64,000 nt of DNA from Tahibacter amnicola (GTDB taxonomy: Bacteria; Pseudomonadota; Gammaproteobacteria; Xanthomonadales; Rhodanobacteraceae), in contig NZ_CP104694.1 of the NCBI RefSeq assembly GCF_025398735.1, positions 2,877,001 to 2,941,000 on the forward strand. Reading direction: 5' to 3'. Below the pieces are notes generated by a model. It was not told where the DNA came from and searched no databases. It saw only the letters and a list, made by a program, of their open reading frames with translations. Below, piece by piece: positions 1 to 64,000 of this stretch (the first letter of the stretch is position 1; each line of letters opens with the position of its first letter). The position numbers were made by a program, and so were the translations under genes.

Positions 1-1
1 G

Positions 2-2083
2 CAGCGCCCCCTGGCACCCGACGGCAGCTACACCGTCTTCGGAATCCCCGGCAATCTGGGCGCCATCCGCGCCCGTGCCACCTGCTCGGATGGCAGCATC
101 GGCCAAAGCCGGGTCGGGTTCACCAATCCGTTCCAGCCGGACATCATCGAATTGGGCCCGATCACCTGGGGCCAGCTCGATCCGATACCGATCGCGGCGA
201 CGCTCAGCGCGCCGGATCGCTTCCTGACCACGGGCGAGACCTCGCAGCTCACGATGACGGCGGTCGCGGCCGACGGATCGCAGGCCAATGTCACGGCGCG
301 CAGCGCCGGTACCGTTTATGCCTTGTCCAACACCTTGCTGGCCTCGGTCACCGAGGACGGCCTGATCCGGGTATACCCGGTGTTTGCCGCCGGCTCGTCG
401 GCGCGCCTGGTGGTTACCGCCACGACGGAAGGCGCGGTGTCTTCCACCTATATGTACATCCTCGGGCCGCGCGGCAGCCTGACCGGACGTGTACTCCGGG
501 CTGACGGCACCACGCCGGTGATCGGCGCCCAGGTGTCGATCGTGCGTCTGCAGACGATGGACCAGGCCGGTACCGCCGTCACCGACACGCTCGGCCGTTT
601 CCGCCTGGATGACGTCAGCGCGGGCAGCTTCCTGATTTCCGGCATCGATCCCGCCACCGGCGACCGCGCCATGGCGACGGCGCGGCTCGAAACCGAAGGG
701 CAGGTGGTGGACGCCGACTTGCGCCTGCACGGCCAAGGCATCGTTCGCGTGACGGTGGTCGGTGCGACGGACGCGCCCGTGCCCAATGCGGAAGTCACGC
801 TGACGACTCTCGGCGGGTTCCGCGAGGTACGCACCCTGGCGACCAACGCCGCCGGCGAAGCCAGTTTTGCCGGCATCGGCGCGGGACTCTTTACCGTTTC
901 CACGCGTCAACAGAACACGCAGCTGGTGGGTACCGCCGTGGGAACCTTGGCCGTCGGCGAGACCTTGCCGATGACGCTGCGCCTGCAATCCATCGGCACT
1001 ATCCGCGGCGTCGCCTACGACGTCGACGGTCAGACGCTCAAGGCCGGTGTGCAGATTCGTCTTCTCAGTCGTGAGCGCGGCATCCTGACCCAGTCGGTCA
1101 CAACCGAGAGCGGCGCGTTTGAATTTGACACGCTGCCGATCCAGGACGGCCCTTTCACGCTCGACGCCTTTATCGATGGCCGTTTACGTGCCCGTGTTCC
1201 GGGCATCGTCATCGGCAATGCGAACGATGTGGTCACGCGCGATGTCGTGCTCAGCCCCGTCGGCGTGGTGCGCGGCCGCGTGCGCAATCCGCTCGGCGAG
1301 GGTTATGCGGGGGCACGCGTGACGATGCAGTCGCTGGTCGGGCTGCGATTGAGCTTCGATGCGCTGACCACCAGCGACGGCGTTTTCGTTCTGCCGGCCG
1401 TGCCGGTCGGCGAATTCGAGCTGACGGCTGTCACCGCCGATCTTCGCACCGGACGCGCCCAGGGGCGCGTTGCCACGGATGCGCAGGTGGTCGAGCGCGA
1501 CGTCACGATTGCCGACGACACGCTCGTCGGCACGGTATTCCAGCGCGACGGCGTGACGCCGGTCGGCGCCGGCGTTGCGGTGTATCTGGCTTCGCAGTCG
1601 CACGGCACGCAATACACCTACGTGGGCAGCACCATCAACGGCCTGCAGCGCACCGAAACGGATGCGCAAGGCCGGTTCGGATTCCCGGTCACGCGCGCCG
1701 ATCGCTATTACGTGCAGGCGGAGCAGAACCTCGACCGCGGCCGCACGGAAGCCATCGTGGTGAATCTGAATCCGAGCCAGCCGCTCGAGTCGCGCATCGT
1801 CTTCCTGGCCAAGGGAACGGTGTCGGGCACAGTCCGCAATCCAGGCGGTGTTCCGCAGGCGAATATTCCGGTGTCGGTCGCGACCCGGGGGCTTTCGACA
1901 ATACCTGGGCCACCACCACGGACGCGCAGGGCCGCTACTCCGTCAGTGGCGTGTTCGCCGGCGAGATCTCGGCGACCGCGCGTGACGACGTCACGCGTCT
2001 GGCGGGCGTCAATGCCGGCCGTCTGGACGCCGAAGGCCAGGCGCTGCCGCTCGATATCACCATGGCCGCCACTGGCCGTGTGA
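2..2083 (+). CDS. Giant carboxypeptidase-regulatory-like repeat surface protein, 5' part (partial, frameshifted)
   Basis: The frame is open from the left edge, so the true start lies outside the window. The first 50 codons before the first ATG (152) read as sensible protein. A Big_2/Ig-like segment covers about 180-460. Five complete beta-sandwich repeats of the carboxypeptidase regulatory-like type follow, with pattern GxVxGxVxxxxGxPVxgAxVxL and TDAxGRFxF, and a sixth begins near 1810. After codon 1883-1885 the protein loses its repeat pattern and becomes Arg/Pro-rich, while the +1-numbered frame continues the sixth repeat from 1888. The real product therefore runs through 1951-10842. The lesion is a five-G run at 1887-1891; six G would restore the frame. 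Codons after about 1888 in this frame are not genuine. The role is probably cell-surface or adhesive, inferred from architecture. Confidence 0.8.
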   Translation, partial: QRPLAPDGSYTVFGIPGNLGAIRARATCSDGSIGQSRVGFTNPFQPDIIELGPITWGQLDPIPIAATLSAPDRFLTTGETSQLTMTAVAADGSQANVTARSAGTVYALSNTLLASVTEDGLIRVYPVFAAGSSARLVVTATTEGAVSSTYMYILGPRGSLTGRVLRADGTTPVIGAQVSIVRLQTMDQAGTAVTDTLGRFRLDDVSAGSFLISGIDPATGDRAMATARLETEGQVVDADLRLHGQGIVRVTVVGATDAPVPNAEVTLTTLGGFREVRTLATNAAGEASFAGIGAGLFTVSTRQQNTQLVGTAVGTLAVGETLPMTLRLQSIGTIRGVAYDVDGQTLKAGVQIRLLSRERGILTQSVTTESGAFEFDTLPIQDGPFTLDAFIDGRLRARVPGIVIGNANDVVTRDVVLSPVGVVRGRVRNPLGEGYAGARVTMQSLVGLRLSFDALTTSDGVFVLPAVPVGEFELTAVTADLRTGRAQGRVATDAQVVERDVTIADDTLVGTVFQRDGVTPVGAGVAVYLASQSHGTQYTYVGSTINGLQRTETDAQGRFGFPVTRADRYYVQAEQNLDRGRTEAIVVNLNPSQPLESRIVFLAKGTVSGTVRNPGGVPQANIPVSVATRGLSTIPGPPPRTRRAATPSVACSPARSRRPRVTTSRVWRASMPAVWTPKARRCRSISPWPPLAV

Positions 2084-5000
2084 AGGGGCGTGTCCTGCGG
2101 CGCGACGGTAGCGTTGTGCCGGGTCCGGTGCGTTTGACCCTGGCCCGTTCAAACCATGCGATCGCCAACGTCGCGCTGCCCGACGGGGCGGCTTACGATG
2201 TCGATCTCGTGCCGGTCGGCGACATCACCGTGTACGCCGAGGAGCTCGGCAACGGCGACATGGGGCTGGCGCGCACGCGCGTCGAATCGGCCGGTGATAC
2301 CAAGACTGTCGACGTGCGCCTGGTCGGCCTCGGCAGCTTGCGTGTGCAGACGACCGACGTGAACAACGCCGTCGTTGCCGGCGCCCGCGTCACCGTCAGC
2401 ACGGAATCGCCGTTCCGCACCAGCCAGGAAGTGATTTCCGGAGCGGACGGCATCGCCGCATTTGATCGCGTCTTCGCCGGCGACTACCGCATTACGGCGA
2501 GCAAGCCGGCACCGGTGGGTGCGCTGTCCGGTTCGGCGGTGGGCGTCCTGCTGCCGAACGAGCAGAAATCCGTGTCCGTGACGATGCGGGCGCGCGCCAT
2601 CGGCCGCATTCACGGTCGCGTGTATCGCTCCGATGGCCAGACGCCGGTCGGTGCGGGCATGGTGGTGCGGATGCTGCCCGAGCCGTTCTTGAACGCCTTC
2701 GTTACGCATACCGACGCCAACGGCCGCTACGCCTTCGAATCGGTCGAAGCCAATACCTATGCGATCGACGCGCTGAACTTCTTCAGCACCGACGGCTGTC
2801 CGCGGCGCGACCGCGTGCGTGGCCGCGCCACCGGCGTGGTGCTGGGTACACAGGGGCAGGAAGTCGAAGCGAACATCCAGTTGATCGGGCAGGGCCAGGT
2901 TGCCGGAACGGTGACGAACGCGACGGGAACGCCGATGCAAGGCATCGCCGTGCGCCTGACCAATCCGGACCCGGTGTACGGCACCAACGTCACCTGCAAC
3001 GGCGCGACGACGTACGACACGGTCACCGATGCGCAGGGTAACTACTCCCTGCCAGACGTGCCGCCCGGTGACTTCACCATTGCCGCGCAGAACGCGGACC
3101 TGTCCTTGCGTGCCGAAGGCCGCGGCCGGGTCGAGTTCGACGGTCACGTGGACGATGTGGATCTGACCCTGATCGACAGTGCGGTCACCATGCCGCTCAA
3201 CCTGCACGATGCCAATGGGTTCCGTTTCGATATTGCCGGCAACGGCAGCATCGTCAACGGCACGAACAATGTGTATGTGGGCAGCGGTTCGGATACCGGC
3301 GGCATGCGTCTGGAAATCGTCCAGAACGGTACCGGGGTTCCTTTCACCAATGGCAACGGCACGCTCGGCCAGCTCAGTGCCAACGGGCAACTGGTGGAAG
3401 TGGATGACCTGACGCCGTCCGGCCTCACGGTCAAGCGGCGTATCTTCACGCCGCGTGCCGGCTATTTCACGCGTTACACCGAAATCCTGCGCAACGACAC
3501 GGCTGCGCCGATCACGGTCGGCGTTCGCGTGAAGTCGCATTTCCGTAATGCGCAGGCCAATGCCCGCGTGGTCGATACCTCCGACGGCGACCAGGTGCTC
3601 TCGGTGGCCCACCCGACGCTGCGCGATCGCTGGGTCGTCGTGGATGACCAGGTCGATGAGGATCCATTCGGCAAGCCGTCGATCCAGGCCAGCGGACATC
3701 TGTTCGACGGCGACGGCGCTACGAATTCGGTAGCGAGCGCCACGTTCGATCTCTCTGGCAGCATCGGCCGGCTGACCTACGAGTGGTCCGACGTTACCGT
3801 GGCGCCCGGTGAACAAGTGGCGCTGATGCACTTCAGCTTCCACCAGATTGATCGCGCCACGGCGCGCGACGCGGCCACGCGCCTGGCGCAGCTGCCGCCG
3901 GAAGCGATCGGCGACCTGACCACCGACGAGCGCCAGGCCATTCGCAACTTCGTGGTGCCGGAACAGTCCGCAGTGCAGGAACCGTTGCCGAATCTCGACG
4001 CCGGTGTCATCAGCGGCCGCGTGCTGGCCAGTGACGGCATCACGCCGGTGCCGCAGGCGCAAGTGCGGTTCAAGAGCCAGCATCGCCTGTTCGGTCGCGT
4101 GCGCTACGCCACCACTGGCAACGACGGTGCCTATGAGTTCCGGTCGCACCTGGACGGTACGGCGAGCAACGCCGTGATTCCGGTCTACGGTTTCTCCTTG
4201 CACGCGGAGCATCCGGCCACCAAGGTGACGACGTCGGTTGCCCAGGGCGCGTTCCCGCCTGATGCCGCCGCGACGGTGCAGGACTTGATCTTCGCCAGCA
4301 CCGGCAACGTGCGCGGTTCAGTGAAGCGCCACAACGGCTCCGTCGTGTCCGACGCCTATGTCCGCCTTTGCCGTCTTGACGATCGAATCCGCTGCTCGGA
4401 TGTCGAGCCTTCCCCGTCCAACTCGGCCACTACCGATACGGCTGGCACGTACTGGATGAGCGGCAATCCGCCGTACAGTTACTTCCTGTTCGCGGACAAG
4501 CCGCACCCGCAGGGCGGGCGTGCGATCTACGGGCGCGCAACCGCTACTACCACTGCCGCCGACACCGAGATCGCCGACATCGTGATGGAGCCCACCGGTT
4601 CGATCGCCGGCGTCGTGAAGGGCGCCAATGGCACGCCCATCGTCAATGCCGAAGTCAAGTTGAGCATCGACAACCCCAATAGTCGTGTGACGCGCTCGGA
4701 TACGGCGGGGCGCTATCGCTTCACCGACGTGCCGGTGGGTCAGCACGGGCTGCACGCACGTGACGTCGTCAGCGGTGCGCAAGGTCTCGCCAACGCCACG
4801 GTGACGGTGGATATCGAAACCGAACAAGACATCGTTCTGCTCGGCTTCGGTACGCTCGATGTACAGGTGAACTACGCGCGCGGCACGCCGGCCGGCAACA
4901 GCCAGGTGTTCGTCGCGGGGATCGTGCAGGACGTCAAGAACGCCGACAGCAATGGCGTCGCCAGCTTCCAGTTGCCGGTCGGCCAGTATCACGTGGTGGC

Positions 5001-8000
5001 CCACCATCCGGACGGGGCCGATCCTTTCGTGGAGGGCCGGACGACGGCGTCGATTCAGCAATACGGCGATCACATCCAGGTCACGGCGACCTTGCTGCCG
5101 GCCGGTGCTGTCCACGGCACCATCGTCCGCCCGGACGGCAGTACGTTGGCCGGCGGATTCCCGTTCTCGATCCAGCAGATCCGAGGCGACGGCGCGAATG
5201 GTCGAAATGGCGTCACTGCGGGAGTCGGCAACTATCGTGTGGGCGGCCTGCCCTTGGGCACCTATTTGCTGACGGCCTACGACGCGGGACAGGACCGCTA
5301 CGCCGAAGGGGAGTTCACGATCGAATCCGACGGCCAGGAAGTGCTGCTCGACTTGACCTTGCTCGATAACCGGATTGCTCTGCCGACGGCGCTGTACGAC
5401 GCGAACCGTTTCCGCTTTGACGTGCAGCGCTCCGGCGCTCTTGAAAGTGGCGAGGGCACCTATTCCGATGCCGGCATGCAGCTGCTGATCAACGGCCAGC
5501 CGTTTGCGGGCGAGGGTAGTGCACGCATGGAGGCCAGTCGTCGCCAGCTGGTGATCAGCCAGCCGACGCCGATCGCCGGACTGAACGTATCGCGCAAGAT
5601 TTACGTGCCTCGCGGCGCCTACTTCGCGCGCTATATCGACGTTCTGGAAAATCCGACGGCCTCGCCGATCACGGTCGCGGTGGATCTGCGTTCGCGCTAC
5701 CGTACGGGTAGCGTCATAGCGACATCCGACAGCAATGCGCAGGTCGGCGCGAACGATCGGTGGGTGACGATCGACGACGCTGTCGATGCGGACGTGCGTC
5801 TGGCGTATCAGATGCCGTCGAGCGCACAGGTCTTTGCCGGTGGCGCGACGGCGCCGGACGTCGTCAGTTTCGACGGTCTTGAACAGCCGACCCTGGCGGC
5901 GCGCTGGTCGACCCTGTCGGTCCCTGCGGGCGGCCGCGTGGCGCTGATGCACTTCGCGGTGCAGCAGATCAATCGCGCCGGTGCGAAGGCGTCGGCGGAG
6001 CGCCTTGTCCAGTTGCCGCCGGAAGTGTTGGCTGACCTGGCCGAGACCGATATTGCAGCCATCCGCAACTTCGCGGTTCCGACGGATCTCGCCAGCACGT
6101 TGCCGCCGCTGCCGGCGCTGACGGCCAGCGTTCGCGGCATGGTGTATGAAGGCGACGTACGCACGCCGGTGCGCGGCGCCAGGGTCACGGTGCAGTCGAC
6201 GCATCCCCTGTTCAATCGCGTCTGGGGCATGCAGCACGACGATCACTGCTCCATGCCCGGCACCGATCTGCCTGGCCTGGTGTCTGTCAGCGCGGTGGGC
6301 GGCGGACCGAATCCGCCGCCGATCGGCAGTTTCGACATACGCGGCGAGCTGTCGACCGCGACCTCGATTCCGCTGCCCGAAGGTGTGGACGCGCGGATCA
6401 CCGTACAGGAAACAATGGACTGCTTCGATCAACGCGCCGGCCACCCCACGACGAAATATCCGTCGCGCGTGACGGTGAAACCGCTGTCGACCACCCACGA
6501 CCTGATTTTCGACACCGGCGTGCTCACAGGTACCGTGCAAGGGCCTGCCGATTTCAGCGTCACGTCGGGCACGGTCTATCGCTCGATCGACGGGCAAGGC
6601 AGTTATTTGTCGCTCTTTGCCAACGTGCGGCCGGACGGGCAGTACGTCTACGCCGGATTGCCGGCGGGCCGGTACGACTTCCTGCTGCACACAACGCATC
6701 CGACAGCCGTGTGGGGCGACGGCGGCTTGCGCGGTGAGCTCAAGCAGATTCAGGTGAACGTCGGCGATGTGGTCGCTGCCAACGTGGAAACCCAACCGAC
6801 CTCGTATATCGAAGGTGCCGTGCTGACCGGCGGCGGTGCGTCCGCGGTCAATGCGGTCGTGAATCTGTCGGGCGCGGCCGCGGAGCAGGCGTACGACCAG
6901 TGCGCGACCGGTTGCGATGCCGCGACGGTGCAGGGCAACAAGGGCAAGCGCGCGGTGAAACGCCAGACGCGTACGGATAGCCTCGGCCGCTACAAGTTCG
7001 CGGCGGTACCGCACGGCGGCTACGATCTCGAAATCATCGATCCCGTATCCAACGCGCATGTTCGCCACGATGTGAGCGTGAACGGATCGCCGGTGGTTCA
7101 GAACGCCATGCTGCCGGCGCTCGGTTCAGCCGAGGTGACGGTGCGCACGCCGGCCGGAACTCCCGCAGTGGACGCCTATGTGTACCTGAAGCTCCCCGAT
7201 GAGCCGGAGCGGGTGGCAGGCCGCACGGACGGGGCGGGACGTCTGACGATTGCCAACATCCCGCAGGGCAACTACCGCGTGCGCGTCGTCGATCCGCGGT
7301 ATCCGAATGATCCGGAGCTGTCGCCGGTGGCGAACGGTTCGATCGCTGTGCAGGGCGAAGTCGACCCGATTGCGCTCGCCTTCAAGGCGCTGATGAGCCT
7401 GCAGATCGCCGTGATCGACAGCACGGCCGGTGGCGCTCCTGTGTCCGGTGCATCGATCCGTCTGGTCGACGCGCGCGGCGAACGCCTCGTCGGCAACACC
7501 AATGCACAGGGCCTGGTTACTGCAAACGCGGTCGTCGAAGGTGCCTACACGGTCCTGGCACGCGTGCAGCACCAGGGGCTGTGGAAGCAGCTGAGTGCCG
7601 AGGGCGTCGTCGCCCCGGCCGACGACGGGCAGTCACGCGTGCTGACCTTCGACGCCGCGGCCGCGGGAGACCGTCCGGATATCCTGGCATTCGAAGGCGA
7701 ACGCCGCCTGTTTGCCGTGATGGCGACGGCCGGCCAGCGTATCGACGTGACCGCCGGCGGACAGGAACCGGACAATTGCGCCATTCGCACGGAAGTGTAC
7801 TCGCCGGGCTTGCAGCTGTTGGCCGAGGGATACGGATTCAGCAGCGGCAACACGATCACCCAGTACAACGAATTCGGCGATCTGCATAACGTCGTCGCTG
7901 CGGTACCCGGGGCGTACACGATTGCCATCTCGGCCCGGTTTGCGTGGTGTCCGCTGGGTGGCTACAGCGTGGGTGCGAGCGTCGACACGGTCGCCACGCC

Positions 8001-10842
8001 GCTGATGAGCTATCAGGGCGGCGGCAGCGTCACCGGTCATGTTTACCGTCGCGACGGTGCCACGCCGGTGGCCGGTGCCAGACTGCGCCTGCGCAGCGCG
8101 TTGCCGGAATTGCACACCGAGGTCCTCACGGGTTCCGACGGTCTGTTCCGCGTCGACAACGTGCCGCTGGGTACGTTCACGCTGAAATACATGCCGCCGG
8201 CGAACGTCAACGTCGCGGTGGAGGCAAACGGAGATCTGCCGGCGGCGGGAAGCACGGTGGAACGTGATCTCGTGCTCCCGGCGAGCACGATCTTTGCGAT
8301 TCAGGTGCGCAAGGCCGACGGCTCGCCGTATGGCCAGGGCGTCAGCCTGGAGCTTGCCAGCGACGACGCGTTCAACTACGCGCAGACGGATGCGCAAGGT
8401 CGTGTGAACTACACGCACTATTCCGACCTGCCGCTGCGGATCCGCGCGCGTGATCCGTCCAACGGGAACATGTTCGTGCAGACCATCGTCCAGCCGGCCG
8501 ACGGACAGACCGTGCCGGTCGAAATGACCATGGCGGCGGCCGCGGTTGGCGGTCAGGTCCTGGACGTCAACGGTGTGCCGGTGCCCTATGCCCGCGTGCA
8601 GATGGACGACGTGGCCAATGGCAACAACTACACCTCGGGCAGCACCGACCATGAAGGCCGGTTCCTGTTCAACGGAGTGCCCTCGGGCGTGGTGTTTGCC
8701 TTCCAAGGGGTCGATCCCGACAACTCCGTGCACGGCGAAGCGGTGCAGATCACGACGGTGGCGGGACAGACTGCCGAGGTCACACTCAGACTGGCCGGCC
8801 ACGGTACGGTCAGCGGTACGGTCAGGCGGCTCAACGGCACGCCGTTGTCCGATGCCACCGTCGATGCGCGCTACTTCTTCGGTAACGGTGAAGGCACGCA
8901 GATGCTCAGTACGACGACGGACGGTGATGGCCGCTACAGCATCGACCATTTGCCGGTGGGCCAGGCACTCTCCCTCCGGGCGACCGTATACACGCCCGGT
9001 GATTCGTATGGCGCGTCGGCGTCGGCGACGATCGCCGCGCACGGTGGAACAGCGACGGCCGATTTCGACGTGGACCTGCCAGGCGGCAGTGTCGACGTTC
9101 GCGTGCGGTCGGCGGATGACGCCCGGATCGAGGAGACCTGCCAGGTTTGGCTGCGATCCGGTTCCGGCGACGCCAATCGCCATTTCCACTGCAGTCGGCC
9201 GGTTGCTTTCCATGGCGTTGCAGCCGGTCAGGCTGACGTCGAGGTGAATGTGAGTAGTGCCGAGGAGATGAGCCTGCCGTCGCAAACGGTTGCGGTGACC
9301 GCCAACGAAAGCACGGTCGCCCGATTCACGGTTCCTGTGGTGAAAGGCCACGTGCGCTACGCCGGCGGTGACGCGGTTTCGTATCCGTCGGTGAACGTGA
9401 CCGGTTCGGACGGACAGACGCGGTTCGCCCAATCCGACGACGACGGTACGTACCGTTTGCTGGTCAAGCCGGATCTGGGCGACTTCGTGGTACGCGCGCA
9501 AGACGACCATTCCGGTTTGAGTGCCAGTGTGTCGGGCTCGCTCGGTGATGTCACGGTGCCTTCGATCGTGGATGTGCTGCTGCCGTCGTCCGGTACGGTG
9601 CGCGGTCTGCTGACCGATACGTCGACCCAGCCGGTGCCGAACGCCTCCGTGTTCGTTTCCAGCAGCGGCAGCGCGGTCGATCGCGAGACATCCACCGACG
9701 ACGACGGGCGCTACGAGGTCGACCGCGTTGCGCTGGGCCATGTCGATGTTGCCGCCATCCATCCGACGAGCAACAACATTGCCGCGGCCAGCGGACAACT
9801 GTCGGCCAACAACCAGGTGCTCACGCTTAATCCGCAGTTCGGCGTGCCGGGATCCGTGTCCGGTACGGTGCGCAACGCGCAGGGCGATATCGTCGCCGAC
9901 GCGTGCGTCGAGCTGCGCTCGACGGCCGAAGGCCCGGCCTACGCGACCGTCAGTTTGTCGACTACGACCGATGCGGCCGGCCACTACGCGTTCGATGCGG
10001 TGGTTGCCGGCCCGGTCTCCGTGGTTGCCGACAACTGCAACGCACCGCTGACCGTCGGTGTGGCAACCGGCGGCGTCGCGGCGGGGGCGCCGACGACGAT
10101 CGACGTGCAGTTCGGCAATGCCGTCAGCGCCGAGCAGGCGCTCGTCGATTCGCAGTCCGACTATACGTTCCTGATCGACGGCTACGGCACGCTGTCGCCG
10201 TACCTGACCGAGAGCTTCAACGGACGACCGTACGAAGGTGCTTATCGGTTGAGAGTCAATGGCCGCACCTACCCGTACCAGCGTGTGGGGCTGGCGCTGC
10301 AGAACGGACGCGAATTGCAGCTGGGCCCGGTCGCCATGTCCGGCCTGCGCGTGACGCGTCGCTTCTACGTGCCGGCTGACGGTGGCTATGCCCGGATCGT
10401 CGACACGTTCAGCAACGAAACCGGCGCGCCGGTCACCGTGCCCATCGCGGTGGAAGGCCAATACCAGTCGTCTCCGGCCTACCTGCGAACCGCGCCGTCC
10501 GCGACCGGCGGCCGCTACGCGGTGCTGGGGCAGATGCCGGCACGCCGTGGCGGCTGGTCGTCGCCGGGCGTGGCCGGGCTGGTGTTCGCCGGCTCCGGTG
10601 CGGTGGATCCTCCGCAGGTGACCATCACGCCGGACGACGGCGGCTTCCGTTGGCAGTGGACGCCGACCATTGCGGCCGGACAACGCGTCAGCTACGTCCA
10701 TTTCGCCGTGGTGCGCGGCTCGTGGGATTTCGCCGGGGCGGGCGAGTGGTCCGGGCAACTGGCGGATATGGCGATCGCGACGATGTTCGACGGCCTTTCG
10801 CCGGCCGAACGCGAAAGCATCAAGAACTTTACGGTGCAATGA
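1951..10842 (+). CDS. Giant carboxypeptidase-regulatory-like repeat surface protein, 3' part
   Basis: This continues the preceding gene after the frameshift; homologous reading begins at 1888, and the start given here is only the first GTG. About 22 further beta-sandwich repeats of 80-95 residues carry the signature GxVxGxVxxxxGtPVxgAxVxL...TDxxGrYxFxxVpxGxY. They are interrupted by three copies of a separate module of about 235-260 residues, annotated as repeats, the last forming the C-terminus. A segment near 7650-8000 looks like a pre-peptidase C-terminal (PPC)-like domain. No enzyme motif was seen: despite the domain name, this repeat is the non-catalytic transthyretin-like fold of carboxypeptidases. 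The product is probably a secreted, elongated surface protein. The stop codon overlaps the next gene by ATGA, so translation is likely coupled. Confidence 0.85.
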   Translation: MFAGEISATARDDVTRLAGVNAGRLDAEGQALPLDITMAATGRVKGRVLRRDGSVVPGPVRLTLARSNHAIANVALPDGAAYDVDLVPVGDITVYAEELGNGDMGLARTRVESAGDTKTVDVRLVGLGSLRVQTTDVNNAVVAGARVTVSTESPFRTSQEVISGADGIAAFDRVFAGDYRITASKPAPVGALSGSAVGVLLPNEQKSVSVTMRARAIGRIHGRVYRSDGQTPVGAGMVVRMLPEPFLNAFVTHTDANGRYAFESVEANTYAIDALNFFSTDGCPRRDRVRGRATGVVLGTQGQEVEANIQLIGQGQVAGTVTNATGTPMQGIAVRLTNPDPVYGTNVTCNGATTYDTVTDAQGNYSLPDVPPGDFTIAAQNADLSLRAEGRGRVEFDGHVDDVDLTLIDSAVTMPLNLHDANGFRFDIAGNGSIVNGTNNVYVGSGSDTGGMRLEIVQNGTGVPFTNGNGTLGQLSANGQLVEVDDLTPSGLTVKRRIFTPRAGYFTRYTEILRNDTAAPITVGVRVKSHFRNAQANARVVDTSDGDQVLSVAHPTLRDRWVVVDDQVDEDPFGKPSIQASGHLFDGDGATNSVASATFDLSGSIGRLTYEWSDVTVAPGEQVALMHFSFHQIDRATARDAATRLAQLPPEAIGDLTTDERQAIRNFVVPEQSAVQEPLPNLDAGVISGRVLASDGITPVPQAQVRFKSQHRLFGRVRYATTGNDGAYEFRSHLDGTASNAVIPVYGFSLHAEHPATKVTTSVAQGAFPPDAAATVQDLIFASTGNVRGSVKRHNGSVVSDAYVRLCRLDDRIRCSDVEPSPSNSATTDTAGTYWMSGNPPYSYFLFADKPHPQGGRAIYGRATATTTAADTEIADIVMEPTGSIAGVVKGANGTPIVNAEVKLSIDNPNSRVTRSDTAGRYRFTDVPVGQHGLHARDVVSGAQGLANATVTVDIETEQDIVLLGFGTLDVQVNYARGTPAGNSQVFVAGIVQDVKNADSNGVASFQLPVGQYHVVAHHPDGADPFVEGRTTASIQQYGDHIQVTATLLPAGAVHGTIVRPDGSTLAGGFPFSIQQIRGDGANGRNGVTAGVGNYRVGGLPLGTYLLTAYDAGQDRYAEGEFTIESDGQEVLLDLTLLDNRIALPTALYDANRFRFDVQRSGALESGEGTYSDAGMQLLINGQPFAGEGSARMEASRRQLVISQPTPIAGLNVSRKIYVPRGAYFARYIDVLENPTASPITVAVDLRSRYRTGSVIATSDSNAQVGANDRWVTIDDAVDADVRLAYQMPSSAQVFAGGATAPDVVSFDGLEQPTLAARWSTLSVPAGGRVALMHFAVQQINRAGAKASAERLVQLPPEVLADLAETDIAAIRNFAVPTDLASTLPPLPALTASVRGMVYEGDVRTPVRGARVTVQSTHPLFNRVWGMQHDDHCSMPGTDLPGLVSVSAVGGGPNPPPIGSFDIRGELSTATSIPLPEGVDARITVQETMDCFDQRAGHPTTKYPSRVTVKPLSTTHDLIFDTGVLTGTVQGPADFSVTSGTVYRSIDGQGSYLSLFANVRPDGQYVYAGLPAGRYDFLLHTTHPTAVWGDGGLRGELKQIQVNVGDVVAANVETQPTSYIEGAVLTGGGASAVNAVVNLSGAAAEQAYDQCATGCDAATVQGNKGKRAVKRQTRTDSLGRYKFAAVPHGGYDLEIIDPVSNAHVRHDVSVNGSPVVQNAMLPALGSAEVTVRTPAGTPAVDAYVYLKLPDEPERVAGRTDGAGRLTIANIPQGNYRVRVVDPRYPNDPELSPVANGSIAVQGEVDPIALAFKALMSLQIAVIDSTAGGAPVSGASIRLVDARGERLVGNTNAQGLVTANAVVEGAYTVLARVQHQGLWKQLSAEGVVAPADDGQSRVLTFDAAAAGDRPDILAFEGERRLFAVMATAGQRIDVTAGGQEPDNCAIRTEVYSPGLQLLAEGYGFSSGNTITQYNEFGDLHNVVAAVPGAYTIAISARFAWCPLGGYSVGASVDTVATPLMSYQGGGSVTGHVYRRDGATPVAGARLRLRSALPELHTEVLTGSDGLFRVDNVPLGTFTLKYMPPANVNVAVEANGDLPAAGSTVERDLVLPASTIFAIQVRKADGSPYGQGVSLELASDDAFNYAQTDAQGRVNYTHYSDLPLRIRARDPSNGNMFVQTIVQPADGQTVPVEMTMAAAAVGGQVLDVNGVPVPYARVQMDDVANGNNYTSGSTDHEGRFLFNGVPSGVVFAFQGVDPDNSVHGEAVQITTVAGQTAEVTLRLAGHGTVSGTVRRLNGTPLSDATVDARYFFGNGEGTQMLSTTTDGDGRYSIDHLPVGQALSLRATVYTPGDSYGASASATIAAHGGTATADFDVDLPGGSVDVRVRSADDARIEETCQVWLRSGSGDANRHFHCSRPVAFHGVAAGQADVEVNVSSAEEMSLPSQTVAVTANESTVARFTVPVVKGHVRYAGGDAVSYPSVNVTGSDGQTRFAQSDDDGTYRLLVKPDLGDFVVRAQDDHSGLSASVSGSLGDVTVPSIVDVLLPSSGTVRGLLTDTSTQPVPNASVFVSSSGSAVDRETSTDDDGRYEVDRVALGHVDVAAIHPTSNNIAAASGQLSANNQVLTLNPQFGVPGSVSGTVRNAQGDIVADACVELRSTAEGPAYATVSLSTTTDAAGHYAFDAVVAGPVSVVADNCNAPLTVGVATGGVAAGAPTTIDVQFGNAVSAEQALVDSQSDYTFLIDGYGTLSPYLTESFNGRPYEGAYRLRVNGRTYPYQRVGLALQNGRELQLGPVAMSGLRVTRRFYVPADGGYARIVDTFSNETGAPVTVPIAVEGQYQSSPAYLRTAPSATGGRYAVLGQMPARRGGWSSPGVAGLVFAGSGAVDPPQVTITPDDGGFRWQWTPTIAAGQRVSYVHFAVVRGSWDFAGAGEWSGQLADMAIATMFDGLSPAERESIKNFTVQ
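3187..3966 (+). repeat. Module copy 1 inside the giant repeat protein
   Basis: First of three homologous protein modules. It opens with LHDANGFRFDI and has LTVKRRIFTPRAGYFTRY in its middle. A VALMHFSFHQID stretch follows, and it closes with LPPEAIGDL and AIRNFVVP. The same landmarks recur in the other two copies, in the same order, at a protein level too diverged for a recent DNA duplication. Confidence 0.75.
5377..6084 (+). repeat. Module copy 2 inside the giant repeat protein
   Basis: Second copy of the module. Landmarks are LYDANRFRFDV, LNVSRKIYVPRGAYFARY, VALMHFAVQQIN, LPPEVLADL and AIRNFAVP. It is closer to copy 1 than to copy 3. Five regulatory-like repeats separate it from copy 1. Confidence 0.75.
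10138..10839 (+). repeat. Module copy 3 (C-terminal) of the giant repeat protein
   Basis: Most diverged copy and the end of the protein. Landmarks are YTFLIDGYG, LRVTRRFYVPADGGYARI, VSYVHFAVVRG and a final ESIKNFTVQ where copies 1 and 2 have AIRNFxVP. Lying at the very end suggests that the module normally caps a block of repeats. Confidence 0.6.
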
Positions 10843-11372
10843 AAATGATGCGTTGTCTCATTGTGATCCCGCTGTTGGCGGCGGCCGGGCTGGCCGTCGC
10901 CGCCGCAACCCCACCGCGCGAGCGCGTGCTCGGCGGCCTGCTCGTCGACAACGCCGGCGGACGCGGCAGTGCCGTGCCGCTGGAGATCGGGCAGGCGCGC
11001 CTGGTCGTGGTGCTGGACGCGCGCTCGACGCGCAGCCATGCGGCGATCGACGCCCTGCGGCGCGAAGGCTATCGCGGACGTAGCGCCGTGGTGCTGGTCA
11101 TCGGTGATGCTGAATCCTCGCGTGCATTTGCTCGCCGCCGCCAGCTGTTGCCGGAGGCGCGCTGGGTGAGCGCGCGCAGCGCAGCCGTGCTGATGCCGCT
11201 GCAATTGTCTGGAATGCCGGCCATTCTGGGCATCGACAAAGAACAACGCATTCGCTGGCAGGAAACGGGCGTGGCGGAACGCTCGGGCGATTTCGCCGTG
11301 CGCATCAATGACTGGCTGAATTCCGGCGGCGGCAAGCCCGCCGCGGTGAAAGCACCAGGAGGCACGCCATGA
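10839..11372 (+). CDS. Secreted thioredoxin-fold protein without CxxC
   Basis: The start is the ATG of the ATGA overlap with the giant gene. It gives 177 residues with a clean signal peptide (MKMMRCLIVIPLLAAAG...VAA). The mature part has a TlpA/redoxin-like order: a beta strand RLVVVLDARST, a helix HAAIDALRREG, then LSGMPAILGIDKEQRIRW, which resembles the cis-Pro loop and following strand of thioredoxins. The position normally holding CxxC reads ARSTRSH, so no redox pair is present and the mature part shows no cysteine. A structural or chaperone role for its giant neighbours is possible but is inference. It overlaps the RHS gene by another ATGA, placing it between two giant exported proteins. 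Confidence 0.7.
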   Translation: MKMMRCLIVIPLLAAAGLAVAAATPPRERVLGGLLVDNAGGRGSAVPLEIGQARLVVVLDARSTRSHAAIDALRREGYRGRSAVVLVIGDAESSRAFARRRQLLPEARWVSARSAAVLMPLQLSGMPAILGIDKEQRIRWQETGVAERSGDFAVRINDWLNSGGGKPAAVKAPGGTP

Positions 11373-14300
11373 ACCGCGTTGAAGAACCGGCCTGCGTCGT
11401 GGTCGCGCAACCGTCCGCCATTGAATCCCCTGCGGAGCACCGCGTGAATACTCGCCGTACCCCTCGGTTGTTTGCCGCTGTCGTCGCCGTTGTCGCCCTG
11501 TTGACCAGCGCCGCCGGCATGGCCGCGCCCGGTCTGCCCTCGGCGCAGGTACTGGCCGTGGTAGCGGCGGCGGCCGTTGACGGCGAAGTGCCCGATCGCA
11601 TCTTCCGTGACGGCTTCGAAGGTGTCGCAACCGCGTCGGTGGAAATCGTCAGCCCGGCGACGGGCAGCACGGTCTACACGCGGATCCTTCCGGTCGACGT
11701 GCGCGTCCGCGCGGGCACCAGCCCGGTGCAGAGCGTCACCGTCAACGGTCTGCTGGCCGTGGCCGGTGCGACGACCGGCAACGCCACGATGTATCGCGCG
11801 GACGTGCCGCTGACGGACGGCGGCAATACCCTGCGGGCGATCGCCACCTACGGCGACGGTTCCACGCGCGAGACCGAAACGCAGGTCAGCTATGTCGAGG
11901 CCCCGCGCATCACAGTGACCAGTCCGACCGACTGGCAGGTGTTTGGCCCGCTGCCGAACTCCCCCGGTGGCGCAACCAACCTGACCGGCGACGTCGAGCG
12001 CCCGATCAGCATCACCGGCGCCATCAGCAGCGCGGTGGCGCGCGTGGAGATCAACCAGCAGTCGGCCGTACTGGAAAACGGCGGCACCGCGTTCAAGTTC
12101 GAACGTTTTCTGTTGCGCGAAGGCACCAACCTGCTCAGCATCAACGCACACGACGCCCAGGGCCGCACTGTCACGGCGCATCTCACTGTGTACGTGGATC
12201 AGACGGCGCCGATCCTTACGGTGGAAGGATTCGAAGCACCGGTCATCACCTCCGCACGCAAGCTCGACGTTCGCGGTATCGCCAATGATGCCGTGGAAGG
12301 CGGCCTGCATTCGCCGGAGCCGCGTGTCGATATCGTCAATCTGACCAACAACCAGACGGTGCAGGCGGCCGTCAGCGATCGCTACTACATCGCGCGCGAT
12401 CTGCCCTTGGCGGTCGGCACCAACGAGTTGCGCGTCACGGCGAAAGATGCAGTCGGCAATGCGCGCAGCCGCACGGTACAGGTGACGCGCATCGCCGCCG
12501 GTACGCCGCGCGTGACCCTGCTCTCGGGCGATCGCCAACGCGCCGCCGCGCGCAGCGAATTGCCGCAGCCGCTCACGGTGGCCGCGATCGGCCCCGACGG
12601 CCTTCCCCTGGTGAATCTGCCGATCCAGTTCGATATCACGCGCGGTGCGGGCAGCATCAGCGCCGCACCGGGATCGCGAGCGCTGATCGATGGCGTGAAC
12701 CCCGCGCGCCACCTCGTGGTGAACACGGATGCCGCCGGTCGCGCCGGAGTCTGGCTGACGCTGGGCAGCGAAGCGATGGAAGCCGGCGACGTGGTTCGGG
12801 CGAGAACACTCGACCAGGGCGAGGAGGTGGTCTTCACCGCGACCGCGTTGCGTGGCGAACCGCTGTGGGTGCTGATTGCCGGTACCACGGGCAGCCAGTA
12901 CGCGCAGACGAATAGCCAGCCGGTGGAAGGCATGGCCGTGGTCGTGCAAGACCGCGATTTCAATCCCATCGCCGGCGCCTCGGTGCGCTTCACGATCGAA
13001 TCGGGCGATGCGCGTTTCACCGCGCAGTCGGCCCTGGGCGGCACCCCGGCCGCAGACGGTTTGTCGATGACCGTGTTGACTGACAAGAACGGTATGGCGG
13101 CGGTGCGTCCGTTGGCCGGCGGCACGCCGGGTACGGTGAAGGTCAACGCCAGTGCCGCGCTGACGCGTGGTGGCTTCGTCGGCAACGCGTCCTTGCATCT
13201 GGTCGTGCTGGAACGCAGCGACGGACCGACCCGCTTCACCGGCATCGTGCTCGACCATGACGGCACGCCGCTGCCGGGTGTGATTCTGTCGATTACGCGT
13301 ACCAGCCTGGTCGCGCGCACCGATGCGAGCGGACGCTTCACGTTCGACGGTCAGGTGCCGGCCGGCAAGATCGACCTGCACGTCGACGGTCGCGAAGTGC
13401 GCATTCGCCGCGGCGGGCAGCAGCTCGAATATCCGGGCCTGCATTTCGAAACGGCCGTCATTCAAGGCCAGACCAATCAGCTGCCGCATCCGATCTATCT
13501 GCCGCCGATCGACCGGTCGCGGGAAAAGATCGTCGGCGGCAATGCCGACGTGACGCTGGATATTCCCGGTCTGGAAGGTTTCCAGATGGTAGTCAAGGCC
13601 AACAGCGTGACCTTCAAGGACGGCGAGCGCGTCGGTCCGATGGTGGTGACGCGCGTCAACAGCGACCGCCTGCCCATGGTGCCGCCGGGCGGCCAGGCCA
13701 CCTTCGGTGCGGTCGCGTGGACGATTCAGCCGACCGGCGCGCGCTTCGACCCGCCGGTCGAAGTGCGGATTCCGAACGCCACGGGTATGCGTCCCGGCGA
13801 TACGGCCGATATTGTGCAGTGGGATCACGAACTGGCGACCTTCGTGCCGATGGGCCGCGGCACCGTCAACGAAGACGGCACGCAGCTCGTCAGCGACGCC
13901 GGTTCAGGCATCACCAAGGCTGGCTGGGGCGGCAGCACGCCGCCGATCCCGCCGAACGACGGTGACAATAGCGATGACGGCCCCGGTGGCGACGGTCCTG
14001 GCGGTGATGACACGGAAGAAAGTGACAATGAGGAGAATACCGAGGGCGACCCGGTCATCCTCAGCACGGGCGAGTTGCGAGCGTCGGTCACGGATCTTTC
14101 CATCAAGGGCCGTGGCTTCGACTTCCAGTTCACGCGTACGTATCGCAGCAAGTACGAATACAACGGACCGGTCGGTCACGGCTGGAATCACAACCACAAC
14201 GAACGCCTGCATTTCCCGGCGGGCGCCGATGGTGACGTGCGCGCTGCGCGCGGTGACGGCCGTCTCGATACGTACCGTCGTCTGCCCAACGGCAGCTACC

Positions 14301-15691
14301 AGACACCGAACAGCCTCTACACACGTCTGAACAAGAACGCCGACGGTACCTTTACGCTGCGCGACCGGTATGGCTTCGCCACCGAGTTTGATGCCAACGG
14401 CTACATGACCGAGCGGCGCGACCGCAACGGCAATCGCATGACGTACACCTACGATGCGACGCGCCGTCTCGTCACCGTGCACGACACGTTCGGACGTCCG
14501 ATCACCATCGGCTACTACCCGAACGGCCGCATTCACACGGTGACCGATTTCAGCGGACGCGAAGTCGTCTACCAGTACGACAGCTACGGCGATCTCGTGG
14601 GCGTGCGCTCGCCGGTGATCGTCGGTACCTCGACGGGTAACGACTTCCCGCAAGGCAAGCTCACCTCGTATACCTATTCGACGCGTTTCGCCAACGGTGC
14701 GCTCAAGCACAATCTGCTGACGGTGACCGACGGCAATCGCCAGACGTATCTGGAAAATCGCTACGGCCAGAGCGGTTTCCAGCTGGACCGGGTGGTGTAC
14801 CAGCGCCATGGCGCCAACGACCAGGTCTACCACTTCGAGTACCAGGATCTGCCGGGCGGTGCAGCCGATCAGCCGGACGTGCCCGACAACCAGGTCACGA
14901 TGACCGACCGCAACGGCAATGTGGAAGTCCATATCCACAATGCGCGCGGCAATTTGCTTGAGCGCCGCGAGCGGACCAATCGCGACATCAATCCGAACGA
15001 TCCGGCCGAATTCACCACGCTGCACCGCTACACCCTCGACGGTGAACTGCGCGAGACGATTTACCCGGAAGGCAATCGGGTGGAAGTCGTCTACGACACG
15101 CAGAACCCGGATCCGCTCCAGCGCGGCAATCTGCTCAAGCGGATCAAGCGCGCAGGGCCGCGTGGTGCGGAAGGGCAGGAACAGCTCGAAGTCAGCTATC
15201 GCTACGAACCGCTGTTCAACCAGGTCATTTCGGCGGTTGATCCGCGCGGCAATTTGCCGGGCTATGTACCGCCCAACGGCGGTACGGCTTCTGCGGCGCG
15301 CTACACGACGCAGTTCGTCTACGACTATCAGGAATCGAACGACGTTGCGGCGCTGGCCGCGAGCCTGGGCATGACCGAGCAGGCTGTTCGCGATCGCCTG
15401 ACCGCCGCCGGAGTCTCCATCGGCCTGGGCGACGTCAACGGTGACGGCGTCACCGACCAGCGCAAGGGCAACGTCGTGCAGGCGCGCAAGCGGTCGCCGC
15501 GACTGGTCGACGGTTCGACCCAGACGGTTCTGGTCGACTACACCTACAACCGCTTCGGCCAGCCGCTGCGGGAGATCGATCCGGAAGGCAATGTCGATCT
15601 GCACGAGTACTACCCGGAGAACAATCCGGACGGCGCGGGCGCGGCGACCGTATCGACCCGGCCATTGGCCAGCGATACGGGGGTTACCTGA
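11369..15691 (+). CDS. RHS/YD-repeat polymorphic toxin, N-terminal part (frameshifted)
   Basis: ATG 11369 overlaps the upstream stop. A GTG at 11444 with GGAG six bases ahead gives a cleaner signal peptide (TRRTPRLFAAVVAVVALL) and may be the true start. A DRIFRDGFE motif follows the signal. Next come Ig-like domains (about residues 90-370), two further Ig-like regions, one carboxypeptidase-regulatory-like repeat (about 620-670), a ZU5-like region, an acidic Gly/Asp linker (about 860-890) and a DUF6531 start at GDPVILSTGEL. YD repeats follow, such as DRNGNRMTYTYDATRR. The frame ends at TGA just after a five-G run (15679-15683). One more G would read on into the 15751-19731 frame as GGYLKAKIRDAE, so this and the next entry are one gene. 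The signal peptide and absence of a PAAR domain suggest export as a wall-associated RHS protein, not a T6SS effector. Confidence 0.85.
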   Translation: MNRVEEPACVVVAQPSAIESPAEHRVNTRRTPRLFAAVVAVVALLTSAAGMAAPGLPSAQVLAVVAAAAVDGEVPDRIFRDGFEGVATASVEIVSPATGSTVYTRILPVDVRVRAGTSPVQSVTVNGLLAVAGATTGNATMYRADVPLTDGGNTLRAIATYGDGSTRETETQVSYVEAPRITVTSPTDWQVFGPLPNSPGGATNLTGDVERPISITGAISSAVARVEINQQSAVLENGGTAFKFERFLLREGTNLLSINAHDAQGRTVTAHLTVYVDQTAPILTVEGFEAPVITSARKLDVRGIANDAVEGGLHSPEPRVDIVNLTNNQTVQAAVSDRYYIARDLPLAVGTNELRVTAKDAVGNARSRTVQVTRIAAGTPRVTLLSGDRQRAAARSELPQPLTVAAIGPDGLPLVNLPIQFDITRGAGSISAAPGSRALIDGVNPARHLVVNTDAAGRAGVWLTLGSEAMEAGDVVRARTLDQGEEVVFTATALRGEPLWVLIAGTTGSQYAQTNSQPVEGMAVVVQDRDFNPIAGASVRFTIESGDARFTAQSALGGTPAADGLSMTVLTDKNGMAAVRPLAGGTPGTVKVNASAALTRGGFVGNASLHLVVLERSDGPTRFTGIVLDHDGTPLPGVILSITRTSLVARTDASGRFTFDGQVPAGKIDLHVDGREVRIRRGGQQLEYPGLHFETAVIQGQTNQLPHPIYLPPIDRSREKIVGGNADVTLDIPGLEGFQMVVKANSVTFKDGERVGPMVVTRVNSDRLPMVPPGGQATFGAVAWTIQPTGARFDPPVEVRIPNATGMRPGDTADIVQWDHELATFVPMGRGTVNEDGTQLVSDAGSGITKAGWGGSTPPIPPNDGDNSDDGPGGDGPGGDDTEESDNEENTEGDPVILSTGELRASVTDLSIKGRGFDFQFTRTYRSKYEYNGPVGHGWNHNHNERLHFPAGADGDVRAARGDGRLDTYRRLPNGSYQTPNSLYTRLNKNADGTFTLRDRYGFATEFDANGYMTERRDRNGNRMTYTYDATRRLVTVHDTFGRPITIGYYPNGRIHTVTDFSGREVVYQYDSYGDLVGVRSPVIVGTSTGNDFPQGKLTSYTYSTRFANGALKHNLLTVTDGNRQTYLENRYGQSGFQLDRVVYQRHGANDQVYHFEYQDLPGGAADQPDVPDNQVTMTDRNGNVEVHIHNARGNLLERRERTNRDINPNDPAEFTTLHRYTLDGELRETIYPEGNRVEVVYDTQNPDPLQRGNLLKRIKRAGPRGAEGQEQLEVSYRYEPLFNQVISAVDPRGNLPGYVPPNGGTASAARYTTQFVYDYQESNDVAALAASLGMTEQAVRDRLTAAGVSIGLGDVNGDGVTDQRKGNVVQARKRSPRLVDGSTQTVLVDYTYNRFGQPLREIDPEGNVDLHEYYPENNPDGAGAATVSTRPLASDTGVT

Positions 15692-15750
15692 AGGCAAAGA
15701 TCCGCGACGCCGAGACCAGCCCACGCCGTCCGGCGGGCGAGCTGGCGCGC

Positions 15751-18700
15751 GTGCGCAACGACTACGCGTACGACGTCGTCGGCAATGTCACGGCCTTCAC
15801 CGACGGACGCCGTCACGTCACGCAGTACGAACGCAACGCCTTCGATCAGGTCGTCAAGATCACCTCGGCGGCGCCGTTCCTCTACACCGAGGAACTGCAC
15901 TACGACGGTAACAACAATATCGTTCGCCGCGAGGTGGAAAACCGCGATACCAACGGGCCGTCGCTGGACGGCTCGGCGACGGTGACCTACAGCTACGACA
16001 TGCTGGACAAGCCGACCCGGCGCACGGAAGAGGTGTCGACCAGCAGGACGCTGACCACCGAATTCATTTACGACAAGAACGAAAACCTTGCGGAAATCGT
16101 CCAGCCGCTCGGCAATCGCATACGGCGCGTGTTCGACGAACGCGACCTGCTGTATTCGTCGACACGCGGCTTCGGCACGCCCAAGGCCAGCACGACCACG
16201 CGTCGCTATGACGGCAACCGCAATCTGGTCGAGTTCCGCGACGCACAGGACAACAACGGCGACGGCCAGCCCGATGCGCAGCTGCTCAAGTACGACGGCC
16301 ACGACCGCGTGATCGAGCGCCGCGACGCCGTGGGCAACGTCACCAAGATCACCCACGATCCGCTCAACGTGCGGACGCGCGTGCAGCGCTTCGGCCTGCG
16401 CGGCGGCGCCAGCCCGACCAACAATACGGGTGCGGGCAACGTGCTGCTCGCGGAAACGCGTTATCTGCCGGACGAACTCGGCCGCGTCTACCAGATCGAC
16501 CAGCTCTTCGCCGATGCCGCCGGCCAGCCGCTGCCCGACGGTCCGCTCACGCCGGGTGACGGCTTCGTCACGACGCGCCGCAGCTACGACCGCAGCAGCC
16601 ACGTGGTCGGCGTCACCGACGATAACAACCACACCGCCACCTTCGTCTACGACGGCCTGGATCGCCGCGTGCGCCAGACCGACGCACTGAACAACGTCCG
16701 CCAGTTCGGTTTCGACGCCAACAGCAATCTCGAGACCATTCTCGATATCGAGCAGGGCGCCAACGGCACGACCGAAACCTATCGGACGCAGGTGATATAC
16801 GACGAACTGAACCGCCCGGTTTCGTTGACCGACAACATAGGCAACACGACGGCCATCGCCTACGACAGCCGCCACAACGTGATTCGGCGGACGGATGCGT
16901 TGGGGAATGTCACGCGGATGGTGTACGACGGGATTGACCGCAAGATTCGTACGATCGACGAACTGCGCGTCGGCGGCGTCGGTAGCGGTGCTATCGATAT
17001 GAGTAATCCGGCTAATCCGGACGGTCTCAACACCACGACGATCGAGTTGGACGACAACTCACGGATCGCCGGCTTGACGGACGACAAGGGTAATACCACG
17101 CGCTATCACTACGATGCGCTGAATCGCCTCGAACGCACGCAATTCGCGGATGACTCCCTGATCGAGTACGAATACGATCTGGACGACAACCTCAACAAGG
17201 TCACGGATGCCAACGGTTCGGTTCATACGGTCTCGTACGACGCCGTAAATCGTCTGACCGCTGTCGATATTGCGCGTGGCGCAGGTATCGCCGGCACGGA
17301 CAGGCTGCGCTACCAGTACGACGGTGTCGGCCGCCGCACGCGCATGACGGACAACAACGATCCCTCTATCGCAGCGGATGATTCGACTCTGGAAGCGACC
17401 TACGACTCGCTCGGTCGTCCGCTGACCCAGGTGCAGAACGGGCGCGTCGTCGGCAACACGTATGACGGTGTCGGCAATCCGCTGGTGCTGTCGTATCCAG
17501 GTGGTCGTCAGGTTCGTCGCTCCTACGACGAGCTCGACCGCCTCGACCGCATTGCCGAAGTTGCCGGTGACGTGACCATCGGTGAATACGACTACATAGG
17601 GCGCGATCGCGTCAGTGAGCGTCGCAGCGGTAACGGTACTCGCCAGGAGTTCGACATTCCGGGCACGGGCGACGGATACGATGACAATAAACGCGTCACT
17701 GCACTGCGCCATCTCAATGCCGGCGGAACCGTCCTGGCTGAATTCCAGTACGGCTACGACAAGGTCAACAATCCGCGCTACGAGCACGAGTCGGCAACCG
17801 ATAGCGGTCAACTGGTCGAATTGGACTCGGCCTACCGAGTCCAGCGCGCACTGACGGCTCGCCCTGGCGTCGACGTGCGAAACCTGACCAACAATGCCAT
17901 CACCAATGCGGATCTACAGGCATTGAGCGGTGGTGTCGATACGGACTATCGCGTCGACGGCGCAAACAACTGGAACGAGCGCCAGCGCGGTACCGAAACG
18001 ACCCCGTTCGCTACCAACAATCTGAATCAGTACACCCAGATCGGACCACGTTCCCAGCAGCACGACCGCAAGGGCAATCTGACCGAAGACGGCACGCGCA
18101 AGCTGACCTACGACGCTCTCGATCGCCTGCTCAGCGTGGCCGACAACGGCCAGACGGTGGCGAGGTTCCGCTACGACGCCCTTGGCCGTCGTATCGCGAA
18201 AGAAGCCGGTGGCCAGACCACGCAATACCTCCATGATCTGTCGCGCGTCATCGAGGAGCAGGACGATTCGGGCGCCACGCTGCGGACCTACGTCCACGGT
18301 CGGTACCTTGACGAACTGATCCAGCTGCGCAACAGCACGGGCGATTTCTACTACCACGCGAATAGCCAACAGAGCGTGGTTGCGTTGTCCAATAGCGCAG
18401 GCCAGATCGTCGAGCGCTACTCCTATGACGAGTACGGTAAGACGGCGATCAGTGACGCCGCCGGCAATTCGATCGCGCAAAGCGCCGTCGGTAATCCGTT
18501 CGGCTATACCGGCCGCAGCCTGGATACCGAGACGGGGTACTACTACTACCGCGCCCGTTACTACTCGCCGGATCGCGGCCGTTTCATCACGCGCGACCCG
18601 ATTGGCTACCTCGCGGGCATGAACCTGTACGCCTATGTCGACAACAACCCGCTGCGTTGGGTCGATCCGTATGGACTGGACAAGGACAGCTGGGCGGACG

Positions 18701-19731
18701 AATACAAGAAGTGGAAGGAAGAGCGCGAGAAGGAGTGGGTCGACGACAAGCGTTGCGAGGGTATGGCCAACCTCGCCTGTATGGCGTTGGCTGGTGAGAC
18801 GGCGCTGTACGAGTTCTTTGCGGAAGATGCGGTCAAGGCTATTGACGACGCGCGCGAAGGCAAGATCAGCCCGGAAACTGCCCTTGACATCCTGATGGCG
18901 CTTTGTAAGCCGTGCAAGGTCGCTGACAAGGCGAATGACGCGCGGCGGAAGCTGGACAACGCGCCACTCGACAAGATCGATAATGCGTGTTGTTGCTTCC
19001 CGGCAGGTACACAAATCTGGACCGAAGCAGGCCCGGTGCCGATTGAAAACGTTAAGGTTGGTCAGCTTGTGTACGCACGGGATCCCAAGACCGGGGAAAC
19101 CGCACTCAAGCCGGTGACGCAGCTCATCAACACCAAGCCGAAACCGCTGTATCAATTGACTATTCGCGGAGCGGATGGCTCAGTCGAGCAAATGGAGGCC
19201 ACTGGCGATCATCCGTATTGGGTGCCTGAGCGCGGTTGGGTCAATGTCGAAGATATGGAGGCGGGATTGGCCTTCACCGACCTTGATAAAGGTCAGCTGC
19301 TGCTTGAGAAGGTTGAGCTGCTGGACCGCATCGAGAAGACGTACAACTTCTCGGTGGCGGATTTCCATACGTATTTCGCTGGCGAGAAGAAGGTTTTCGT
19401 ACACAACAATTGCAATTGCCGAACTGTATCTAACTACGAGGATGTCACCGACCCTGGTAGCCGATATCCGAATCGGTCGACGGACGTCAGCAAGGCTGAG
19501 TTCGAACAAAACCTTACGGACTCAGGATGGTCGAAAACGGTGAGTAAGGATGGGAAAGTTGCAATCTACGAAAAGGATGGCGCTAGGTACGTCGTCCGCG
19601 ACGGTGCCAAGTCGACGGGTGGACCGACGGCTGATTACTATGGTCCAAATAACACGGGCGGCATCGACGTAAAAATTCGCCTTGACCAACCGCCTACGAC
19701 ACCGCTTCCACCGCCTCAGCCGATGCCATGA
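15751..19731 (+). CDS. RHS/YD-repeat polymorphic toxin, C-terminal part with HINT and toxin
   Basis: This is the same gene after the frameshift, with continuous homology from about 15682. It has more than 25 YD-type repeats, then the RHS repeat-associated core at about 18493-18672 (NPFGYTGRSLDTETGYYYYR, RFITRDPIG, NPLRWVDPYGL), the usual boundary before a variable tip. The tip starts with a helical linker. A HINT domain follows (CFPAGTQIW, ATGDHPYWV, FAGEKKVFVHNN), then about 106 residues that should be the released toxin. The RHS shell is presumed to enclose the toxin and HINT to cut it free, as in WapA/Rhs families. The stop overlaps the next gene by ATGA. Codon use becomes visibly more AT-rich after about 18.9 kb, consistent with an exchanged tip. 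Confidence 0.88.
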   Translation: MRNDYAYDVVGNVTAFTDGRRHVTQYERNAFDQVVKITSAAPFLYTEELHYDGNNNIVRREVENRDTNGPSLDGSATVTYSYDMLDKPTRRTEEVSTSRTLTTEFIYDKNENLAEIVQPLGNRIRRVFDERDLLYSSTRGFGTPKASTTTRRYDGNRNLVEFRDAQDNNGDGQPDAQLLKYDGHDRVIERRDAVGNVTKITHDPLNVRTRVQRFGLRGGASPTNNTGAGNVLLAETRYLPDELGRVYQIDQLFADAAGQPLPDGPLTPGDGFVTTRRSYDRSSHVVGVTDDNNHTATFVYDGLDRRVRQTDALNNVRQFGFDANSNLETILDIEQGANGTTETYRTQVIYDELNRPVSLTDNIGNTTAIAYDSRHNVIRRTDALGNVTRMVYDGIDRKIRTIDELRVGGVGSGAIDMSNPANPDGLNTTTIELDDNSRIAGLTDDKGNTTRYHYDALNRLERTQFADDSLIEYEYDLDDNLNKVTDANGSVHTVSYDAVNRLTAVDIARGAGIAGTDRLRYQYDGVGRRTRMTDNNDPSIAADDSTLEATYDSLGRPLTQVQNGRVVGNTYDGVGNPLVLSYPGGRQVRRSYDELDRLDRIAEVAGDVTIGEYDYIGRDRVSERRSGNGTRQEFDIPGTGDGYDDNKRVTALRHLNAGGTVLAEFQYGYDKVNNPRYEHESATDSGQLVELDSAYRVQRALTARPGVDVRNLTNNAITNADLQALSGGVDTDYRVDGANNWNERQRGTETTPFATNNLNQYTQIGPRSQQHDRKGNLTEDGTRKLTYDALDRLLSVADNGQTVARFRYDALGRRIAKEAGGQTTQYLHDLSRVIEEQDDSGATLRTYVHGRYLDELIQLRNSTGDFYYHANSQQSVVALSNSAGQIVERYSYDEYGKTAISDAAGNSIAQSAVGNPFGYTGRSLDTETGYYYYRARYYSPDRGRFITRDPIGYLAGMNLYAYVDNNPLRWVDPYGLDKDSWADEYKKWKEEREKEWVDDKRCEGMANLACMALAGETALYEFFAEDAVKAIDDAREGKISPETALDILMALCKPCKVADKANDARRKLDNAPLDKIDNACCCFPAGTQIWTEAGPVPIENVKVGQLVYARDPKTGETALKPVTQLINTKPKPLYQLTIRGADGSVEQMEATGDHPYWVPERGWVNVEDMEAGLAFTDLDKGQLLLEKVELLDRIEKTYNFSVADFHTYFAGEKKVFVHNNCNCRTVSNYEDVTDPGSRYPNRSTDVSKAEFEQNLTDSGWSKTVSKDGKVAIYEKDGARYVVRDGAKSTGGPTADYYGPNNTGGIDVKIRLDQPPTTPLPPPQPMP
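18994..19410 (+). other. Pretoxin HINT domain of the RHS protein
   Basis: This is a sub-gene domain. The nucleophile is the last Cys of CCCFPAGTQIW (18994). Block B has ATGDHPYWV with the expected His, and the C-terminal block is FSVADFHTYFAGEKKVFVHNN followed by Cys. HINT domains in RHS toxins cleave between the terminal Asn and the next residue, here 19410/19411. All catalytic positions appear intact, so it is probably active. Confidence 0.8.
19411..19728 (+). other. C-terminal toxin domain of the RHS protein (unassigned family)
   Basis: About 106 residues follow the HINT cleavage point. They begin CNCRTVSNYEDVTDPGSRYP, then a compact alpha/beta region with FEQNLTDSGWSKTV, AIYEKDGARYVVRDGAKSTG and IDVKIRLDQP, and end in a Pro-rich tail. 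I do not recognise a named nuclease or other toxin family and see no HNH or similar motif. The toxin call rests on position after HINT and before a coupled small gene. Confidence 0.6.
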
Positions 19732-20330
19732 GTGAAATAATGTTCATAAAGGAAGAAACTGATCGCAGTCGGATTTCCGGTGCGCTCGCCGCGTCGTTGC
19801 GGGCTGGCAAGGCACTTCCCGAGCTGGTGTTCGACATAGACTTCGAAGCTTTGGGGTTTGAGCAGTTTGACTACGCATTGAGTGCGGATTTCTGGAGTGT
19901 TCTGCAGTCCTTGGCGCGCGCGGCTGGGGAACGCGAAATTTGGCTAGGTGCTTTGACGCCGAGTATTGACTGGTACAGGGAAAGTTTTTCGGTTACGCCG
20001 TGGTTACGGATCCCTATCACGGCGTCTGCCGCAGACTACTGGAATGCGATCAATCGGCCTTTCGACCCCCGGTATCCCGATTCGCTTCTCATTACAGCCG
20101 AATCGATGTTCTGGCTTTCGGAACGTTCGAGTTTCGTTGTGTATGGAGATAGGAGTAGCGAGCTTTGTGTGCTTGCTGCAAAGAAGTTGGTTCCACCGGT
20201 GTTTGATGAGGTTGCGCGAAATTGGAAGTCGGCAGGCGATGCCGCGAAGTCATTTTTGTACAAGCATGCGCCGAACTTTGAAAGCGTCGCGCAGCGTCTA
20301 AAAGAGTGCTATCCCACGAAGAGCCGCTAG
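19728..20330 (+). CDS. Probable immunity protein for the RHS toxin
   Basis: The protein has 200 residues and no signal peptide or membrane segment, so it is probably cytoplasmic. The start ATG overlaps the RHS stop (ATGA), the standard layout of polymorphic toxin-immunity pairs. It is acidic and aromatic-rich (ADFWSVLQSL, AADYWNAINRPF) and matches no family I can name. The DNA is visibly poorer in GC than the RHS shell upstream. The immunity function is inferred only from position, size and cytoplasmic character. Confidence 0.65.
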   Translation: MSEIMFIKEETDRSRISGALAASLRAGKALPELVFDIDFEALGFEQFDYALSADFWSVLQSLARAAGEREIWLGALTPSIDWYRESFSVTPWLRIPITASAADYWNAINRPFDPRYPDSLLITAESMFWLSERSSFVVYGDRSSELCVLAAKKLVPPVFDEVARNWKSAGDAAKSFLYKHAPNFESVAQRLKECYPTKSR

Positions 20331-20396
20331 TTCTATCGGCAACTGTCCCTGGAGGCTGTTACGCGCTCACTATGCGAGAGTTGCTTGAGCTTCAGG

Positions 20397-20495
20397 GGGC
20401 GAGCGATTGACCCGAACAGCAGCATCACGCCGGATATGAGGGTGCCTTACGAGCGGTACTATCCCGACAACTCGATGTTCCCGGACCTCAAATAG
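20397..20495 (+). pseudogene. Possible relic of a displaced RHS toxin tail
   Basis: A frame without its own start codon stays open from 20331 to the TAG at 20493. Its last 32 residues look like real protein, with IDPNSSITPDMRVPYERYYP and then a DNSMFPDLK end. It sits 2 bases before a small gene that could be its immunity gene. Orphan toxin tails followed by immunity genes are common behind RHS genes. An open frame of this length could arise by chance, so confidence is low. Confidence 0.25.
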
Positions 20496-20497
20496 CG

Positions 20498-20791
20498 ATG
20501 CAAACTACCGATAGCGAAATCCAGGCCAATCGAATGATCCTCCAGGCGATTCGCGTTGCATTGCGTGAGCTCAAAGTAGTGGGGGACACTTCGCGCAGCA
20601 GCGTGATCTTTCATTTGAGCGAGTTATTCATTGGAGTAACTGAAAGCCTGGAGGCTGCCCATGTCGGTGAGATTGGCTACGACACCGTCCTCGATAGGTT
20701 GCGGAGTCGGGCCTCTGAGCTGGGAATAGAGCGTTGGGTTGATCACAACGTGGCTGAGGTGCATCGTATGTTTAGAGAGCGGATGCCGTAG
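20498..20791 (+). CDS. Small orphan protein, possible accessory immunity protein
   Basis: The protein has 97 residues and is mainly helical with no signal peptide. No clear ribosome binding site precedes ATG 20498; a second ATG at 20534 is possible. The C-terminal half (SLEAAHVGEIGYDTVLDRL, then ERWVDHN) resembles the next gene product (EMAASGKMTYRQVLDEV, then SDWLGQ), so the two appear to be diverged paralogues. Position downstream of an RHS toxin-immunity pair suggests accumulated immunity genes. No named family recognised. Confidence 0.5.
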   Translation: MQTTDSEIQANRMILQAIRVALRELKVVGDTSRSSVIFHLSELFIGVTESLEAAHVGEIGYDTVLDRLRSRASELGIERWVDHNVAEVHRMFRERMP

Positions 20792-20873
20792 CGAGACGTG
20801 AGTTGTGGTCAGCTACTTGCTGTGCGGGCGTGGGAAACGCCTGTCGTCGATCAATGCACGCTGAGGTTGTGAA

Positions 20874-21152
20874 ATGACTGATTCCGCTGGAAAGGTGTCG
20901 GAGCCGTCAAGTTGCCACGTTGTGCATCGACTGCTGTACCTGGCATTTCTCAATATGAGAGCTGAGGCATTTCGAACTGAGAATTCGCGAGTGCGCGACT
21001 TGTGTGACTTGCTGCATGGAGTTCCTTCGCTGTTGGAAATGGCAGCGAGCGGAAAAATGACCTATCGACAGGTTCTTGATGAAGTAGTCAAAAGTAGCGA
21101 GCAGAGAGGGCTTTCTGACTGGCTGGGGCAAGCTCTTGCATATGGTGAGTAG
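20874..21152 (+). CDS. Small orphan protein, paralogue of the preceding gene
   Basis: The protein has 92 residues. GAGG sits 7 bases before ATG 20874. It is helical with no signal peptide. The segment LLEMAASGKMTYRQVLDEV and the RGLSDWLGQ end align with the corresponding part of the 20498 product. Codon use is AT-richer than the window average. It is the last gene of the RHS tail region before a strand switch. Function unknown; an immunity role is inferred from context. Confidence 0.5.
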   Translation: MTDSAGKVSEPSSCHVVHRLLYLAFLNMRAEAFRTENSRVRDLCDLLHGVPSLLEMAASGKMTYRQVLDEVVKSSEQRGLSDWLGQALAYGE

Positions 21153-21436
21153 CTGAAAAGGGTGGTTTGACGGTCAGCAGAGGATGGAAAGGCGCGAGAT
21201 CGAGAACCACGTTGCCGTCGGCAGCAACCGACTCGGTCTGTGCCAACCGAGTGTGCTCTCCACGGAGCGTCGGTGTGATTCGCGAGGTCTGATTCGCCCA
21301 GCTCGTCGGTCGGACAGAAGCTGCAGCCCGACGCGTTGCGCAGCGGTGTCACCAATCGGCGTAGGGCTGCTGTAGCGGGCGCGACGCGTTGCCGCGCCCA
21401 CTAGTGTTGCGTTGTCGCAGCGTCGACGCTGGCGAA

Positions 21437-22558
21437 CTACTGCGAGATCTCCACGGTGATCGCGTCGCGGTTCTTGCCGCCAATGGTGATGTTCTTCACC
21501 TGGTCGAGCGTGTGCACATTGGGGATGACCTTGGCGATGCGCGCCTGTCCTGGTGGCCCGCCGAGAATCACGTAGCCTTCGCCGACCTGCGTGTCGATCA
21601 CGAACGCGTCGGGATAGCCATCGCCATTGAAGTCGTGGATGGTGGAAAGCGTGTCGGGTGCCGTCGTGTCAAATCCCAGGAGCGCCAGCTGCGCATCGGC
21701 GCCTTTCGGCGCGTTCGAGGTGATGGTGGCCGTGTCGACGATGACTGCAGCGAAGGCTGTGTCCGTTCCGCCTGGACCGTAACAGGTGACCGACTGCGTG
21801 GTGCTCATGGCGTAGTACGACGTCTCGCGCCCGTGCACGGGGCCGCGATTGCAGGAGGTTGCGTTGCTGGCGACCCATTCGAACGTCGCAAAGCCGGGTC
21901 CATTCAGGATACTGGGAGTGAAACTGGCGCGGACCTGGGGTGGGGGATCGACCGCCGTCAGCGTGACCGTCTTGCTGGCTGAGGCGCCGGCGTTGCTGCA
22001 GGTGATCGTGACGGTCTGACTGCTGGTGGCCGTGATCGTCCGCGTGCCGGACGTTCCGCTGATGGAAACAGCGCCGGTGCTTGAACAGTCAGTCGCCAAC
22101 GTGGATGACCACCGCAGCGTCGAAGAGCCGCCCTTGAAGATCCGGCTCGGCTTGAACTCGGCGGTAACAGTGGGGGGCGTGCCGGGTGGAACGACGGTGA
22201 GTGTGGCGGAGCCACTGCCCGGATCGGCCGCCGTCGGTCCAGTACACACCACGACGGCCCGCAGATTCGCCGAAGCGGTGAAGGTGTAGGTGCCAATATC
22301 TTCGCCGGTAGTGATCCCTGGGACGCCCGAGATCGTGCACTCCAGGGCCGGGTCGCCGGCGGTGCGCCAGGAGAACCTTACCGGCTGGCCGGCGAGGGCA
22401 GTCTTAGGCTCGAACTTGGCGTAGACGAGGATCATGTCATCGGGCGGCGCTGCAAATGCCGGACTGACACCGAGGATGAATAAGATTGCGCATCCGAAGC
22501 GGATGCATCGCGCCTGGGTAGGCCGATGCACCAGCGGCGTAGCAATGTGCGTTCTCAT
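21437..22558 (-). CDS. Secreted Ig-like protein with FG-GAP-like C-terminus
   Basis: The start at 22558 is chosen because GGAG lies six bases ahead and a signal peptide follows directly (FGCAILFILGVSPAFAA). This gives 373 residues; an upstream extension to 22660 lacks these features. Three Ig-like units of about 90 residues follow. Each has a pair of cysteines and a central Trp, as in STLRWSSTLATDCSSTG and ATFEWVASNATSCNRG. The C-terminal region contains DFNGDGYPDAFVID, a typical calcium-binding FG-GAP/VCBS loop. It is likely extracellular; ligand unknown. It stands alone on the minus strand. Confidence 0.75.
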   Translation of the reverse strand: MRTHIATPLVHRPTQARCIRFGCAILFILGVSPAFAAPPDDMILVYAKFEPKTALAGQPVRFSWRTAGDPALECTISGVPGITTGEDIGTYTFTASANLRAVVVCTGPTAADPGSGSATLTVVPPGTPPTVTAEFKPSRIFKGGSSTLRWSSTLATDCSSTGAVSISGTSGTRTITATSSQTVTITCSNAGASASKTVTLTAVDPPPQVRASFTPSILNGPGFATFEWVASNATSCNRGPVHGRETSYYAMSTTQSVTCYGPGGTDTAFAAVIVDTATITSNAPKGADAQLALLGFDTTAPDTLSTIHDFNGDGYPDAFVIDTQVGEGYVILGGPPGQARIAKVIPNVHTLDQVKNITIGGKNRDAITVEISQ

Positions 22559-23086
22559 GGAGTGCTCCTGTTGTTGGGGGTAGGACGAGGCGTCCGGCAC
22601 CGGCTGTCCGTGGATTATTCTGTCGGTCATGGAGCTGGCTGGCATTGCCATTGTGTCCACTGGAGGTATTCATTGTGGACAACGTGTCAATATGCGGAGC
22701 GGCGCGATATCTAATATGTTGCTATCCGGGCGGTGCGCGCAATGCTGTGTGGGCAGGCCGGAATCGTCGAATGATGCGTGTGAGATGGCGGGCGTACGGT
22801 CAAATTCCTTTGACGTATCAATACGCGGCATCGCGAACGCCCGTTCAGCGGGGTGGATGGTGGTCGAGCGTTGTGGAACTTCGCGTGCATGGCGTGCGGG
22901 CACTGTCAACGGACAGATTGTCAAGCGGTTCTCGCCAGGCCCACCGCGATGTATCGTCGACAGGGGAACCGCATCGAACACCTGTGTTCGCTTCTGCCCC
23001 ACCGGACGTTTGTGGCAATGACCTGACGCCTGCTGTCGCGAACGACCTGCGGGCGATGCCTTGGACGATTGCAGGAGGACTTGAGT
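22559..23086. other. Divergent intergenic region, no gene supported
   Basis: This is 528 bases between two secreted-protein genes that read away from each other, so it should hold both promoters. Overlapping frames here have no ribosome sites or protein-like composition. A locally AT-richer patch lies at about 22665-22730. I could not fix a promoter with confidence. Confidence 0.4.
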
Positions 23087-23962
23087 ATGAATCGTCGCGT
23101 TATTCCCGGCGCTATTGCGTTTGCGCTCTCGATGGTGGGCTTTACCGGACACGCGGCGAGCCCGGTGCCGGCGCCGACGCCGGGATGGGTGGTGGCGGGG
23201 GGATCGACCGGGACGCCCGTGGTGCCTGCGGCCGATGCGCTGGCGTGGCGATACATCGGCGATGGCGGCGAAGCCACGATCGATGTGTGGATCGCCAGCA
23301 AGCCGCTGACGCAGGAGCAACGCAAGACGCTCAAGCCGGCGCGCAGCGGCCAGCCCTATGAGGAATCTGCGCAGCCGGAGGCGATGGGACTGGCTGGCTT
23401 GCTGGTTCGCTTCAACGATGATGGCGACGGCAACGGCCAGATGCTCGACTACTGCGCACCCAAGGACGGTGGCGTGAGCTGCAGTGGTGGCAGTGGGCTC
23501 GGCAACGTTGTGGTGCGCCAGCTGGATGCCACGCACGTCGTCGGGGAATTCTACAGCCGCTCTGCCGACGGCAAGACGATGTACGTTGCCAGGTTCGATG
23601 CGCCGTTGACCAACGACGCAGACACGCCGGTGCCGGGCGATGTGCAATGGAGTGCCGACGGCGGTGAGCCGGGAAAAGTGTATCTGGCGCATAATGAGGC
23701 AAGCGCGAAAGGCGACGTGGCGGTACTCAAGGCCCAGGCCATGCCCGGGCGCGTAGCCGATTTCGATCGGCCCGGTACGGTGAAGATGCTGCAGAAGATG
23801 GCGCTCAAGCAGCCTCGTGTTCTCGCTGGTCACCAGCGCGGCGATGACGCCCGGATCTATGTGCAGGACACGGTGATGAACGGAGAGTTTCCGCCCGGCG
23901 TGCAGAGTGTGTCGCTCAGACGCGTGGACGGCACGTGGCGCATCGTCCAGATTTCCATGTAG
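23087..23962 (+). CDS. Secreted protein of unknown function
   Basis: AGGAGGAC lies six bases before ATG 23087, the best ribosome site in this region. The 291-residue product has a signal peptide (NRRVIPGAIAFALSMVGFTG). The mature protein has a FNDDGDGNGQMLDYCAPKDG stretch with two nearby cysteines and appears beta-rich. The last 60 residues (RIYVQDTVMNGEFPPGVQ, then SLRRVDGTWRIVQI) end in a strand-turn-strand pattern. No catalytic motif and no family I can name. It belongs to a run of exported orphans. Confidence 0.7.
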   Translation: MNRRVIPGAIAFALSMVGFTGHAASPVPAPTPGWVVAGGSTGTPVVPAADALAWRYIGDGGEATIDVWIASKPLTQEQRKTLKPARSGQPYEESAQPEAMGLAGLLVRFNDDGDGNGQMLDYCAPKDGGVSCSGGSGLGNVVVRQLDATHVVGEFYSRSADGKTMYVARFDAPLTNDADTPVPGDVQWSADGGEPGKVYLAHNEASAKGDVAVLKAQAMPGRVADFDRPGTVKMLQKMALKQPRVLAGHQRGDDARIYVQDTVMNGEFPPGVQSVSLRRVDGTWRIVQISM

Positions 23963-24050
23963 GAGCAAGGACACGCGTCTGCAGGAGCCGGTCCGGGTAG
24001 GGAGGGCTGGTCCGGCGTGCGTCCTAGGGTCATCAGACCTCAGGGATCGC

Positions 24051-25088
24051 ATGGCCATGTTCGGAAAATCAGTCTGGATGCTCGGTGTCGTTACGCTGGG
24101 ACTCGCGTTCGGTCGCGTTGCGGCGGCGCAGGAAATCTCGAACTTCTCCGTGCGCCTGCCGCCGCCAGCCGAGCGCGATCAGCCGATTCCCCCGGGTGGG
24201 GAAGGGCGGCTGACATTCACGGTGTTGGCGGCGCCAGCCCAATTCGGGACGGCGACGACAGCGGGCTTTTTCGAGTCACCCCCCGAAGGATTGTCCGAGT
24301 ACACCTTTGTTCCGGAAAATCCGGCACTCTGCCAGCCGCCTACGCTGTCGCCGACGCCTTACAGCCTGCAGAGCTTGTCGTTCCGGGTGGGGCCCATCGC
24401 CGCCGGCGGCAGCGCAAGCTGTGCCTACCGCGTGCAGCGTGCGGCCACATCCCGGCAGGACCTGAAATTCCATATTTGCGCCAACACCTCGCTTTTCTGT
24501 AACGCGCTTTTCCGCTACGGCACCTTGCCGGACGTGGCCGTCCGTATCACGCAATCGGCCATGATTCCGAATTCACTGGATGGCACGGTACAGGTCACCG
24601 TATCGAATCGTTCGTCGCGAGCGATTTCCGCGGCGCGCGTGGCGACAGATTGCGTGGAGTTCGGTGGCGGCATTTTTGATCCGGCGCCGTTCGAGATTGA
24701 CGCCGATTTTCCCGGGGCTTGTCCGCGCAATGCCCTGAACATGGGCTGCCTCAATTTCACCGGGCAGAATTATTCCAGCCAGGGTTTCAGCGTCGGGCCG
24801 ATTCCCGCCCAGGGCGAGGCCAGCTGCCTGCTGCGCTTGAGGCACATCAACGCGAATACCATCGGGCGCACCGTCGACCTGATGCTGGCGACTGATGCGC
24901 TGCTGTTCGCCGACGGCGGCGTTGGCTATGACGCCAACGTGCTGAATGATCGGACGCCCATGGGGGTCGTGACCAGCGTGGCGCTGCCGATCGGGCGGGG
25001 AGCGTCGGTGCTGACATTGGTCTTGTTGGGACTGGTCGGTGCCTGGGGCGTCCGCCGCCACATCCGGGCGACATCTGCGGCGGCGTAG
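24051..25088 (+). CDS. Exported protein with C-terminal membrane anchor (IPTL/PEP-CTERM-like tail)
   Basis: ATG 24051 has AGGGA upstream and gives 345 residues with a signal peptide (MFGKSVWMLGVVTLGLAFGR). The mature part has two Cys-containing beta-rich halves, each with a GPIAAGGSASCAYRV or GPIPAQGEASCLLRL unit, suggesting an internal duplication. The C-terminus is a short hydrophobic helix, ASVLTLVLLGLVGAWG, followed at once by RR and a few residues. This is the layout of IPTL-CTERM or PEP-CTERM sorting tails, although the defining Ile-Pro-Thr-Leu or Pro-Glu-Pro triplet is absent (LPIGRG stands in that place). Function unknown. Confidence 0.7.
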   Translation: MAMFGKSVWMLGVVTLGLAFGRVAAAQEISNFSVRLPPPAERDQPIPPGGEGRLTFTVLAAPAQFGTATTAGFFESPPEGLSEYTFVPENPALCQPPTLSPTPYSLQSLSFRVGPIAAGGSASCAYRVQRAATSRQDLKFHICANTSLFCNALFRYGTLPDVAVRITQSAMIPNSLDGTVQVTVSNRSSRAISAARVATDCVEFGGGIFDPAPFEIDADFPGACPRNALNMGCLNFTGQNYSSQGFSVGPIPAQGEASCLLRLRHINANTIGRTVDLMLATDALLFADGGVGYDANVLNDRTPMGVVTSVALPIGRGASVLTLVLLGLVGAWGVRRHIRATSAAA

Positions 25089-25190
25089 ATCGACACCGTT
25101 CGTCGGGGCCCGACGAACGGCTTTTGCGTCGCGTGAGCTGCGACGACGTCTCGCTATCTTCTTCTTCCCCCAGCGAAGAAGGTGCGCGGT

Positions 25191-26876
25191 ATGAAGTCGA
25201 AATGCGCAGTTTTCCAGCGGTCGTACGCGTCGGGTTCGTGGGTGGAAGGCGGCACGCAGCGGTGTTTGAAAGCCATTGCACGTGCTTCAGTGGCAGTAGC
25301 GCTGTTGCCGGCCGTGTGCAGTGCCGCTTCGACCATCGGCGCGCCGGTGACCGACGAATGGAAGGTCAACACGACAATCACTTCCGGAAACCAGCGGCGC
25401 GTCGCCCTTGCGATGGATGGCGATGGTGATTCGATGGCTGTCTGGTTGAGCGAACCGTCCGGGTTCACTCCACCACCGCCGACCATCAATGCGCGGCGCG
25501 TTACGGCCGCAGGCATCCCGAGCGGGCCGGAGTTCAAGGTGAACACCACCCCCATTGCGGGCTTGCCGTTCGTGGCCAGCGACCGGAACGGGAATTTCGT
25601 CGTGGCATGGACGACTCAGACCGGCGGCCAGCACGTGGTGACACGTCGTTATGATGCACATGGCGTGGCTTTGACGCCGGAGGTGCGCGTCGACGGAACC
25701 GCGCGCAGCTACGCAAACGCCGCCGATATCGCCATGAACAGCGCGGGCGACTACGTCGTGGTCTGGCAGACCTCGGACGGCTCCAACTATGAATACCGCG
25801 GCCGTCGCTTTTCGCCCGCCGGTGCACCGCTGGGCGCGGAGTTTGTCGTGGTCAGCGCACCGTCGACGATGCTCGGTGTGACACCAAGAGTCGCGATGGA
25901 TGATGCTGGCAACTTCACCGTCGGCTGGAGCCAGAACCGGGTGCGCTGGTCGGACCCGACCGGTTTTGACATCTATCGCCGCCGCTATGGGGCGGACGGT
26001 TGGCCGCTGGAAGAGCCGTTCCGCGTGAACCGCACGATCACGGGCATCGAGCGCTCGTTTGACCTGGACATGGATGCCGCAGGAAACGCCGTTTTCGCGT
26101 GGCGGTCGGAAACCGGCCGGTACTCCGGCCGGGCGATGGCGCAGCGGTTCTCGCCCTCCGGCGCCTATCTCGGCAGTGAGTTCGAAGTGGGATCGTCGGC
26201 AGGCGGCACCTACGCCAATGCGACGGTGTCGATGGCGCGCGCAACCGGTGCTTTCACGGTGGTGTGGAGCTATGACACGGACGCCAACGTTTACGCCTGG
26301 TATCGGCACTACAGTGCCAGCGGTGCGGCGTTGACATCGGCGACGATGTTCTCTGGTTCCTACTACACGCGCTTTCCGGCCGTGGCCAGCGATGCGGACG
26401 GAGACTTCGCGCTGGCCTGGGAGTCGGATCCGGTGACACCCGACCGCAGTGACATTTACGCGCGACGATTCGCCGGCAGCGAGTCTGTCGACATGACGGT
26501 TGCGCTCGTGGATGCCGTTGACCCTGTGGCGGTTGGCGAAACCCTGCAATACACGCTTTCTGCGGCGAATCTGCACGTTGCAACACCGCGGCCGGGTGTG
26601 GGCAGCGCGACCGGCGTGGTCGTAATAGCGTCGGCGACAGCAGGAAGCGTCCCGCTTTCCGCAGTTGGCGAGGGATGGGATTGCAGTCTCTCTGCGGACG
26701 TGCGCTGTTCCTATCGGGGCAGCCTTGCGGCCGCGACGACTTCATCGCCATTGAGCCTGGTGTTTTCCGCGCCGGCGGAGGCGGGAACGGCAGCGCTGAG
26801 TGTTCACGTCAGTGCGAACTCGTTCGATAGCGTGCCAGGCAACAATTCGGCGACCGAAGAGACGACGATCCAGTAG
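25191..26876 (+). CDS. Secreted repeat protein with C-terminal DUF11-like domain
   Basis: AAGAAGG lies eight bases before ATG 25191; GTG 25182 is an alternative. The product has 561 residues with a long n-region before a hydrophobic export segment (VAVALLPAVCSA). Residues 50-420 hold about seven repeats of 45-60 residues with the pattern ALAMDGDGDSMAVWLSE, AMDDAGNFTVGWSQN or ASDADGDFALAWESD, probably blades of a beta-propeller. Residues about 430-560 form a DUF11-like domain (DMTVALVDAVDPVAVGETLQ, then VPGNNSAT), common in bacterial surface proteins. Likely extracellular; no enzyme motif. Confidence 0.75.
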   Translation: MKSKCAVFQRSYASGSWVEGGTQRCLKAIARASVAVALLPAVCSAASTIGAPVTDEWKVNTTITSGNQRRVALAMDGDGDSMAVWLSEPSGFTPPPPTINARRVTAAGIPSGPEFKVNTTPIAGLPFVASDRNGNFVVAWTTQTGGQHVVTRRYDAHGVALTPEVRVDGTARSYANAADIAMNSAGDYVVVWQTSDGSNYEYRGRRFSPAGAPLGAEFVVVSAPSTMLGVTPRVAMDDAGNFTVGWSQNRVRWSDPTGFDIYRRRYGADGWPLEEPFRVNRTITGIERSFDLDMDAAGNAVFAWRSETGRYSGRAMAQRFSPSGAYLGSEFEVGSSAGGTYANATVSMARATGAFTVVWSYDTDANVYAWYRHYSASGAALTSATMFSGSYYTRFPAVASDADGDFALAWESDPVTPDRSDIYARRFAGSESVDMTVALVDAVDPVAVGETLQYTLSAANLHVATPRPGVGSATGVVVIASATAGSVPLSAVGEGWDCSLSADVRCSYRGSLAAATTSSPLSLVFSAPAEAGTAALSVHVSANSFDSVPGNNSATEETTIQ

Positions 26877-27021
26877 CGCAGTGGGCGGGTAAGGCGTGCC
26901 CGGGGCATCGGTCGATGGGATGGTGCCCTGGGCGTTGCGATAGTCCGGCGTTGCGACAAACAGGGCATTGCCGGGTCAGCGTTGCTATCCTGCGATCCTG
27001 CTCACAACAGGCCGAAAACGA

Positions 27022-27660
27022 ATGATCCGAGGACTGCTGCTGCGTGGTGTCACGCACCCGCAGATAGAGCGGGCGGTACTACCGTTGCAGGGCGGCGTGG
27101 TCGCAGTGTGGATGACGTATTCCATTGACGACTTGCTGGAGTCCGTCGAGGAAACGGACGTCTTTGATCGAAGGGCTCTGCAAACAGAGTCGTTTGCCGT
27201 CGCGCAGCCCAGTCAGAGCGGCGCTTGTCCGGTACCGGTTGTGATGGCATCGGGCGTGGAGCCACTTGCTGTCCGCTTTCTTGTTCGGGCCGCACATTCC
27301 GTGCTGGCGGCTGCAAATCTCGACAGGGAGGCGATGAAGTCCTTTCTGGCCGAGATGTGCTGGGGACGAATCGTGGATCTGCGTTGGTTCGCACAGAACG
27401 CCTGGCGCGTGGCCGGTTTGGCGGATTGGACGATCTGGCGCGGCCTGCCCGAGCCAATGGAAGAAGACGGGAACTCGTTGGCGCTGGCCCGGTCGCCGGC
27501 CGCCCTCGCCGCATTGAAGGCGGCACTACTCGAAGCGCTGCTCAATCCACTGTCCTGGCGTAGTGGGGCGGGCACCGGAAGCGTTTTTGAGATCGACGTC
27601 GAGCCAATGTTGATCGGGAATGCGCCACATTACGATGGATCCGTGTTGATCGATGACTAA
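27022..27660 (+). CDS. Uncharacterised cytoplasmic protein
   Basis: The product has 212 residues from ATG 27022 (MIRGLLLRGVTH); the 18 residues upstream in frame look non-coding. The ribosome site is weak. There is no signal peptide or membrane helix. Two amphipathic helical regions (RFLVRAAHSVLAAANLDREA, then ALAALKAALLEALLNPLSW) stand between aromatic-rich segments. I do not recognise a family. It lies alone between secreted-protein genes. Confidence 0.55.
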   Translation: MIRGLLLRGVTHPQIERAVLPLQGGVVAVWMTYSIDDLLESVEETDVFDRRALQTESFAVAQPSQSGACPVPVVMASGVEPLAVRFLVRAAHSVLAAANLDREAMKSFLAEMCWGRIVDLRWFAQNAWRVAGLADWTIWRGLPEPMEEDGNSLALARSPAALAALKAALLEALLNPLSWRSGAGTGSVFEIDVEPMLIGNAPHYDGSVLIDD

Positions 27661-27857
27661 TAGCGCCGGACCGTGCCGCGGGCGATCGTACGGGATGTAA
27701 GACGGCGATGGCGCTGGCGGTTGCCGTTCGCGAGACGGTGCGACACTCGCGCCTTGGTCCAGACGCTGTCACGAGGCTTGTCGCCCATCGTGTGCGTGCG
27801 CGTCGCGGATGTGCAACACGCCAGCCCGGTACGCGAGCGGTTGCGGACGATGGCCGG

Positions 27858-28259
27858 TTACTTTTCCTCGCGCACCTTCCGGTACGGGACGAAGTTGCCC
27901 AGGCCGACACCGCCGGCGAGCATGCGCGAGCCCGGCTCCATCAGCTTGACGATGTCGATATTGCACAGCTGGTGGGAGTGCGTGTCGGTCACCAGGATGG
28001 CGTCGTCGCGCAGAAAGGCGGCGCCGGATTTTGGGGTGTTGACGTAGATCGTTCCCCCGGCCACTTCATAGATGATCGCGGTCTTGTCGATCACACGGGT
28101 CGATCGGATGTCGCGCTGGTTGATGCAATGTACGGGCTCGCCGGCCACGCGGCCCGCGATGGCCTTGGCCAGCTGGGCTTCGGGACTGCGGTCCTTGTCG
28201 GCGATTGCCGGGGTGGTCACCAGGGCGAGGGCGCAGGTCAGGAGAGTTCGGGTATTCAT
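27858..28259 (-). CDS. Small secreted protein of a conserved xanthomonad-type family
   Basis: The product has 133 residues with a signal peptide (MNTRTLLTCALALVTTPAIA). The mature part contains GEPVHCINQRDIRSTRVIDK, an IYVN strand, and DTHSHQLCNIDIVKL. Two cysteines are spaced as a probable disulfide. The pattern 'HCI..RDIRST..ID.TAI.YE' is one I have seen in unannotated periplasmic proteins of Xanthomonadales, but the role is unknown. GGAG lies close to the start on the minus strand. Confidence 0.7.
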   Translation of the reverse strand: MNTRTLLTCALALVTTPAIADKDRSPEAQLAKAIAGRVAGEPVHCINQRDIRSTRVIDKTAIIYEVAGGTIYVNTPKSGAAFLRDDAILVTDTHSHQLCNIDIVKLMEPGSRMLAGGVGLGNFVPYRKVREEK

Positions 28260-28596
28260 GGGAGCTCCGCGAATCGGGGTGTTCTGTCTGGACGGCGGCG
28301 TGTGCCGGTCAGTCGCAGTACGCGTTGGACGGCACTATAGCGTGAGCGCCGGCGGCGAGCGGGCCCGGCCGAGGGGGCTGACGGAGCTGTCGCCACGGAA
28401 CGGTCGACGTGTCGAGCATGTGCTGCATCGCTGGACGCGGGGTTGAGTGTCATTGTCAACAATGCTAATTTGCGGGGCTGCAACCGTAACGCCGCGTGGA
28501 CCTGCCCTTAACGAAATCCTAAAGCGGGCCGGTGCACTCTGGATCCACAGGGCTACAGGCCGGGCCCAGCCGCCGGCCGGACGCGCGAGGTGTTCC
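28260..28596. other. Divergent intergenic region
   Basis: This is 337 bases between divergent genes. It contains a short inverted repeat CATTGT-CA-ACAATG at 28451-28464, which could be an operator or chance. Frames crossing it lack protein-like composition. No promoter was fixed. Confidence 0.35.
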
Positions 28597-28800
28597 ATGC
28601 ACAGCACGAGTCAGCCGACGTTTGCGAACAACAGCAGTGATTCGATCAATATCCTGGTGAATTGGGAAGTCAATTACTGGTCCACCCGCTGGGGTGTGAC
28701 GCCGGAACAGCTATTGCGTGCGGTGTCGGAAGTCGGCACCAATGTGCGGGTTGTCCAGGCGCATCTGGCGGACCAGGGGCGCGCGCAGACGATGCAGTGA
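28597..28800 (+). CDS. DUF3606-like small protein
   Basis: The product has 67 residues from ATG 28597, with GAGGTG upstream. It contains VNYWSTRWGVTPEQLLRAV followed by G-T-N-V-R-V-V-Q-A-H-L. This fits the DUF3606 pattern (WSxxxGVTxEQLxxAVxxVGxxVxxVxxHL), a short helical domain found in small stand-alone proteins. Role unknown; cytoplasmic. The start choice is supported because the upstream in-frame residues are Arg/Pro-rich and unlike coding sequence. Confidence 0.7.
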   Translation: MHSTSQPTFANNSSDSINILVNWEVNYWSTRWGVTPEQLLRAVSEVGTNVRVVQAHLADQGRAQTMQ

Positions 28801-28891
28801 GATCGCGCGACGCTTCGCGTTGCCGCAGCAAATGGGTACGGAAACGAGGGGCCGCAGGGCCCCTCGTTCGTCTGCGCGTTGGCAGGGTTGT

Positions 28892-30331
28892 CTAGTCGCC
28901 GCCGCCACCGCCACAGCCGCCGCATCCACCGCCGCCACTGTCGCTGTCGCCGCTGCTGCTGCAGCCGCTGCTCGAATCCGAGGACGACGAGGACGACGAC
29001 GCGGGGGCGCGTACATCGTGGTACGCCGCATACGCCGTACCCGCGAGAACGGCCGTGCCGGCCAGTGCCACGGCCAGGCCGACATCCCTGTCGCGCGGCG
29101 CTCGCGTGGCGTGCGCATGCCGCTGGCGCAGCTGTTTGAGCGCAGCGTCGCCGGCGGTGGCGGTCCACGGGCGGTTGAGGAACAGCACCAGTGCCGCGAT
29201 TGCCGTCACGATCACCAGCACGATCAGGAAGCCGACCGGCCGGTCACGGCTGATGCCGACGGCAATTTTCGCCATGCCCAGGCCCATGAGCGCGATAAAG
29301 GGCAGTGCGCCGAGCAGGGCAACGCGTTTGCGCTGCGGTTCGGGCACCAGCAGTTTGCGCTGCACCAGGGATTGTTCGATGCGAGCCAGTGCGGGCGTGA
29401 TGGCGGCTGGCAGTGCGTGCAATGCCGTGCCCTTGCCCAGTTCGTGCGCGACGACATCCAGCGGGTATTCGGAGATGGCGCGCGCATCGTGGACGACGAC
29501 AGTGCGCGTCTGGTCCGACCAATGCGCCTGCTGGCGTGACATCAGCTCAGCCACGGCCGCATCGGCGACGCGGGTGGGCCCGCCGGCGAGGTAGGCGACG
29601 GACCAGGCGTCCAGGTTCGGACTGGATGAGCTGGCGCGCATATCACGCGCGTTGCGGCGCAACACCTTGGAGACGATCGCACACACGATCGCGAGGACGA
29701 GGTAGAGGCCGAGAAACTCCGGCCCCGTCAGTTCCAGCGGGTTAAGCTCGGCCGCCTGCAGCAGCGGTGCAATCGCCAGGGCGGCCAGCGCGGCAGTGGC
29801 GCGCCAGAGTGTCTGTGCACGTGGCCAGCGCGGGCGCGGCAACAGCACGACGCGGCGCATGTCGACGCGGCGATAGGCGGCTGCGCTGCGGAATGCTTCC
29901 TGGGCACCGGGCCAGAATTCCGCCGGCGGTGCGCCGAACCAGGCCTGGTAGCTGGCCAGCGTATCGGCGTACTGGCGGTAGTGCTTGTGATCTTCGTCGC
30001 GACCGCCGCGCGTAGGCTGGTGATGCAGCGACTTGCCGAGCACGCACGGACAGAAGGTTTCCCAGTAATCGCGCGAATAGGTCAGGTGCAGGTGCCAGAC
30101 TTCGTCGACCACGTCGCTGGGTGTGACCGGATCCGGCGCAACGACGGCCAGAAAGCAGAAGCGGCGGTATTCCTCGATCGCCTGTTCGGCATGGCTGCGG
30201 CTCCAGCCATGTTCGCGGGCGAGACGGGCGGGAAAATCCAGGGCGTCGCCCCGGGTTCCGAAATCGTGTGCGGCGATGCGCTGCCAAAGGGCCTGGTGGT
30301 CGGCCGGCCAGTCCAATCCGATCGAAGACAT
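28892..30331 (-). CDS. TIGR04222-type membrane protein with Ser/Gly/Cys-rich tail
   Basis: The product has 479 residues. The N-terminal cytoplasmic region (about 1-165) has the conserved pattern SDVVDEVWHLHLTYSRDYW followed by SLHHQPTRGG, typical of TIGR04222 proteins. Transmembrane helices follow at about 178-195 and 207-225, with a pair near 345-390 and one near 425-442. The last 40 residues are low complexity: a Ser run, then Gly/Cys ending in GGCGGCGGGGGD, which is characteristic of the family. The function of these proteins is not established to my knowledge. It is divergent from the cold-shock gene. Confidence 0.8.
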   Translation of the reverse strand: MSSIGLDWPADHQALWQRIAAHDFGTRGDALDFPARLAREHGWSRSHAEQAIEEYRRFCFLAVVAPDPVTPSDVVDEVWHLHLTYSRDYWETFCPCVLGKSLHHQPTRGGRDEDHKHYRQYADTLASYQAWFGAPPAEFWPGAQEAFRSAAAYRRVDMRRVVLLPRPRWPRAQTLWRATAALAALAIAPLLQAAELNPLELTGPEFLGLYLVLAIVCAIVSKVLRRNARDMRASSSSPNLDAWSVAYLAGGPTRVADAAVAELMSRQQAHWSDQTRTVVVHDARAISEYPLDVVAHELGKGTALHALPAAITPALARIEQSLVQRKLLVPEPQRKRVALLGALPFIALMGLGMAKIAVGISRDRPVGFLIVLVIVTAIAALVLFLNRPWTATAGDAALKQLRQRHAHATRAPRDRDVGLAVALAGTAVLAGTAYAAYHDVRAPASSSSSSSDSSSGCSSSGDSDSGGGGCGGCGGGGGD

Positions 30332-30654
30332 GACACTCCCCCGGGGTATCGAATAGGCAGTTCAAACGATACACAGTATTTGTGGCGAACGCCGCCGGGT
30401 GACGGGCTCGACTGCGCGAAGCCCCCAATTGCCGGAAGAGACTTAACGGATTTCGATGCGGCCTATTGGCATCGGGAACAAATACGCGTACATTCGCTAC
30501 CACTGTGTTTGCTTGGGTCACGGTAAACTGTGGCCTGATGCGGTAGATCACACGATCCGCTTCATCGATTCGCCCCGCTTGCTCCCTGCAACCTCAGTCT
30601 CGACGCGAATGTTCGCGGGCGTGATATTTTCAATCTGTTTCATGGAGTTAAGTT
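30332..30654 (+). promoter_or_regulatory. Upstream and leader region of the cold-shock gene
   Basis: This is 323 bases between two divergent genes and is clearly less GC-rich than its surroundings. GGAG lies seven bases before the cold-shock ATG. A long 5' leader is usual for cspA-type genes and could fold differently at low temperature, but I could not fix a promoter or a conserved cold box. A tight palindrome CGCGAATGTTCGCG lies at 30604-30617. Confidence 0.4.
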
Positions 30655-30864
30655 ATGTCGAATCGTCAGAGCGGTGTTGTCAAGTGGTTCAACGACGCTA
30701 AGGGCTTTGGTTTCATCACCCCGGAAAGCGGCGCCGACCTCTTCGTTCACTTCCGCGCGATTCAGGGCACGGGTTTCAAGACCCTGCAGGAAGGCCAGCG
30801 TGTTACCTTCATCGCCGTTCAGGGCCAGAAGGGCATGCAGGCTGACCAGGTTCAGGTCGTCTGA
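30655..30864 (+). CDS. Cold-shock protein (CspA family)
   Basis: The product has 69 residues and is a single OB-fold cold-shock domain. RNP1 is KGFGFITP (about 16-23) and RNP2 is DLFVHF (about 28-33), both intact, so it should bind single-stranded RNA and DNA as an RNA chaperone. Length is typical of the family. GGAG is well placed. It is followed by a strong hairpin terminator, so it is monocistronic. Paralogue identity (CspA, C, D, E) cannot be set from this alone. Confidence 0.95.
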
Positions 30865-30891
30865 TCTAAACCGCCCAGCGTAGTATCGGAA

Positions 30892-30922
30892 CCCCGGATG
30901 GAAACATCCGGGGTTTTCTTTT
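30892..30922 (+). terminator. Intrinsic terminator of the cold-shock gene
   Basis: A 9-bp perfect stem CCCCGGATG/CATCCGGGG with a GAAA tetraloop is followed by TTTTCTTTT. Confidence 0.93.
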
Positions 30923-31080
30923 GTGCATGTTTCGGCGACGAAGGCCTTCGGGGGAATGGCTTACGCACCGTTCCTGATGTTCCGGCTGAAATGCATCGGC
31001 GCCCCGGATAGTCGCATCCTGCGGATGACGCCGGCACGGTACCATCCGGCCCTCGGAATGCCCGACGAGGGAGTGCGTCG

Positions 31081-32376
31081 ATGAAAGGCCGCTGGTGGAC
31101 GAACCTGTACGCGCAGGTCCTGGTCGCGATGGCGATCGGCATCCTGCTGGGGCACTTCGTGCCGGACCTAGGCGCCCAGATGAAACCGCTCGGGGACGGG
31201 TTCATCAAGTTGGTGAAGACGGTCATCGGGCCTCTGATCTTCCTGACCGTTGTGGTCGGCATGGCCAAGATGGGGGATCTGCGCCACGTTGGAAGAATCG
31301 GCCTCAAGGCGCTGATTTACTTCGAAGTATTGACCACGCTGGCGCTGGTGATCGGGCTGGTCGTCGCCAACCTGGTCGAACCGGGCGCGAGTATCCAGGC
31401 CAGCGCTGCTGCGCTGGATGGCAAGGCCGTGGCGGGCTACCAGAAGGCCGCCGCCGACCAGGGCATCGTCAGCTTCCTGCTGCACATCATTCCCGACACC
31501 CTGGTTTCTGCCTTTGTCGATGGCGACCTGCTGCAGGTGTTGCTGGTGGCACTGCTGTTCGGGACGGCCATGACCCGTGCGGGCGCGGCAGGCCGGCGCG
31601 TACTCGACGCATTCGAGGATTTCGCGCACGTGCTCTTCGGTGTGGTGAACCTGATCATGCGTGCGGCGCCGATCGGCGCCTTTGGCGCCATGGCGTTCAC
31701 GATCGGCAAGTTCGGCATCGCCACCCTGGCTTCCCTGCTATGGCTGCTCGTTTCGGTCTACGTCACCTGCGCCTTGTTCGTCTTCCTGGTTCTTGGGCTG
31801 GTCGCGTACTGGTCCGGGTTCTCGCTATGGCGTTTCCTCGTATTCATCCGGCACGAGTTGTTGCTGGTGCTGGGCACGTCCTCGTCGGAATCGGCTTTGC
31901 CGCGCATGCTCGTGCGTCTGGAGCAGGCGGGCTGCGCCCGGTCGGTCGTGGGCCTGGTTCTGCCGACCGGCTATTCCTTCAACCTGGACGGGACCTGCAT
32001 CTACCTGACCATGGCGGCCTTGTTCATCGCACAGGCCCTGGGTATCGAGTTGTCGCTGCGCGAGGAGCTGACCCTGCTCGCCGTCCTGCTGCTGACCTCC
32101 AAGGGCGCCGCCGGGGTGACTGGCTCCGGCTTCATCACCCTTGCCGCCACGCTCGGGGCGTTGGGTGGCAAGGTGCCCGTGGAGGGCGTGGCCCTGGTGC
32201 TCGGTGTCGACCGGTTCCTGTCGGAGGCGCGGGCGATCACCAATCTCATCGGCAATGGCGTCGCGACGATGGTCGTGGCCAAGTGGGAGGGGCTGCGGGA
32301 TGACGACCGGATGCGCGAAGCCTTCGCGCGAGGGCCGGATGACAGCGTCGACACCGGCGTCCCGGCGAGCGCCTAG
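31081..32376 (+). CDS. dctA: DAACS-family dicarboxylate/cation symporter (DctA type)
   Basis: The product has 431 residues and is an inner-membrane protein with eight transmembrane helices and two re-entrant loops. Family signatures are intact: the serine-rich [10 protein letters not shown] of hairpin 1, [11 protein letters not shown] in TM7, [12 protein letters not shown] of hairpin 2, and [18 protein letters not shown] in TM8, as in DctA. It should import C4-dicarboxylates with Na+ or H+. The pattern [13 protein letters not shown] fits DctA better than glutamate transporters. It is monocistronic by spacing. Confidence 0.9.
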
Positions 32377-32595
32377 CGACGGCCTTGCCAGCATTGGCCG
32401 CCCCTGGCGCCGGATGACCATAGCTCGCGCCTTGCTCGGGTCTCCCCCTGGCGCGTACCGGCGTTGACGCCTTGAAAACACCTGATCCGTAACGATTTCG
32501 TCCCGACGGCACCGAATCGGCTATCCTCGGCGCCCTTTTCCGCGGCAGTGCGCTGCCGCTTCCCTTCAGGGCCGTCCGGGCCGAGCGAGAATTCC

Positions 32596-33078
32596 ATGCA
32601 GATTGCTGATCGTTGCGTTGCGTCGTTCCACTACACCCTGACCGATGCGGAGGGTCGTACGATTGACTCTTCGGCCGGCGGCGATCCGCTGAGCTACCTG
32701 CATGGCGCCGGCAATATCGTGCCGGGCCTGGAGAAGCAGATGACCGGCAAGTCGGCCGGCGACAAGTTCGACGTCGTCGTTTCGCCGGAAGAAGGCTACG
32801 GCGTGCGTCACGATGAGTGGGTACAGGTGGTTCCGCGCGGCGCGTTCCAGGGCGTGACGACGATCGAGCCGGGAATGCAGTTCCAGGCCCATGGACCGCA
32901 GGGCCCGATGTCGGTGACGGTCGTTGCCGTGACGGACGACAACATCACGGTCGACGCGAACCATCCGCTGGCGGGCGTGGCGCTGCACTTTGCCATCGAG
33001 GTGGTCGAGGTGCGTGAAGCCAGCGCCGAGGAAGTGACGCACGGCCACGTGCACGGCCCGGGTGGCCACGCGCACTGA
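32596..33078 (+). CDS. slyD: FKBP-type peptidyl-prolyl isomerase SlyD
   Basis: The product has 160 residues. It has an N-terminal FKBP half (YTLTDAEGRTIDSS, GAGNIVPGLEKQM), an inserted IF chaperone domain (about 70-125, PEEGYGVRHDEW) and return to the FKBP fold (NHPLAGVALHFAIEVVEVR). The tail HGHVHGPGGHAH is a short His-rich metal-binding region as in E. coli SlyD, which helps nickel delivery and protein folding. The tail is shorter and lacks the cysteines of the E. coli protein. Cytoplasmic. Confidence 0.9.
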   Translation: MQIADRCVASFHYTLTDAEGRTIDSSAGGDPLSYLHGAGNIVPGLEKQMTGKSAGDKFDVVVSPEEGYGVRHDEWVQVVPRGAFQGVTTIEPGMQFQAHGPQGPMSVTVVAVTDDNITVDANHPLAGVALHFAIEVVEVREASAEEVTHGHVHGPGGHAH

Positions 33079-33226
33079 GCGAGTTGACCCGCGTGATGGG
33101 TTTTCCGGCGTCCGGCGCAGGTCGCGCCGGGCATTGGAGCGACCAGGGACCGATGGGCAGGGCGGTACCTGGTTCGCGCGCTGTTGCTACTTTCAGGGTG
33201 TCGCAGAACGAAACCGGAGATCAGGC

Positions 33227-33706
33227 ATGACGACCGCGTACGATTTCACCGCGACCACGCTCGAAGGCGAAGAGCGTTCGCTCAAAGACTACAAAGGCAA
33301 GGCGTTGCTCATCGTCAACGTCGCGTCCAAGTGTGGGTTCACGCCGCAATACAAGGGGCTGGAAGCATTGCACCGGAAATACCAGGACAAGGGACTGGTT
33401 GTCCTGGGCTTTCCCTGCGATCAGTTCGGCCACCAGGAGCCGGGCGATGCGGACGAAATCCGCAATTTCTGCTCGCTCAACTATGACGTGAGCTTTCCGT
33501 TGTTCGCCAAGATCGACGTCAACGGGGAAAAGGCGCATCCGCTGTACCGGTGGCTCAAGGGTGAGAAGCCCGGCTTCCTCGGTACCGAGGGGATCAAGTG
33601 GAATTTCACCAAGTTCCTGGTGGGGCGCGACGGCAAGGTGATCGACCGCTTTGGTTCGGCCGATTCGCCAGAGAAAATCGAAAAGGATGTTGCGGCCGCG
33701 TTGTGA
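33227..33706 (+). CDS. Glutathione peroxidase family thiol peroxidase
   Basis: The product has 159 residues. The peroxidatic Cys36 lies in ASKCGFTPQ. The resolving-type Cys64 and Gln70 lie in FPCDQFGHQEPG, and Trp125-Asn126 in WNFTKFLVG, which completes the Cys-Gln-Trp-Asn tetrad. It lacks selenocysteine (TGC codon). Bacterial members of this group usually take electrons from thioredoxin and reduce hydroperoxides (BtuE/GpxA type). The start at 33227 follows CAGG and matches family length. Cytoplasmic; it is convergent with the cupredoxin gene. Confidence 0.9.
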   Translation: MTTAYDFTATTLEGEERSLKDYKGKALLIVNVASKCGFTPQYKGLEALHRKYQDKGLVVLGFPCDQFGHQEPGDADEIRNFCSLNYDVSFPLFAKIDVNGEKAHPLYRWLKGEKPGFLGTEGIKWNFTKFLVGRDGKVIDRFGSADSPEKIEKDVAAAL

Positions 33707-33777
33707 GTCCCGGCGCCACGCCCGTGCAAGGGCTGCCTCCGTGCGGCCATTATTTTGCGGCCGAAAGCACTCCCGCT

Positions 33778-33811
33778 CGCAGGAAGGCGGCCCTGAGGCC
33801 GCCTTCCTGCG
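33778..33811. terminator. Long hairpin at a convergent gene junction
   Basis: A 15-bp perfect stem (CGCAGGAAGGCGGCC and its complement) with loop CTGA lies between the glutathione peroxidase gene and the oppositely read cupredoxin gene. There is no U-tract, so its termination strength is uncertain, but its position suits a bidirectional terminator. Confidence 0.65.
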
Positions 33812-33850
33812 CGAGGGAGACGCCGGTTTCGCGGGCCGGCGGTGCGAGTC

Positions 33851-34297
33851 TTACGGTTCGAATCCGTCCTTGAAGATGGGGACCTCCTCCGAAATGATGG
33901 TGATCGGGCCGTTCATGGCGCCGTGGTTGCCGCAGTTGTAGTGCAGCGTGTCCGGCGCGTCATTGGGAACGATGAAGGTGATGTCCGTCTCGCCGGTCGC
34001 GCCGTTGTTGGTGACGCCGCTGTTGTAGCGGTTTCCGTTGCCGGTCGTGTTGATCGTATTGATATTGAACGGATGGAAGGCCGGAACGCCTGTCAGATCA
34101 AGCACATAGGTGCGTCCGCGGACGAGGGTCAACGGGGGGTCCGGCGTCCCGTCGATGCTCCAGCTGCTGAAGTCACCGGAAGCGACTGTCACGGAAAGGG
34201 TTTCGGTCGTGCCTGCCCAGGCCAGGGCAGGCCCCAGCAGGACGGCGCCGGCAACGGCGGCGATTTGGCGAATATGTGGCGAGCGCGCTGAAGTCAT
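33851..34297 (-). CDS. Secreted plastocyanin-like cupredoxin with C-terminal IFKDGFEP
   Basis: The product has 148 residues with a signal peptide (IAAVAGAVLLGPALAWAG). The type 1 copper ligands can be assigned as His75 (AFHPF), Cys122, His125 and Met128 (YNCGNHGAM), in the correct order and spacing for plastocyanin-like proteins. It is therefore probably a periplasmic or surface electron carrier. After the last beta strand comes a short tail ending IFKDGFEP, a motif also found near the N-terminus of the RHS protein. GAGGG lies five bases before the start. Confidence 0.85.
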   Translation of the reverse strand: MTSARSPHIRQIAAVAGAVLLGPALAWAGTTETLSVTVASGDFSSWSIDGTPDPPLTLVRGRTYVLDLTGVPAFHPFNINTINTTGNGNRYNSGVTNNGATGETDITFIVPNDAPDTLHYNCGNHGAMNGPITIISEEVPIFKDGFEP

Positions 34298-34662
34298 GGG
34301 TCCCTCGATGATGGTGGTTTTCCGGCGACAGCCGCCCCTGCCGGTGCGCCTGGCGGTCGTTCAATCGGCCATGCCCCCGAACGGATTCCGCCGCGGGCTG
34401 ACCGGTGAGTGCGCGCAGAAGGGCATTGGGTTGTGCCCCGGACCCGTGCGTTTCCCGGCGGCGCCCGGCTCTCTGGCCTGCAGCCTGGGCGTGGCCGGGC
34501 CTGGCATGCGGCGCTTTCGCCGGCGCTGCGCATTTCGTAGCGCCGATCTGCTTGACGCGCCGTCAAGTACGTGATCTGCCGCGCCGGACAGATCGCGCGT
34601 TCCGCGACGACGGGATACTCCCGACACTAGCCCTTATCTGGCAACACCATTCAGGGGCTCCG
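34298..34662. other. Intergenic region before the HTH/pilin-ATPase pair
   Basis: This is 365 bases of GC-rich non-coding sequence. It should contain the promoter of the cupredoxin gene (minus strand) and of the pair at 34841-38293. Several frames run through it with Arg/Pro/Ala-rich, non-protein-like translations. No operator or promoter could be fixed with confidence. Confidence 0.35.
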
Positions 34663-34833
34663 ATGACTGTTTCATACTGCATTGCCGGGTGCGCGTGTCC
34701 GCGTCCGCGGCGGCTACCGCCGTGGCGCCTCCTGCAAGCCGACCTCGGGGAACTGACGGTGGTCGGCCTGGCCGCGACCCGGTTCGTGCCGACGGGATTG
34801 CGTGGCCGCGTGCCCTGCGCCGCTCAGGCGTGA
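34663..34833 (+). CDS. Possible small protein upstream of the HTH gene
   Basis: The frame has 56 codons with AGGGG four bases before ATG 34663 and a stop 7 bases before the next gene. The translation starts MTVSYCIAGCACPRPRRLPP and has no recognisable domain. A real leader or small protein is possible given the ribosome site and spacing, but the composition is close to that of non-coding GC-rich DNA. Confidence 0.2.
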   Translation: MTVSYCIAGCACPRPRRLPPWRLLQADLGELTVVGLAATRFVPTGLRGRVPCAAQA

Positions 34834-34840
34834 GGCGGTC

Positions 34841-36115
34841 ATGGCGTTGGAAGACGTGCTCGCGGTTGACTTTCCGGCGGCATGGCGTAGCGTGCGCGAT
34901 CCCCTTGCGTGCTCTTTGCCAGCCATGCCGCCGGATGAATTTGCTGACCTGTTGTCCGTCTATATGCGTCGGATCCGCGCCAGTGCGTCGGGTGTCGCCA
35001 CGGAAATCGGCATGAGCCGGGAAGCGGTGAACAACTGGCGGCAGGGCCTATCCCTGCCCAACCGCAAACATCGGCACAAGCTCGTGGAATGCGCCAGATA
35101 CCTGCGTCTGTCGGAGCAGGAAACCGACCGGCTGCTGGCGGCCGCCGGTTTCGAATCGCAGTATCCGATGGGGTCCCAATCGACCGGGCAGCCCTTTGGC
35201 GCGCATATCACTGGTCTGTTCGAACGCCTGAGCCGGATGGCGCCATACCCGATTCTCATGCTCCTCAGCCAGGCCCACTGGGGCCAGCCGCCATTCCGGG
35301 ACACCTTGCTGGCCACGGCCCGCCGCGTCTATGGCGACAACGCGGTCTTGCATGTGCGCCCGCCGTACAGTGTCACGGCAGATGCCAAGGACTATTTCGA
35401 GGCGATCGGCAGCCAGTGCGGACTTGCCGGCGTGGATTCGGATTTCGCCTTCGAGGCGGCGCTGGAGCGGCGTCTGGCCTCTGGCGAGCGCCTGTTCTGC
35501 CTGGTGAGCCGGTTCGAGCAGGGCGACCCGGCGCTGCGCGAGGCGCTGGCCGGAATCCTGCGCAGCCTCAGCGAGATGTATAGCGGCCGCCTGCATCTGA
35601 TGCTCTGTGGCGGCGACGCCCTGGCGGCGCTGAAGTACCAGAGTGGTGACCTGTCGCTGCTGAATATTGCCACTGTGGAATATTGGCCGGACCCGGGAAA
35701 CGACGAACTGCTGGATCTGGCGCGCGTTCACCTGCCAGAAGGCATGGTCACCGCTGCACTGGCTGCGCGGTTGTCGAGCTTGTGCGGGGGGCATCCGGCC
35801 CTGATCGAGGAGGCGCTCGTCGCCCTGGCGCAGCAGCCGGCGATCGACGACGCGGCCTTGCTTGACCGCCTGTGTGCCAGCTCGCGCCTGTGGGAGGCCT
35901 TCGTGCCCCTGGTGGAAGATGAGCATGCCCGGCTGCGTGTGCGCGGCTGGCTGATGGAAGCACGCCTGGGACGTGCACAGCCTTACCTGCTCGATGCGAC
36001 CCTGCGCCGCTTGTTCTGGGCCAACCTGCTGGCTGTACGCCAGGACGGCGGCGCCTGGCTGGAATGGCGCTGCGAGGCGGTGCGCCGCGCGGGGCGCAGT
36101 GTCATCGACGGATAG
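34841..36115 (+). CDS. HTH protein with degenerate STAND/AAA-like domain
   Basis: The product has 424 residues from ATG 34841 (GAGGCGG upstream). Residues about 36-100 form an XRE-like helix-turn-helix (SGVATEIGMSREAVNNWRQG) with a following three-helix region. From about 120 the order resembles a STAND/AAA ATPase. Where the P-loop should be, the sequence reads LLSQAHWGQPPFRDTLLATA, without GxxxxGK[ST], so nucleotide binding is doubtful. The later part has ERLFCLVSRFEQGD in the Walker B position and LSSLCGGHPALIEEALVAL, typical of the winged-helix side of STAND proteins. The 6-bp gap to the next gene suggests joint expression. It may act as a DNA-bound partner of the membrane ATPase; this is inference. 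Confidence 0.75.
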   Translation: MALEDVLAVDFPAAWRSVRDPLACSLPAMPPDEFADLLSVYMRRIRASASGVATEIGMSREAVNNWRQGLSLPNRKHRHKLVECARYLRLSEQETDRLLAAAGFESQYPMGSQSTGQPFGAHITGLFERLSRMAPYPILMLLSQAHWGQPPFRDTLLATARRVYGDNAVLHVRPPYSVTADAKDYFEAIGSQCGLAGVDSDFAFEAALERRLASGERLFCLVSRFEQGDPALREALAGILRSLSEMYSGRLHLMLCGGDALAALKYQSGDLSLLNIATVEYWPDPGNDELLDLARVHLPEGMVTAALAARLSSLCGGHPALIEEALVALAQQPAIDDAALLDRLCASSRLWEAFVPLVEDEHARLRVRGWLMEARLGRAQPYLLDATLRRLFWANLLAVRQDGGAWLEWRCEAVRRAGRSVIDG

Positions 36116-36121
36116 CGGCGC

Positions 36122-38293
36122 GTGAGGATTCCCGACGGCATTCTGCGCAAGGTGATCATCGTGCTGGTCACCGTAGTGATCGGCAGCATTCTGATCATTC
36201 CGAGCTGCTCGGAAAGGCTGCACGAGTGGAACAACGCCGACCACATCCAGAAGGCCTACCTGTCCAAGGGCTGGAGTGGCCTGCAGTACTGGAAGATGGT
36301 GACTGTCACCGAGTACGCCGATTCCGGGAAATGGCCGCGGGATCTCGCCGCGCTGGGGGATGACGGCGCTGATCCGGTATTTGCGTTCGCTGCACCGGAT
36401 GAACTGGTGCTGGAAGCACGCGTCAAGCCGGGTGTCGACAAGCTCGAGTCCCTTGCCGGCAAGGCGCTCGTGTTTCGCTACGAGCCGCGCGCGCAGCAGT
36501 GGAAATGCGAACTGGGAACGCCGCCGTTGCCGGTCCACGTCCTGCCGTCCAACTGCGAAAACGTGGTGAAGGCGCTGGCCGAGTCCGGCGCCGAAGCGCC
36601 GCTGGCCGAGACCTCGGCAGCGATGCTGCGCCTCATCGCGATGTGCTGCATCGTGCTGGTGGGCCTGGGCGTCATCGTGCTGCTGCGGCACCCGGTCGTG
36701 GGGCCGGTACAGCGCAATCCGGGACGACTGGTGCGTACACCGGTGACCTTGTTACCGCGGATCGACAGTGGCCTGCGAATGCTGCGCCGGCGCGATGATG
36801 TCCTGGCAGCTGCCCGCGTGACGATGACGGACTGGGAAGAAGCCGTCCGCTACTCGGCCGCAGCAGCGGTGGACCGGGCACAGACCCTGGCACTGCGCGT
36901 CGGCGCACGCTGCACATCCAGCAACGGGTGGACATTGCCCGGTGAGGTGTTCGAGTGGCAGTTCTCCGCGGAACTGCCGGTGACGCTGGAACGCGCGCAG
37001 GTCTGGTTGCCACGTCGCGGCGTCGCGGGCGAGAACCTGGTGCGCTACCTGCGCCAGGTCCAGACAGGTCTGGATGTTCTCCTGGTGCTGTCGCCGGAAT
37101 TGGAGTCTGAAGCCGCGCTGCGCGCCTATTGCCAGGATCGCGCCAACCTGTGCGTGCTGATCGACCTGGAAACGCAGACAGGCCTGCTGCTGCGCACCGA
37201 CCCCTTGCGTGCCCTGATCCAGTCCATGGCGCAGCAGCTGCGCGCGACGCGTATTTCGCCGTACCAGACCCGGGGCGGTGTCTCGCGGCCGTCCTCGTTC
37301 TTCGGCCGCGAGGCCTTGCTGTCGCGCATCATCCACCGCGAGCCCGGCAACTATCTCGTGGTCGGTGGGCGCCAGCTGGGCAAGACCAGCCTGATGAAAG
37401 CGATCGAGCGGCGCCTGCGGGACCACCCGAAGCTGGCCTGCCTGTACATCTCGCTGCGTGATCACCGGCTGGCGCCGCGTCTGGCGACGCAATGTGGCCT
37501 GCCGGTCGACACGTCGCTGGATGCGGTCGTCGCGCACCTGTTGCGACAGCACCCTGGTCGGCGACTCCTGGTGATGATTGACGAAGCCGATCCCTTTTTC
37601 CGGCACGATGCCTGTCATCACTACGCGGAATTGTCGGCATTGCGGGCGATCAGCGAAGAAGGGCACTGTCACTTCCTGCTGGCGGGGTTCTGGGACCTCT
37701 ACGCCGCCGCCGCGCTCGATTACCAGTCGCCGCTGCGCAATTTCGGCGAGGTCATCACCGTGGGTGGTCTGGAGCCGGAGGCCTGCCAGGAACTGGCCAC
37801 CGTACCGTTGCACCTGCTCAACCTGCACTTCGCCGATTCGGGGTTGATCGGACGGATCATCCGGGCCAGTGGCTACCGCGCCAATCTCGTGGCGATCCTG
37901 TGCCAGGAGTGTCTGGAGGGCCTGCAGCAGGGCGAGCGCGTGATCCTGGAAGGTCATGTCGATCGGGCCATGCGCTCGCAGGCAACGCTCGACGCGTTGG
38001 CCGGCTGGGGACGATTGACCCACGAGGACGCCGCCTCCCGGCTGGACCGCATCATCGTGTACTACGTTGCCTTGAACGGCAGCGCGACCTTGTCGCAGAT
38101 CGTCCTGCTGACTGGCACGCAAGGCGCGGATATCGATGTCGATACCCTTCGACGCGCATTCGCGCGACTGCAGCTGGCCTTCGTGCTGGCGCGCCAGGAC
38201 GATACCTACCGTTTCGCCGTTCCACTCTTCCAGACGCAATTTGAGCCAGCGGAGTTGCCGGTCTATCTCGCCCAGGAACTCAAGGGCCTGTAG
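36122..38293 (+). CDS. Membrane STAND-like ATPase with type IV pilin-like ectodomain
   Basis: The product has 723 residues from GTG 36122, 6 bases after the previous stop. TM1 is about residues 10-28. Residues 30-165 resemble the globular part of type IV pilins: VTEYADSGKWPRDLAALG, GKALVFRYEP, then W127-K-C129 and LPSNC at 141-145, matching the pilin C-terminal disulfide region. There is no prepilin GFTLIE-type cleavage motif. TM2 is about 169-188. The cytoplasmic part has a lead-in of the kind ISPYQTRGG, SSFFGREALLSRI, Walker A GGRQLGKT (415-422), Walker B LLVMIDEAD (482-490) and a C-terminal winged-helix-like region (620-700). The ATPase looks intact. Most likely a membrane sensor-switch whose signal enters through the pilin-like domain; this is inference. 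Confidence 0.8.
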   Translation: MRIPDGILRKVIIVLVTVVIGSILIIPSCSERLHEWNNADHIQKAYLSKGWSGLQYWKMVTVTEYADSGKWPRDLAALGDDGADPVFAFAAPDELVLEARVKPGVDKLESLAGKALVFRYEPRAQQWKCELGTPPLPVHVLPSNCENVVKALAESGAEAPLAETSAAMLRLIAMCCIVLVGLGVIVLLRHPVVGPVQRNPGRLVRTPVTLLPRIDSGLRMLRRRDDVLAAARVTMTDWEEAVRYSAAAAVDRAQTLALRVGARCTSSNGWTLPGEVFEWQFSAELPVTLERAQVWLPRRGVAGENLVRYLRQVQTGLDVLLVLSPELESEAALRAYCQDRANLCVLIDLETQTGLLLRTDPLRALIQSMAQQLRATRISPYQTRGGVSRPSSFFGREALLSRIIHREPGNYLVVGGRQLGKTSLMKAIERRLRDHPKLACLYISLRDHRLAPRLATQCGLPVDTSLDAVVAHLLRQHPGRRLLVMIDEADPFFRHDACHHYAELSALRAISEEGHCHFLLAGFWDLYAAAALDYQSPLRNFGEVITVGGLEPEACQELATVPLHLLNLHFADSGLIGRIIRASGYRANLVAILCQECLEGLQQGERVILEGHVDRAMRSQATLDALAGWGRLTHEDAASRLDRIIVYYVALNGSATLSQIVLLTGTQGADIDVDTLRRAFARLQLAFVLARQDDTYRFAVPLFQTQFEPAELPVYLAQELKGL

Positions 38294-38298
38294 CGCCG

Positions 38299-39180
38299 GT
38301 GGATCCAGTGGCCGCGCTGGGTGATGATCGGCGTGTGGAAGCCGTACCTGACATCTTCGAATCGGAACTGGACCGCGCCGAGTTCAAGCGGCCGCATCGA
38401 CGCGGGGTCGAGCTTTACCGGGCGCATATTGTCTGTCACGCGTTCGATCCGCATACCCATGGGGCCTACGGCATCGGCACCGTGGTCGAGGGCGTCGAGC
38501 GCTTCCGCTATCGCGGGGCGGACTACCTCGCCGCGCCAGGATCGCTGATTCTGATGAACCCGGACGTGCTGCATACGGGCCGGGCAGCGACCGATACGGG
38601 CTGGCGCTATCGCATGGTCTACCTGGACGAGGCGACGCTGCGCCTGATCACCGGCAGCGAGCCCTGGCATTTCGCCGAGCCGGTGGCGCGGGATGCGGAT
38701 GCGGCTGTGCGTGTCAACGCGTTGCTCAAGGGTTTGTGGAACAGCAGCGAACCGCTGGCCATCGACAGCGCGCTGTACGAGGTCGTGCAGACGCTGCGGC
38801 CCCATGCGCGATCCGCTGAGCCGGAACTTTCCCGGCGGCGGGTGGACGCTGCGCTGGATCGCCCCGTCGAATTGATGCAGGCGCACCTGGACGAATCACT
38901 GACCCTGGAACGACTGGCTGCGGCGGCGGGCTTGAGTCCGTTCCATTTCCTGCGCCGTTTCAAGGCACATCATCACGCCACCCCGCAGCAGATGCTGATG
39001 GCGCTGCGCCTGCACCGGGCGAAGCTGAGGCTGGGGGAGGGCGTCGCGCCGGCCGAGGTGGCGCTGGAAGTCGGCCTGGTGGACCAGGCCCATCTGACGC
39101 GCCGTTTCGTGCGGATGTACGGCGTGACGCCGGCGCGGTACCAGCAACAGCTCGGAACGCGACCGCGGCGTTCGCGCTAG
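38299..39180 (+). CDS. AraC-family transcriptional regulator
   Basis: The product has 293 residues from GTG 38299; an in-frame GTG at 38335 is an alternative. The N-terminal AraC-ligand (cupin) domain covers about 35-165 (FDPHTHGAYGIG, MNPDVLHTG). The C-terminal AraC double HTH covers about 190-285 (SLTLERLAAAAGLSPFHFLR, VDQAHLTRRFVRMYGVTPAR). It begins only 5 bases after the pilin-ATPase gene, so it may be co-transcribed. It also sits directly before an EamA exporter gene; AraC-cupin regulators next to DMT exporters are a common pair, suggesting that the exporter is its target. Confidence 0.88.
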   Translation: MDPVAALGDDRRVEAVPDIFESELDRAEFKRPHRRGVELYRAHIVCHAFDPHTHGAYGIGTVVEGVERFRYRGADYLAAPGSLILMNPDVLHTGRAATDTGWRYRMVYLDEATLRLITGSEPWHFAEPVARDADAAVRVNALLKGLWNSSEPLAIDSALYEVVQTLRPHARSAEPELSRRRVDAALDRPVELMQAHLDESLTLERLAAAAGLSPFHFLRRFKAHHHATPQQMLMALRLHRAKLRLGEGVAPAEVALEVGLVDQAHLTRRFVRMYGVTPARYQQQLGTRPRRSR

Positions 39181-39251
39181 CGCCGTAGCGCGCCAGGTGA
39201 CACCGCAATTTCGTACAAGATCGCGCCGATGGCGCCGGCCATGCTGGTGCC

Positions 39252-40214
39252 ATGAACACGCGCATTCTCCAGGGTGGTTTCTTCGCGCTTTGCGCCGGCA
39301 TCGTGTGGGGGCTGGTCTTTGCCGGTCCGCTGGTGCTGCCGGAGTATCCGGCCAGCCTGCTCAGTTTCGGCCGCTACCTCGCGTTCGGCATGATCGCTCT
39401 GCCGCTGGCGTTGTTCGACCGGGCCGGTCTGGCGCGCCTGCGACGCGACGACTGGATCGAGGCCCTCAAGCTCGCTGCCATCGGCAACATCGTGTATTAC
39501 CTCTTCCTTGCCGGTGCCATCCAGTATGCCGGCGGCGCGTTGCCGTCCATGTTGCTGGGCACATTGCCCGTGGTGATTGCACTGGCTTCACGGGCCGATC
39601 GCACCGATGCCGCCGCATTGCCCTGGTCGCGCCTGCTGCCGTCGCTGGGCCTGATTGCCCTGGGAATTGCGCTGGTCAACCAGTCGGAAATGGCGACGGT
39701 CAGCGCCGCGGCCGATATGCGGCGCTACGCGATCGGTGGCGGACTCGCGCTCGCCGCCGTGGTCTGCTGGACATGGTATCCAATCCGCAACGCGCGCTGG
39801 CTGCGCGACCATCCGGATCACCACCCGCGCACCTGGGCGACAGCGCAGGGGCTGGCCACCTTGCCGCTCGCGCTGGTCGGTTACGCGGGCAACTGGCTTT
39901 ACGCCAGCGGGTTTGATCCTGCATTCCCTATGCCATTGGGGCCGCAGCCGGGGCGCTTCCTGGTCGTCATGTTTGCCATCGGCCTGCTGGCATCGTGGCT
40001 GGGAGGCGTGTGCTGGAACGCCGCGAGCAAACGCCTGCCGACCGGCGTGGCGGGCCAGTTGATTGTGTTCGAGACGCTGGCGGCCCTGAGCTATGTCCAC
40101 CTGCTGCGGGGGCAGTGGCCGCGCGGTGCGATGCTCGCGGGCGGGATGCTGCTGGTCCTGGGCGTGGTGCTGGCCGTATGGTCACCGCGCACCCGGCAGA
40201 CTGTTCCGGCCTGA
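39252..40214 (+). CDS. EamA-family (DMT superfamily) transporter
   Basis: The product has 320 residues with ten predicted transmembrane helices in two repeated EamA halves (about 8-140 and 155-305). Helix 1 has GIVWGLVFAGPLV, and the second half has WTWYPIRNARWL and LPTGVAGQLIVFETLAAL. It is an inner-membrane exporter of amino acids or other metabolites; the substrate cannot be read from sequence. The likely regulator is the AraC gene upstream. Confidence 0.88.
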   Translation: MNTRILQGGFFALCAGIVWGLVFAGPLVLPEYPASLLSFGRYLAFGMIALPLALFDRAGLARLRRDDWIEALKLAAIGNIVYYLFLAGAIQYAGGALPSMLLGTLPVVIALASRADRTDAAALPWSRLLPSLGLIALGIALVNQSEMATVSAAADMRRYAIGGGLALAAVVCWTWYPIRNARWLRDHPDHHPRTWATAQGLATLPLALVGYAGNWLYASGFDPAFPMPLGPQPGRFLVVMFAIGLLASWLGGVCWNAASKRLPTGVAGQLIVFETLAALSYVHLLRGQWPRGAMLAGGMLLVLGVVLAVWSPRTRQTVPA

Positions 40215-40311
40215 GCGGCGTTCTCAAAGGCAGCGAGATCGCGGAAAATGCCGAGGATGTCTTCCGCAGGTCGATCGCTCCCACCGCACAGTGGGACAAG
40301 GAGATGCGCCG

Positions 40312-41565
40312 ATGTCGCCCAGTCGCGTGGAATGGATTGCCGCACTGCTGTTTGCGCTGGCGCTCCTGCATACGTTTTCCACCAAGGCCTTCCAGGCACT
40401 TGCACATCGGGGCCGACGTCACGCCGGGATGTGGCACCTGCTCGGCGAGGTCGAGGTGGTGTTTGGTTTCTGGGCGATCGTGCTGCTTCTGGTAATGGCG
40501 TTCTTCCAGGGAAGCAAGGCGGCCGTTGACTACGCCGAGTCGCGCCAGTACACCGAGCCGCTTTTTGTATTTGTGATCATGGTGGTGGCCGCGTCGCGCC
40601 CGGTGATCGCGTTTGTGCAGTCGCTGGTGGAGAAGCTGGCCCGCCTGGCTCCCGTGCGCGACGGTATCGCCCAATTGTGGCTGGCCCTGACCCTGGTTCC
40701 GCTGGCGGGGTCGCTGATCACAGAGCCCGCGGCAATGACCCTGGCCGCGATGATCCTGGTTCCCCTCATCTTCCGCGCCGATATTCCCGAACGGCCCAAA
40801 TACGCGGTGCTCGGCGTGCTGTTCGTGAATGTCTCAATCGGCGGCACGCTGACGTCCTATGCCGCACCGCCGGTGCTGATGGTCGCTTCGGCCTGGCAGT
40901 GGGATACCGCGTTCATGGCGCGGACATTTGGCTGGAAGGCCGCGGTAGCCGTTCTCATCAATGCCACGCTCGTGACGGGCTTCGTGCGCCGTCATCTGCG
41001 GGACAGCACCGAGCAGCCGGTGGAATCGTCCGCGCCAGTGCCGCTGACGGTGAGCCTGATCCACCTGGCGTTCCTCGCTGCCATTGTCGCGTTCGCTCAC
41101 CACCCGGTGATCTTCGTCTGGGTGTTCCTTTCCTTTCTGGGTTACGCGCAGGCCTACGAGCGGCACCAGAGCCCGCTGATTCTCAAGGAAAGCCTGCTCG
41201 TCGGGTTTTTCCTGGCGGGGTTGGTCGTACTGGGGGGAATGCAGCAGTGGTGGCTGCAGCCGATCGTTTCCTCGCTCTCGCCGCTGCTGCTCTTCTTCGG
41301 TGCGTTGGGATTGACGGCGATGACGGACAACGCGGCGCTGACCTATCTGGGCTCACTGATCAGCACCATCACCGAGCCCGCAAAGTACATGCTGGTCGCC
41401 GGTGCGGTGGCCGGCGGCGGGCTGACGATTATCGCCAATGCACCCAATCCGGCCGGTGTGGCTCTGGTGCGGCGCGGATTTGCGGACGAGTCCGTCGGCG
41501 CCCTGGAACTGCTGCTGGGGGCTTTGCCGCCGACCGCCGTCGCGGCGTTGCTGTTCCTGCTATAG
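40312..41565 (+). CDS. Putative Na+/H+ antiporter (PF07399-like)
   Basis: The product has 417 residues from ATG 40312, with AAGGAG eight bases upstream. About ten to eleven membrane helices carry family-like segments SLITEPAAMTLAAMILVPLI, IGGTLTSYAAPPVLMVAS and GLTAMTDNAALTYLGSLIS. The matching ends (ITEPAAMT, and ITEPAKYMLVAG late in the protein) suggest two inverted halves, as in the ion-transporter superfamily. The family is annotated as a putative Na+/H+ antiporter on limited evidence, so substrate is uncertain. Confidence 0.8.
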   Translation: MSPSRVEWIAALLFALALLHTFSTKAFQALAHRGRRHAGMWHLLGEVEVVFGFWAIVLLLVMAFFQGSKAAVDYAESRQYTEPLFVFVIMVVAASRPVIAFVQSLVEKLARLAPVRDGIAQLWLALTLVPLAGSLITEPAAMTLAAMILVPLIFRADIPERPKYAVLGVLFVNVSIGGTLTSYAAPPVLMVASAWQWDTAFMARTFGWKAAVAVLINATLVTGFVRRHLRDSTEQPVESSAPVPLTVSLIHLAFLAAIVAFAHHPVIFVWVFLSFLGYAQAYERHQSPLILKESLLVGFFLAGLVVLGGMQQWWLQPIVSSLSPLLLFFGALGLTAMTDNAALTYLGSLISTITEPAKYMLVAGAVAGGGLTIIANAPNPAGVALVRRGFADESVGALELLLGALPPTAVAALLFLL

Positions 41566-41718
41566 CCACCCTGCAGGCAAGGACCACTTCGGGCAATTCG
41601 GTACAAGGTGTAAAGCGCTGCGTAGTGCCGCCTCGGGGGTGAAAGCGGTAGGCTAGCCCTGCTGGTCCGTCGGCCCGTGAGTGGTGGGCAACTCCATCCC
41701 GGCGAAAGGAGGAATTCC

Positions 41719-43500
41719 GTGTCCGATCTCGGCACTTTCTTCACCGGCGACTTCATGCCGCATGGCTATTGCTTCCGCTGGCTCCCCGGACTCGTGTGGT
41801 TGCACGTCATCTCCGACGGCCTGACGGCACTGGCCTACACGTCGATTCCCTTCACGCTGTTCTATTTCATCCGCAAGCGCCGCGACCTTCCGTTCAACTG
41901 GATGTTCCTGCTGTTCGCGATCTTCATCATCGCCTGCGGTGCGACGCACTACCTGGAGATCTGGACACTGTGGAACGGCGCCTACTGGTTCTCGGGCGTG
42001 GTCAAGGCCATCACGGCGGCTGCCTCGGTGCCCACGGCGATCCTGCTGGCGAAGCTGGTGCCGCAGGCGCTGGCCATTCCCAGCATCCACGAACTGCGGG
42101 AGGCGAACCGGCGTCTGCAAAGCAGTGAAGCCCGGTTTCGCGGGTTGCTGGAGTCGGCACCGGATGCGGTTGTCATCGTCGACGCCATGGGAACGATTGC
42201 GCTGGTGAATCAGCAGACGGAACGCATGTTGGGTTTCCATCGCGACGAGCTCATCGGCAAGCCGGTGGAGGTGCTGATGCCGATCCGCTATCGCTACCAG
42301 CACGCGGGCCACCGGACTGACTATTTCCGCTCGCCGCGCTCGCGCTCGATGGGTGCCAAGCTCGACCTGTACGGCCTGCGCAAAGACGGCTCCGAGTTTC
42401 CGGTAGAGATCAGCTTGAGCCCGCTGGAAACGGAAGAGGGCACGCTGGTGTCGGCGGCGATCCGCGACGTGACCGAGCGCAAGCAGCAGGAACTGCGCGT
42501 CAGCCGGCTGGCGACCATCGTGGAATCGTCCGAGGATGCGATGTACTCGCGCTCGCTCGATGGCAGCGTGCAGACCTGGAACCGCGCGGCGGAGCATCTG
42601 TACGGCTACAGCGCCGACGAAATGATTGGCCAGAGCCTGATGGTCCTGATCCCTCCGTCGCATGTCACGCCGGAAGAAGTGGCGCTGGCCGTTCACGTCG
42701 GCGAACACTCGCTCAGCCGTGAAACGCTGCGCCTGCGCAAGGACGGATCGACCGTCGAAGTCGCCGTGACGGTGTCGCCCATCCGCGACAGCGTCGGGCG
42801 GCTCATTGGCGCCTGTACCGTGGCGCGCGACGTGACCGAGGAAAAACGCATCCAGGAACAGTTGCGCGCGTCGGTGCACGAAAAGGAAATCCTGCTCAAG
42901 GAAGTGCATCACCGCGTGAAGAACAACCTGCAGGTGATCTCCACGCTCATCAATATGCAGATGCGCTCCATATCGGGTAGCGCAGCCCTGATGGCGCTGG
43001 AGGAGTGCCAGTCGCGCGTGCAGGCTATCGCCTTGATTCACGAGAAGCTCTACCAGTCCAAGGACTATGCCCGCGTGCCATTCGCCGAGTACGCGCGCAG
43101 CCTCGCCCTGAATGTCTTTGATGCTGCTGGAGCCCTGGATTCGGCCGTGACGCTGGAAACGGATTTTGCGGACGTTGCCATCGCGGTGGATCGTGCGATT
43201 CCCTGTGCGCTCATTCTCAATGAACTGGTCAGCAACGCGCTCAAGCACGCGTTTGATCGTCACCAGAAGGGCACGGTCACCGTGGCGCTGCGGCGTGACC
43301 CCGACGGGCTGCTGGTGATGTCGGTCTGCGACAACGGTCGCGGGCTGCCGCCGGATCTCGAACGACGCCGCGCCAGCTCGTTGGGCATGGAGCTGGTGCA
43401 GACGCTGGTGGAGCAGCTGGACGCGTCCATGGAGATCGTCAGCGGAAAGGACAACGGAACCCAGTTCACCATTCGATTCGCGGCGGGGGAAAATCTGTGA
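41719..43500 (+). CDS. Histidine kinase with ethylene-receptor-like sensor, two PAS domains and HisKA_2
   Basis: GTG 41719 has a perfect AAAGGAGG six bases upstream. It gives 593 residues. Three N-terminal membrane helices (about 25-115) match the ethylene-binding domain of plant ETR1. Asp33, Tyr40, Cys73 and His77 (SDGLTALAY, CGATHYLEIWTLW) have the same mutual spacing as ETR1 Asp25, Tyr32, Cys65 and His69, the copper/ethylene ligands. Two PAS domains follow (about 137-255 and 262-380), then a HisKA_2 dimerisation box LLKEVHHRVKNNLQVISTL and a complete HATPase (NELVSNALKHAF, DNGRGLPP). It is translationally coupled to the next gene by GTGA, which probably encodes its partner. Confidence 0.9.
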   Translation: MSDLGTFFTGDFMPHGYCFRWLPGLVWLHVISDGLTALAYTSIPFTLFYFIRKRRDLPFNWMFLLFAIFIIACGATHYLEIWTLWNGAYWFSGVVKAITAAASVPTAILLAKLVPQALAIPSIHELREANRRLQSSEARFRGLLESAPDAVVIVDAMGTIALVNQQTERMLGFHRDELIGKPVEVLMPIRYRYQHAGHRTDYFRSPRSRSMGAKLDLYGLRKDGSEFPVEISLSPLETEEGTLVSAAIRDVTERKQQELRVSRLATIVESSEDAMYSRSLDGSVQTWNRAAEHLYGYSADEMIGQSLMVLIPPSHVTPEEVALAVHVGEHSLSRETLRLRKDGSTVEVAVTVSPIRDSVGRLIGACTVARDVTEEKRIQEQLRASVHEKEILLKEVHHRVKNNLQVISTLINMQMRSISGSAALMALEECQSRVQAIALIHEKLYQSKDYARVPFAEYARSLALNVFDAAGALDSAVTLETDFADVAIAVDRAIPCALILNELVSNALKHAFDRHQKGTVTVALRRDPDGLLVMSVCDNGRGLPPDLERRRASSLGMELVQTLVEQLDASMEIVSGKDNGTQFTIRFAAGENL

Positions 43501-44606
43501 ACGGCCCGGTACCGGTAAGGGTGTTGGTCGTCGAGGACGAACGACTGGTTGCCAAGGACCTGCAAGCCACGCTGATCGCCATGGGTTATGACGCCTTTGC
43601 TATTGCCGCTTCCGCGGAAGAGGCGTTCCGCCAGGCTGAAGCAAAACGGCCGGACGTGGTGCTGATGGACATCCGCATCCAGGGGGCGTTCGACGGCATC
43701 CACGCCGCCGATACGCTGATGGCCGCGCATGGTTGCGCCGTGGTCTACCTCACGGCCCATGCGGACGAAGAAACCATCGCTCGGGCCAAGAAAACCGGCC
43801 CGTTCGGTTATCTGCTCAAGCCGATCAAGTCGGCGGAACTGCGCGGCGCCGTCGAGGTGGCCGTGTACCGCCTCGACGCCGAGCGGCGCCTGCGCGAACG
43901 CACGCAGCAGCTGGAAGTTCTCAACCGCGATCTGGAAGCGTTCAATGCCTCGTTGTCGCACGAGGTGCGCGGGCCGTTGCGTCACATCTTCTGGTACAGC
44001 GAGCTGCTGCAGCAGCAATGCGAGGAGATACTCGACGTTGTCGGAATGGGGTATGTCCATCGCATACGGCATGCCGCGGTGAGCCTGACCACGCTCGTCG
44101 GTGACCTCCTCAAACTCGCCTCGGTCACGCGTCACCAGCTATTGCCGGAGCGCCTGAATCTCACTGCGATGACGCGCGACATCGCTGAACGCATGATCAT
44201 CGACAGCGGCGATGATGCGGGCGAGATCCTCGTGCAGGACGGCATGACCGTGCTTGGCGACCGGCCGTTGTTGCAGATCATGATGGCCAACCTGCTGGGC
44301 AGCGCCTGGGCGCAGGCCTCAGCCGAGATACCGTTGCAGATTGATGTCGGCGCGATTTTTCACCGGGGTGAGTTTGTGTACTTCGTATGCCGGCGTACCC
44401 GCACCGACGCATCGGGCGATGACGTCCAGATCCTGTTGCGCGAATCGCTCACCAACACGGCGCACGCGCCCAGCGATGCCGAGATACGTGACAGCCAGCC
44501 CGTGCTGGGGGTTGCCAGCCGTATTGCCGAACGGCACGGCGGACGGATGTGGAACGAGACCGTGCCGGGACGTGTCGTGGCGTTCTTCACCCTGCGATCC
44601 GCCTGA
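43497..44606 (+). CDS. Response regulator fused to a degenerate histidine kinase
   Basis: The product has 369 residues from GTG 43497, overlapping the kinase stop by GTGA. Residues 1-125 form a receiver domain with phospho-acceptor Asp58 (VVLMDIRIQG), acidic pocket VVEDE, T and K (YLTAHA, LLKPIK). A coiled coil (about 128-150) leads to a HisKA-like box with His in LSHEVRGPLRHIFWYSELL. The ATP-binding part is decayed: the N-box reads NLLGSAWAQA, the DxGxG box is missing (CRRTRTDASGDD) and only the tail IAERHGGRMWNE is family-like. Probably a receiver with a pseudokinase or dimerisation output, receiving phosphate from the upstream kinase. Confidence 0.85.
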   Translation: MNGPVPVRVLVVEDERLVAKDLQATLIAMGYDAFAIAASAEEAFRQAEAKRPDVVLMDIRIQGAFDGIHAADTLMAAHGCAVVYLTAHADEETIARAKKTGPFGYLLKPIKSAELRGAVEVAVYRLDAERRLRERTQQLEVLNRDLEAFNASLSHEVRGPLRHIFWYSELLQQQCEEILDVVGMGYVHRIRHAAVSLTTLVGDLLKLASVTRHQLLPERLNLTAMTRDIAERMIIDSGDDAGEILVQDGMTVLGDRPLLQIMMANLLGSAWAQASAEIPLQIDVGAIFHRGEFVYFVCRRTRTDASGDDVQILLRESLTNTAHAPSDAEIRDSQPVLGVASRIAERHGGRMWNETVPGRVVAFFTLRSA

Positions 44607-44656
44607 GGCGGGCCACGCTCGCCGGCCCGGCCGCGAGCCTTGCGGTTCGCGGCGGC

Positions 44657-47600
44657 TCAGTTGTGCGTGTGCGGCTGTTCGCGCAGTGCCTTCGCGGCCG
44701 GGCGGCGACGCGGCGCCCGTGGCGCCATGTGCTGGCTCAGTTGCTGGTCGTAGTGACGGAAGGCTTCACGCACGTGCTCCTGCAGGACGTCGGCATTGCA
44801 GGGCTTGGTGATGAAGCGGAAGACCGTACCGCGATTGACCGAGGCGATGACCGTGTCGAGATCGGCGTATCCGGACAGCACCATCCTGACGGTGCGCGGG
44901 TAGAGCTTGCGCACGCGCGCCAGGAATTCGGTGCCGCTCATTTCCGGCATGCGCTGGTCGGTCAGGATGACCTGCGTTTCGCGCATGGCCAGGATGGCCA
45001 GGGCCTTGGGGCCGCTGTCGGCCAGGATGATTTCGAAGCCTTCGGGCTGCAGCACGCGGCGCAGCGCACTGAGCACGTTCACTTCGTCATCGACAATCAG
45101 CAATGTGCGCGCACCTGGCGCGTACGTGGGGGCGGGCAGGCGGGTGCGCGAACGCAGCATCTGCGCGAAATCGTCGGCCGGAACGCCGGGGCTGAAATAG
45201 AAGCCCTGCACCTCGTCGCAGCCGCAGCGTCGCAGGTAGCTCAACTGCGCTTCGGTCTCCACGCCCTCGGCGACGACCTTCAGGTCGAGGTTGTGCGCGA
45301 TGTTGATGATGGCGTTGCAGATCGCCGCGCTGCCCGGTTCGGTGGTGAGGTCGCGCACGAAGGACTGGTCGATCTTGAGTCGCTCGATCGGCAGGTGCTT
45401 GAGGTAGTTGAGCGACGAGTGGCCGGTGCCGAAATCGTCCAGAGCGCAGCGCACGCCAATGGCGCGCAGCGCGCGCAGGGTGTCGATGCCCGACTGCATG
45501 TCGTGCATCACCGCCCCTTCGGTCAGCTCCAGTTCCAGGCTCGCGGGCTTTACGCCATGGTCGGTGAGGGCGCGGCGCACGGTTGAAACGAGGTCCGCGT
45601 GGCGGAACTGGATCGGCGACAGGTTCACCGAGACGGGGCAATCCGGCAGGCCCTGATTACGCCAGGCGGCGATCTGGCGGCAGGCCTCCTGGATCACCCA
45701 GGTGCCGAGCGGGCCGATCAGGCCGGTCGCCTCGGCCAGGCCGATGAACTGGCCGGGCGGCATCAGGCCCATGGTCGGATGATTCCAGCGCACCAGGGCC
45801 TCCGCGCCACTGATGCGGCCGGTCACCAGGTCCGCCTTGGGCTGGAAATGCAGTACGAACTCGCCGTGATCGAGGGCGGCGCGCAGCGCCGTCTCCAGGG
45901 CGAAGCCCGCGGCTTCCTGGTCGGCGCTGACCGGGTCGTAGAACTGGATGGTGCCGCCGCCCAGGGCTCGTGCCTGCGACAGCGCAACGGCCGCGTTGCG
46001 CATCTGCGCTTCCGCAGTCTGGCCGTCATGCGGGTACATGCTCACACCGATGCAGGCGTTGGGGTAGTACTCCGATCCGGCCAGCTCGAGCGGCATCATC
46101 ACCGCGTTGAGCAGGGTGCGGGCGAAGCTCAGCGGTTGCATGTCGTCGCCGCCGTCGGCCACGACCACCCCGAAGCGGTCGCCGGCCGTGCGCGCCACGA
46201 TGCCGTTACGCGTGGCGCTGGTCAGGCGTTCGGCCACACTCTTGAGCAGGAAGTCGCCGGCGTGCGAGCCCATGATTTCGTTGACCGAGCGCAGGCGTTC
46301 GACGCTGATCTTCATCACGATCACCGGACGCGAGCTGCCCTGGGCATTGCGCAGGGCCTCGCGAACGTGTTCGACAAAGCGCACGCCATTGGCCAGGCCG
46401 GTGAGCGGATCGACCTGGCTGATGTCGTCATAGGGCGAATCGGTGAGCCGGCGCGCGTCGCGCTCGCGCAGCGCCGCGATGCCGAATGCGAGGTCGTCGG
46501 CGAGTTCGCCCAGCAGTTCGATCTGACCGGGAGCAACCGCCCCTGCGGTTTCGGAATAGACGACCAGCACCCCGAAGATGCCGCCGGGATTGCGCAGTGG
46601 TACCGAGATAGCCGACCGCATGCCCGCATCCGCCGCCCGCTCGAACCAGCGCTCGTAGCTGGGTGAGGCGGGGGATTCGTCGGTCACCATGATCTGGCCG
46701 CGGCGGACGGTTGCCGCGGCCTGGCTGCGACCGAATTCCTCGGCCTTGGTCAGGGCGTTGCAGCTGGCTTCGTCCAGCCCCTTGCGCAAGGTCTGGGCGA
46801 CGATACGGAAGTCAGTGCTGTCGTCATTCCAGTAGCCGACCCAGGCCACGCCGAATCCGCCGGAGTCGACGATGCGGCGCAGGATGTCCTGGACCAGCTC
46901 GGTTTCGCTGCACGCATGGACCAGCGCATGGCTGCACTGGGCGACCAGCCGGATGGCGCGTCCGAGTTCGCGGGAATAGGCCGCCTGCTCGTGATCGGCG
47001 GGCATCGGATAGCCGGCAGATGGGTCGGCCGGCGGCGCCGGTGTTGCCACTTCCGCCAGTGAGGGCACCACCCGTCCGCCCGTGCCGAGCGCCGGGCTTC
47101 CGATGATGACCGGGTCTTTGCCGCGACGTACTAGGTAGAGGGCACCCAGGACCAGGACTACCGCCAGCAGTGGGAAGACCGGTGACGAGGGCAGGGCGGT
47201 GCGATTCTCATCCAGATTGGTCGCAAGGCTGGCCACTTCGGCCTGGGCGGCCAGGCGCAGCCGGCGCAGCTGCGCCTGGACGAGGTCGGCGTTGGCGCTG
47301 GAGGCCAGCACGCGTGTGGCGTCGGCCCGGGTGAAGGTTGCGCCGGCGCGCGGTCCGCTGACGTTGCCGGGGCTGGAAAGATCGAAGGCGGTCAGCACTT
47401 CGGCTTCGTAGGTGCGCAACGCGGCGTCGAGGGCCTGCGTGGCGGCTGTCTCGCGGGGCGTCGTCTGCGCGCTGACCAATTTGGTGAGCGCCGCGCGCAC
47501 TTGCTGGATTTGTTCGCGCAAGGCGTTGAAGGACTGCTGCGAGAGCGGTACATCCTGCTGGCGCAGCCGGTCGAGCATGGCGAGGTTTGCCCGCCGGCTC

Positions 47601-47800
47601 TCGGCGAACAGCAGCTCCATGTCGGTCAGTTGATCGATCTTCTGCTGCTGCGCGAGCAACGCGCGCTCGATAGACCAGGCGCTGCGTTGCGTCACGAGCG
47701 CTGCCGCGAGCAGGGCGCCCAGCGCGATGACCAGGATCATCGCCGCCGCAGCGCCGGAGCGGAAGTAGCGCGTGGCCGCCGTTACTTGGCCATCCAGCAT
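44657..47800 (-). CDS. GAF-GGDEF(degenerate)-EAL-REC cyclic-di-GMP phosphodiesterase
   Basis: ATG 47800 is chosen for GGGGGGA five bases upstream. It gives 1,047 residues. TM1 is about 17-37, a helical periplasmic sensor about 40-200, TM2 about 207-224, and GAF about 285-445. The GGDEF domain (about 462-625) has AGDRF in place of GGDEF, so cyclase activity is unlikely. The EAL domain (about 640-885) keeps EALVRW, VNLSPIQF, ELTEG, DDFGTGHSS, LKIDQSF, EGVET and EVQGFYFSP, so it should hydrolyse c-di-GMP. A C-terminal receiver (about 915-1030) has the acceptor Asp in VILTDQRMPEMSG and the SGYADLDTVIASVNRG pattern also seen in the double-receiver protein nearby. Confidence 0.9.
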   Translation of the reverse strand: MLDGQVTAATRYFRSGAAAAMILVIALGALLAAALVTQRSAWSIERALLAQQQKIDQLTDMELLFAESRRANLAMLDRLRQQDVPLSQQSFNALREQIQQVRAALTKLVSAQTTPRETAATQALDAALRTYEAEVLTAFDLSSPGNVSGPRAGATFTRADATRVLASSANADLVQAQLRRLRLAAQAEVASLATNLDENRTALPSSPVFPLLAVVLVLGALYLVRRGKDPVIIGSPALGTGGRVVPSLAEVATPAPPADPSAGYPMPADHEQAAYSRELGRAIRLVAQCSHALVHACSETELVQDILRRIVDSGGFGVAWVGYWNDDSTDFRIVAQTLRKGLDEASCNALTKAEEFGRSQAAATVRRGQIMVTDESPASPSYERWFERAADAGMRSAISVPLRNPGGIFGVLVVYSETAGAVAPGQIELLGELADDLAFGIAALRERDARRLTDSPYDDISQVDPLTGLANGVRFVEHVREALRNAQGSSRPVIVMKISVERLRSVNEIMGSHAGDFLLKSVAERLTSATRNGIVARTAGDRFGVVVADGGDDMQPLSFARTLLNAVMMPLELAGSEYYPNACIGVSMYPHDGQTAEAQMRNAAVALSQARALGGGTIQFYDPVSADQEAAGFALETALRAALDHGEFVLHFQPKADLVTGRISGAEALVRWNHPTMGLMPPGQFIGLAEATGLIGPLGTWVIQEACRQIAAWRNQGLPDCPVSVNLSPIQFRHADLVSTVRRALTDHGVKPASLELELTEGAVMHDMQSGIDTLRALRAIGVRCALDDFGTGHSSLNYLKHLPIERLKIDQSFVRDLTTEPGSAAICNAIINIAHNLDLKVVAEGVETEAQLSYLRRCGCDEVQGFYFSPGVPADDFAQMLRSRTRLPAPTYAPGARTLLIVDDEVNVLSALRRVLQPEGFEIILADSGPKALAILAMRETQVILTDQRMPEMSGTEFLARVRKLYPRTVRMVLSGYADLDTVIASVNRGTVFRFITKPCNADVLQEHVREAFRHYDQQLSQHMAPRAPRRRPAAKALREQPHTHN

Positions 47801-48144
47801 ATCGGTCCCCCCAAACTGGGCGCCCACCCCAGGGCAATACCCATTCGCTTCAACGAGGTTTGTCGCGGGCTAGAGTGAACCGAATCGCAGCCAGCGACAA
47901 GCGAATTGCGCCCATTCCGGACGCCGACACCTTTTTTTGACGATTGCCGCTGTTTCCGCTGTTTTCCTGCAGCCGCGGCAATACCGGCGACACACCCTTC
48001 CAGTCCTGCCTCGTGCGGCGATCATCGCGTGAGGCCAATGGATGGGCTGCGTACACGGTCACGCCTTCCCAATGGTTCTGTAACTTTTTACGTCGGCAGT
48101 GAAAGGGCTCTTGAATGTGGGGCAATGTGTGTGCAGACCGGCGC
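47801..48144 (-). other. Intergenic region between two signalling genes
   Basis: This is 344 bases, with both flanking genes on the minus strand. It should hold the promoter of the c-di-GMP phosphodiesterase gene. An A-run on the minus strand (complement of TTTTTTT at 47932-47938) lies in the middle, but no inverted repeat large enough for a terminator was seen beside it. No gene supported. Confidence 0.35.
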
Positions 48145-49047
48145 TCAGGGCTGCTGGCCGGGGGTGAACAAGGCACGGAGCTTTTCGGAGATCGGGCCGT
48201 TGTCGGCCTCGACCGTGCTCTCGACCGCGTACTGCCGGACGAGGGTCGGGTCGACGGACAGCTTCTGCGACCGGGACACGGCTTCCGAGACGATCGGCGC
48301 GAGCGAGTCGCTGTCGACGGGCTTGCCGAGCACGCGGAAGACCTGGGCCTGGTTGATCAGGTCGATCAGCTGTCCGGAATGATGGAAGGCCGTGAGAACG
48401 ACGGTGATCAGGGTGGGATCGTGGCGCTTGAGGAGCTTGAGTGCACCGGAGATGTCGCTGCCATTGACGTGGAGGTCCGACAGGACCACGCCGATGTGGC
48501 TTTGTCCCATGATATCGATGGCGTCTTCGAGATTATTGGACCAATGCACACGTTGCGTGTCGCCCAGGGCGCGGCGCACGAGCTGGCAGACATCCTCGCT
48601 GTCATCGATGACCAGGATGTCGGTCGCGCTGGGGGATGGTTCTGCCGCGGCGGTACTGGCGCCGTGCTCGAACAGAGCCTGCGAGATGCTGGCGGCATCA
48701 TCGACCTTCTTGCGCAGCTCACCCTCGTCCCAGGGCTTGCGCAGGAAGCGGAAGATCTCGCCGTCGTTGATCGAGCCGATCACGGCCGCGAGGTCGGCAT
48801 AGCCGGTCAACAGGATGCGCAGCGTGGAAGGGGAGATCGTGCGCACTTCGGTCAGGAGGTCCACGCCGGTCATCTCCGGCATGCGGTGGTCGCTGACGAC
48901 CACGTGGATGCGTTCGGTACGCACCAGGTCGAGCACCTGCTGGGGATTGGTGGTGGCGATCACGTCATAGCGACCGCGGAACATGCGTTCCAGGGAGCGG
49001 ACCATGCGTTCTTCGTCGTCGATGAATATGACTTTAGGTTTGCTCAT
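48145..49047 (-). CDS. Double-receiver response regulator
   Basis: The product has 300 residues. The first receiver (about 4-120) has acidic DDEE, acceptor Asp53 in VVVSDHRMPEMTG, TGYADLAAVIGSINDG and RKPW. The second receiver (about 142-262) has DDSED, VVLSDLHVNGSD, TAFHHSGQ and GKPVD. There is no DNA-binding or enzyme domain. The first receiver closely resembles the receiver at the end of the neighbouring EAL protein (RMPEMSG, SGYADLDTVIASVN), suggesting a shared partner or a duplication. A phosphorelay or phosphate-sink role is possible. Same strand as the phosphodiesterase gene. Confidence 0.88.
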   Translation of the reverse strand: MSKPKVIFIDDEERMVRSLERMFRGRYDVIATTNPQQVLDLVRTERIHVVVSDHRMPEMTGVDLLTEVRTISPSTLRILLTGYADLAAVIGSINDGEIFRFLRKPWDEGELRKKVDDAASISQALFEHGASTAAAEPSPSATDILVIDDSEDVCQLVRRALGDTQRVHWSNNLEDAIDIMGQSHIGVVLSDLHVNGSDISGALKLLKRHDPTLITVVLTAFHHSGQLIDLINQAQVFRVLGKPVDSDSLAPIVSEAVSRSQKLSVDPTLVRQYAVESTVEADNGPISEKLRALFTPGQQP

Positions 49048-49275
49048 CGCAGCCTCCTCAAATCGTGCGAGCGTGTTTCTCTACTGGCTTGTGCCGGGGA
49101 ATCCGGGATCGCCATTCCGTCAGGGCGGTGACGACATTCCGTCGCCGGGACGGGCCTGGTGCAGCGCACCTGTGTGATTTCAAGCGCTTGCGGCTGGTCC
49201 GTCACGGGTCCCATGACGCCTACAGCACGCGTTGTGCCAAGTCGGGCGGAGCCGGCGTGTCGCCCGGATATGCGC

Positions 49276-49305
49276 TTGACGTTCGCGCAAACGGCTCCCT
49301 AGACT
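49276..49305 (+). promoter_or_regulatory. Predicted sigma-70 promoter of the trp leader and trpE
   Basis: The -35 hexamer TTGACG (49276) and -10 hexamer TAGACT (49300) are separated by 18 bases. This would start transcription near 49311-49313, almost exactly at the leader ATG (49314). It is one of the few convincing promoter pairs seen in the window. Confidence 0.6.
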
Positions 49306-49313
49306 CCGGCCCC

Positions 49314-49421
49314 ATGCCTGTCTCGCGCGAACATTCCAGAACGTCGTACCCCCGGGGGGCCTGGTCCTGGCGTCGCCCCACGTTCTGCCCCGCGTTCGCC
49401 GCCGCATGCTGGCCGGCCTGA
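49314..49421 (+). CDS. trpL: Putative trp leader peptide (attenuation)
   Basis: A frame of 35 codons upstream of trpE starts MPVSREHSRTSYPRGAWSWR and ends CWPA. It has three Trp codons, two in W-S-W at 49362 and 49368 and one at 49410 just before the stop. Trp is rare, so three in 35 residues ahead of trpE is suggestive of ribosome-mediated attenuation. No ribosome site is seen; with the predicted promoter the message would be nearly leaderless. I did not find a clear terminator hairpin with a U-tract before trpE, so the mechanism is unproven. Confidence 0.5.
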   Translation: MPVSREHSRTSYPRGAWSWRRPTFCPAFAAACWPA

Positions 49422-49542
49422 CCGTACCAGCTGCTTCTCCCCCTCTTCCTGATTGACCTGCCTCCCTCGCCGGGGGCGACCTGCCGCACAGCCTTTGCGC
49501 GTCCAGCGCCTGGCGGCGCGCCGATGATTTGGAGATCACCCG

Positions 49543-51057
49543 ATGCAGATCCGCACGCTGGATGAGAATGCGTTCAATGCCCTTGCCGAGCAGGGCTACA
49601 ACCGCATTCCGCTGATGGCCCAGGCCTATGCCGACCTGGATACGCCGCTGTCGCTCTACCTCAAGCTCGTCGGCGAGCCGGGACTGGCAGACACGGCAGG
49701 AAGTTTCCTGCTCGAGTCCGTCGTCGGCGGCGAGCGCTTCGGCCGCTACTCGTTCATCGGCCTGCCGGCTTCGGTACACCTGCGGGCCAGCGGAATCGGC
49801 GAGTCGGCCTTGACTGAAGTAGTCCGGGACGGTCAGGTCGTTGAGTCGCACCAGGGCAATCCACTGGAATTCATTGCGCAGTACCAGCAGCGGTTCCGCG
49901 TGGCGCTGCACGAGGGCTTGCCGCGCTTCTGCGGCGGGCTCGCGGGGTATTTCGGGTACGACGCCGTGCGTCATATCGAGCCGCGGCTGGCGCAGACGGA
50001 AAAGCCCGGTGGTATCGGGACGCCGGACATCCTGCTGCTGCAATGCGAAGAACTGGCGGTGATCGACAACCTGGCGGGGCGGATCTCGCTGATCGTGTAC
50101 GCCACGCCCGGCCATCCCGGCGCCTACGCCCAGGCCATGCGGCGCCTGGAAGCCATGCTCGAGCGTGTCCGCATGCCGCTGCAGGTACGCGAAGTGGCGC
50201 CCACGCCAACCCGGCCGGTGGAGCGCGGTTTTGACAAGGCGGACTACCTGGCTGCGGTGGCCCGGGCCAAGGAGTACATCGCAGCCGGCGACATGATGCA
50301 GGTGCAGGTCGGGCAGCGGCTGTCAAAGCGCTTCGAGGCATCGCCCCTGAGCCTCTATCGCGCGCTGCGCTCGCTCAATCCCTCGCCCTACATGTATTAC
50401 TACGACATGGGCGATTTCCACATCGTGGGTGCATCGCCCGAGATCCTGGTGCGCCAGGAACGCCGCGATGAAGGCCAGCGCATCACGATTCGGCCGCTGG
50501 CCGGCACGCGGCCGCGCGGCGCCACGCCGGAGCAGGACCGCGACCTGGAGCGCGAACTGCTGGACGATCCGAAGGAGCGTGCCGAGCACCTGATGCTGAT
50601 CGACCTGGCGCGCAACGACATCGGTCGCATCGCCAAGGCGGGCAGCGTGAAGGTGAGCGAAGCCTTCGTCGTCGAACGTTACTCGCACGTGATGCACATC
50701 ATCAGCAACGTGGATGGCGTGTTGCGCGACGGCACCACCAACAGCGACGTGCTGCGCGCCACGTTCCCGGCCGGTACCCTGACCGGCGCCCCCAAGGTGC
50801 GGGCGATGGAGATCATCGACGAACTCGAGCCGGTCAAGCGCGGCATCTACGGCGGCGCCGTGGGCTACCTGAGCTTCAGCGGCGATATGGACATGGCGAT
50901 CGCGATCCGCACCGCCATCGTCAAGGACAAGACACTCTACGCGCAGGCCTCGGCCGGTATCGTGGCCGATTCGGTGCCCGAGCTCGAATGGCGCGAGACG
51001 GAAGCCAAGGCACGCGCCGTGCTGCATGCGGCCGAACTGGTCGAACAGGGATTCTGA
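49543..51057 (+). CDS. trpE: Anthranilate synthase component I
   Basis: The product has 504 residues and uses ammonia from TrpG to convert chorismate to anthranilate, the first step of tryptophan synthesis. The LLES motif (56-59) is the Trp feedback site. The chorismate-binding core is intact ([68 protein letters not shown]). TTGGAGATCACCCG before ATG 49543 gives a good ribosome site. trpG follows after 10 bases. trpD and trpC are not next to it, so the trp genes are split. Confidence 0.96.
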
Positions 51058-51067
51058 GGGTTATTCC

Positions 51068-51643
51068 ATGTTGCTGATGATCGACAACTACGATTCGTTT
51101 ACCTACAACCTCGTGCAGTACTTCCTGGAGCTGGGCGAAGAGGTGACGGTGCGGCGCAACGATGAAATCACCCTCGAGGACATCGATCGCCTGGCGCCCC
51201 GGCGACTGGTGCTGTCGCCCGGTCCGTGTTCGCCGGCGGAGGCGGGTATCTGTGTCCCGCTGGTCAAGCGGTTCGCCGGCACACTGCCGATCCTGGGCGT
51301 GTGCCTTGGCCACCAGAGCATGGGCGCCGCGTTCGGCGGCAACATCATCCGCGCGCAGCGCCAGATGCATGGCAAGGCCAGCCTGATCGACACCGACCAG
51401 CAGGGGGTCTACGCAGGCCTTCCGGCGAAGTTCCAGGTGATTCGCTACCACTCGCTGACGATCGAGGAATCGACCTTGCCGGCCTGCTTGCAGGTCACCT
51501 CCCGGGCCGACGACGGCGAGATCATGGGCGTGCGTCACAAGCCCGAACCGGGTTTCGCGCCGATGGAAGGCGTGCAGTTCCATCCCGAGTCCATCCTGAC
51601 CGAACATGGCCATGCGATGTTGCAGAACTTCCTGAATATGTAG
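51068..51643 (+). CDS. trpG: Anthranilate synthase component II (glutamine amidotransferase)
   Basis: The product has 191 residues from ATG 51068. GAGGG overlaps the end of trpE, so translation is coupled. It is a class I glutamine amidotransferase with catalytic Cys79 (LGVCLGHQS) and the His-Glu pair in FHPES near residue 170. N-terminal [18 protein letters not shown] is characteristic of TrpG/PabA. It supplies ammonia to TrpE; in some species the same subunit also serves folate synthesis (PabA), which cannot be excluded here. Confidence 0.95.
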
Positions 51644-51742
51644 GTCAAGCGGTACGGTGACGCCGTGATCAAATGGCTCTGTGAGTGGCGCGAATCGGCG
51701 GGCAGCATGGGCGCCACTTTCGCAGACACAGGGCCGTTACAT

Positions 51743-52180
51743 ATGAAGACGAAATTTCGCACCGCCGGCGTGCTGCTGGCTGTGATGGCGTCGGCACCGG
51801 CATTTGCCGGCGCCGACGAGGACGCGGTCAAGGCGGCGGATGCGCGTTTGAACGCATTGATCCTCCAGCGCGACACGGAAGGCGCGCGTGCCATGTACGC
51901 CGATGATTTCGTGCTGACCACCTCCAGTGGAAAGGTGAAGCACAAGACGGACATGGTTAACGAAGTCGCGGCGCCGGACGTGCGGATGTCGGTCAACCAG
52001 ACCTCGAATATCGAGGTGCGCGTGCATGGCGATACGGCGGTGCTCACGGCGGACCTGGCCCAGAAGGGCGAATACCAGGGCAAGTCCTTCGATGTGGTGC
52101 TTGACGTGACCGATACGTGGATCCGCGTTGACGGCAAGTGGCTGCTGCTGGCTGGTCATGCCAGCAAGCGGCCGCAGTAG
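51743..52180 (+). CDS. Secreted NTF2-like (DUF4440/SnoaL-type) protein
   Basis: The product has 145 residues from ATG 51743, with a signal peptide (KFRTAGVLLAVMASAPAFAG). The mature part fits the NTF2-like cone fold: a helix AADARLNALILQRD, YADDFVLTTSSGKVKHKTDM, then DVTDTWIRVDGKWLLLAGHA. Such domains bind small ligands or act as subunits; no catalytic pair can be assigned. The start is chosen for the signal peptide; the upstream in-frame extension to 51665 would bury it. It is convergent with the next gene at a distance of 7 bases. Confidence 0.75.
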   Translation: MKTKFRTAGVLLAVMASAPAFAGADEDAVKAADARLNALILQRDTEGARAMYADDFVLTTSSGKVKHKTDMVNEVAAPDVRMSVNQTSNIEVRVHGDTAVLTADLAQKGEYQGKSFDVVLDVTDTWIRVDGKWLLLAGHASKRPQ

Positions 52181-52187
52181 GTCGCAG

Positions 52188-53180
52188 TCACTCTCCGGCG
52201 GGCGGTGCTACCGGTTGGGTAGCGCCGCAGCGTTCCGCCAGCCGCTTCGGGTCGCCGCGCAGTACGGAGTCGACGTAGTAGTCGAGCAGTCCCTCGGCCA
52301 GCTTCTTGTCCTGGTCCGGAATGAGGCCGCGCGTATCCGCCAGCCACCCGTCGATGCACTGCTGCTTCGCGGCAGTGCTGCTGCCGCAGGTCAGGAAGTG
52401 GTCAAGCGCCGTGCGGTACTGGTCGAACTCGTCCCGGTCCATGACCGGGCCATGCCCCGGGACCAGCTGCCTGAAGGTGGTTTCCGCGAAGTGCCCGAGC
52501 GCCCGCTGCCATCTCTGGGGGCAGGCGGTGTCGAGCAGCGGGGCCGGCAGGGTCACCAGGTCGCCGGCGAGCAGCGTCCGGGTCTTGCGGTCGAATAGCC
52601 AGATATCGCCCCCGGTGACCGCGTTGCGCTCCAGGTTCAGGCGTAATTCGTGTTCGCCGATCGTCACGGTATGCGACCGGGTAACGACGTGAGTGGGCTT
52701 GAGCCCTTCGCCATTGTCGATCAACGCCAGCTCGGCCCGATAGGCGGCCTGGTCCGGCGAGCCGTCGGCAGCGCGGCCGAGCAGTTCCGTGAGCTGTTTT
52801 TTGTAATTGGCAAGAAATCCGGTAAGCGCGCCGTCGATCGCGCCGCTGGCATGGACCTGGGCTTCGGGATAGGCCTTGCGAATCATGAGATTGCCGCCGA
52901 CATGATCCAGGTGCCAATGGGAATTGATCACGGCGATGATCGGTTCCCGCTGTTCCGTCGCGGCATCGAGCAGGCGCTGGGTGTGCGCCGGATGCCGGCC
53001 CGTATCGAAGACCACCAGGCCATCGGACGTTTCAATCAGCACGCTGTTGCCGTCGGGCTGCTGGCCCTGCACGAACCGGCCGGGTACGAGCGTGTAGCCG
53101 CGGGCCACCGATCGGGTGTCTGCGCCGCTTGCAGCGACGGGCAACCACAACGCCAGGAGCGTACAGAACAGACGTCTCAT
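52188..53180 (-). CDS. Periplasmic metallo-beta-lactamase-fold hydrolase
   Basis: The product has 330 residues with a signal peptide (RRLFCTLLALWLPVAASG). The metal-binding motif HWHLDHVGG (about residue 88) is complete. Further ligands are likely in the segment after TRSHTVTIG, Asp of LLAGDLVTL and His of VPGHGPVMD. The FVQGQQPDGNSVLIE start is of the QuiP/SoxH-like MBL group. The substrate is unknown; it may or may not be a beta-lactamase. Its promoter region faces the Nudix gene and contains a repeated 12-mer. Confidence 0.85.
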   Translation of the reverse strand: MRRLFCTLLALWLPVAASGADTRSVARGYTLVPGRFVQGQQPDGNSVLIETSDGLVVFDTGRHPAHTQRLLDAATEQREPIIAVINSHWHLDHVGGNLMIRKAYPEAQVHASGAIDGALTGFLANYKKQLTELLGRAADGSPDQAAYRAELALIDNGEGLKPTHVVTRSHTVTIGEHELRLNLERNAVTGGDIWLFDRKTRTLLAGDLVTLPAPLLDTACPQRWQRALGHFAETTFRQLVPGHGPVMDRDEFDQYRTALDHFLTCGSSTAAKQQCIDGWLADTRGLIPDQDKKLAEGLLDYYVDSVLRGDPKRLAERCGATQPVAPPAGE

Positions 53181-53198
53181 CAGGATATCCTTGCGGTC

Positions 53199-53249
53199 TT
53201 TGCCGATCGCAGTCTAAGGCTGCCGTCTCGCCCTAGTTTTGCCGATCGC
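53199..53249. promoter_or_regulatory. Direct repeat in a divergent promoter region
   Basis: The 12-mer TTTGCCGATCGC occurs at 53199-53210 and again at 53238-53249, 39 bases apart, in the 110-base gap between the divergent hydrolase and Nudix genes. It holds a CGATCG palindrome. Two identical copies in so short a gap suggest an operator for a shared regulator. Confidence 0.45.
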
Positions 53250-53290
53250 GCTAGATTGCGGAATCTCTTGGCACTGCCTGGAAGGTACTA

Positions 53291-53776
53291 ATGCCCTATA
53301 CACCCATTATCGCCACACTCGGCTATGTGCTGTCGGAAGATCGCCGGCGGGTGCTGATGGTCCATCGCAATGCGCGTCCGGATGACCATCACCTGGGCAA
53401 GTACAACGGTCTGGGCGGCAAGGTGGAGCGTGATGAAGATGTCCATGCCGGCATGCGCCGCGAGATTCGCGAGGAGGCGGGCATCGAGTGCACCGCGCTG
53501 ACGCTGCGCGGCACGATCAGCTGGCCGGGGTTCGGCAAGCACGGCGAAGACTGGCTCGGCTTCATTTTCGTGATCGACCGGTTTGAAGGCACGCCCGCGG
53601 AACGCAATGCCGAAGGCAGCCTGGAATGGGTCCCGCGCGAGCAGATCCTGACCCTGCCGATGTGGGAGGGCGACCGGCATTTCCTACCGCTGGTCTTCGA
53701 TGAGGATCCGCGTCCCTTTCATGGCGTCATGCCGTATCGCGACGGGCGTATGCAGTCCTGGACCTTTTCGCGCTGA
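53291..53776 (+). CDS. Nudix hydrolase, MTH1/MutT-like
   Basis: The product has 161 residues. A complete Nudix box lies at about 42-64 (GGKVERDEDVHAGMRREIRE, then EAGI), with the metal-binding REIREE. The NGLGGKVE lead-in and the W-PGFGKHGEDW stretch resemble MTH1-type oxidised-purine nucleotide diphosphatases, which clean 8-oxo-dGTP or 2-OH-dATP from the nucleotide pool. Substrate assignment is by resemblance only. Cytoplasmic. Confidence 0.88.
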   Translation: MPYTPIIATLGYVLSEDRRRVLMVHRNARPDDHHLGKYNGLGGKVERDEDVHAGMRREIREEAGIECTALTLRGTISWPGFGKHGEDWLGFIFVIDRFEGTPAERNAEGSLEWVPREQILTLPMWEGDRHFLPLVFDEDPRPFHGVMPYRDGRMQSWTFSR

Positions 53777-53819
53777 GACGCCGGCGCCACCGCCCGTGGG
53801 GCAGCGCCGGCGTATTGAC

Positions 53820-56246
53820 TCAGATCGGCGCGCCAGGAGGGATTGGCGGCAGCGGACGCAGCTTTATCGAGCGCGGATCGCTGAGGTAGCGCCCGATCCA
53901 TTGGGCGGCCTGGCGGCGGTTGTCCGTGATCGATTCTCGCGGCGACGGGTTCTGGGCCAGCCACTGCTGCCATGCGGCCAGCCGGTGGCGTACGACGGCG
54001 TCGACCTGGGGATGCAACTGTCCACCATCGACGCTGGCGAGGAGGCCATCGAGCACCGTCCAGTTGGCGGCGAGCTGGATGGCGTCCGCGCCGGTGACGC
54101 CGTCGGTGGCCGGGTCGCGTTGCCAGGTCGCGCGGAACGCGGCATCGAGCAGCTCGGTGACGTCGGGCAGGTTTTTGTCGCGCGCGTGCTGCCAGGCCAC
54201 GCGATTGAGCCGTGCCGGCTCGAACAGGAACTGGACGCTCACCGCGCTGGCGGCCGACGCCGCGCTGATCGGGTCGAACTGCGGCGCCGTGCGTGTCGCG
54301 AAATATTCCCGGCCCCGCTCGTATTCGTTGCCGGGCGGCATCAGCTGGTCGAGCAGGCTGGCGGGCAATGCCAGCTCCTTCGCCGACAGCGTCTGCAGGA
54401 GCCGTTCGAGCGCCGCGCGCTGGTCAGCCGCGGACACGGGCGTGGTCCGTGCGGTGGTGTCGCCGGCCAGGCCATAGCGATAGCTCGCTCCACCGATCAG
54501 GCGTGCGATGGCCTCGGCCTGGTAGCGGTGCAGCAGGTAGACCGGCACCAGCCGCGCTTCCAGCTCGCCCAGCTGCCGTTCGGGCGGCAGTACGCCGGGT
54601 CCGAAACCTTCCAGGGCCTTGCGACGCACGCGCAGAAGCGTATCGAAGGTGTCGAGCGAACGGTCGCCAAAGTCCCACAGCAGGGCATCGGGATGCGAGG
54701 CGCCGGGGGCGCGGGCATCGGCGTCGCTGACGAAACCCAGGCCCGCCTTGGCCGCCGCCGCGCGCAGCTCGGCGAGGCCTGCGGCTTCGGCATCATCGGC
54801 AAACGCCTGGTAACCATGGCGCACGATGAAGTCGTCCCAGGGCCCGACGCCGACGCCGTAGGCGTTCTCGAGGCTGACATTGCCCTGGTCGTCCAGGTGC
54901 AGCAGCGGATGGGGGTAGTCCATCACCGAGCCATTGCCGTTCCGGCTGGCGGCGAAATTGTGAGCGAAGCCCAGCGCGTGGCCGACTTCATGCGCCGACA
55001 GCTGGCGCAGGCGCGACAGGGCCATTTCCTGTGCCTGTCTTGCCAGCTGGCCCGATTCGGGCTTGCCGTAGGGCGCGAGCAGGCCCTCAGCGATGAGGAT
55101 GTCCTGGCGGACGCGTTGCGAACCGAGGGTCACGGCGCCCTTGATGATCTCCCCGGTACGCGGATCGGTCAGGGCCGCGCCATAGGACCAGCCGCGCGTC
55201 GCCCGATGCACCCAGAGGATGGTGTTGTAGCGCACGTCCATGGGATCGATGCCCTCGGGCATCAGCTCTGCGCGGAAGGCGTCCTTGTAGCCAGCCTTTT
55301 CAAAGGCGGTCTTCCACCAGTTCGCGCCTTCGAGCAGCGCCGAGCGGACCGGCTCGGGGGTGCCGGGATCCAGGTAGAACACGATCGGCTTCTTGACCGT
55401 GCTCACTGCCGCGGACGGGTCGGTTTTCTCCAGCCGGAAGCGGGGCTGCCAGCGCACGTCCAGGCTGCTGGCCAGCGGCTGGGAGAAATCGTAGTAGCCC
55501 TGGCTGAAGGCACCGGAGGCCGGGTGGAAGGGGCGCGGACGGAAACCGTCGGCCGGCAGCCGCACCAGGCTGACGTGCTGGCGCACGCTCAGGGATGTCG
55601 GATCCATGCTGACCTGCTGCACGAACTTGCCCTCACCGGGGCCCTGGAAGGTGAGAAGCCCTTCGAGTTCGGTGTTGTCGGGAAAGGTTTTCACCGTGTC
55701 GAGCAGCGGAGCACTGCGCTCCTTGTCGACCGAATACTTGCCCTGTTCCGTGCCGTCGATGCGGTCGGCGATCCCGTGCCGGTCGCCGGTCAGGAACGTG
55801 CTGAAGTCGACGCGGACGGTGCCGTCCTTGCCGGATGGCAGGATGTCACCGGCCCACAGGACCGATTCGGCAAACGCTTCGCGGGCGCCGCGCTGTTCCG
55901 CCGGATTGGCCGCACTGGCGATGTAGCGCGTATTGCGCTCGACCAGCAGCAGGCGTGGACCGGCGCGGCGGAACTCCACCAGACGGACCGCGCCTGACTG
56001 GCCGCGATCCAGGCCGACGTCGTTGGATCCCAGGCCGTGGGGCAGGGACGTTGTCAGGAGAAAGGGCGTGTCAAGGTGCTTCACGCCGATGACGACGCGG
56101 CCCTTGGCCGCATCGGCCCACACGTCGACGAAGCCTTCGGTGCGCGGAACGCCGTGCAGACTGTCTGGCTCGGGCTTGGCCGCGTGAAGGGTGGTTGAAA
56201 CGAGCAACGAGAGCGGGATCAGCCACAGACGGGTGCGCAGGTTCAT
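53820..56246 (-). CDS. Secreted zinc-dependent metalloprotease (DUF5117/DUF4953 family)
   Basis: The product has 808 residues from ATG 56246, chosen because a signal peptide follows (TRLWLIPLSLLVSTTLHAA). The N-terminal half is DUF5117-like (GFVDVWADAAKGRVVIGVKH). The catalytic part has SAHEVGHALGFAHNF near residue 420, an HExxHxxxxxH zincin motif, with a downstream VMDYPHP Met-turn. The overall length and domain order agree with the family, whose physiological substrates are not established. It acts in the periplasm or outside the cell. It is divergent from gyrA. Confidence 0.88.
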   Translation of the reverse strand: MNLRTRLWLIPLSLLVSTTLHAAKPEPDSLHGVPRTEGFVDVWADAAKGRVVIGVKHLDTPFLLTTSLPHGLGSNDVGLDRGQSGAVRLVEFRRAGPRLLLVERNTRYIASAANPAEQRGAREAFAESVLWAGDILPSGKDGTVRVDFSTFLTGDRHGIADRIDGTEQGKYSVDKERSAPLLDTVKTFPDNTELEGLLTFQGPGEGKFVQQVSMDPTSLSVRQHVSLVRLPADGFRPRPFHPASGAFSQGYYDFSQPLASSLDVRWQPRFRLEKTDPSAAVSTVKKPIVFYLDPGTPEPVRSALLEGANWWKTAFEKAGYKDAFRAELMPEGIDPMDVRYNTILWVHRATRGWSYGAALTDPRTGEIIKGAVTLGSQRVRQDILIAEGLLAPYGKPESGQLARQAQEMALSRLRQLSAHEVGHALGFAHNFAASRNGNGSVMDYPHPLLHLDDQGNVSLENAYGVGVGPWDDFIVRHGYQAFADDAEAAGLAELRAAAAKAGLGFVSDADARAPGASHPDALLWDFGDRSLDTFDTLLRVRRKALEGFGPGVLPPERQLGELEARLVPVYLLHRYQAEAIARLIGGASYRYGLAGDTTARTTPVSAADQRAALERLLQTLSAKELALPASLLDQLMPPGNEYERGREYFATRTAPQFDPISAASAASAVSVQFLFEPARLNRVAWQHARDKNLPDVTELLDAAFRATWQRDPATDGVTGADAIQLAANWTVLDGLLASVDGGQLHPQVDAVVRHRLAAWQQWLAQNPSPRESITDNRRQAAQWIGRYLSDPRSIKLRPLPPIPPGAPI

Positions 56247-56550
56247 GGACTCATGCGATGACGGTGCAGAACCTCGAACATAGCCGGGTTCCGGCCAGAA
56301 CGAAAATGACGAACGGAACGGTTTGCCGACGTGGCGGGCCCGCGGGCCACGGGGTCGCCGGCACCCGGGCTCGGGGAGCCGGGCGACGGGGCGGCTCCGC
56401 GGTGACATTTCCAGCCAGAAACAAGGGCTTCCGAGCGCCAACGCGGCGCCCCGGTATGGTATCCTTGCGCGTTATTTCGACGCGGGCCGGGCAAGCCGGC
56501 ATCGCAGCGAAGTCGCTCCATCTTGCCGTATCCGAGATATTGGAATCCCG
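56247..56550. other. Divergent promoter region of the metalloprotease gene and gyrA
   Basis: This is 304 bases. The stretch at 56330-56400 is extremely GC-rich with several overlapping inverted repeats. A possible -10-like TATGGTATCCT lies at about 56455-56465, but a matching -35 was not found. GGAA seven bases before the gyrA ATG is a modest ribosome site. No gene supported. Confidence 0.4.
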
Positions 56551-59220
56551 ATGGCGGAACTAGCCAAAGAAGTTATTCGCGTCAACATCGAAGACGAGAT
56601 GAAACAAAGCTACCTCGATTACGCCATGAGCGTGATCGTGGGACGCGCACTGCCGGACGTGCGCGACGGCCTCAAGCCTGTGCACCGGCGCGTGCTTTTC
56701 GCCATGCAGGAACTCAACAACGTCTGGAACCGGCCGTACGTGAAGTGCGCCCGCGTCGTCGGCGACGTGATCGGTAAATACCATCCGCATGGCGATACGG
56801 CGGTGTACGACGCCCTGGTGCGCATGGCGCAGGACTTCTCCCTGCGCTACATGCTGATTGACGGACAAGGCAACTTCGGCTCGATCGACGGCGACGCCGC
56901 CGCGGCGATGCGCTACACCGAGTGCCGGCTGGAACGTCTGAGCTCGGAGCTGCTCGCGGATATCGACAAGGAAACCGTCGATTTCCAGCCCAACTACGAT
57001 GAAAAGGAACTGGAACCGTCGGTACTGCCGACGCGCGTCCCGAACCTGCTGGTCAACGGCTCGGCCGGTATCGCGGTCGGCATGGCCACCAACATTCCGC
57101 CGCACAACCTGGGCGAGGTGATCGACGCCACGATCGGCCTGATCGACGATCCCTCCCTGGGCATCGATGACCTGATGCGTTTCGTTCCGGGCCCGGACTT
57201 CCCCACCGCCGGCATTATCAACGGCGCTTCGGGCATCGTCGAGGCTTACCGCACCGGGCGTGGCCGAATCCTTATTCGCGCCCGTACCGAAGTGGAAACC
57301 AGCGCCAACGGCCGCGAGACGATCGTCGTCACGGAGCTGCCGTACCAGGTCAACAAAGCCCGGCTGATCGAAAAGATCGCCGAGCTGCACAAGGAAAAGA
57401 AAATCGAGGGCATCGCCCCGGATGGCCTGCGCGACGAATCCGACAAGGACGGAATGCGCATCGTCATCGAGGTGCGCAAGGACGCGATGGCCGACGTGCT
57501 GCTGAACAATCTTTTCCAGCAGACGCAATTGCAGGTCACCTTCGGCATCAACATGGTGGCGCTGGTCGACGGCCAGCCCAAGCTGCTGAACCTCAAGGAA
57601 ATTCTCGAAGCGTTTATCCGTCACCGCCGCGAAGTGGTGACCCGCCGCACCATTTTCGAGCTGCGCAAGGCACGCGCCCGCGCGCACATCCTCGAAGGCC
57701 TCACCGTCGCGCTGGCGAACATCGACGAAATGATCGAGCTGATCAAGACGTCGGAATCGCCGCAGGTGGCCAAGGAACGCATGCTGGCGCGCCGCTGGGA
57801 GCCGGGCATGGTCCGCGCGCTGCTCGCGGCGGCGGGTGCCGATGCCTCGCGTCCGGAAGATCTCGACCCGGGCAATGGCCTGGCCGAGGACGGCTACCAG
57901 CTGTCGGAAGTCCAGGCCAAGGAAATCCTGGAAATGCGCCTGAACCGCCTGACCGGCCTGGAACAGGACAAGCTCACCGATGAATACAAGGCCCTGCTGG
58001 AAACCATCCGCGGCCTGATCGAGATCCTCTCTGATCCCGCCGTGCTGCTGGCGCTGATCCGCGGCGAACTGGTCGAGGTGAAGGATGCCTTCGCTGACCC
58101 GCGCCGCACGGTGATCCAGCCCAGCCAGGAAGACCTCGACGTGCTCGACCTGATCGAGCCGGAAAACGTCGTGGTGACGCTCTCGCACACGGGCTATTGC
58201 AAGCGCCAGCCGATCACCACCTACCGCGCGCAGAAGCGCGGCGGCAAGGGGCGTTCGGCAACGGCCGTGAAGGAAGAGGATTTCGTCTCCCAGGTGTGGG
58301 TGGTGAACACCCATGACACCCTGCTGACCTTCACCAGTACCGGCCGCGTACTGTGGCTCAAGGTCTACCAGATTCCCGATGCCGGTCCGAATTCGCGTGG
58401 CAAGCCGATCGTGAACCTGCTGCCGCTGGAGACGGACGAAAAGATCCAGGCCGTGCTTCCGGTCCGCGATTTCCCGCAGGACCGCTACGTGTTCTTCGCC
58501 ACCCGCCAGGGCACGGTGAAGAAGACGTCACTGGCCGACTACTCGCGCCCGCGCACCTCGGGCATCCGCGCGATCGACCTGGACGACGGCGATGGCCTGG
58601 TGGATGTGGCCATCACCGACGGCACCTCGGACGTGCTGATGTTTGCCTCCAATGGCAAGGCGGTTCGCTTCGCCGAAGACGAAGTACGCCCGATGGGACG
58701 CGTGGCCCACGGCGTGCGTGGCATGCGCCTGACCGAGGCTGCGGAAGTCGTGTCGATGGTCGTGGTCAAGGGCGAGGGCGATGTACTCACCGCCACCGAA
58801 CGCGGCTTCGGCAAGCGTACGCCGCTGGACGAGTACCCGCGCAAGGGCCGCGGCACACAGGGTGTCATCGCGATCCAATGCTCGGGCCGCAACGGTGCGC
58901 TGGTGGCCGCCGTGCAGCTGGATGACACGCACGAGCTGATGCTGATCTCCAACCAGGGCACCCTGGTGCGGACGCGCGCCGCCGAGATTGCCCGCGTCGG
59001 GCGCAACACGCAGGGCGTGACCCTGATCCGCCTGCCGGATTCGGAAGCGCTGTGCGGCGTGGTACGCATCGAAGCGCTCGGCAGTGATGGCGACGAAGGT
59101 GAGGGTGAAGGGCTCGGTGAAAACGGTGCGGGTGGTCCGCCGGGTGACGAGCCGGCATCGGACAATTCCGCCGCCGCTTCGGAAAGCGCCGCGGCTACGG
59201 ATGAGGCGGCACCGGAGTAA
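56551..59220 (+). CDS. gyrA: DNA gyrase subunit A
   Basis: The product has 889 residues; it breaks and rejoins DNA with GyrB to introduce negative supercoils. Catalytic Tyr lies in AAAMRYTE (about 122). The quinolone-determining region reads [18 protein letters not shown]: Thr stands at the E. coli Ser83 position and Asp at the Asp87 position, as in wild-type Pseudomonas, so no resistance mutation is evident. The GyrA box QKRGGKGR (about 560) is present, separating gyrase from topoisomerase IV. The C-terminal beta-pinwheel is followed by a long acidic, low-complexity tail (last 45 residues). It is followed by a strong terminator. Confidence 0.98.
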
Positions 59221-59241
59221 GCTGTCGTCCACCGAAAGCAC

Positions 59242-59271
59242 AAAAAAAGCGGCCTTCGAGCCGCTTTTTTT
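59242..59271. terminator. Bidirectional intrinsic terminator after gyrA
   Basis: Stem AGCGGC/GCCGCT with loop CTTCGA is flanked by seven A on one side and seven T on the other. It can therefore act for gyrA and, on the other strand, for the peroxiredoxin gene. Confidence 0.95.
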
Positions 59272-59319
59272 GTGCTGTGCTTTCGATGGCGACGCCGTTG
59301 TCGCTCCCAGTCGTTGCGA

Positions 59320-59799
59320 TCAGGCAAGTGACTCGAGCATCGCGTCAGCGCTGGAAACTTTGAATTCCCCCGGGGCTTCCACCTGCAGCGCCTTCACCAC
59401 GCCATCGTCGGCGTAAAGGGCGAAGCGCTTGGAACGAAGGCCCATGCCGAATGCCGTGGCGTCCATTTCCAGGCCCAGCGCGCGGGCCAGATTGGCGTTG
59501 CCGTCGGCGAGCATCATCAGGTCTTCCGGGACGTTCTGGTCCTTGGCCCAGGCCTTCATCACGAAGGCGTCGTTGACGGCCATGCAGGCGACCTCGACCC
59601 CTTTGTCCTTGAAGGCGCCGAACTTCTCGACGTAGCCCGGCAGGTGCTTGGCCGAACAGGTGGGCGTGAACGCGCCGGGAACCGAAAACAGCACGACCTT
59701 GCGGCCGTTGAAGATCTCGTCGGTGGTGATGGCCTGGACGCCGTCCTTGAGGACATTGAGCGTGGCCGAGGGGATGCGATCGCCGACCTGGATGGTCAT
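59320..59799 (-). CDS. Peroxiredoxin (Prx5 type)
   Basis: The product has 159 residues from ATG 59799, with AAGGAAA upstream; an extension to 59889 is Arg/Pro-rich and not family-like. Peroxidatic Cys48 lies in PGAFTPTCSAKHLPGY, the Prx5 signature. A second Cys lies in VACMAVND. It reduces hydrogen peroxide and organic peroxides using glutathione/glutaredoxin or thioredoxin. The remaining core (LMMLADGNANLARALGLEMD, GLRSKRFALYADDGVVK) is typical. Cytoplasmic. Confidence 0.94.
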   Translation of the reverse strand: MTIQVGDRIPSATLNVLKDGVQAITTDEIFNGRKVVLFSVPGAFTPTCSAKHLPGYVEKFGAFKDKGVEVACMAVNDAFVMKAWAKDQNVPEDLMMLADGNANLARALGLEMDATAFGMGLRSKRFALYADDGVVKALQVEAPGEFKVSSADAMLESLA

Positions 59800-59977
59800 G
59801 GGAATTTCCTTGTCAGGGAGAAAGGACGCTACGCGCTCTGCGCAACGACCGATCATAGCGGCCAGCGGCGGCGCCAACCACTCTTGCACGGTGGCCTTGA
59901 AACTGCGGACGGGGCACCTATCTATCCCGCCGTCACGACGCGCACGGTGCGCGTCTCACCCAGAAGGAGTGATGCAC

Positions 59978-60430
59978 ATGAGCGTTTCGCGCTACCAGCC
60001 GTGGGCGATCCCTTCCAACTTCCAGGAAGAGATCAAGCAGGTTTTCGAGCGGCTTTTCACCGGCAATGACGAAGCGGACCAGTCCAACGTGGTTACCAGC
60101 CAATGGACGCCGCGCGTGGATATCAAAGAAGAGGACAAGCGCTTCGTGATCTTCGCGGATATCCCCGGTGTTGATCCGAACGACATTGAAATCTCTATGG
60201 ACAAGGGAATCCTGTCCATCAAGGGCGAACGCCGCGCGGAGACGCGCGAGCCCAATGGCAAGCTCACCCGCGTGGAGCGCTCACACGGCGTGTTCTACCG
60301 GCGTTTCGCATTGCCCGACAGCGCGGACCCCGAAGGCATTACCGCCAGCGGCAAGAACGGCGTGCTGGAGATTGCAATCCCCAAGCGCCCGGAAACCTCG
60401 CCGCGGCGGATCTCGATCTCGGCGCACTGA
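59978..60430 (+). CDS. Small heat-shock protein (Hsp20 family)
   Basis: The product has 150 residues. AAGGAG lies eight bases before ATG 59978, better than the ATG at 59972. The alpha-crystallin domain covers about 42-140 (TPRVDIKEEDKRFVIFADIP, then GVDPNDIEISM, GILSIKGERR, and FYRRFALPD). The conserved GVLEIAIPK motif closes the domain, with a short C-terminal ISISAH extension bearing the I-x-I motif for oligomerisation. It is an ATP-independent holdase. A strong terminator separates it from the DnaJ-like gene. Confidence 0.94.
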   Translation: MSVSRYQPWAIPSNFQEEIKQVFERLFTGNDEADQSNVVTSQWTPRVDIKEEDKRFVIFADIPGVDPNDIEISMDKGILSIKGERRAETREPNGKLTRVERSHGVFYRRFALPDSADPEGITASGKNGVLEIAIPKRPETSPRRISISAH

Positions 60431-60482
60431 CCGGGCTCGACAGTCGACCATTGGGACGATTGAACCGGTAATCTATCGACCC

Positions 60483-60520
60483 GGGCCCGCGGCAGTGTCT
60501 GCCGCGGGCCCATTGTTTTT
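60483..60520 (+). terminator. Intrinsic terminator of the Hsp20 gene
   Basis: A 12-bp perfect stem GGGCCCGCGGCA/TGCCGCGGGCCC with loop GTGTC is followed by ATTGTTTTT. Confidence 0.9.
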
Positions 60521-60629
60521 GTCAGGGTCCGGCGCATGTGGGACGGAAAGACGCCCTGGTGATCGGCTCCGTGCGGGTCGTACCGCGGTGGTTCCGTCCG
60601 GCGAACGGCGAGGCAACAGGCGATAGGCG

Positions 60630-61481
60630 ATGCAATTCAAGGATTACTACGACACCCTGGGCGTGAAGCCCGATGCCAGCGATGGGGAGCTCAAGAGCGC
60701 CTTTCGCAAGCTGGCGCGCAAATACCACCCGGACGTCAGCAAGGAGGCGGGTGCGGAAGACAAGTTCAAGGCCGTCAACGAGGCGTACGAAGCCTTGCGC
60801 GATCCGGAGAAGCGACGCGAGTACGACGCACTGCGTGCACGCGGTTACCGACCGGGCGAGGAGTTCCAGCCCCCGCCGGATTTCGGCGGCGGCTTCGGCC
60901 AGTCCAGCGGCGAATTCAGCGACTTCTTCGAGTCCCTGTTCGGCCGTACTGGCGCGCGTGCCGGACGCAGCGGTGGCCCGCGGCGCGGGCGGGATCTGCA
61001 TGCGCACGCAGCCATTGACCTGGAAACAGCGTACACCGGCGGTACCCAGCGGCTGGATCTGCAGGGGCGCAAGCTGGACGTGAAGATCCCGGCGGGCATC
61101 CTGCCGGGCCAGACCATCCGGCTCGCGGGGCAGGGCAATCCCGGCGCCAACGGCGGGCCTGCCGGCGACGTGCTGTTGGAAATCGGCGTACGGCCTCATC
61201 CGCAGTTCGTACTCGACGGCCGCAACATCACCGTCACGGTGCGCCTGGCCCCCTGGGACGCGGCGCTGGGCGCCACCGTACCGGTGCCGACCCTGGCCGG
61301 GCCGGTCGACCTGAAGATTCCGGCCGGATCAGATACCGGCCGCAAGCTTCGCTTGAAGGGCCGCGGCATGCCGGGCCAGGAACCGGGCGACCAGTACGTC
61401 GTGCTGGAGGTCTACGCACCGGCGGCCACGACGGATCGCCAGCGCGAACTGTACGAAGCGCTGCGCAGCGCCTACGAGTAA
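60630..61481 (+). CDS. DnaJ-class co-chaperone, CbpA type
   Basis: The product has 283 residues. The J domain covers about 4-70 with HPD at 33-35 (KYHPDVSKEA). A Gly/Phe-rich linker (about 82-105) follows, then two C-terminal substrate-binding domains (DLHAHAAIDLETAYTGGTQR, KIPAGILPGQTIRLAGQG, KIPAGSDTGRKLRLKGRGMP). There is no zinc-finger, so it is a class B, CbpA-like protein. It stimulates DnaK. GGCGATAGGCG before ATG 60630 is a weak ribosome site. Confidence 0.92.
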   Translation: MQFKDYYDTLGVKPDASDGELKSAFRKLARKYHPDVSKEAGAEDKFKAVNEAYEALRDPEKRREYDALRARGYRPGEEFQPPPDFGGGFGQSSGEFSDFFESLFGRTGARAGRSGGPRRGRDLHAHAAIDLETAYTGGTQRLDLQGRKLDVKIPAGILPGQTIRLAGQGNPGANGGPAGDVLLEIGVRPHPQFVLDGRNITVTVRLAPWDAALGATVPVPTLAGPVDLKIPAGSDTGRKLRLKGRGMPGQEPGDQYVVLEVYAPAATTDRQRELYEALRSAYE

Positions 61482-61513
61482 TCCGACGCGAGGGCCTTTG
61501 CGTCGCTTCGGAC

Positions 61514-61546
61514 AAAAAAACGGGAGCTTCACGCTCCCGTTTTTTT
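61514..61546. terminator. Bidirectional terminator between the CbpA-type gene and pilH
   Basis: Stem CGGGAGC/GCTCCCG with loop TTCAC is flanked by seven A and by a long T tract. It serves the convergent DnaJ-like and pilH genes. Confidence 0.94.
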
Positions 61547-61568
61547 ATTTTTCGAGCTGTTGCCTTGT

Positions 61569-61934
61569 TTACTTCGGCAAGAGTTCGTTGATGGTCTTCA
61601 CCAGCTCCGCCTCATTGATCGGCTTGGTGACATAGGCCTTTGCGCCCTGGCGCATACCCCAGACCTTGTCGGTTTCCTGGTCCTTGGTGGTAACCAGGAT
61701 GATGGGGATATGGCTGGTCTTGGCTTCACGCGAAATCGTGCGCGTCGCCTGGAAGCCGTTCAGATTCGGCATCACCACGTCCATCAGGATGAGGTCAGGG
61801 ATTTCGCGCTTGGCGACTTCCACGCCGGCCGCACCGTCTTCGGCGGTGATGATCTCGTGGCCCATTTTCTCGACGATACGCTTGAGGCCCAGGAGCTGGG
61901 ACTGGGAATCGTCAACGATCAGGATTCGCGCCAT
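61569..61934 (-). CDS. pilH: Twitching-motility response regulator PilH
   Basis: The product has 121 residues and is a single-domain receiver. Asp52 is the phospho-acceptor (LILMDVVMPNLNGFQATR). The VTTKDQETDKVWGMRQGAKA segment is nearly diagnostic of PilH, the CheY-like protein of the Pil-Chp system that tunes type IV pilus retraction. There is no output domain. The gene is not next to pilG, pilI or pilJ in this window; a YhdH-type gene lies upstream on the same strand. Confidence 0.93.
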   Translation of the reverse strand: MARILIVDDSQSQLLGLKRIVEKMGHEIITAEDGAAGVEVAKREIPDLILMDVVMPNLNGFQATRTISREAKTSHIPIILVTTKDQETDKVWGMRQGAKAYVTKPINEAELVKTINELLPK

Positions 61935-62069
61935 GGTTGCCTCTAGTTACCCCTGTTTTGCCGCACTACGGCCCGGGCCATTCTACCGGGCGGGAAGTGC
62001 TTGGCCAACAGCCGTTTTACGTTTGTCGATGGCCGTGTGATGACCGTAACCGTTTGACAATCGGTTGCG

Positions 62070-63059
62070 CTAGCCCACATTGACCAGCGTGCGCCCGAGT
62101 GAACCGCCCTCGAGCATTGTGCCGAAGACGTCGTGGAGTTCATCCAGGGTGGTTTCACGCGTGCAGATGCGATCCAGGTGCGCCGGTTTCCAGTCCGTAG
62201 CGAGACGTTCCCACACCTTTTCGCGGATCGGCCGGGCCGTTCCGGCTGACGCGATGCCGAGCAGGCTCACGCCGCGGATGATGAAAGGCATCACCGTGGT
62301 AGCCAGGTCATGCCCGCCCGCCAGGCCGCAGCTGGCAATGTTGCCGTAGGGGTGGATCACCCGGGTGAGCCCGGCCAGCATCTCGCTGCCGACATTGTCG
62401 ATGGCGCCGGCCCAGCGGCTGGTCTCCAGCGGACGCTGGCCCCAGAACAGTTCCTGGCGTGCGATGCACTGGCGTGCCCCCAGCTCGATCAGATAGTCGA
62501 AATGTTCGACCTTGCCGGTGATCGCGTGCGCCTCGTAACCGGCCCGGGTGAGGATATCGATGGCAAGGGAACCGACCCCGCCCGTTGCGCCGGTCACCAC
62601 GACCGGCCCCATGTCCGGCCGCTGGTCGTTTTGTTCCATCCGGTACAGCGACAGCGCCGCGGTAAAGCCCGCGGTTCCCAGGATCATGCTTTCGCGCAGC
62701 GTCAGGCCGGGTGGCAGCGGGATCACCCACTCGGCTTCCAGCCGTGCGTACTCGGCGTAACCGCCATCGCGGTTCTCCGAAAGGCCACAGCCGGTGCAGA
62801 GCACCGCGTCGCCCTCGCGATAACGCGCATCGGTGCTCGCCACGACATAGCCCGCGACGTCGATGCCTCCGTTCAGGGGAAACTGGCGCAGGATCTTGCC
62901 CTTGCCCGTGCCGGCGAGTGCGTCTTTGTAGTTGACGCTGGAGTGGGCGACCTTGATCACGACCTCGCCCGGGGACAGGTCGTCCACGGCGATGTGCTCG
63001 ATACCGGCGCGGTAGCCCTTGGCGTCGTTTCGAATGCGAAAAGCGCGGAACGTGTCCAT
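62070..63059 (-). CDS. YhdH/AcuI-type quinone oxidoreductase (MDR family)
   Basis: The product has 329 residues. It is a medium-chain dehydrogenase/reductase without the zinc ligands. GroES-like N-terminus (SSVNYKDALAGTGKGKI, GIDVAGYVV) is followed by the Rossmann motif VVVTGATGGVGSLAIDIL. The pattern of AcuI/YhdH (acrylyl-CoA reductase, NADPH) is followed throughout (YDxx-GNIASCGLAGG, FIIRGVSLLGI). It probably reduces acrylyl-CoA or similar toxic enones. Starts 1 base after the lipoprotein gene, so it is co-transcribed with it. Confidence 0.9.
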   Translation of the reverse strand: MDTFRAFRIRNDAKGYRAGIEHIAVDDLSPGEVVIKVAHSSVNYKDALAGTGKGKILRQFPLNGGIDVAGYVVASTDARYREGDAVLCTGCGLSENRDGGYAEYARLEAEWVIPLPPGLTLRESMILGTAGFTAALSLYRMEQNDQRPDMGPVVVTGATGGVGSLAIDILTRAGYEAHAITGKVEHFDYLIELGARQCIARQELFWGQRPLETSRWAGAIDNVGSEMLAGLTRVIHPYGNIASCGLAGGHDLATTVMPFIIRGVSLLGIASAGTARPIREKVWERLATDWKPAHLDRICTRETTLDELHDVFGTMLEGGSLGRTLVNVG

Positions 63060-63060
63060 G

Positions 63061-63945
63061 TCACAGACCTTTTGGCGAGACGATGCGGCGGATCTTTCCG
63101 TCGACGACGAGCCAGGTGAGCCGGTTTCTGACCGTGGTCACCAGGAGCGGGCGGTCGTAGGAAAGACTCATGAAAACGTGGAATTCGGTGGGCGTCTCGG
63201 ATGTCGTGTGATCGACCCTGAGCGCCACGTCTTTCGGTTTTTCGGACCCGGACGCCTGGCCGACATGCAGGCAGGTGGGCGTCTGGGCGTAGGTGTCGGC
63301 CGGCGTCGCGTACTCGGTTTCCCGGTAACGCAGACGGTGGAAGCCGCTGAGGGGGAATTCGTCGGCGCGCTGGCGTGCCGGCATCAGGCGAACATCAATG
63401 ACGCGATGGTCGCCCGCCAGCTTGAACTGTGTGGAGTAGGTGTATTGGGGCGAGCAGCGCTGCCACTGGGTTGCCGCTGCGGAAGCCAGTGCGCGGTGAC
63501 GTGCCAGTTCATCGTCCGCCAGCGGCCGGGGTGGCTGGACTTCACGGATGGCGGCCTTCGGCGGGTCGGTTGTCAGGGTGACCTGGACTTCGGCGACGAT
63601 GACCGGCGCACCGTTAACCACGTCGATGAAACTGACCGTCCAGTACAGCCCGGCGGGCCCCAGCGCCGTTGCGAGCCAACGGGATTTCAACGCCTCTTTG
63701 TGCGCGATCTGCGAAGAATGCAGGACGTCCGATGCGATCATGACGGCCCGGTCTTCGCGATGCAGCAGCAGGCCATCGAACTCCGCGTCGTCGACGGCGA
63801 GCCGGTGTTCCGGCAGGACAGGTAGTGCGGCCTCCGCAAGCACTGAGGATTCGCGGGGCGATGCGGCATTTTCCGGCGTCGTCGCGCAGGCGCCCAGCAG
63901 GGCAGCGAGCGCGACGACCCCGAGGTTCCGGATGACCGGAACCAC
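63061..63945 (-). CDS. Lipoprotein of unknown function
   Basis: The product has 294 residues from GTG 63945. The lipobox is LLGAC with Cys20, after a short hydrophobic signal, so it is predicted to be lipidated. The mature part is 270 residues with a DVVNGAPVIVAEVQVTLTTD strand pair, a Cys-containing WQRCSPQY segment and a C-terminal FMSLSYDRPLLVTTVRNRLT stretch. No named family recognised. The GTG directly abuts the TGA of the upstream gene (TGAGTG), and its own stop lies 1 base before the YhdH start, so these form an operon. Confidence 0.78.
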   Translation of the reverse strand: MVPVIRNLGVVALAALLGACATTPENAASPRESSVLAEAALPVLPEHRLAVDDAEFDGLLLHREDRAVMIASDVLHSSQIAHKEALKSRWLATALGPAGLYWTVSFIDVVNGAPVIVAEVQVTLTTDPPKAAIREVQPPRPLADDELARHRALASAAATQWQRCSPQYTYSTQFKLAGDHRVIDVRLMPARQRADEFPLSGFHRLRYRETEYATPADTYAQTPTCLHVGQASGSEKPKDVALRVDHTTSETPTEFHVFMSLSYDRPLLVTTVRNRLTWLVVDGKIRRIVSPKGL

Positions 63946-64000
63946 TCAGTTCGCCTTGTGGATGGCGCGCTTGTCGACCGCGAGAGCCGCTTCGTGCACC
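63946..64000 (-). CDS. C-terminal end of an upstream gene (partial)
   Basis: A minus-strand frame enters from the right edge and ends at TGA 63948-63946. Its last residues are VHEAALAVDKRAIHKAN. Too short to identify. It is joined to the lipoprotein gene by TGAGTG, suggesting an operon. Confidence 0.4.
   Translation of the reverse strand, partial: VHEAALAVDKRAIHKAN

What the first reader, a model, noticed from the sequence alone, without database searches (positions are those of the whole stretch)
2..20330. A 20-kb chain of coupled giant genes: repeat surface protein, CxxC-less thioredoxin-fold protein, RHS toxin, immunity
Each of the three junctions (10839, 11369, 19728) is an exact ATGA overlap, so four genes with products of over 3,600, 177, about 2,790 and 200 residues appear to be translated together. 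RHS toxins are not known to me as coupled with a giant carboxypeptidase-regulatory-like repeat protein and a secreted redoxin-like protein. The RHS protein also contains one such repeat. A natural reading is a surface delivery or contact system in which the repeat protein presents or anchors the RHS toxin and the small protein assists folding. Coupling is seen in the sequence; the joint function is inference.
Basis: partly seen in the sequence, partly recalled or inferred. Interest (0 to 1): 0.85.

Follow-up and report, generated by a model that had tools for sequence, protein, structure and literature searches.

The report
RHS effector beside giant repeat protein
A gene chain for a huge surface-type repeat protein, a small redox-like protein, a toxin-like RHS protein and a probable immunity protein is a real, rare gene cluster found in several distant bacteria, in which the same front end carries different, swappable back ends.

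Summary
The chain is real and conserved, but the window's copy is broken. All three junctions are exact ATGA overlaps. The repeat gene changes frame twice and the RHS gene once, so the "3,600" and "2,790" residue products are not single ORFs here; this genome's second copy and four relatives keep the repeat gene open over 4,380-4,446 aa.

Relatives show what is constant. The first ~860 aa of the RHS protein (the "N-module") lies beside a giant repeat protein in 12 of 13 testable loci. Its C-terminus is exchanged: RHS-HINT (window, G128), HExxH domains (5 genes), or others. A redox-dead thioredoxin-fold gene overlaps the giant gene's stop in 6 of 6 loci. A vanadium-haloperoxidase-like gene marks the same genomes (6 of 6) but is missing from the window copy. 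The two RHS-tailed N-modules do not group together (AU p 2.6e-5).

Best reading: a polymorphic-effector system with a dedicated giant secreted partner. Export route and toxicity are inferred. Eight literature searches found no description. New variant of a known kind.

The parts
1..1950 (+). First piece of the giant repeat gene; its start lies 136 bases upstream of the window; the frame breaks at the very start of the window and near 1,880-1,951
1951..10842 (+). Main piece of the giant repeat gene (2,963 aa): CarboxypepD_reg repeats and three matches to an unassigned ~250-aa unit, the last forming the C-terminus
10839..11372 (+). Secreted-type thioredoxin-fold protein without CxxC, 177 aa; ATGA overlaps on both sides
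11369..15691 (+). First piece of the RHS effector gene (1,440 aa): signal-peptide-like start, N-module, DUF6531, first RHS repeats; frame break near 15,630-15,691
11624..13948 (+). N-module: Ig-like/Big_1/CarboxypepD_reg front end shared with proteins whose C-terminal ends differ
15643..19731 (+). Second piece of the RHS effector gene: RHS repeats, Rhs core, HINT, C-terminal domain
19015..19407 (+). PT-HINT domain (PF07591, E 3e-19)
19426..19728 (+). C-terminal domain after HINT; homologues end RHS-type proteins in G011 and G247
19728..20330 (+). Candidate immunity gene, 200 aa, no known family

Best explanation
It is one copy, broken in this assembly, of a two-component exported effector system. 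Shown: a giant repeat protein and an effector with a constant N-module are encoded together. The effector's C-terminal end is exchangeable (RHS-HINT-terminal domain, HExxH domain, others). A small gene follows the effector in the loci where I looked for one, and a redox-dead thioredoxin-fold gene is coupled to the giant gene by overlapping stop and start. Inferred: both large proteins leave the cytoplasm by Sec signals and cross the outer membrane by a type II-like route; the N-module docks on the giant fibre, which displays or carries the effector at the cell surface; the released C-terminal domain acts on neighbouring cells; the small downstream gene protects the producer. In the window's protein the RHS shell encloses the terminal domain and HINT may release it.
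For: N-module beside a giant repeat protein in 12 of 13 testable loci, and beside giant-like proteins in 2 of 2 distant loci. In samples of 398 genomes of the order drawn in the same way, N-module in 6, giant C-terminal unit in 9, haloperoxidase-like enzyme in 7; all 6 N-module genomes have all three. Giant/thioredoxin overlap (ATGA or TGATG, nearest ATG taken as start) in 6 of 6 loci; thioredoxin/N-module ATGA in 3 of 3 loci where the two adjoin. Exchangeable ends: two contigs of Tahibacter aquaticus share the N-module end and linker (100% and 95%) and then fall to 30-39%. H-E-x-x-H is invariant in 5 of 5 tails of that family. The two RHS-tailed N-modules are rejected as a clade (the pair was named after the tree was seen), and G128's groups 100/100 with an N-module bearing another tail. 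Three complete tandem copies, and a fourth cut by the end of the locus, of a secreted-type ~200-aa protein follow the HExxH effector in L016, like a polyimmunity array. The window's terminal domain also ends RHS-type proteins in two other genomes. T2SS-type genes (GspE, GspG, a weak PilN match, a secretin) adjoin two Burkholderiales loci, L034 and L042, and T2SS protein G occurs twice in the window's genome.
Against: None of the 6 tails scanned with Pfam (window, L015, L017, L018, L034, L040) or the 3 scanned with NCBIfam matches a curated toxin family; the other tails were not scanned. No toxicity, export or binding was measured. T2SS-type genes were found at only 2 loci, and no match to them was found in the window. 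One N-module locus, L039, has no giant within its ~8-9 kb flanks. The Burkholderiales tails show no enzyme motif that I recognised by eye. The candidate immunity genes of the window and of G011, which share the terminal domain, are not similar. No immunity-type gene was recognised after the RHS gene of G128. The window copy is frame-broken in both large genes.
Confidence: 0.6

Rival explanations
1. It is a secreted surface-enzyme or adhesion system, not a weapon: the giant fibre organises extracellular enzymes (haloperoxidase-like, metallopeptidase-like, RHS) for nutrition, biofilm or halide chemistry.
For: A haloperoxidase-like gene is in all 6 N-module genomes of the order sample, with the vanadate-site motif (K, R, SGH, R...H) kept in the 7 sequences aligned (nearest solved structure the vanadium haloperoxidase 4cit). 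No toxin family was recognised in the 6 tails scanned.
Against: Rapid divergence after a conserved linker, HINT and RHS, small genes after the effectors with a tandem array in L016.
Confidence: 0.25
2. It is an ordinary RHS polymorphic toxin that happens to sit after an unrelated surface-protein operon.
For: 13 other RHS regions fetched from the window's genome lack these partners.
Against: The same partners with coupled junctions in another family (G128); adjacency in 12 of 13 testable loci.
Confidence: 0.07
3. The window copy is a decaying pseudogene cluster, kept intact only at the second locus of this genome.
For: Three frame changes in two genes; the haloperoxidase and ankyrin genes are missing here but present in the second copy.
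Against: Two of the three changes lie at a 5-base G or C run and the third in a G+C-rich stretch, as uncorrected long-read errors might; the remaining coding sequence of these genes is open and the small genes are intact.
Confidence: 0.35

Closest known systems
Polymorphic toxin systems (Zhang et al. 2012, PMC3482391; passages seen)
   Same: Constant front end, variable C-terminal domain, HINT and RHS, a small gene immediately downstream; [quoted passage not shown]
   Different: The N-module, the giant CarboxypepD_reg partner, the thioredoxin-fold gene and the haloperoxidase-like gene; the words carboxypeptidase, thioredoxin and haloperoxidase have 0 occurrences in the held part of that paper
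Bacterial teneurin-like YD proteins (PMC6425310; passages seen)
   Same: Ig-like domains, then a transthyretin-like (CarboxypepD_reg type) domain, then YD/RHS repeats and Rhs core; this accounts for the single repeat inside the RHS protein
   Different: No NHL propeller found in the window's protein; the front end is used without YD repeats in most relatives
T6SS Rhs effectors
   Same: RHS shell with a terminal variable domain and downstream gene (recalled)
   Different: Signal-peptide-like start (by eye) and no PAAR or VgrG domain found
Vanadium-dependent haloperoxidases (PDB 4cit)
   Same: Relatives' clusters encode a protein that keeps the vanadate-site motif (residue roles recalled)
   Different: Usually beside, or in G128 fused to, ankyrin repeats; absent from the window copy

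Membership tests
Polymorphic toxin system | Conserved N-terminal region with exchangeable C-terminal domain | tested here: met
Polymorphic toxin system | Cognate immunity gene directly downstream | tested here: inconclusive
   A 200-aa gene overlaps by ATGA; protection untested; no family match
Polymorphic toxin system | Releasing domain (HINT) before the terminal domain | tested here: met
   PF07591 E 3e-19
Polymorphic toxin system | Terminal domain is toxic | not testable with these tools
   No curated toxin family matched the window's domain
RHS/YD-repeat protein | RHS repeats and Rhs-associated core | tested here: met
   PF05593, TIGR03696
Bacterial teneurin-like protein | NHL beta-propeller between transthyretin-like domain and YD shell | tested here: not met
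   No NHL match in P0004 or P0005 at E 0.01 by sequence profile
T6SS Rhs effector | PAAR or VgrG trafficking domain | tested here: not met
   No match at E 0.01
Thioredoxin family | Thioredoxin fold | tested here: met
   [not shown]
Thioredoxin family | Redox-active CxxC | tested here: not met
   Absent in 6 of 6 homologues aligned
Type II secretion substrate | Exported by a T2SS | not testable with these tools
   T2SS-type genes adjoin L034 and L042 only; T2SS protein G occurs twice in the window's genome

The most novel reading that the evidence does not exclude
An undescribed delivery system: a ~4,400-aa transthyretin-type fibre with a coupled redox-dead thioredoxin chaperone displays a standard docking module whose C-terminal warhead is swapped between lineages, alongside a dedicated vanadium haloperoxidase with ankyrin repeats. 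The RHS toxin of the window is one interchangeable warhead.
Probability: 0.4. Interest if true: 0.8.

Novelty: new variant of a known kind. Interest (0 to 1): 0.62.

Why it matters
How Sec-exported RHS and other polymorphic effectors of Gram-negative bacteria reach other cells is, to my knowledge, largely open. A conserved giant partner with a standard docking module gives a testable answer for one group, and links it to a haloperoxidase-like enzyme not tied to such systems in the papers I could search.

Tried and rejected
Rejected: chance adjacency. Rejected: the RHS part as the conserved partner; the N-module is. Rejected: a general RHS-giant link, since none of the 13 other RHS regions fetched from the genome has one (tblastn at E 1e-6).

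Literature: eight searches gave no paper on this gene cluster. Papers seen: passages of PMC6425310 and PMC3482391; search listings only for the others.

Limits: searches scored at most 2, 2, 6 and 4 candidates per genome; one search scored 150 of 305. One search depended on two peptide patterns. Signal peptides were judged by eye. That searches drew the same 398 genomes is inferred from the genomes they list. G004 being Tahibacter aquaticus, and so the genus of the window, is inferred; the family Rhodanobacteraceae rests on G001's contig having the same length as the named record JAEUPP010000020.1. In one search my row labels call the G004 contigs T. aquaticus on that inference. The pair tested was chosen after the tree was seen. 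PHROGs and PADLOC were not searched.

Full report
WHERE. The window is 2,877,001-2,941,000 of a 6.46-Mb single-contig genome. A same-genus genome, G001, has a contig of the same length as a named Rhodanobacteraceae MAG record, so the family is taken as Rhodanobacteraceae; the genus is probably Tahibacter (inference).

OBSERVATION. The three ATGA overlaps are exact. The small genes are intact. The two giant genes are not single ORFs. The repeat gene begins 136 bases before the window, in a frame that reads a signal-peptide-like sequence followed by the conserved start of giants. It leaves that frame within the first ~15 bases of the window and changes again near 1,880-1,951. The RHS gene changes between about 15,630 and 15,691. 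Two of the three changes lie at a 5-base G or C run, the third in a G+C-rich stretch (read). Five giants elsewhere are open, stop to stop, over 4,380-4,446 aa: the second copy in this genome, G027, G038, G076 and G128. G128's RHS gene is open over 2,717 aa. Assembly error and decay cannot be told apart here.

WHAT IS CONSTANT. The thioredoxin-like protein has matches in 4 of 41 genomes, this genome included, 5 places in all. I fetched the flanks of all 5; each lies directly after a giant repeat gene and near a protein sharing residues ~87-860 of the RHS protein. That N-module (A1) was found in 13 loci of the named genome collection, in 6 of 398 genomes of the order, in 2 of 33 of G128's family, both already in the order sample, and in 3 of 398 of the phylum, this genome included. 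Counting one locus per gene cluster, 13 loci have enough flank to test: window, L015, L016, L017, L018, L040, L056, L034, L035, L037, L038, L039, L042. A giant is present in 12 and not found in L039. Contigs end too soon for L036, L041 and the Tahibacter-type pieces (L043, L044, L057, L058). L032, L033 and L054/L055 repeat loci already counted. The two distant phylum hits, L063 and L064, also have a large protein whose start resembles the giant's (28-29% over 144-154 aa); in L063 it has only one weak CarboxypepD_reg match.

GENE ORDER. In Lysobacterales: window giant-Trx-N-module/RHS-small gene; G128 giant-Trx-ankyrin/haloperoxidase fusion-N-module/RHS; L017 giant-Trx-N-module-278 aa-ankyrin-haloperoxidase; L018/L059 giant-Trx-N-module-359 aa-DsbA-like-N-module-small gene-ankyrin-haloperoxidase; L016 giant-Trx-DsbA-like-ankyrin-haloperoxidase-N-module-small genes; L015 giant-Trx-a ~530-aa ORF-N-module-205 aa-DsbA-like-ankyrin-haloperoxidase; L040 giant-ankyrin-haloperoxidase-N-module. 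The Trx gene is in 6 of these 7 loci and was not detected in L040. The haloperoxidase-like gene is in 6 of 7; no match was found in the window or in 17 kb upstream. In the six Burkholderiales loci with flanks the N-module gene comes first; a ~230-aa gene family follows in 5 of 6 (L034, L037, L038, L039, L042; not L035), and the giant follows in all but L039. T2SS-type genes adjoin L034 and L042.

COUPLING. Taking the nearest ATG as start, giant and Trx genes overlap by ATGA or TGATG in 6 of 6 loci. Trx and N-module genes overlap by ATGA in 3 of 3 loci where they adjoin (window, L017, L018).

CO-OCCURRENCE. In samples of 398 genomes of the order, apparently the same ones, the N-module is in 6, the giant's C-terminal unit in 9 and the haloperoxidase in 7. 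All 6 N-module genomes have the other two. Giant-unit matches without a found N-module: G022, G143, G236; the contigs of G143 and G236 are about 10 kb, and the hits of G022 and G236 are in smaller proteins. Haloperoxidase without N-module: G047, at 37% identity.

WHAT VARIES. After the N-module come RHS-HINT (window, G128), an HExxH family (L015, L016, L059, L043, L044; H, E and H invariant in 5 of 5), a tail with HESRH (L040) and further tails in L017, L018 and the Burkholderiales; between these groups tblastn at 1e-4 found no similarity for the tails used as queries. L043 and L044 are 100% and 95% identical up to the end of the linker and 30-39% after it. On the N-module tree, G128 (RHS) groups 100/100 with L040 (HESRH), not with the window; much of the rest of that half of the tree is unresolved. 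Forcing the two RHS-tailed rows together is rejected (p-AU 2.6e-5; pair chosen after seeing the tree). The window's N-module is 58-59% identical to two HExxH-tailed ones (52% to a third) and 47% to G128's, whereas the RHS parts of window and G128 are 52-54% identical.

THE PARTS. The Trx-like protein is predicted to have the CcmG/DsbE/ResA fold without CxxC, so redox catalysis is unlikely and a binding role more likely (inference). The haloperoxidase-like proteins keep the vanadate-site motif in all seven aligned sequences (residue roles recalled); phosphatase activity is not excluded. The terminal domain of the window's RHS protein matches 3 of 250 genomes of the order, this one included; in the other two it ends RHS-type proteins. 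Its function is unknown. Its model resembles weakly a teneurin stretch, which Foldseek's ranking does not support.

MECHANISM. Shown: linkage, coupling, exchangeable ends. Inferred: Sec export, type II-like passage, docking of the N-module on the giant fibre, release of the terminal domain, immunity by the small gene. The main rival is a surface-enzyme system that is not a weapon.

KNOWN AND NEW. Polymorphic toxins with HINT, RHS and T2SS export (PMC3482391, passages) and bacterial YD proteins with Ig-like and transthyretin-like domains (PMC6425310, passages) are known. The giant partner, the shared N-module with non-RHS ends, and the haloperoxidase link were not found in eight searches.

Noticed in passing
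L015 (genome 150,001-170,000): The same genome holds a second copy of the cluster, with an open giant gene, an HExxH effector end, and DsbA-like, ankyrin and haloperoxidase-like genes.
   Followed up: yes
L016:17333-20000: Three complete tandem copies, and a fourth cut by the locus end, of a secreted-type ~200-aa protein follow the HExxH effector, like a polyimmunity array.
   Followed up: partly
L019 (genome 3,012-3,020 kb) and L020 (contig start): RHS-repeat matches with identical scores at several places suggest recent duplication of RHS genes; the contig start lies inside one.
   Followed up: no
L027 and L028 (genome 3,877 kb and 6,309 kb): Two RHS-HINT loci share a 55-57% identical HINT with the window but show no match to the giant or thioredoxin-like genes.
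   Followed up: partly
L056:9479-11170: Ankyrin repeats fused to a haloperoxidase-like domain in one 563-aa frame, elsewhere two adjacent genes.
   Followed up: yes
[not shown]
   Followed up: partly
L063 and L064: Distant N-module proteins with small membrane-type or secreted-type genes before a giant-like gene; in L063 there are two N-module hits.
   Followed up: partly
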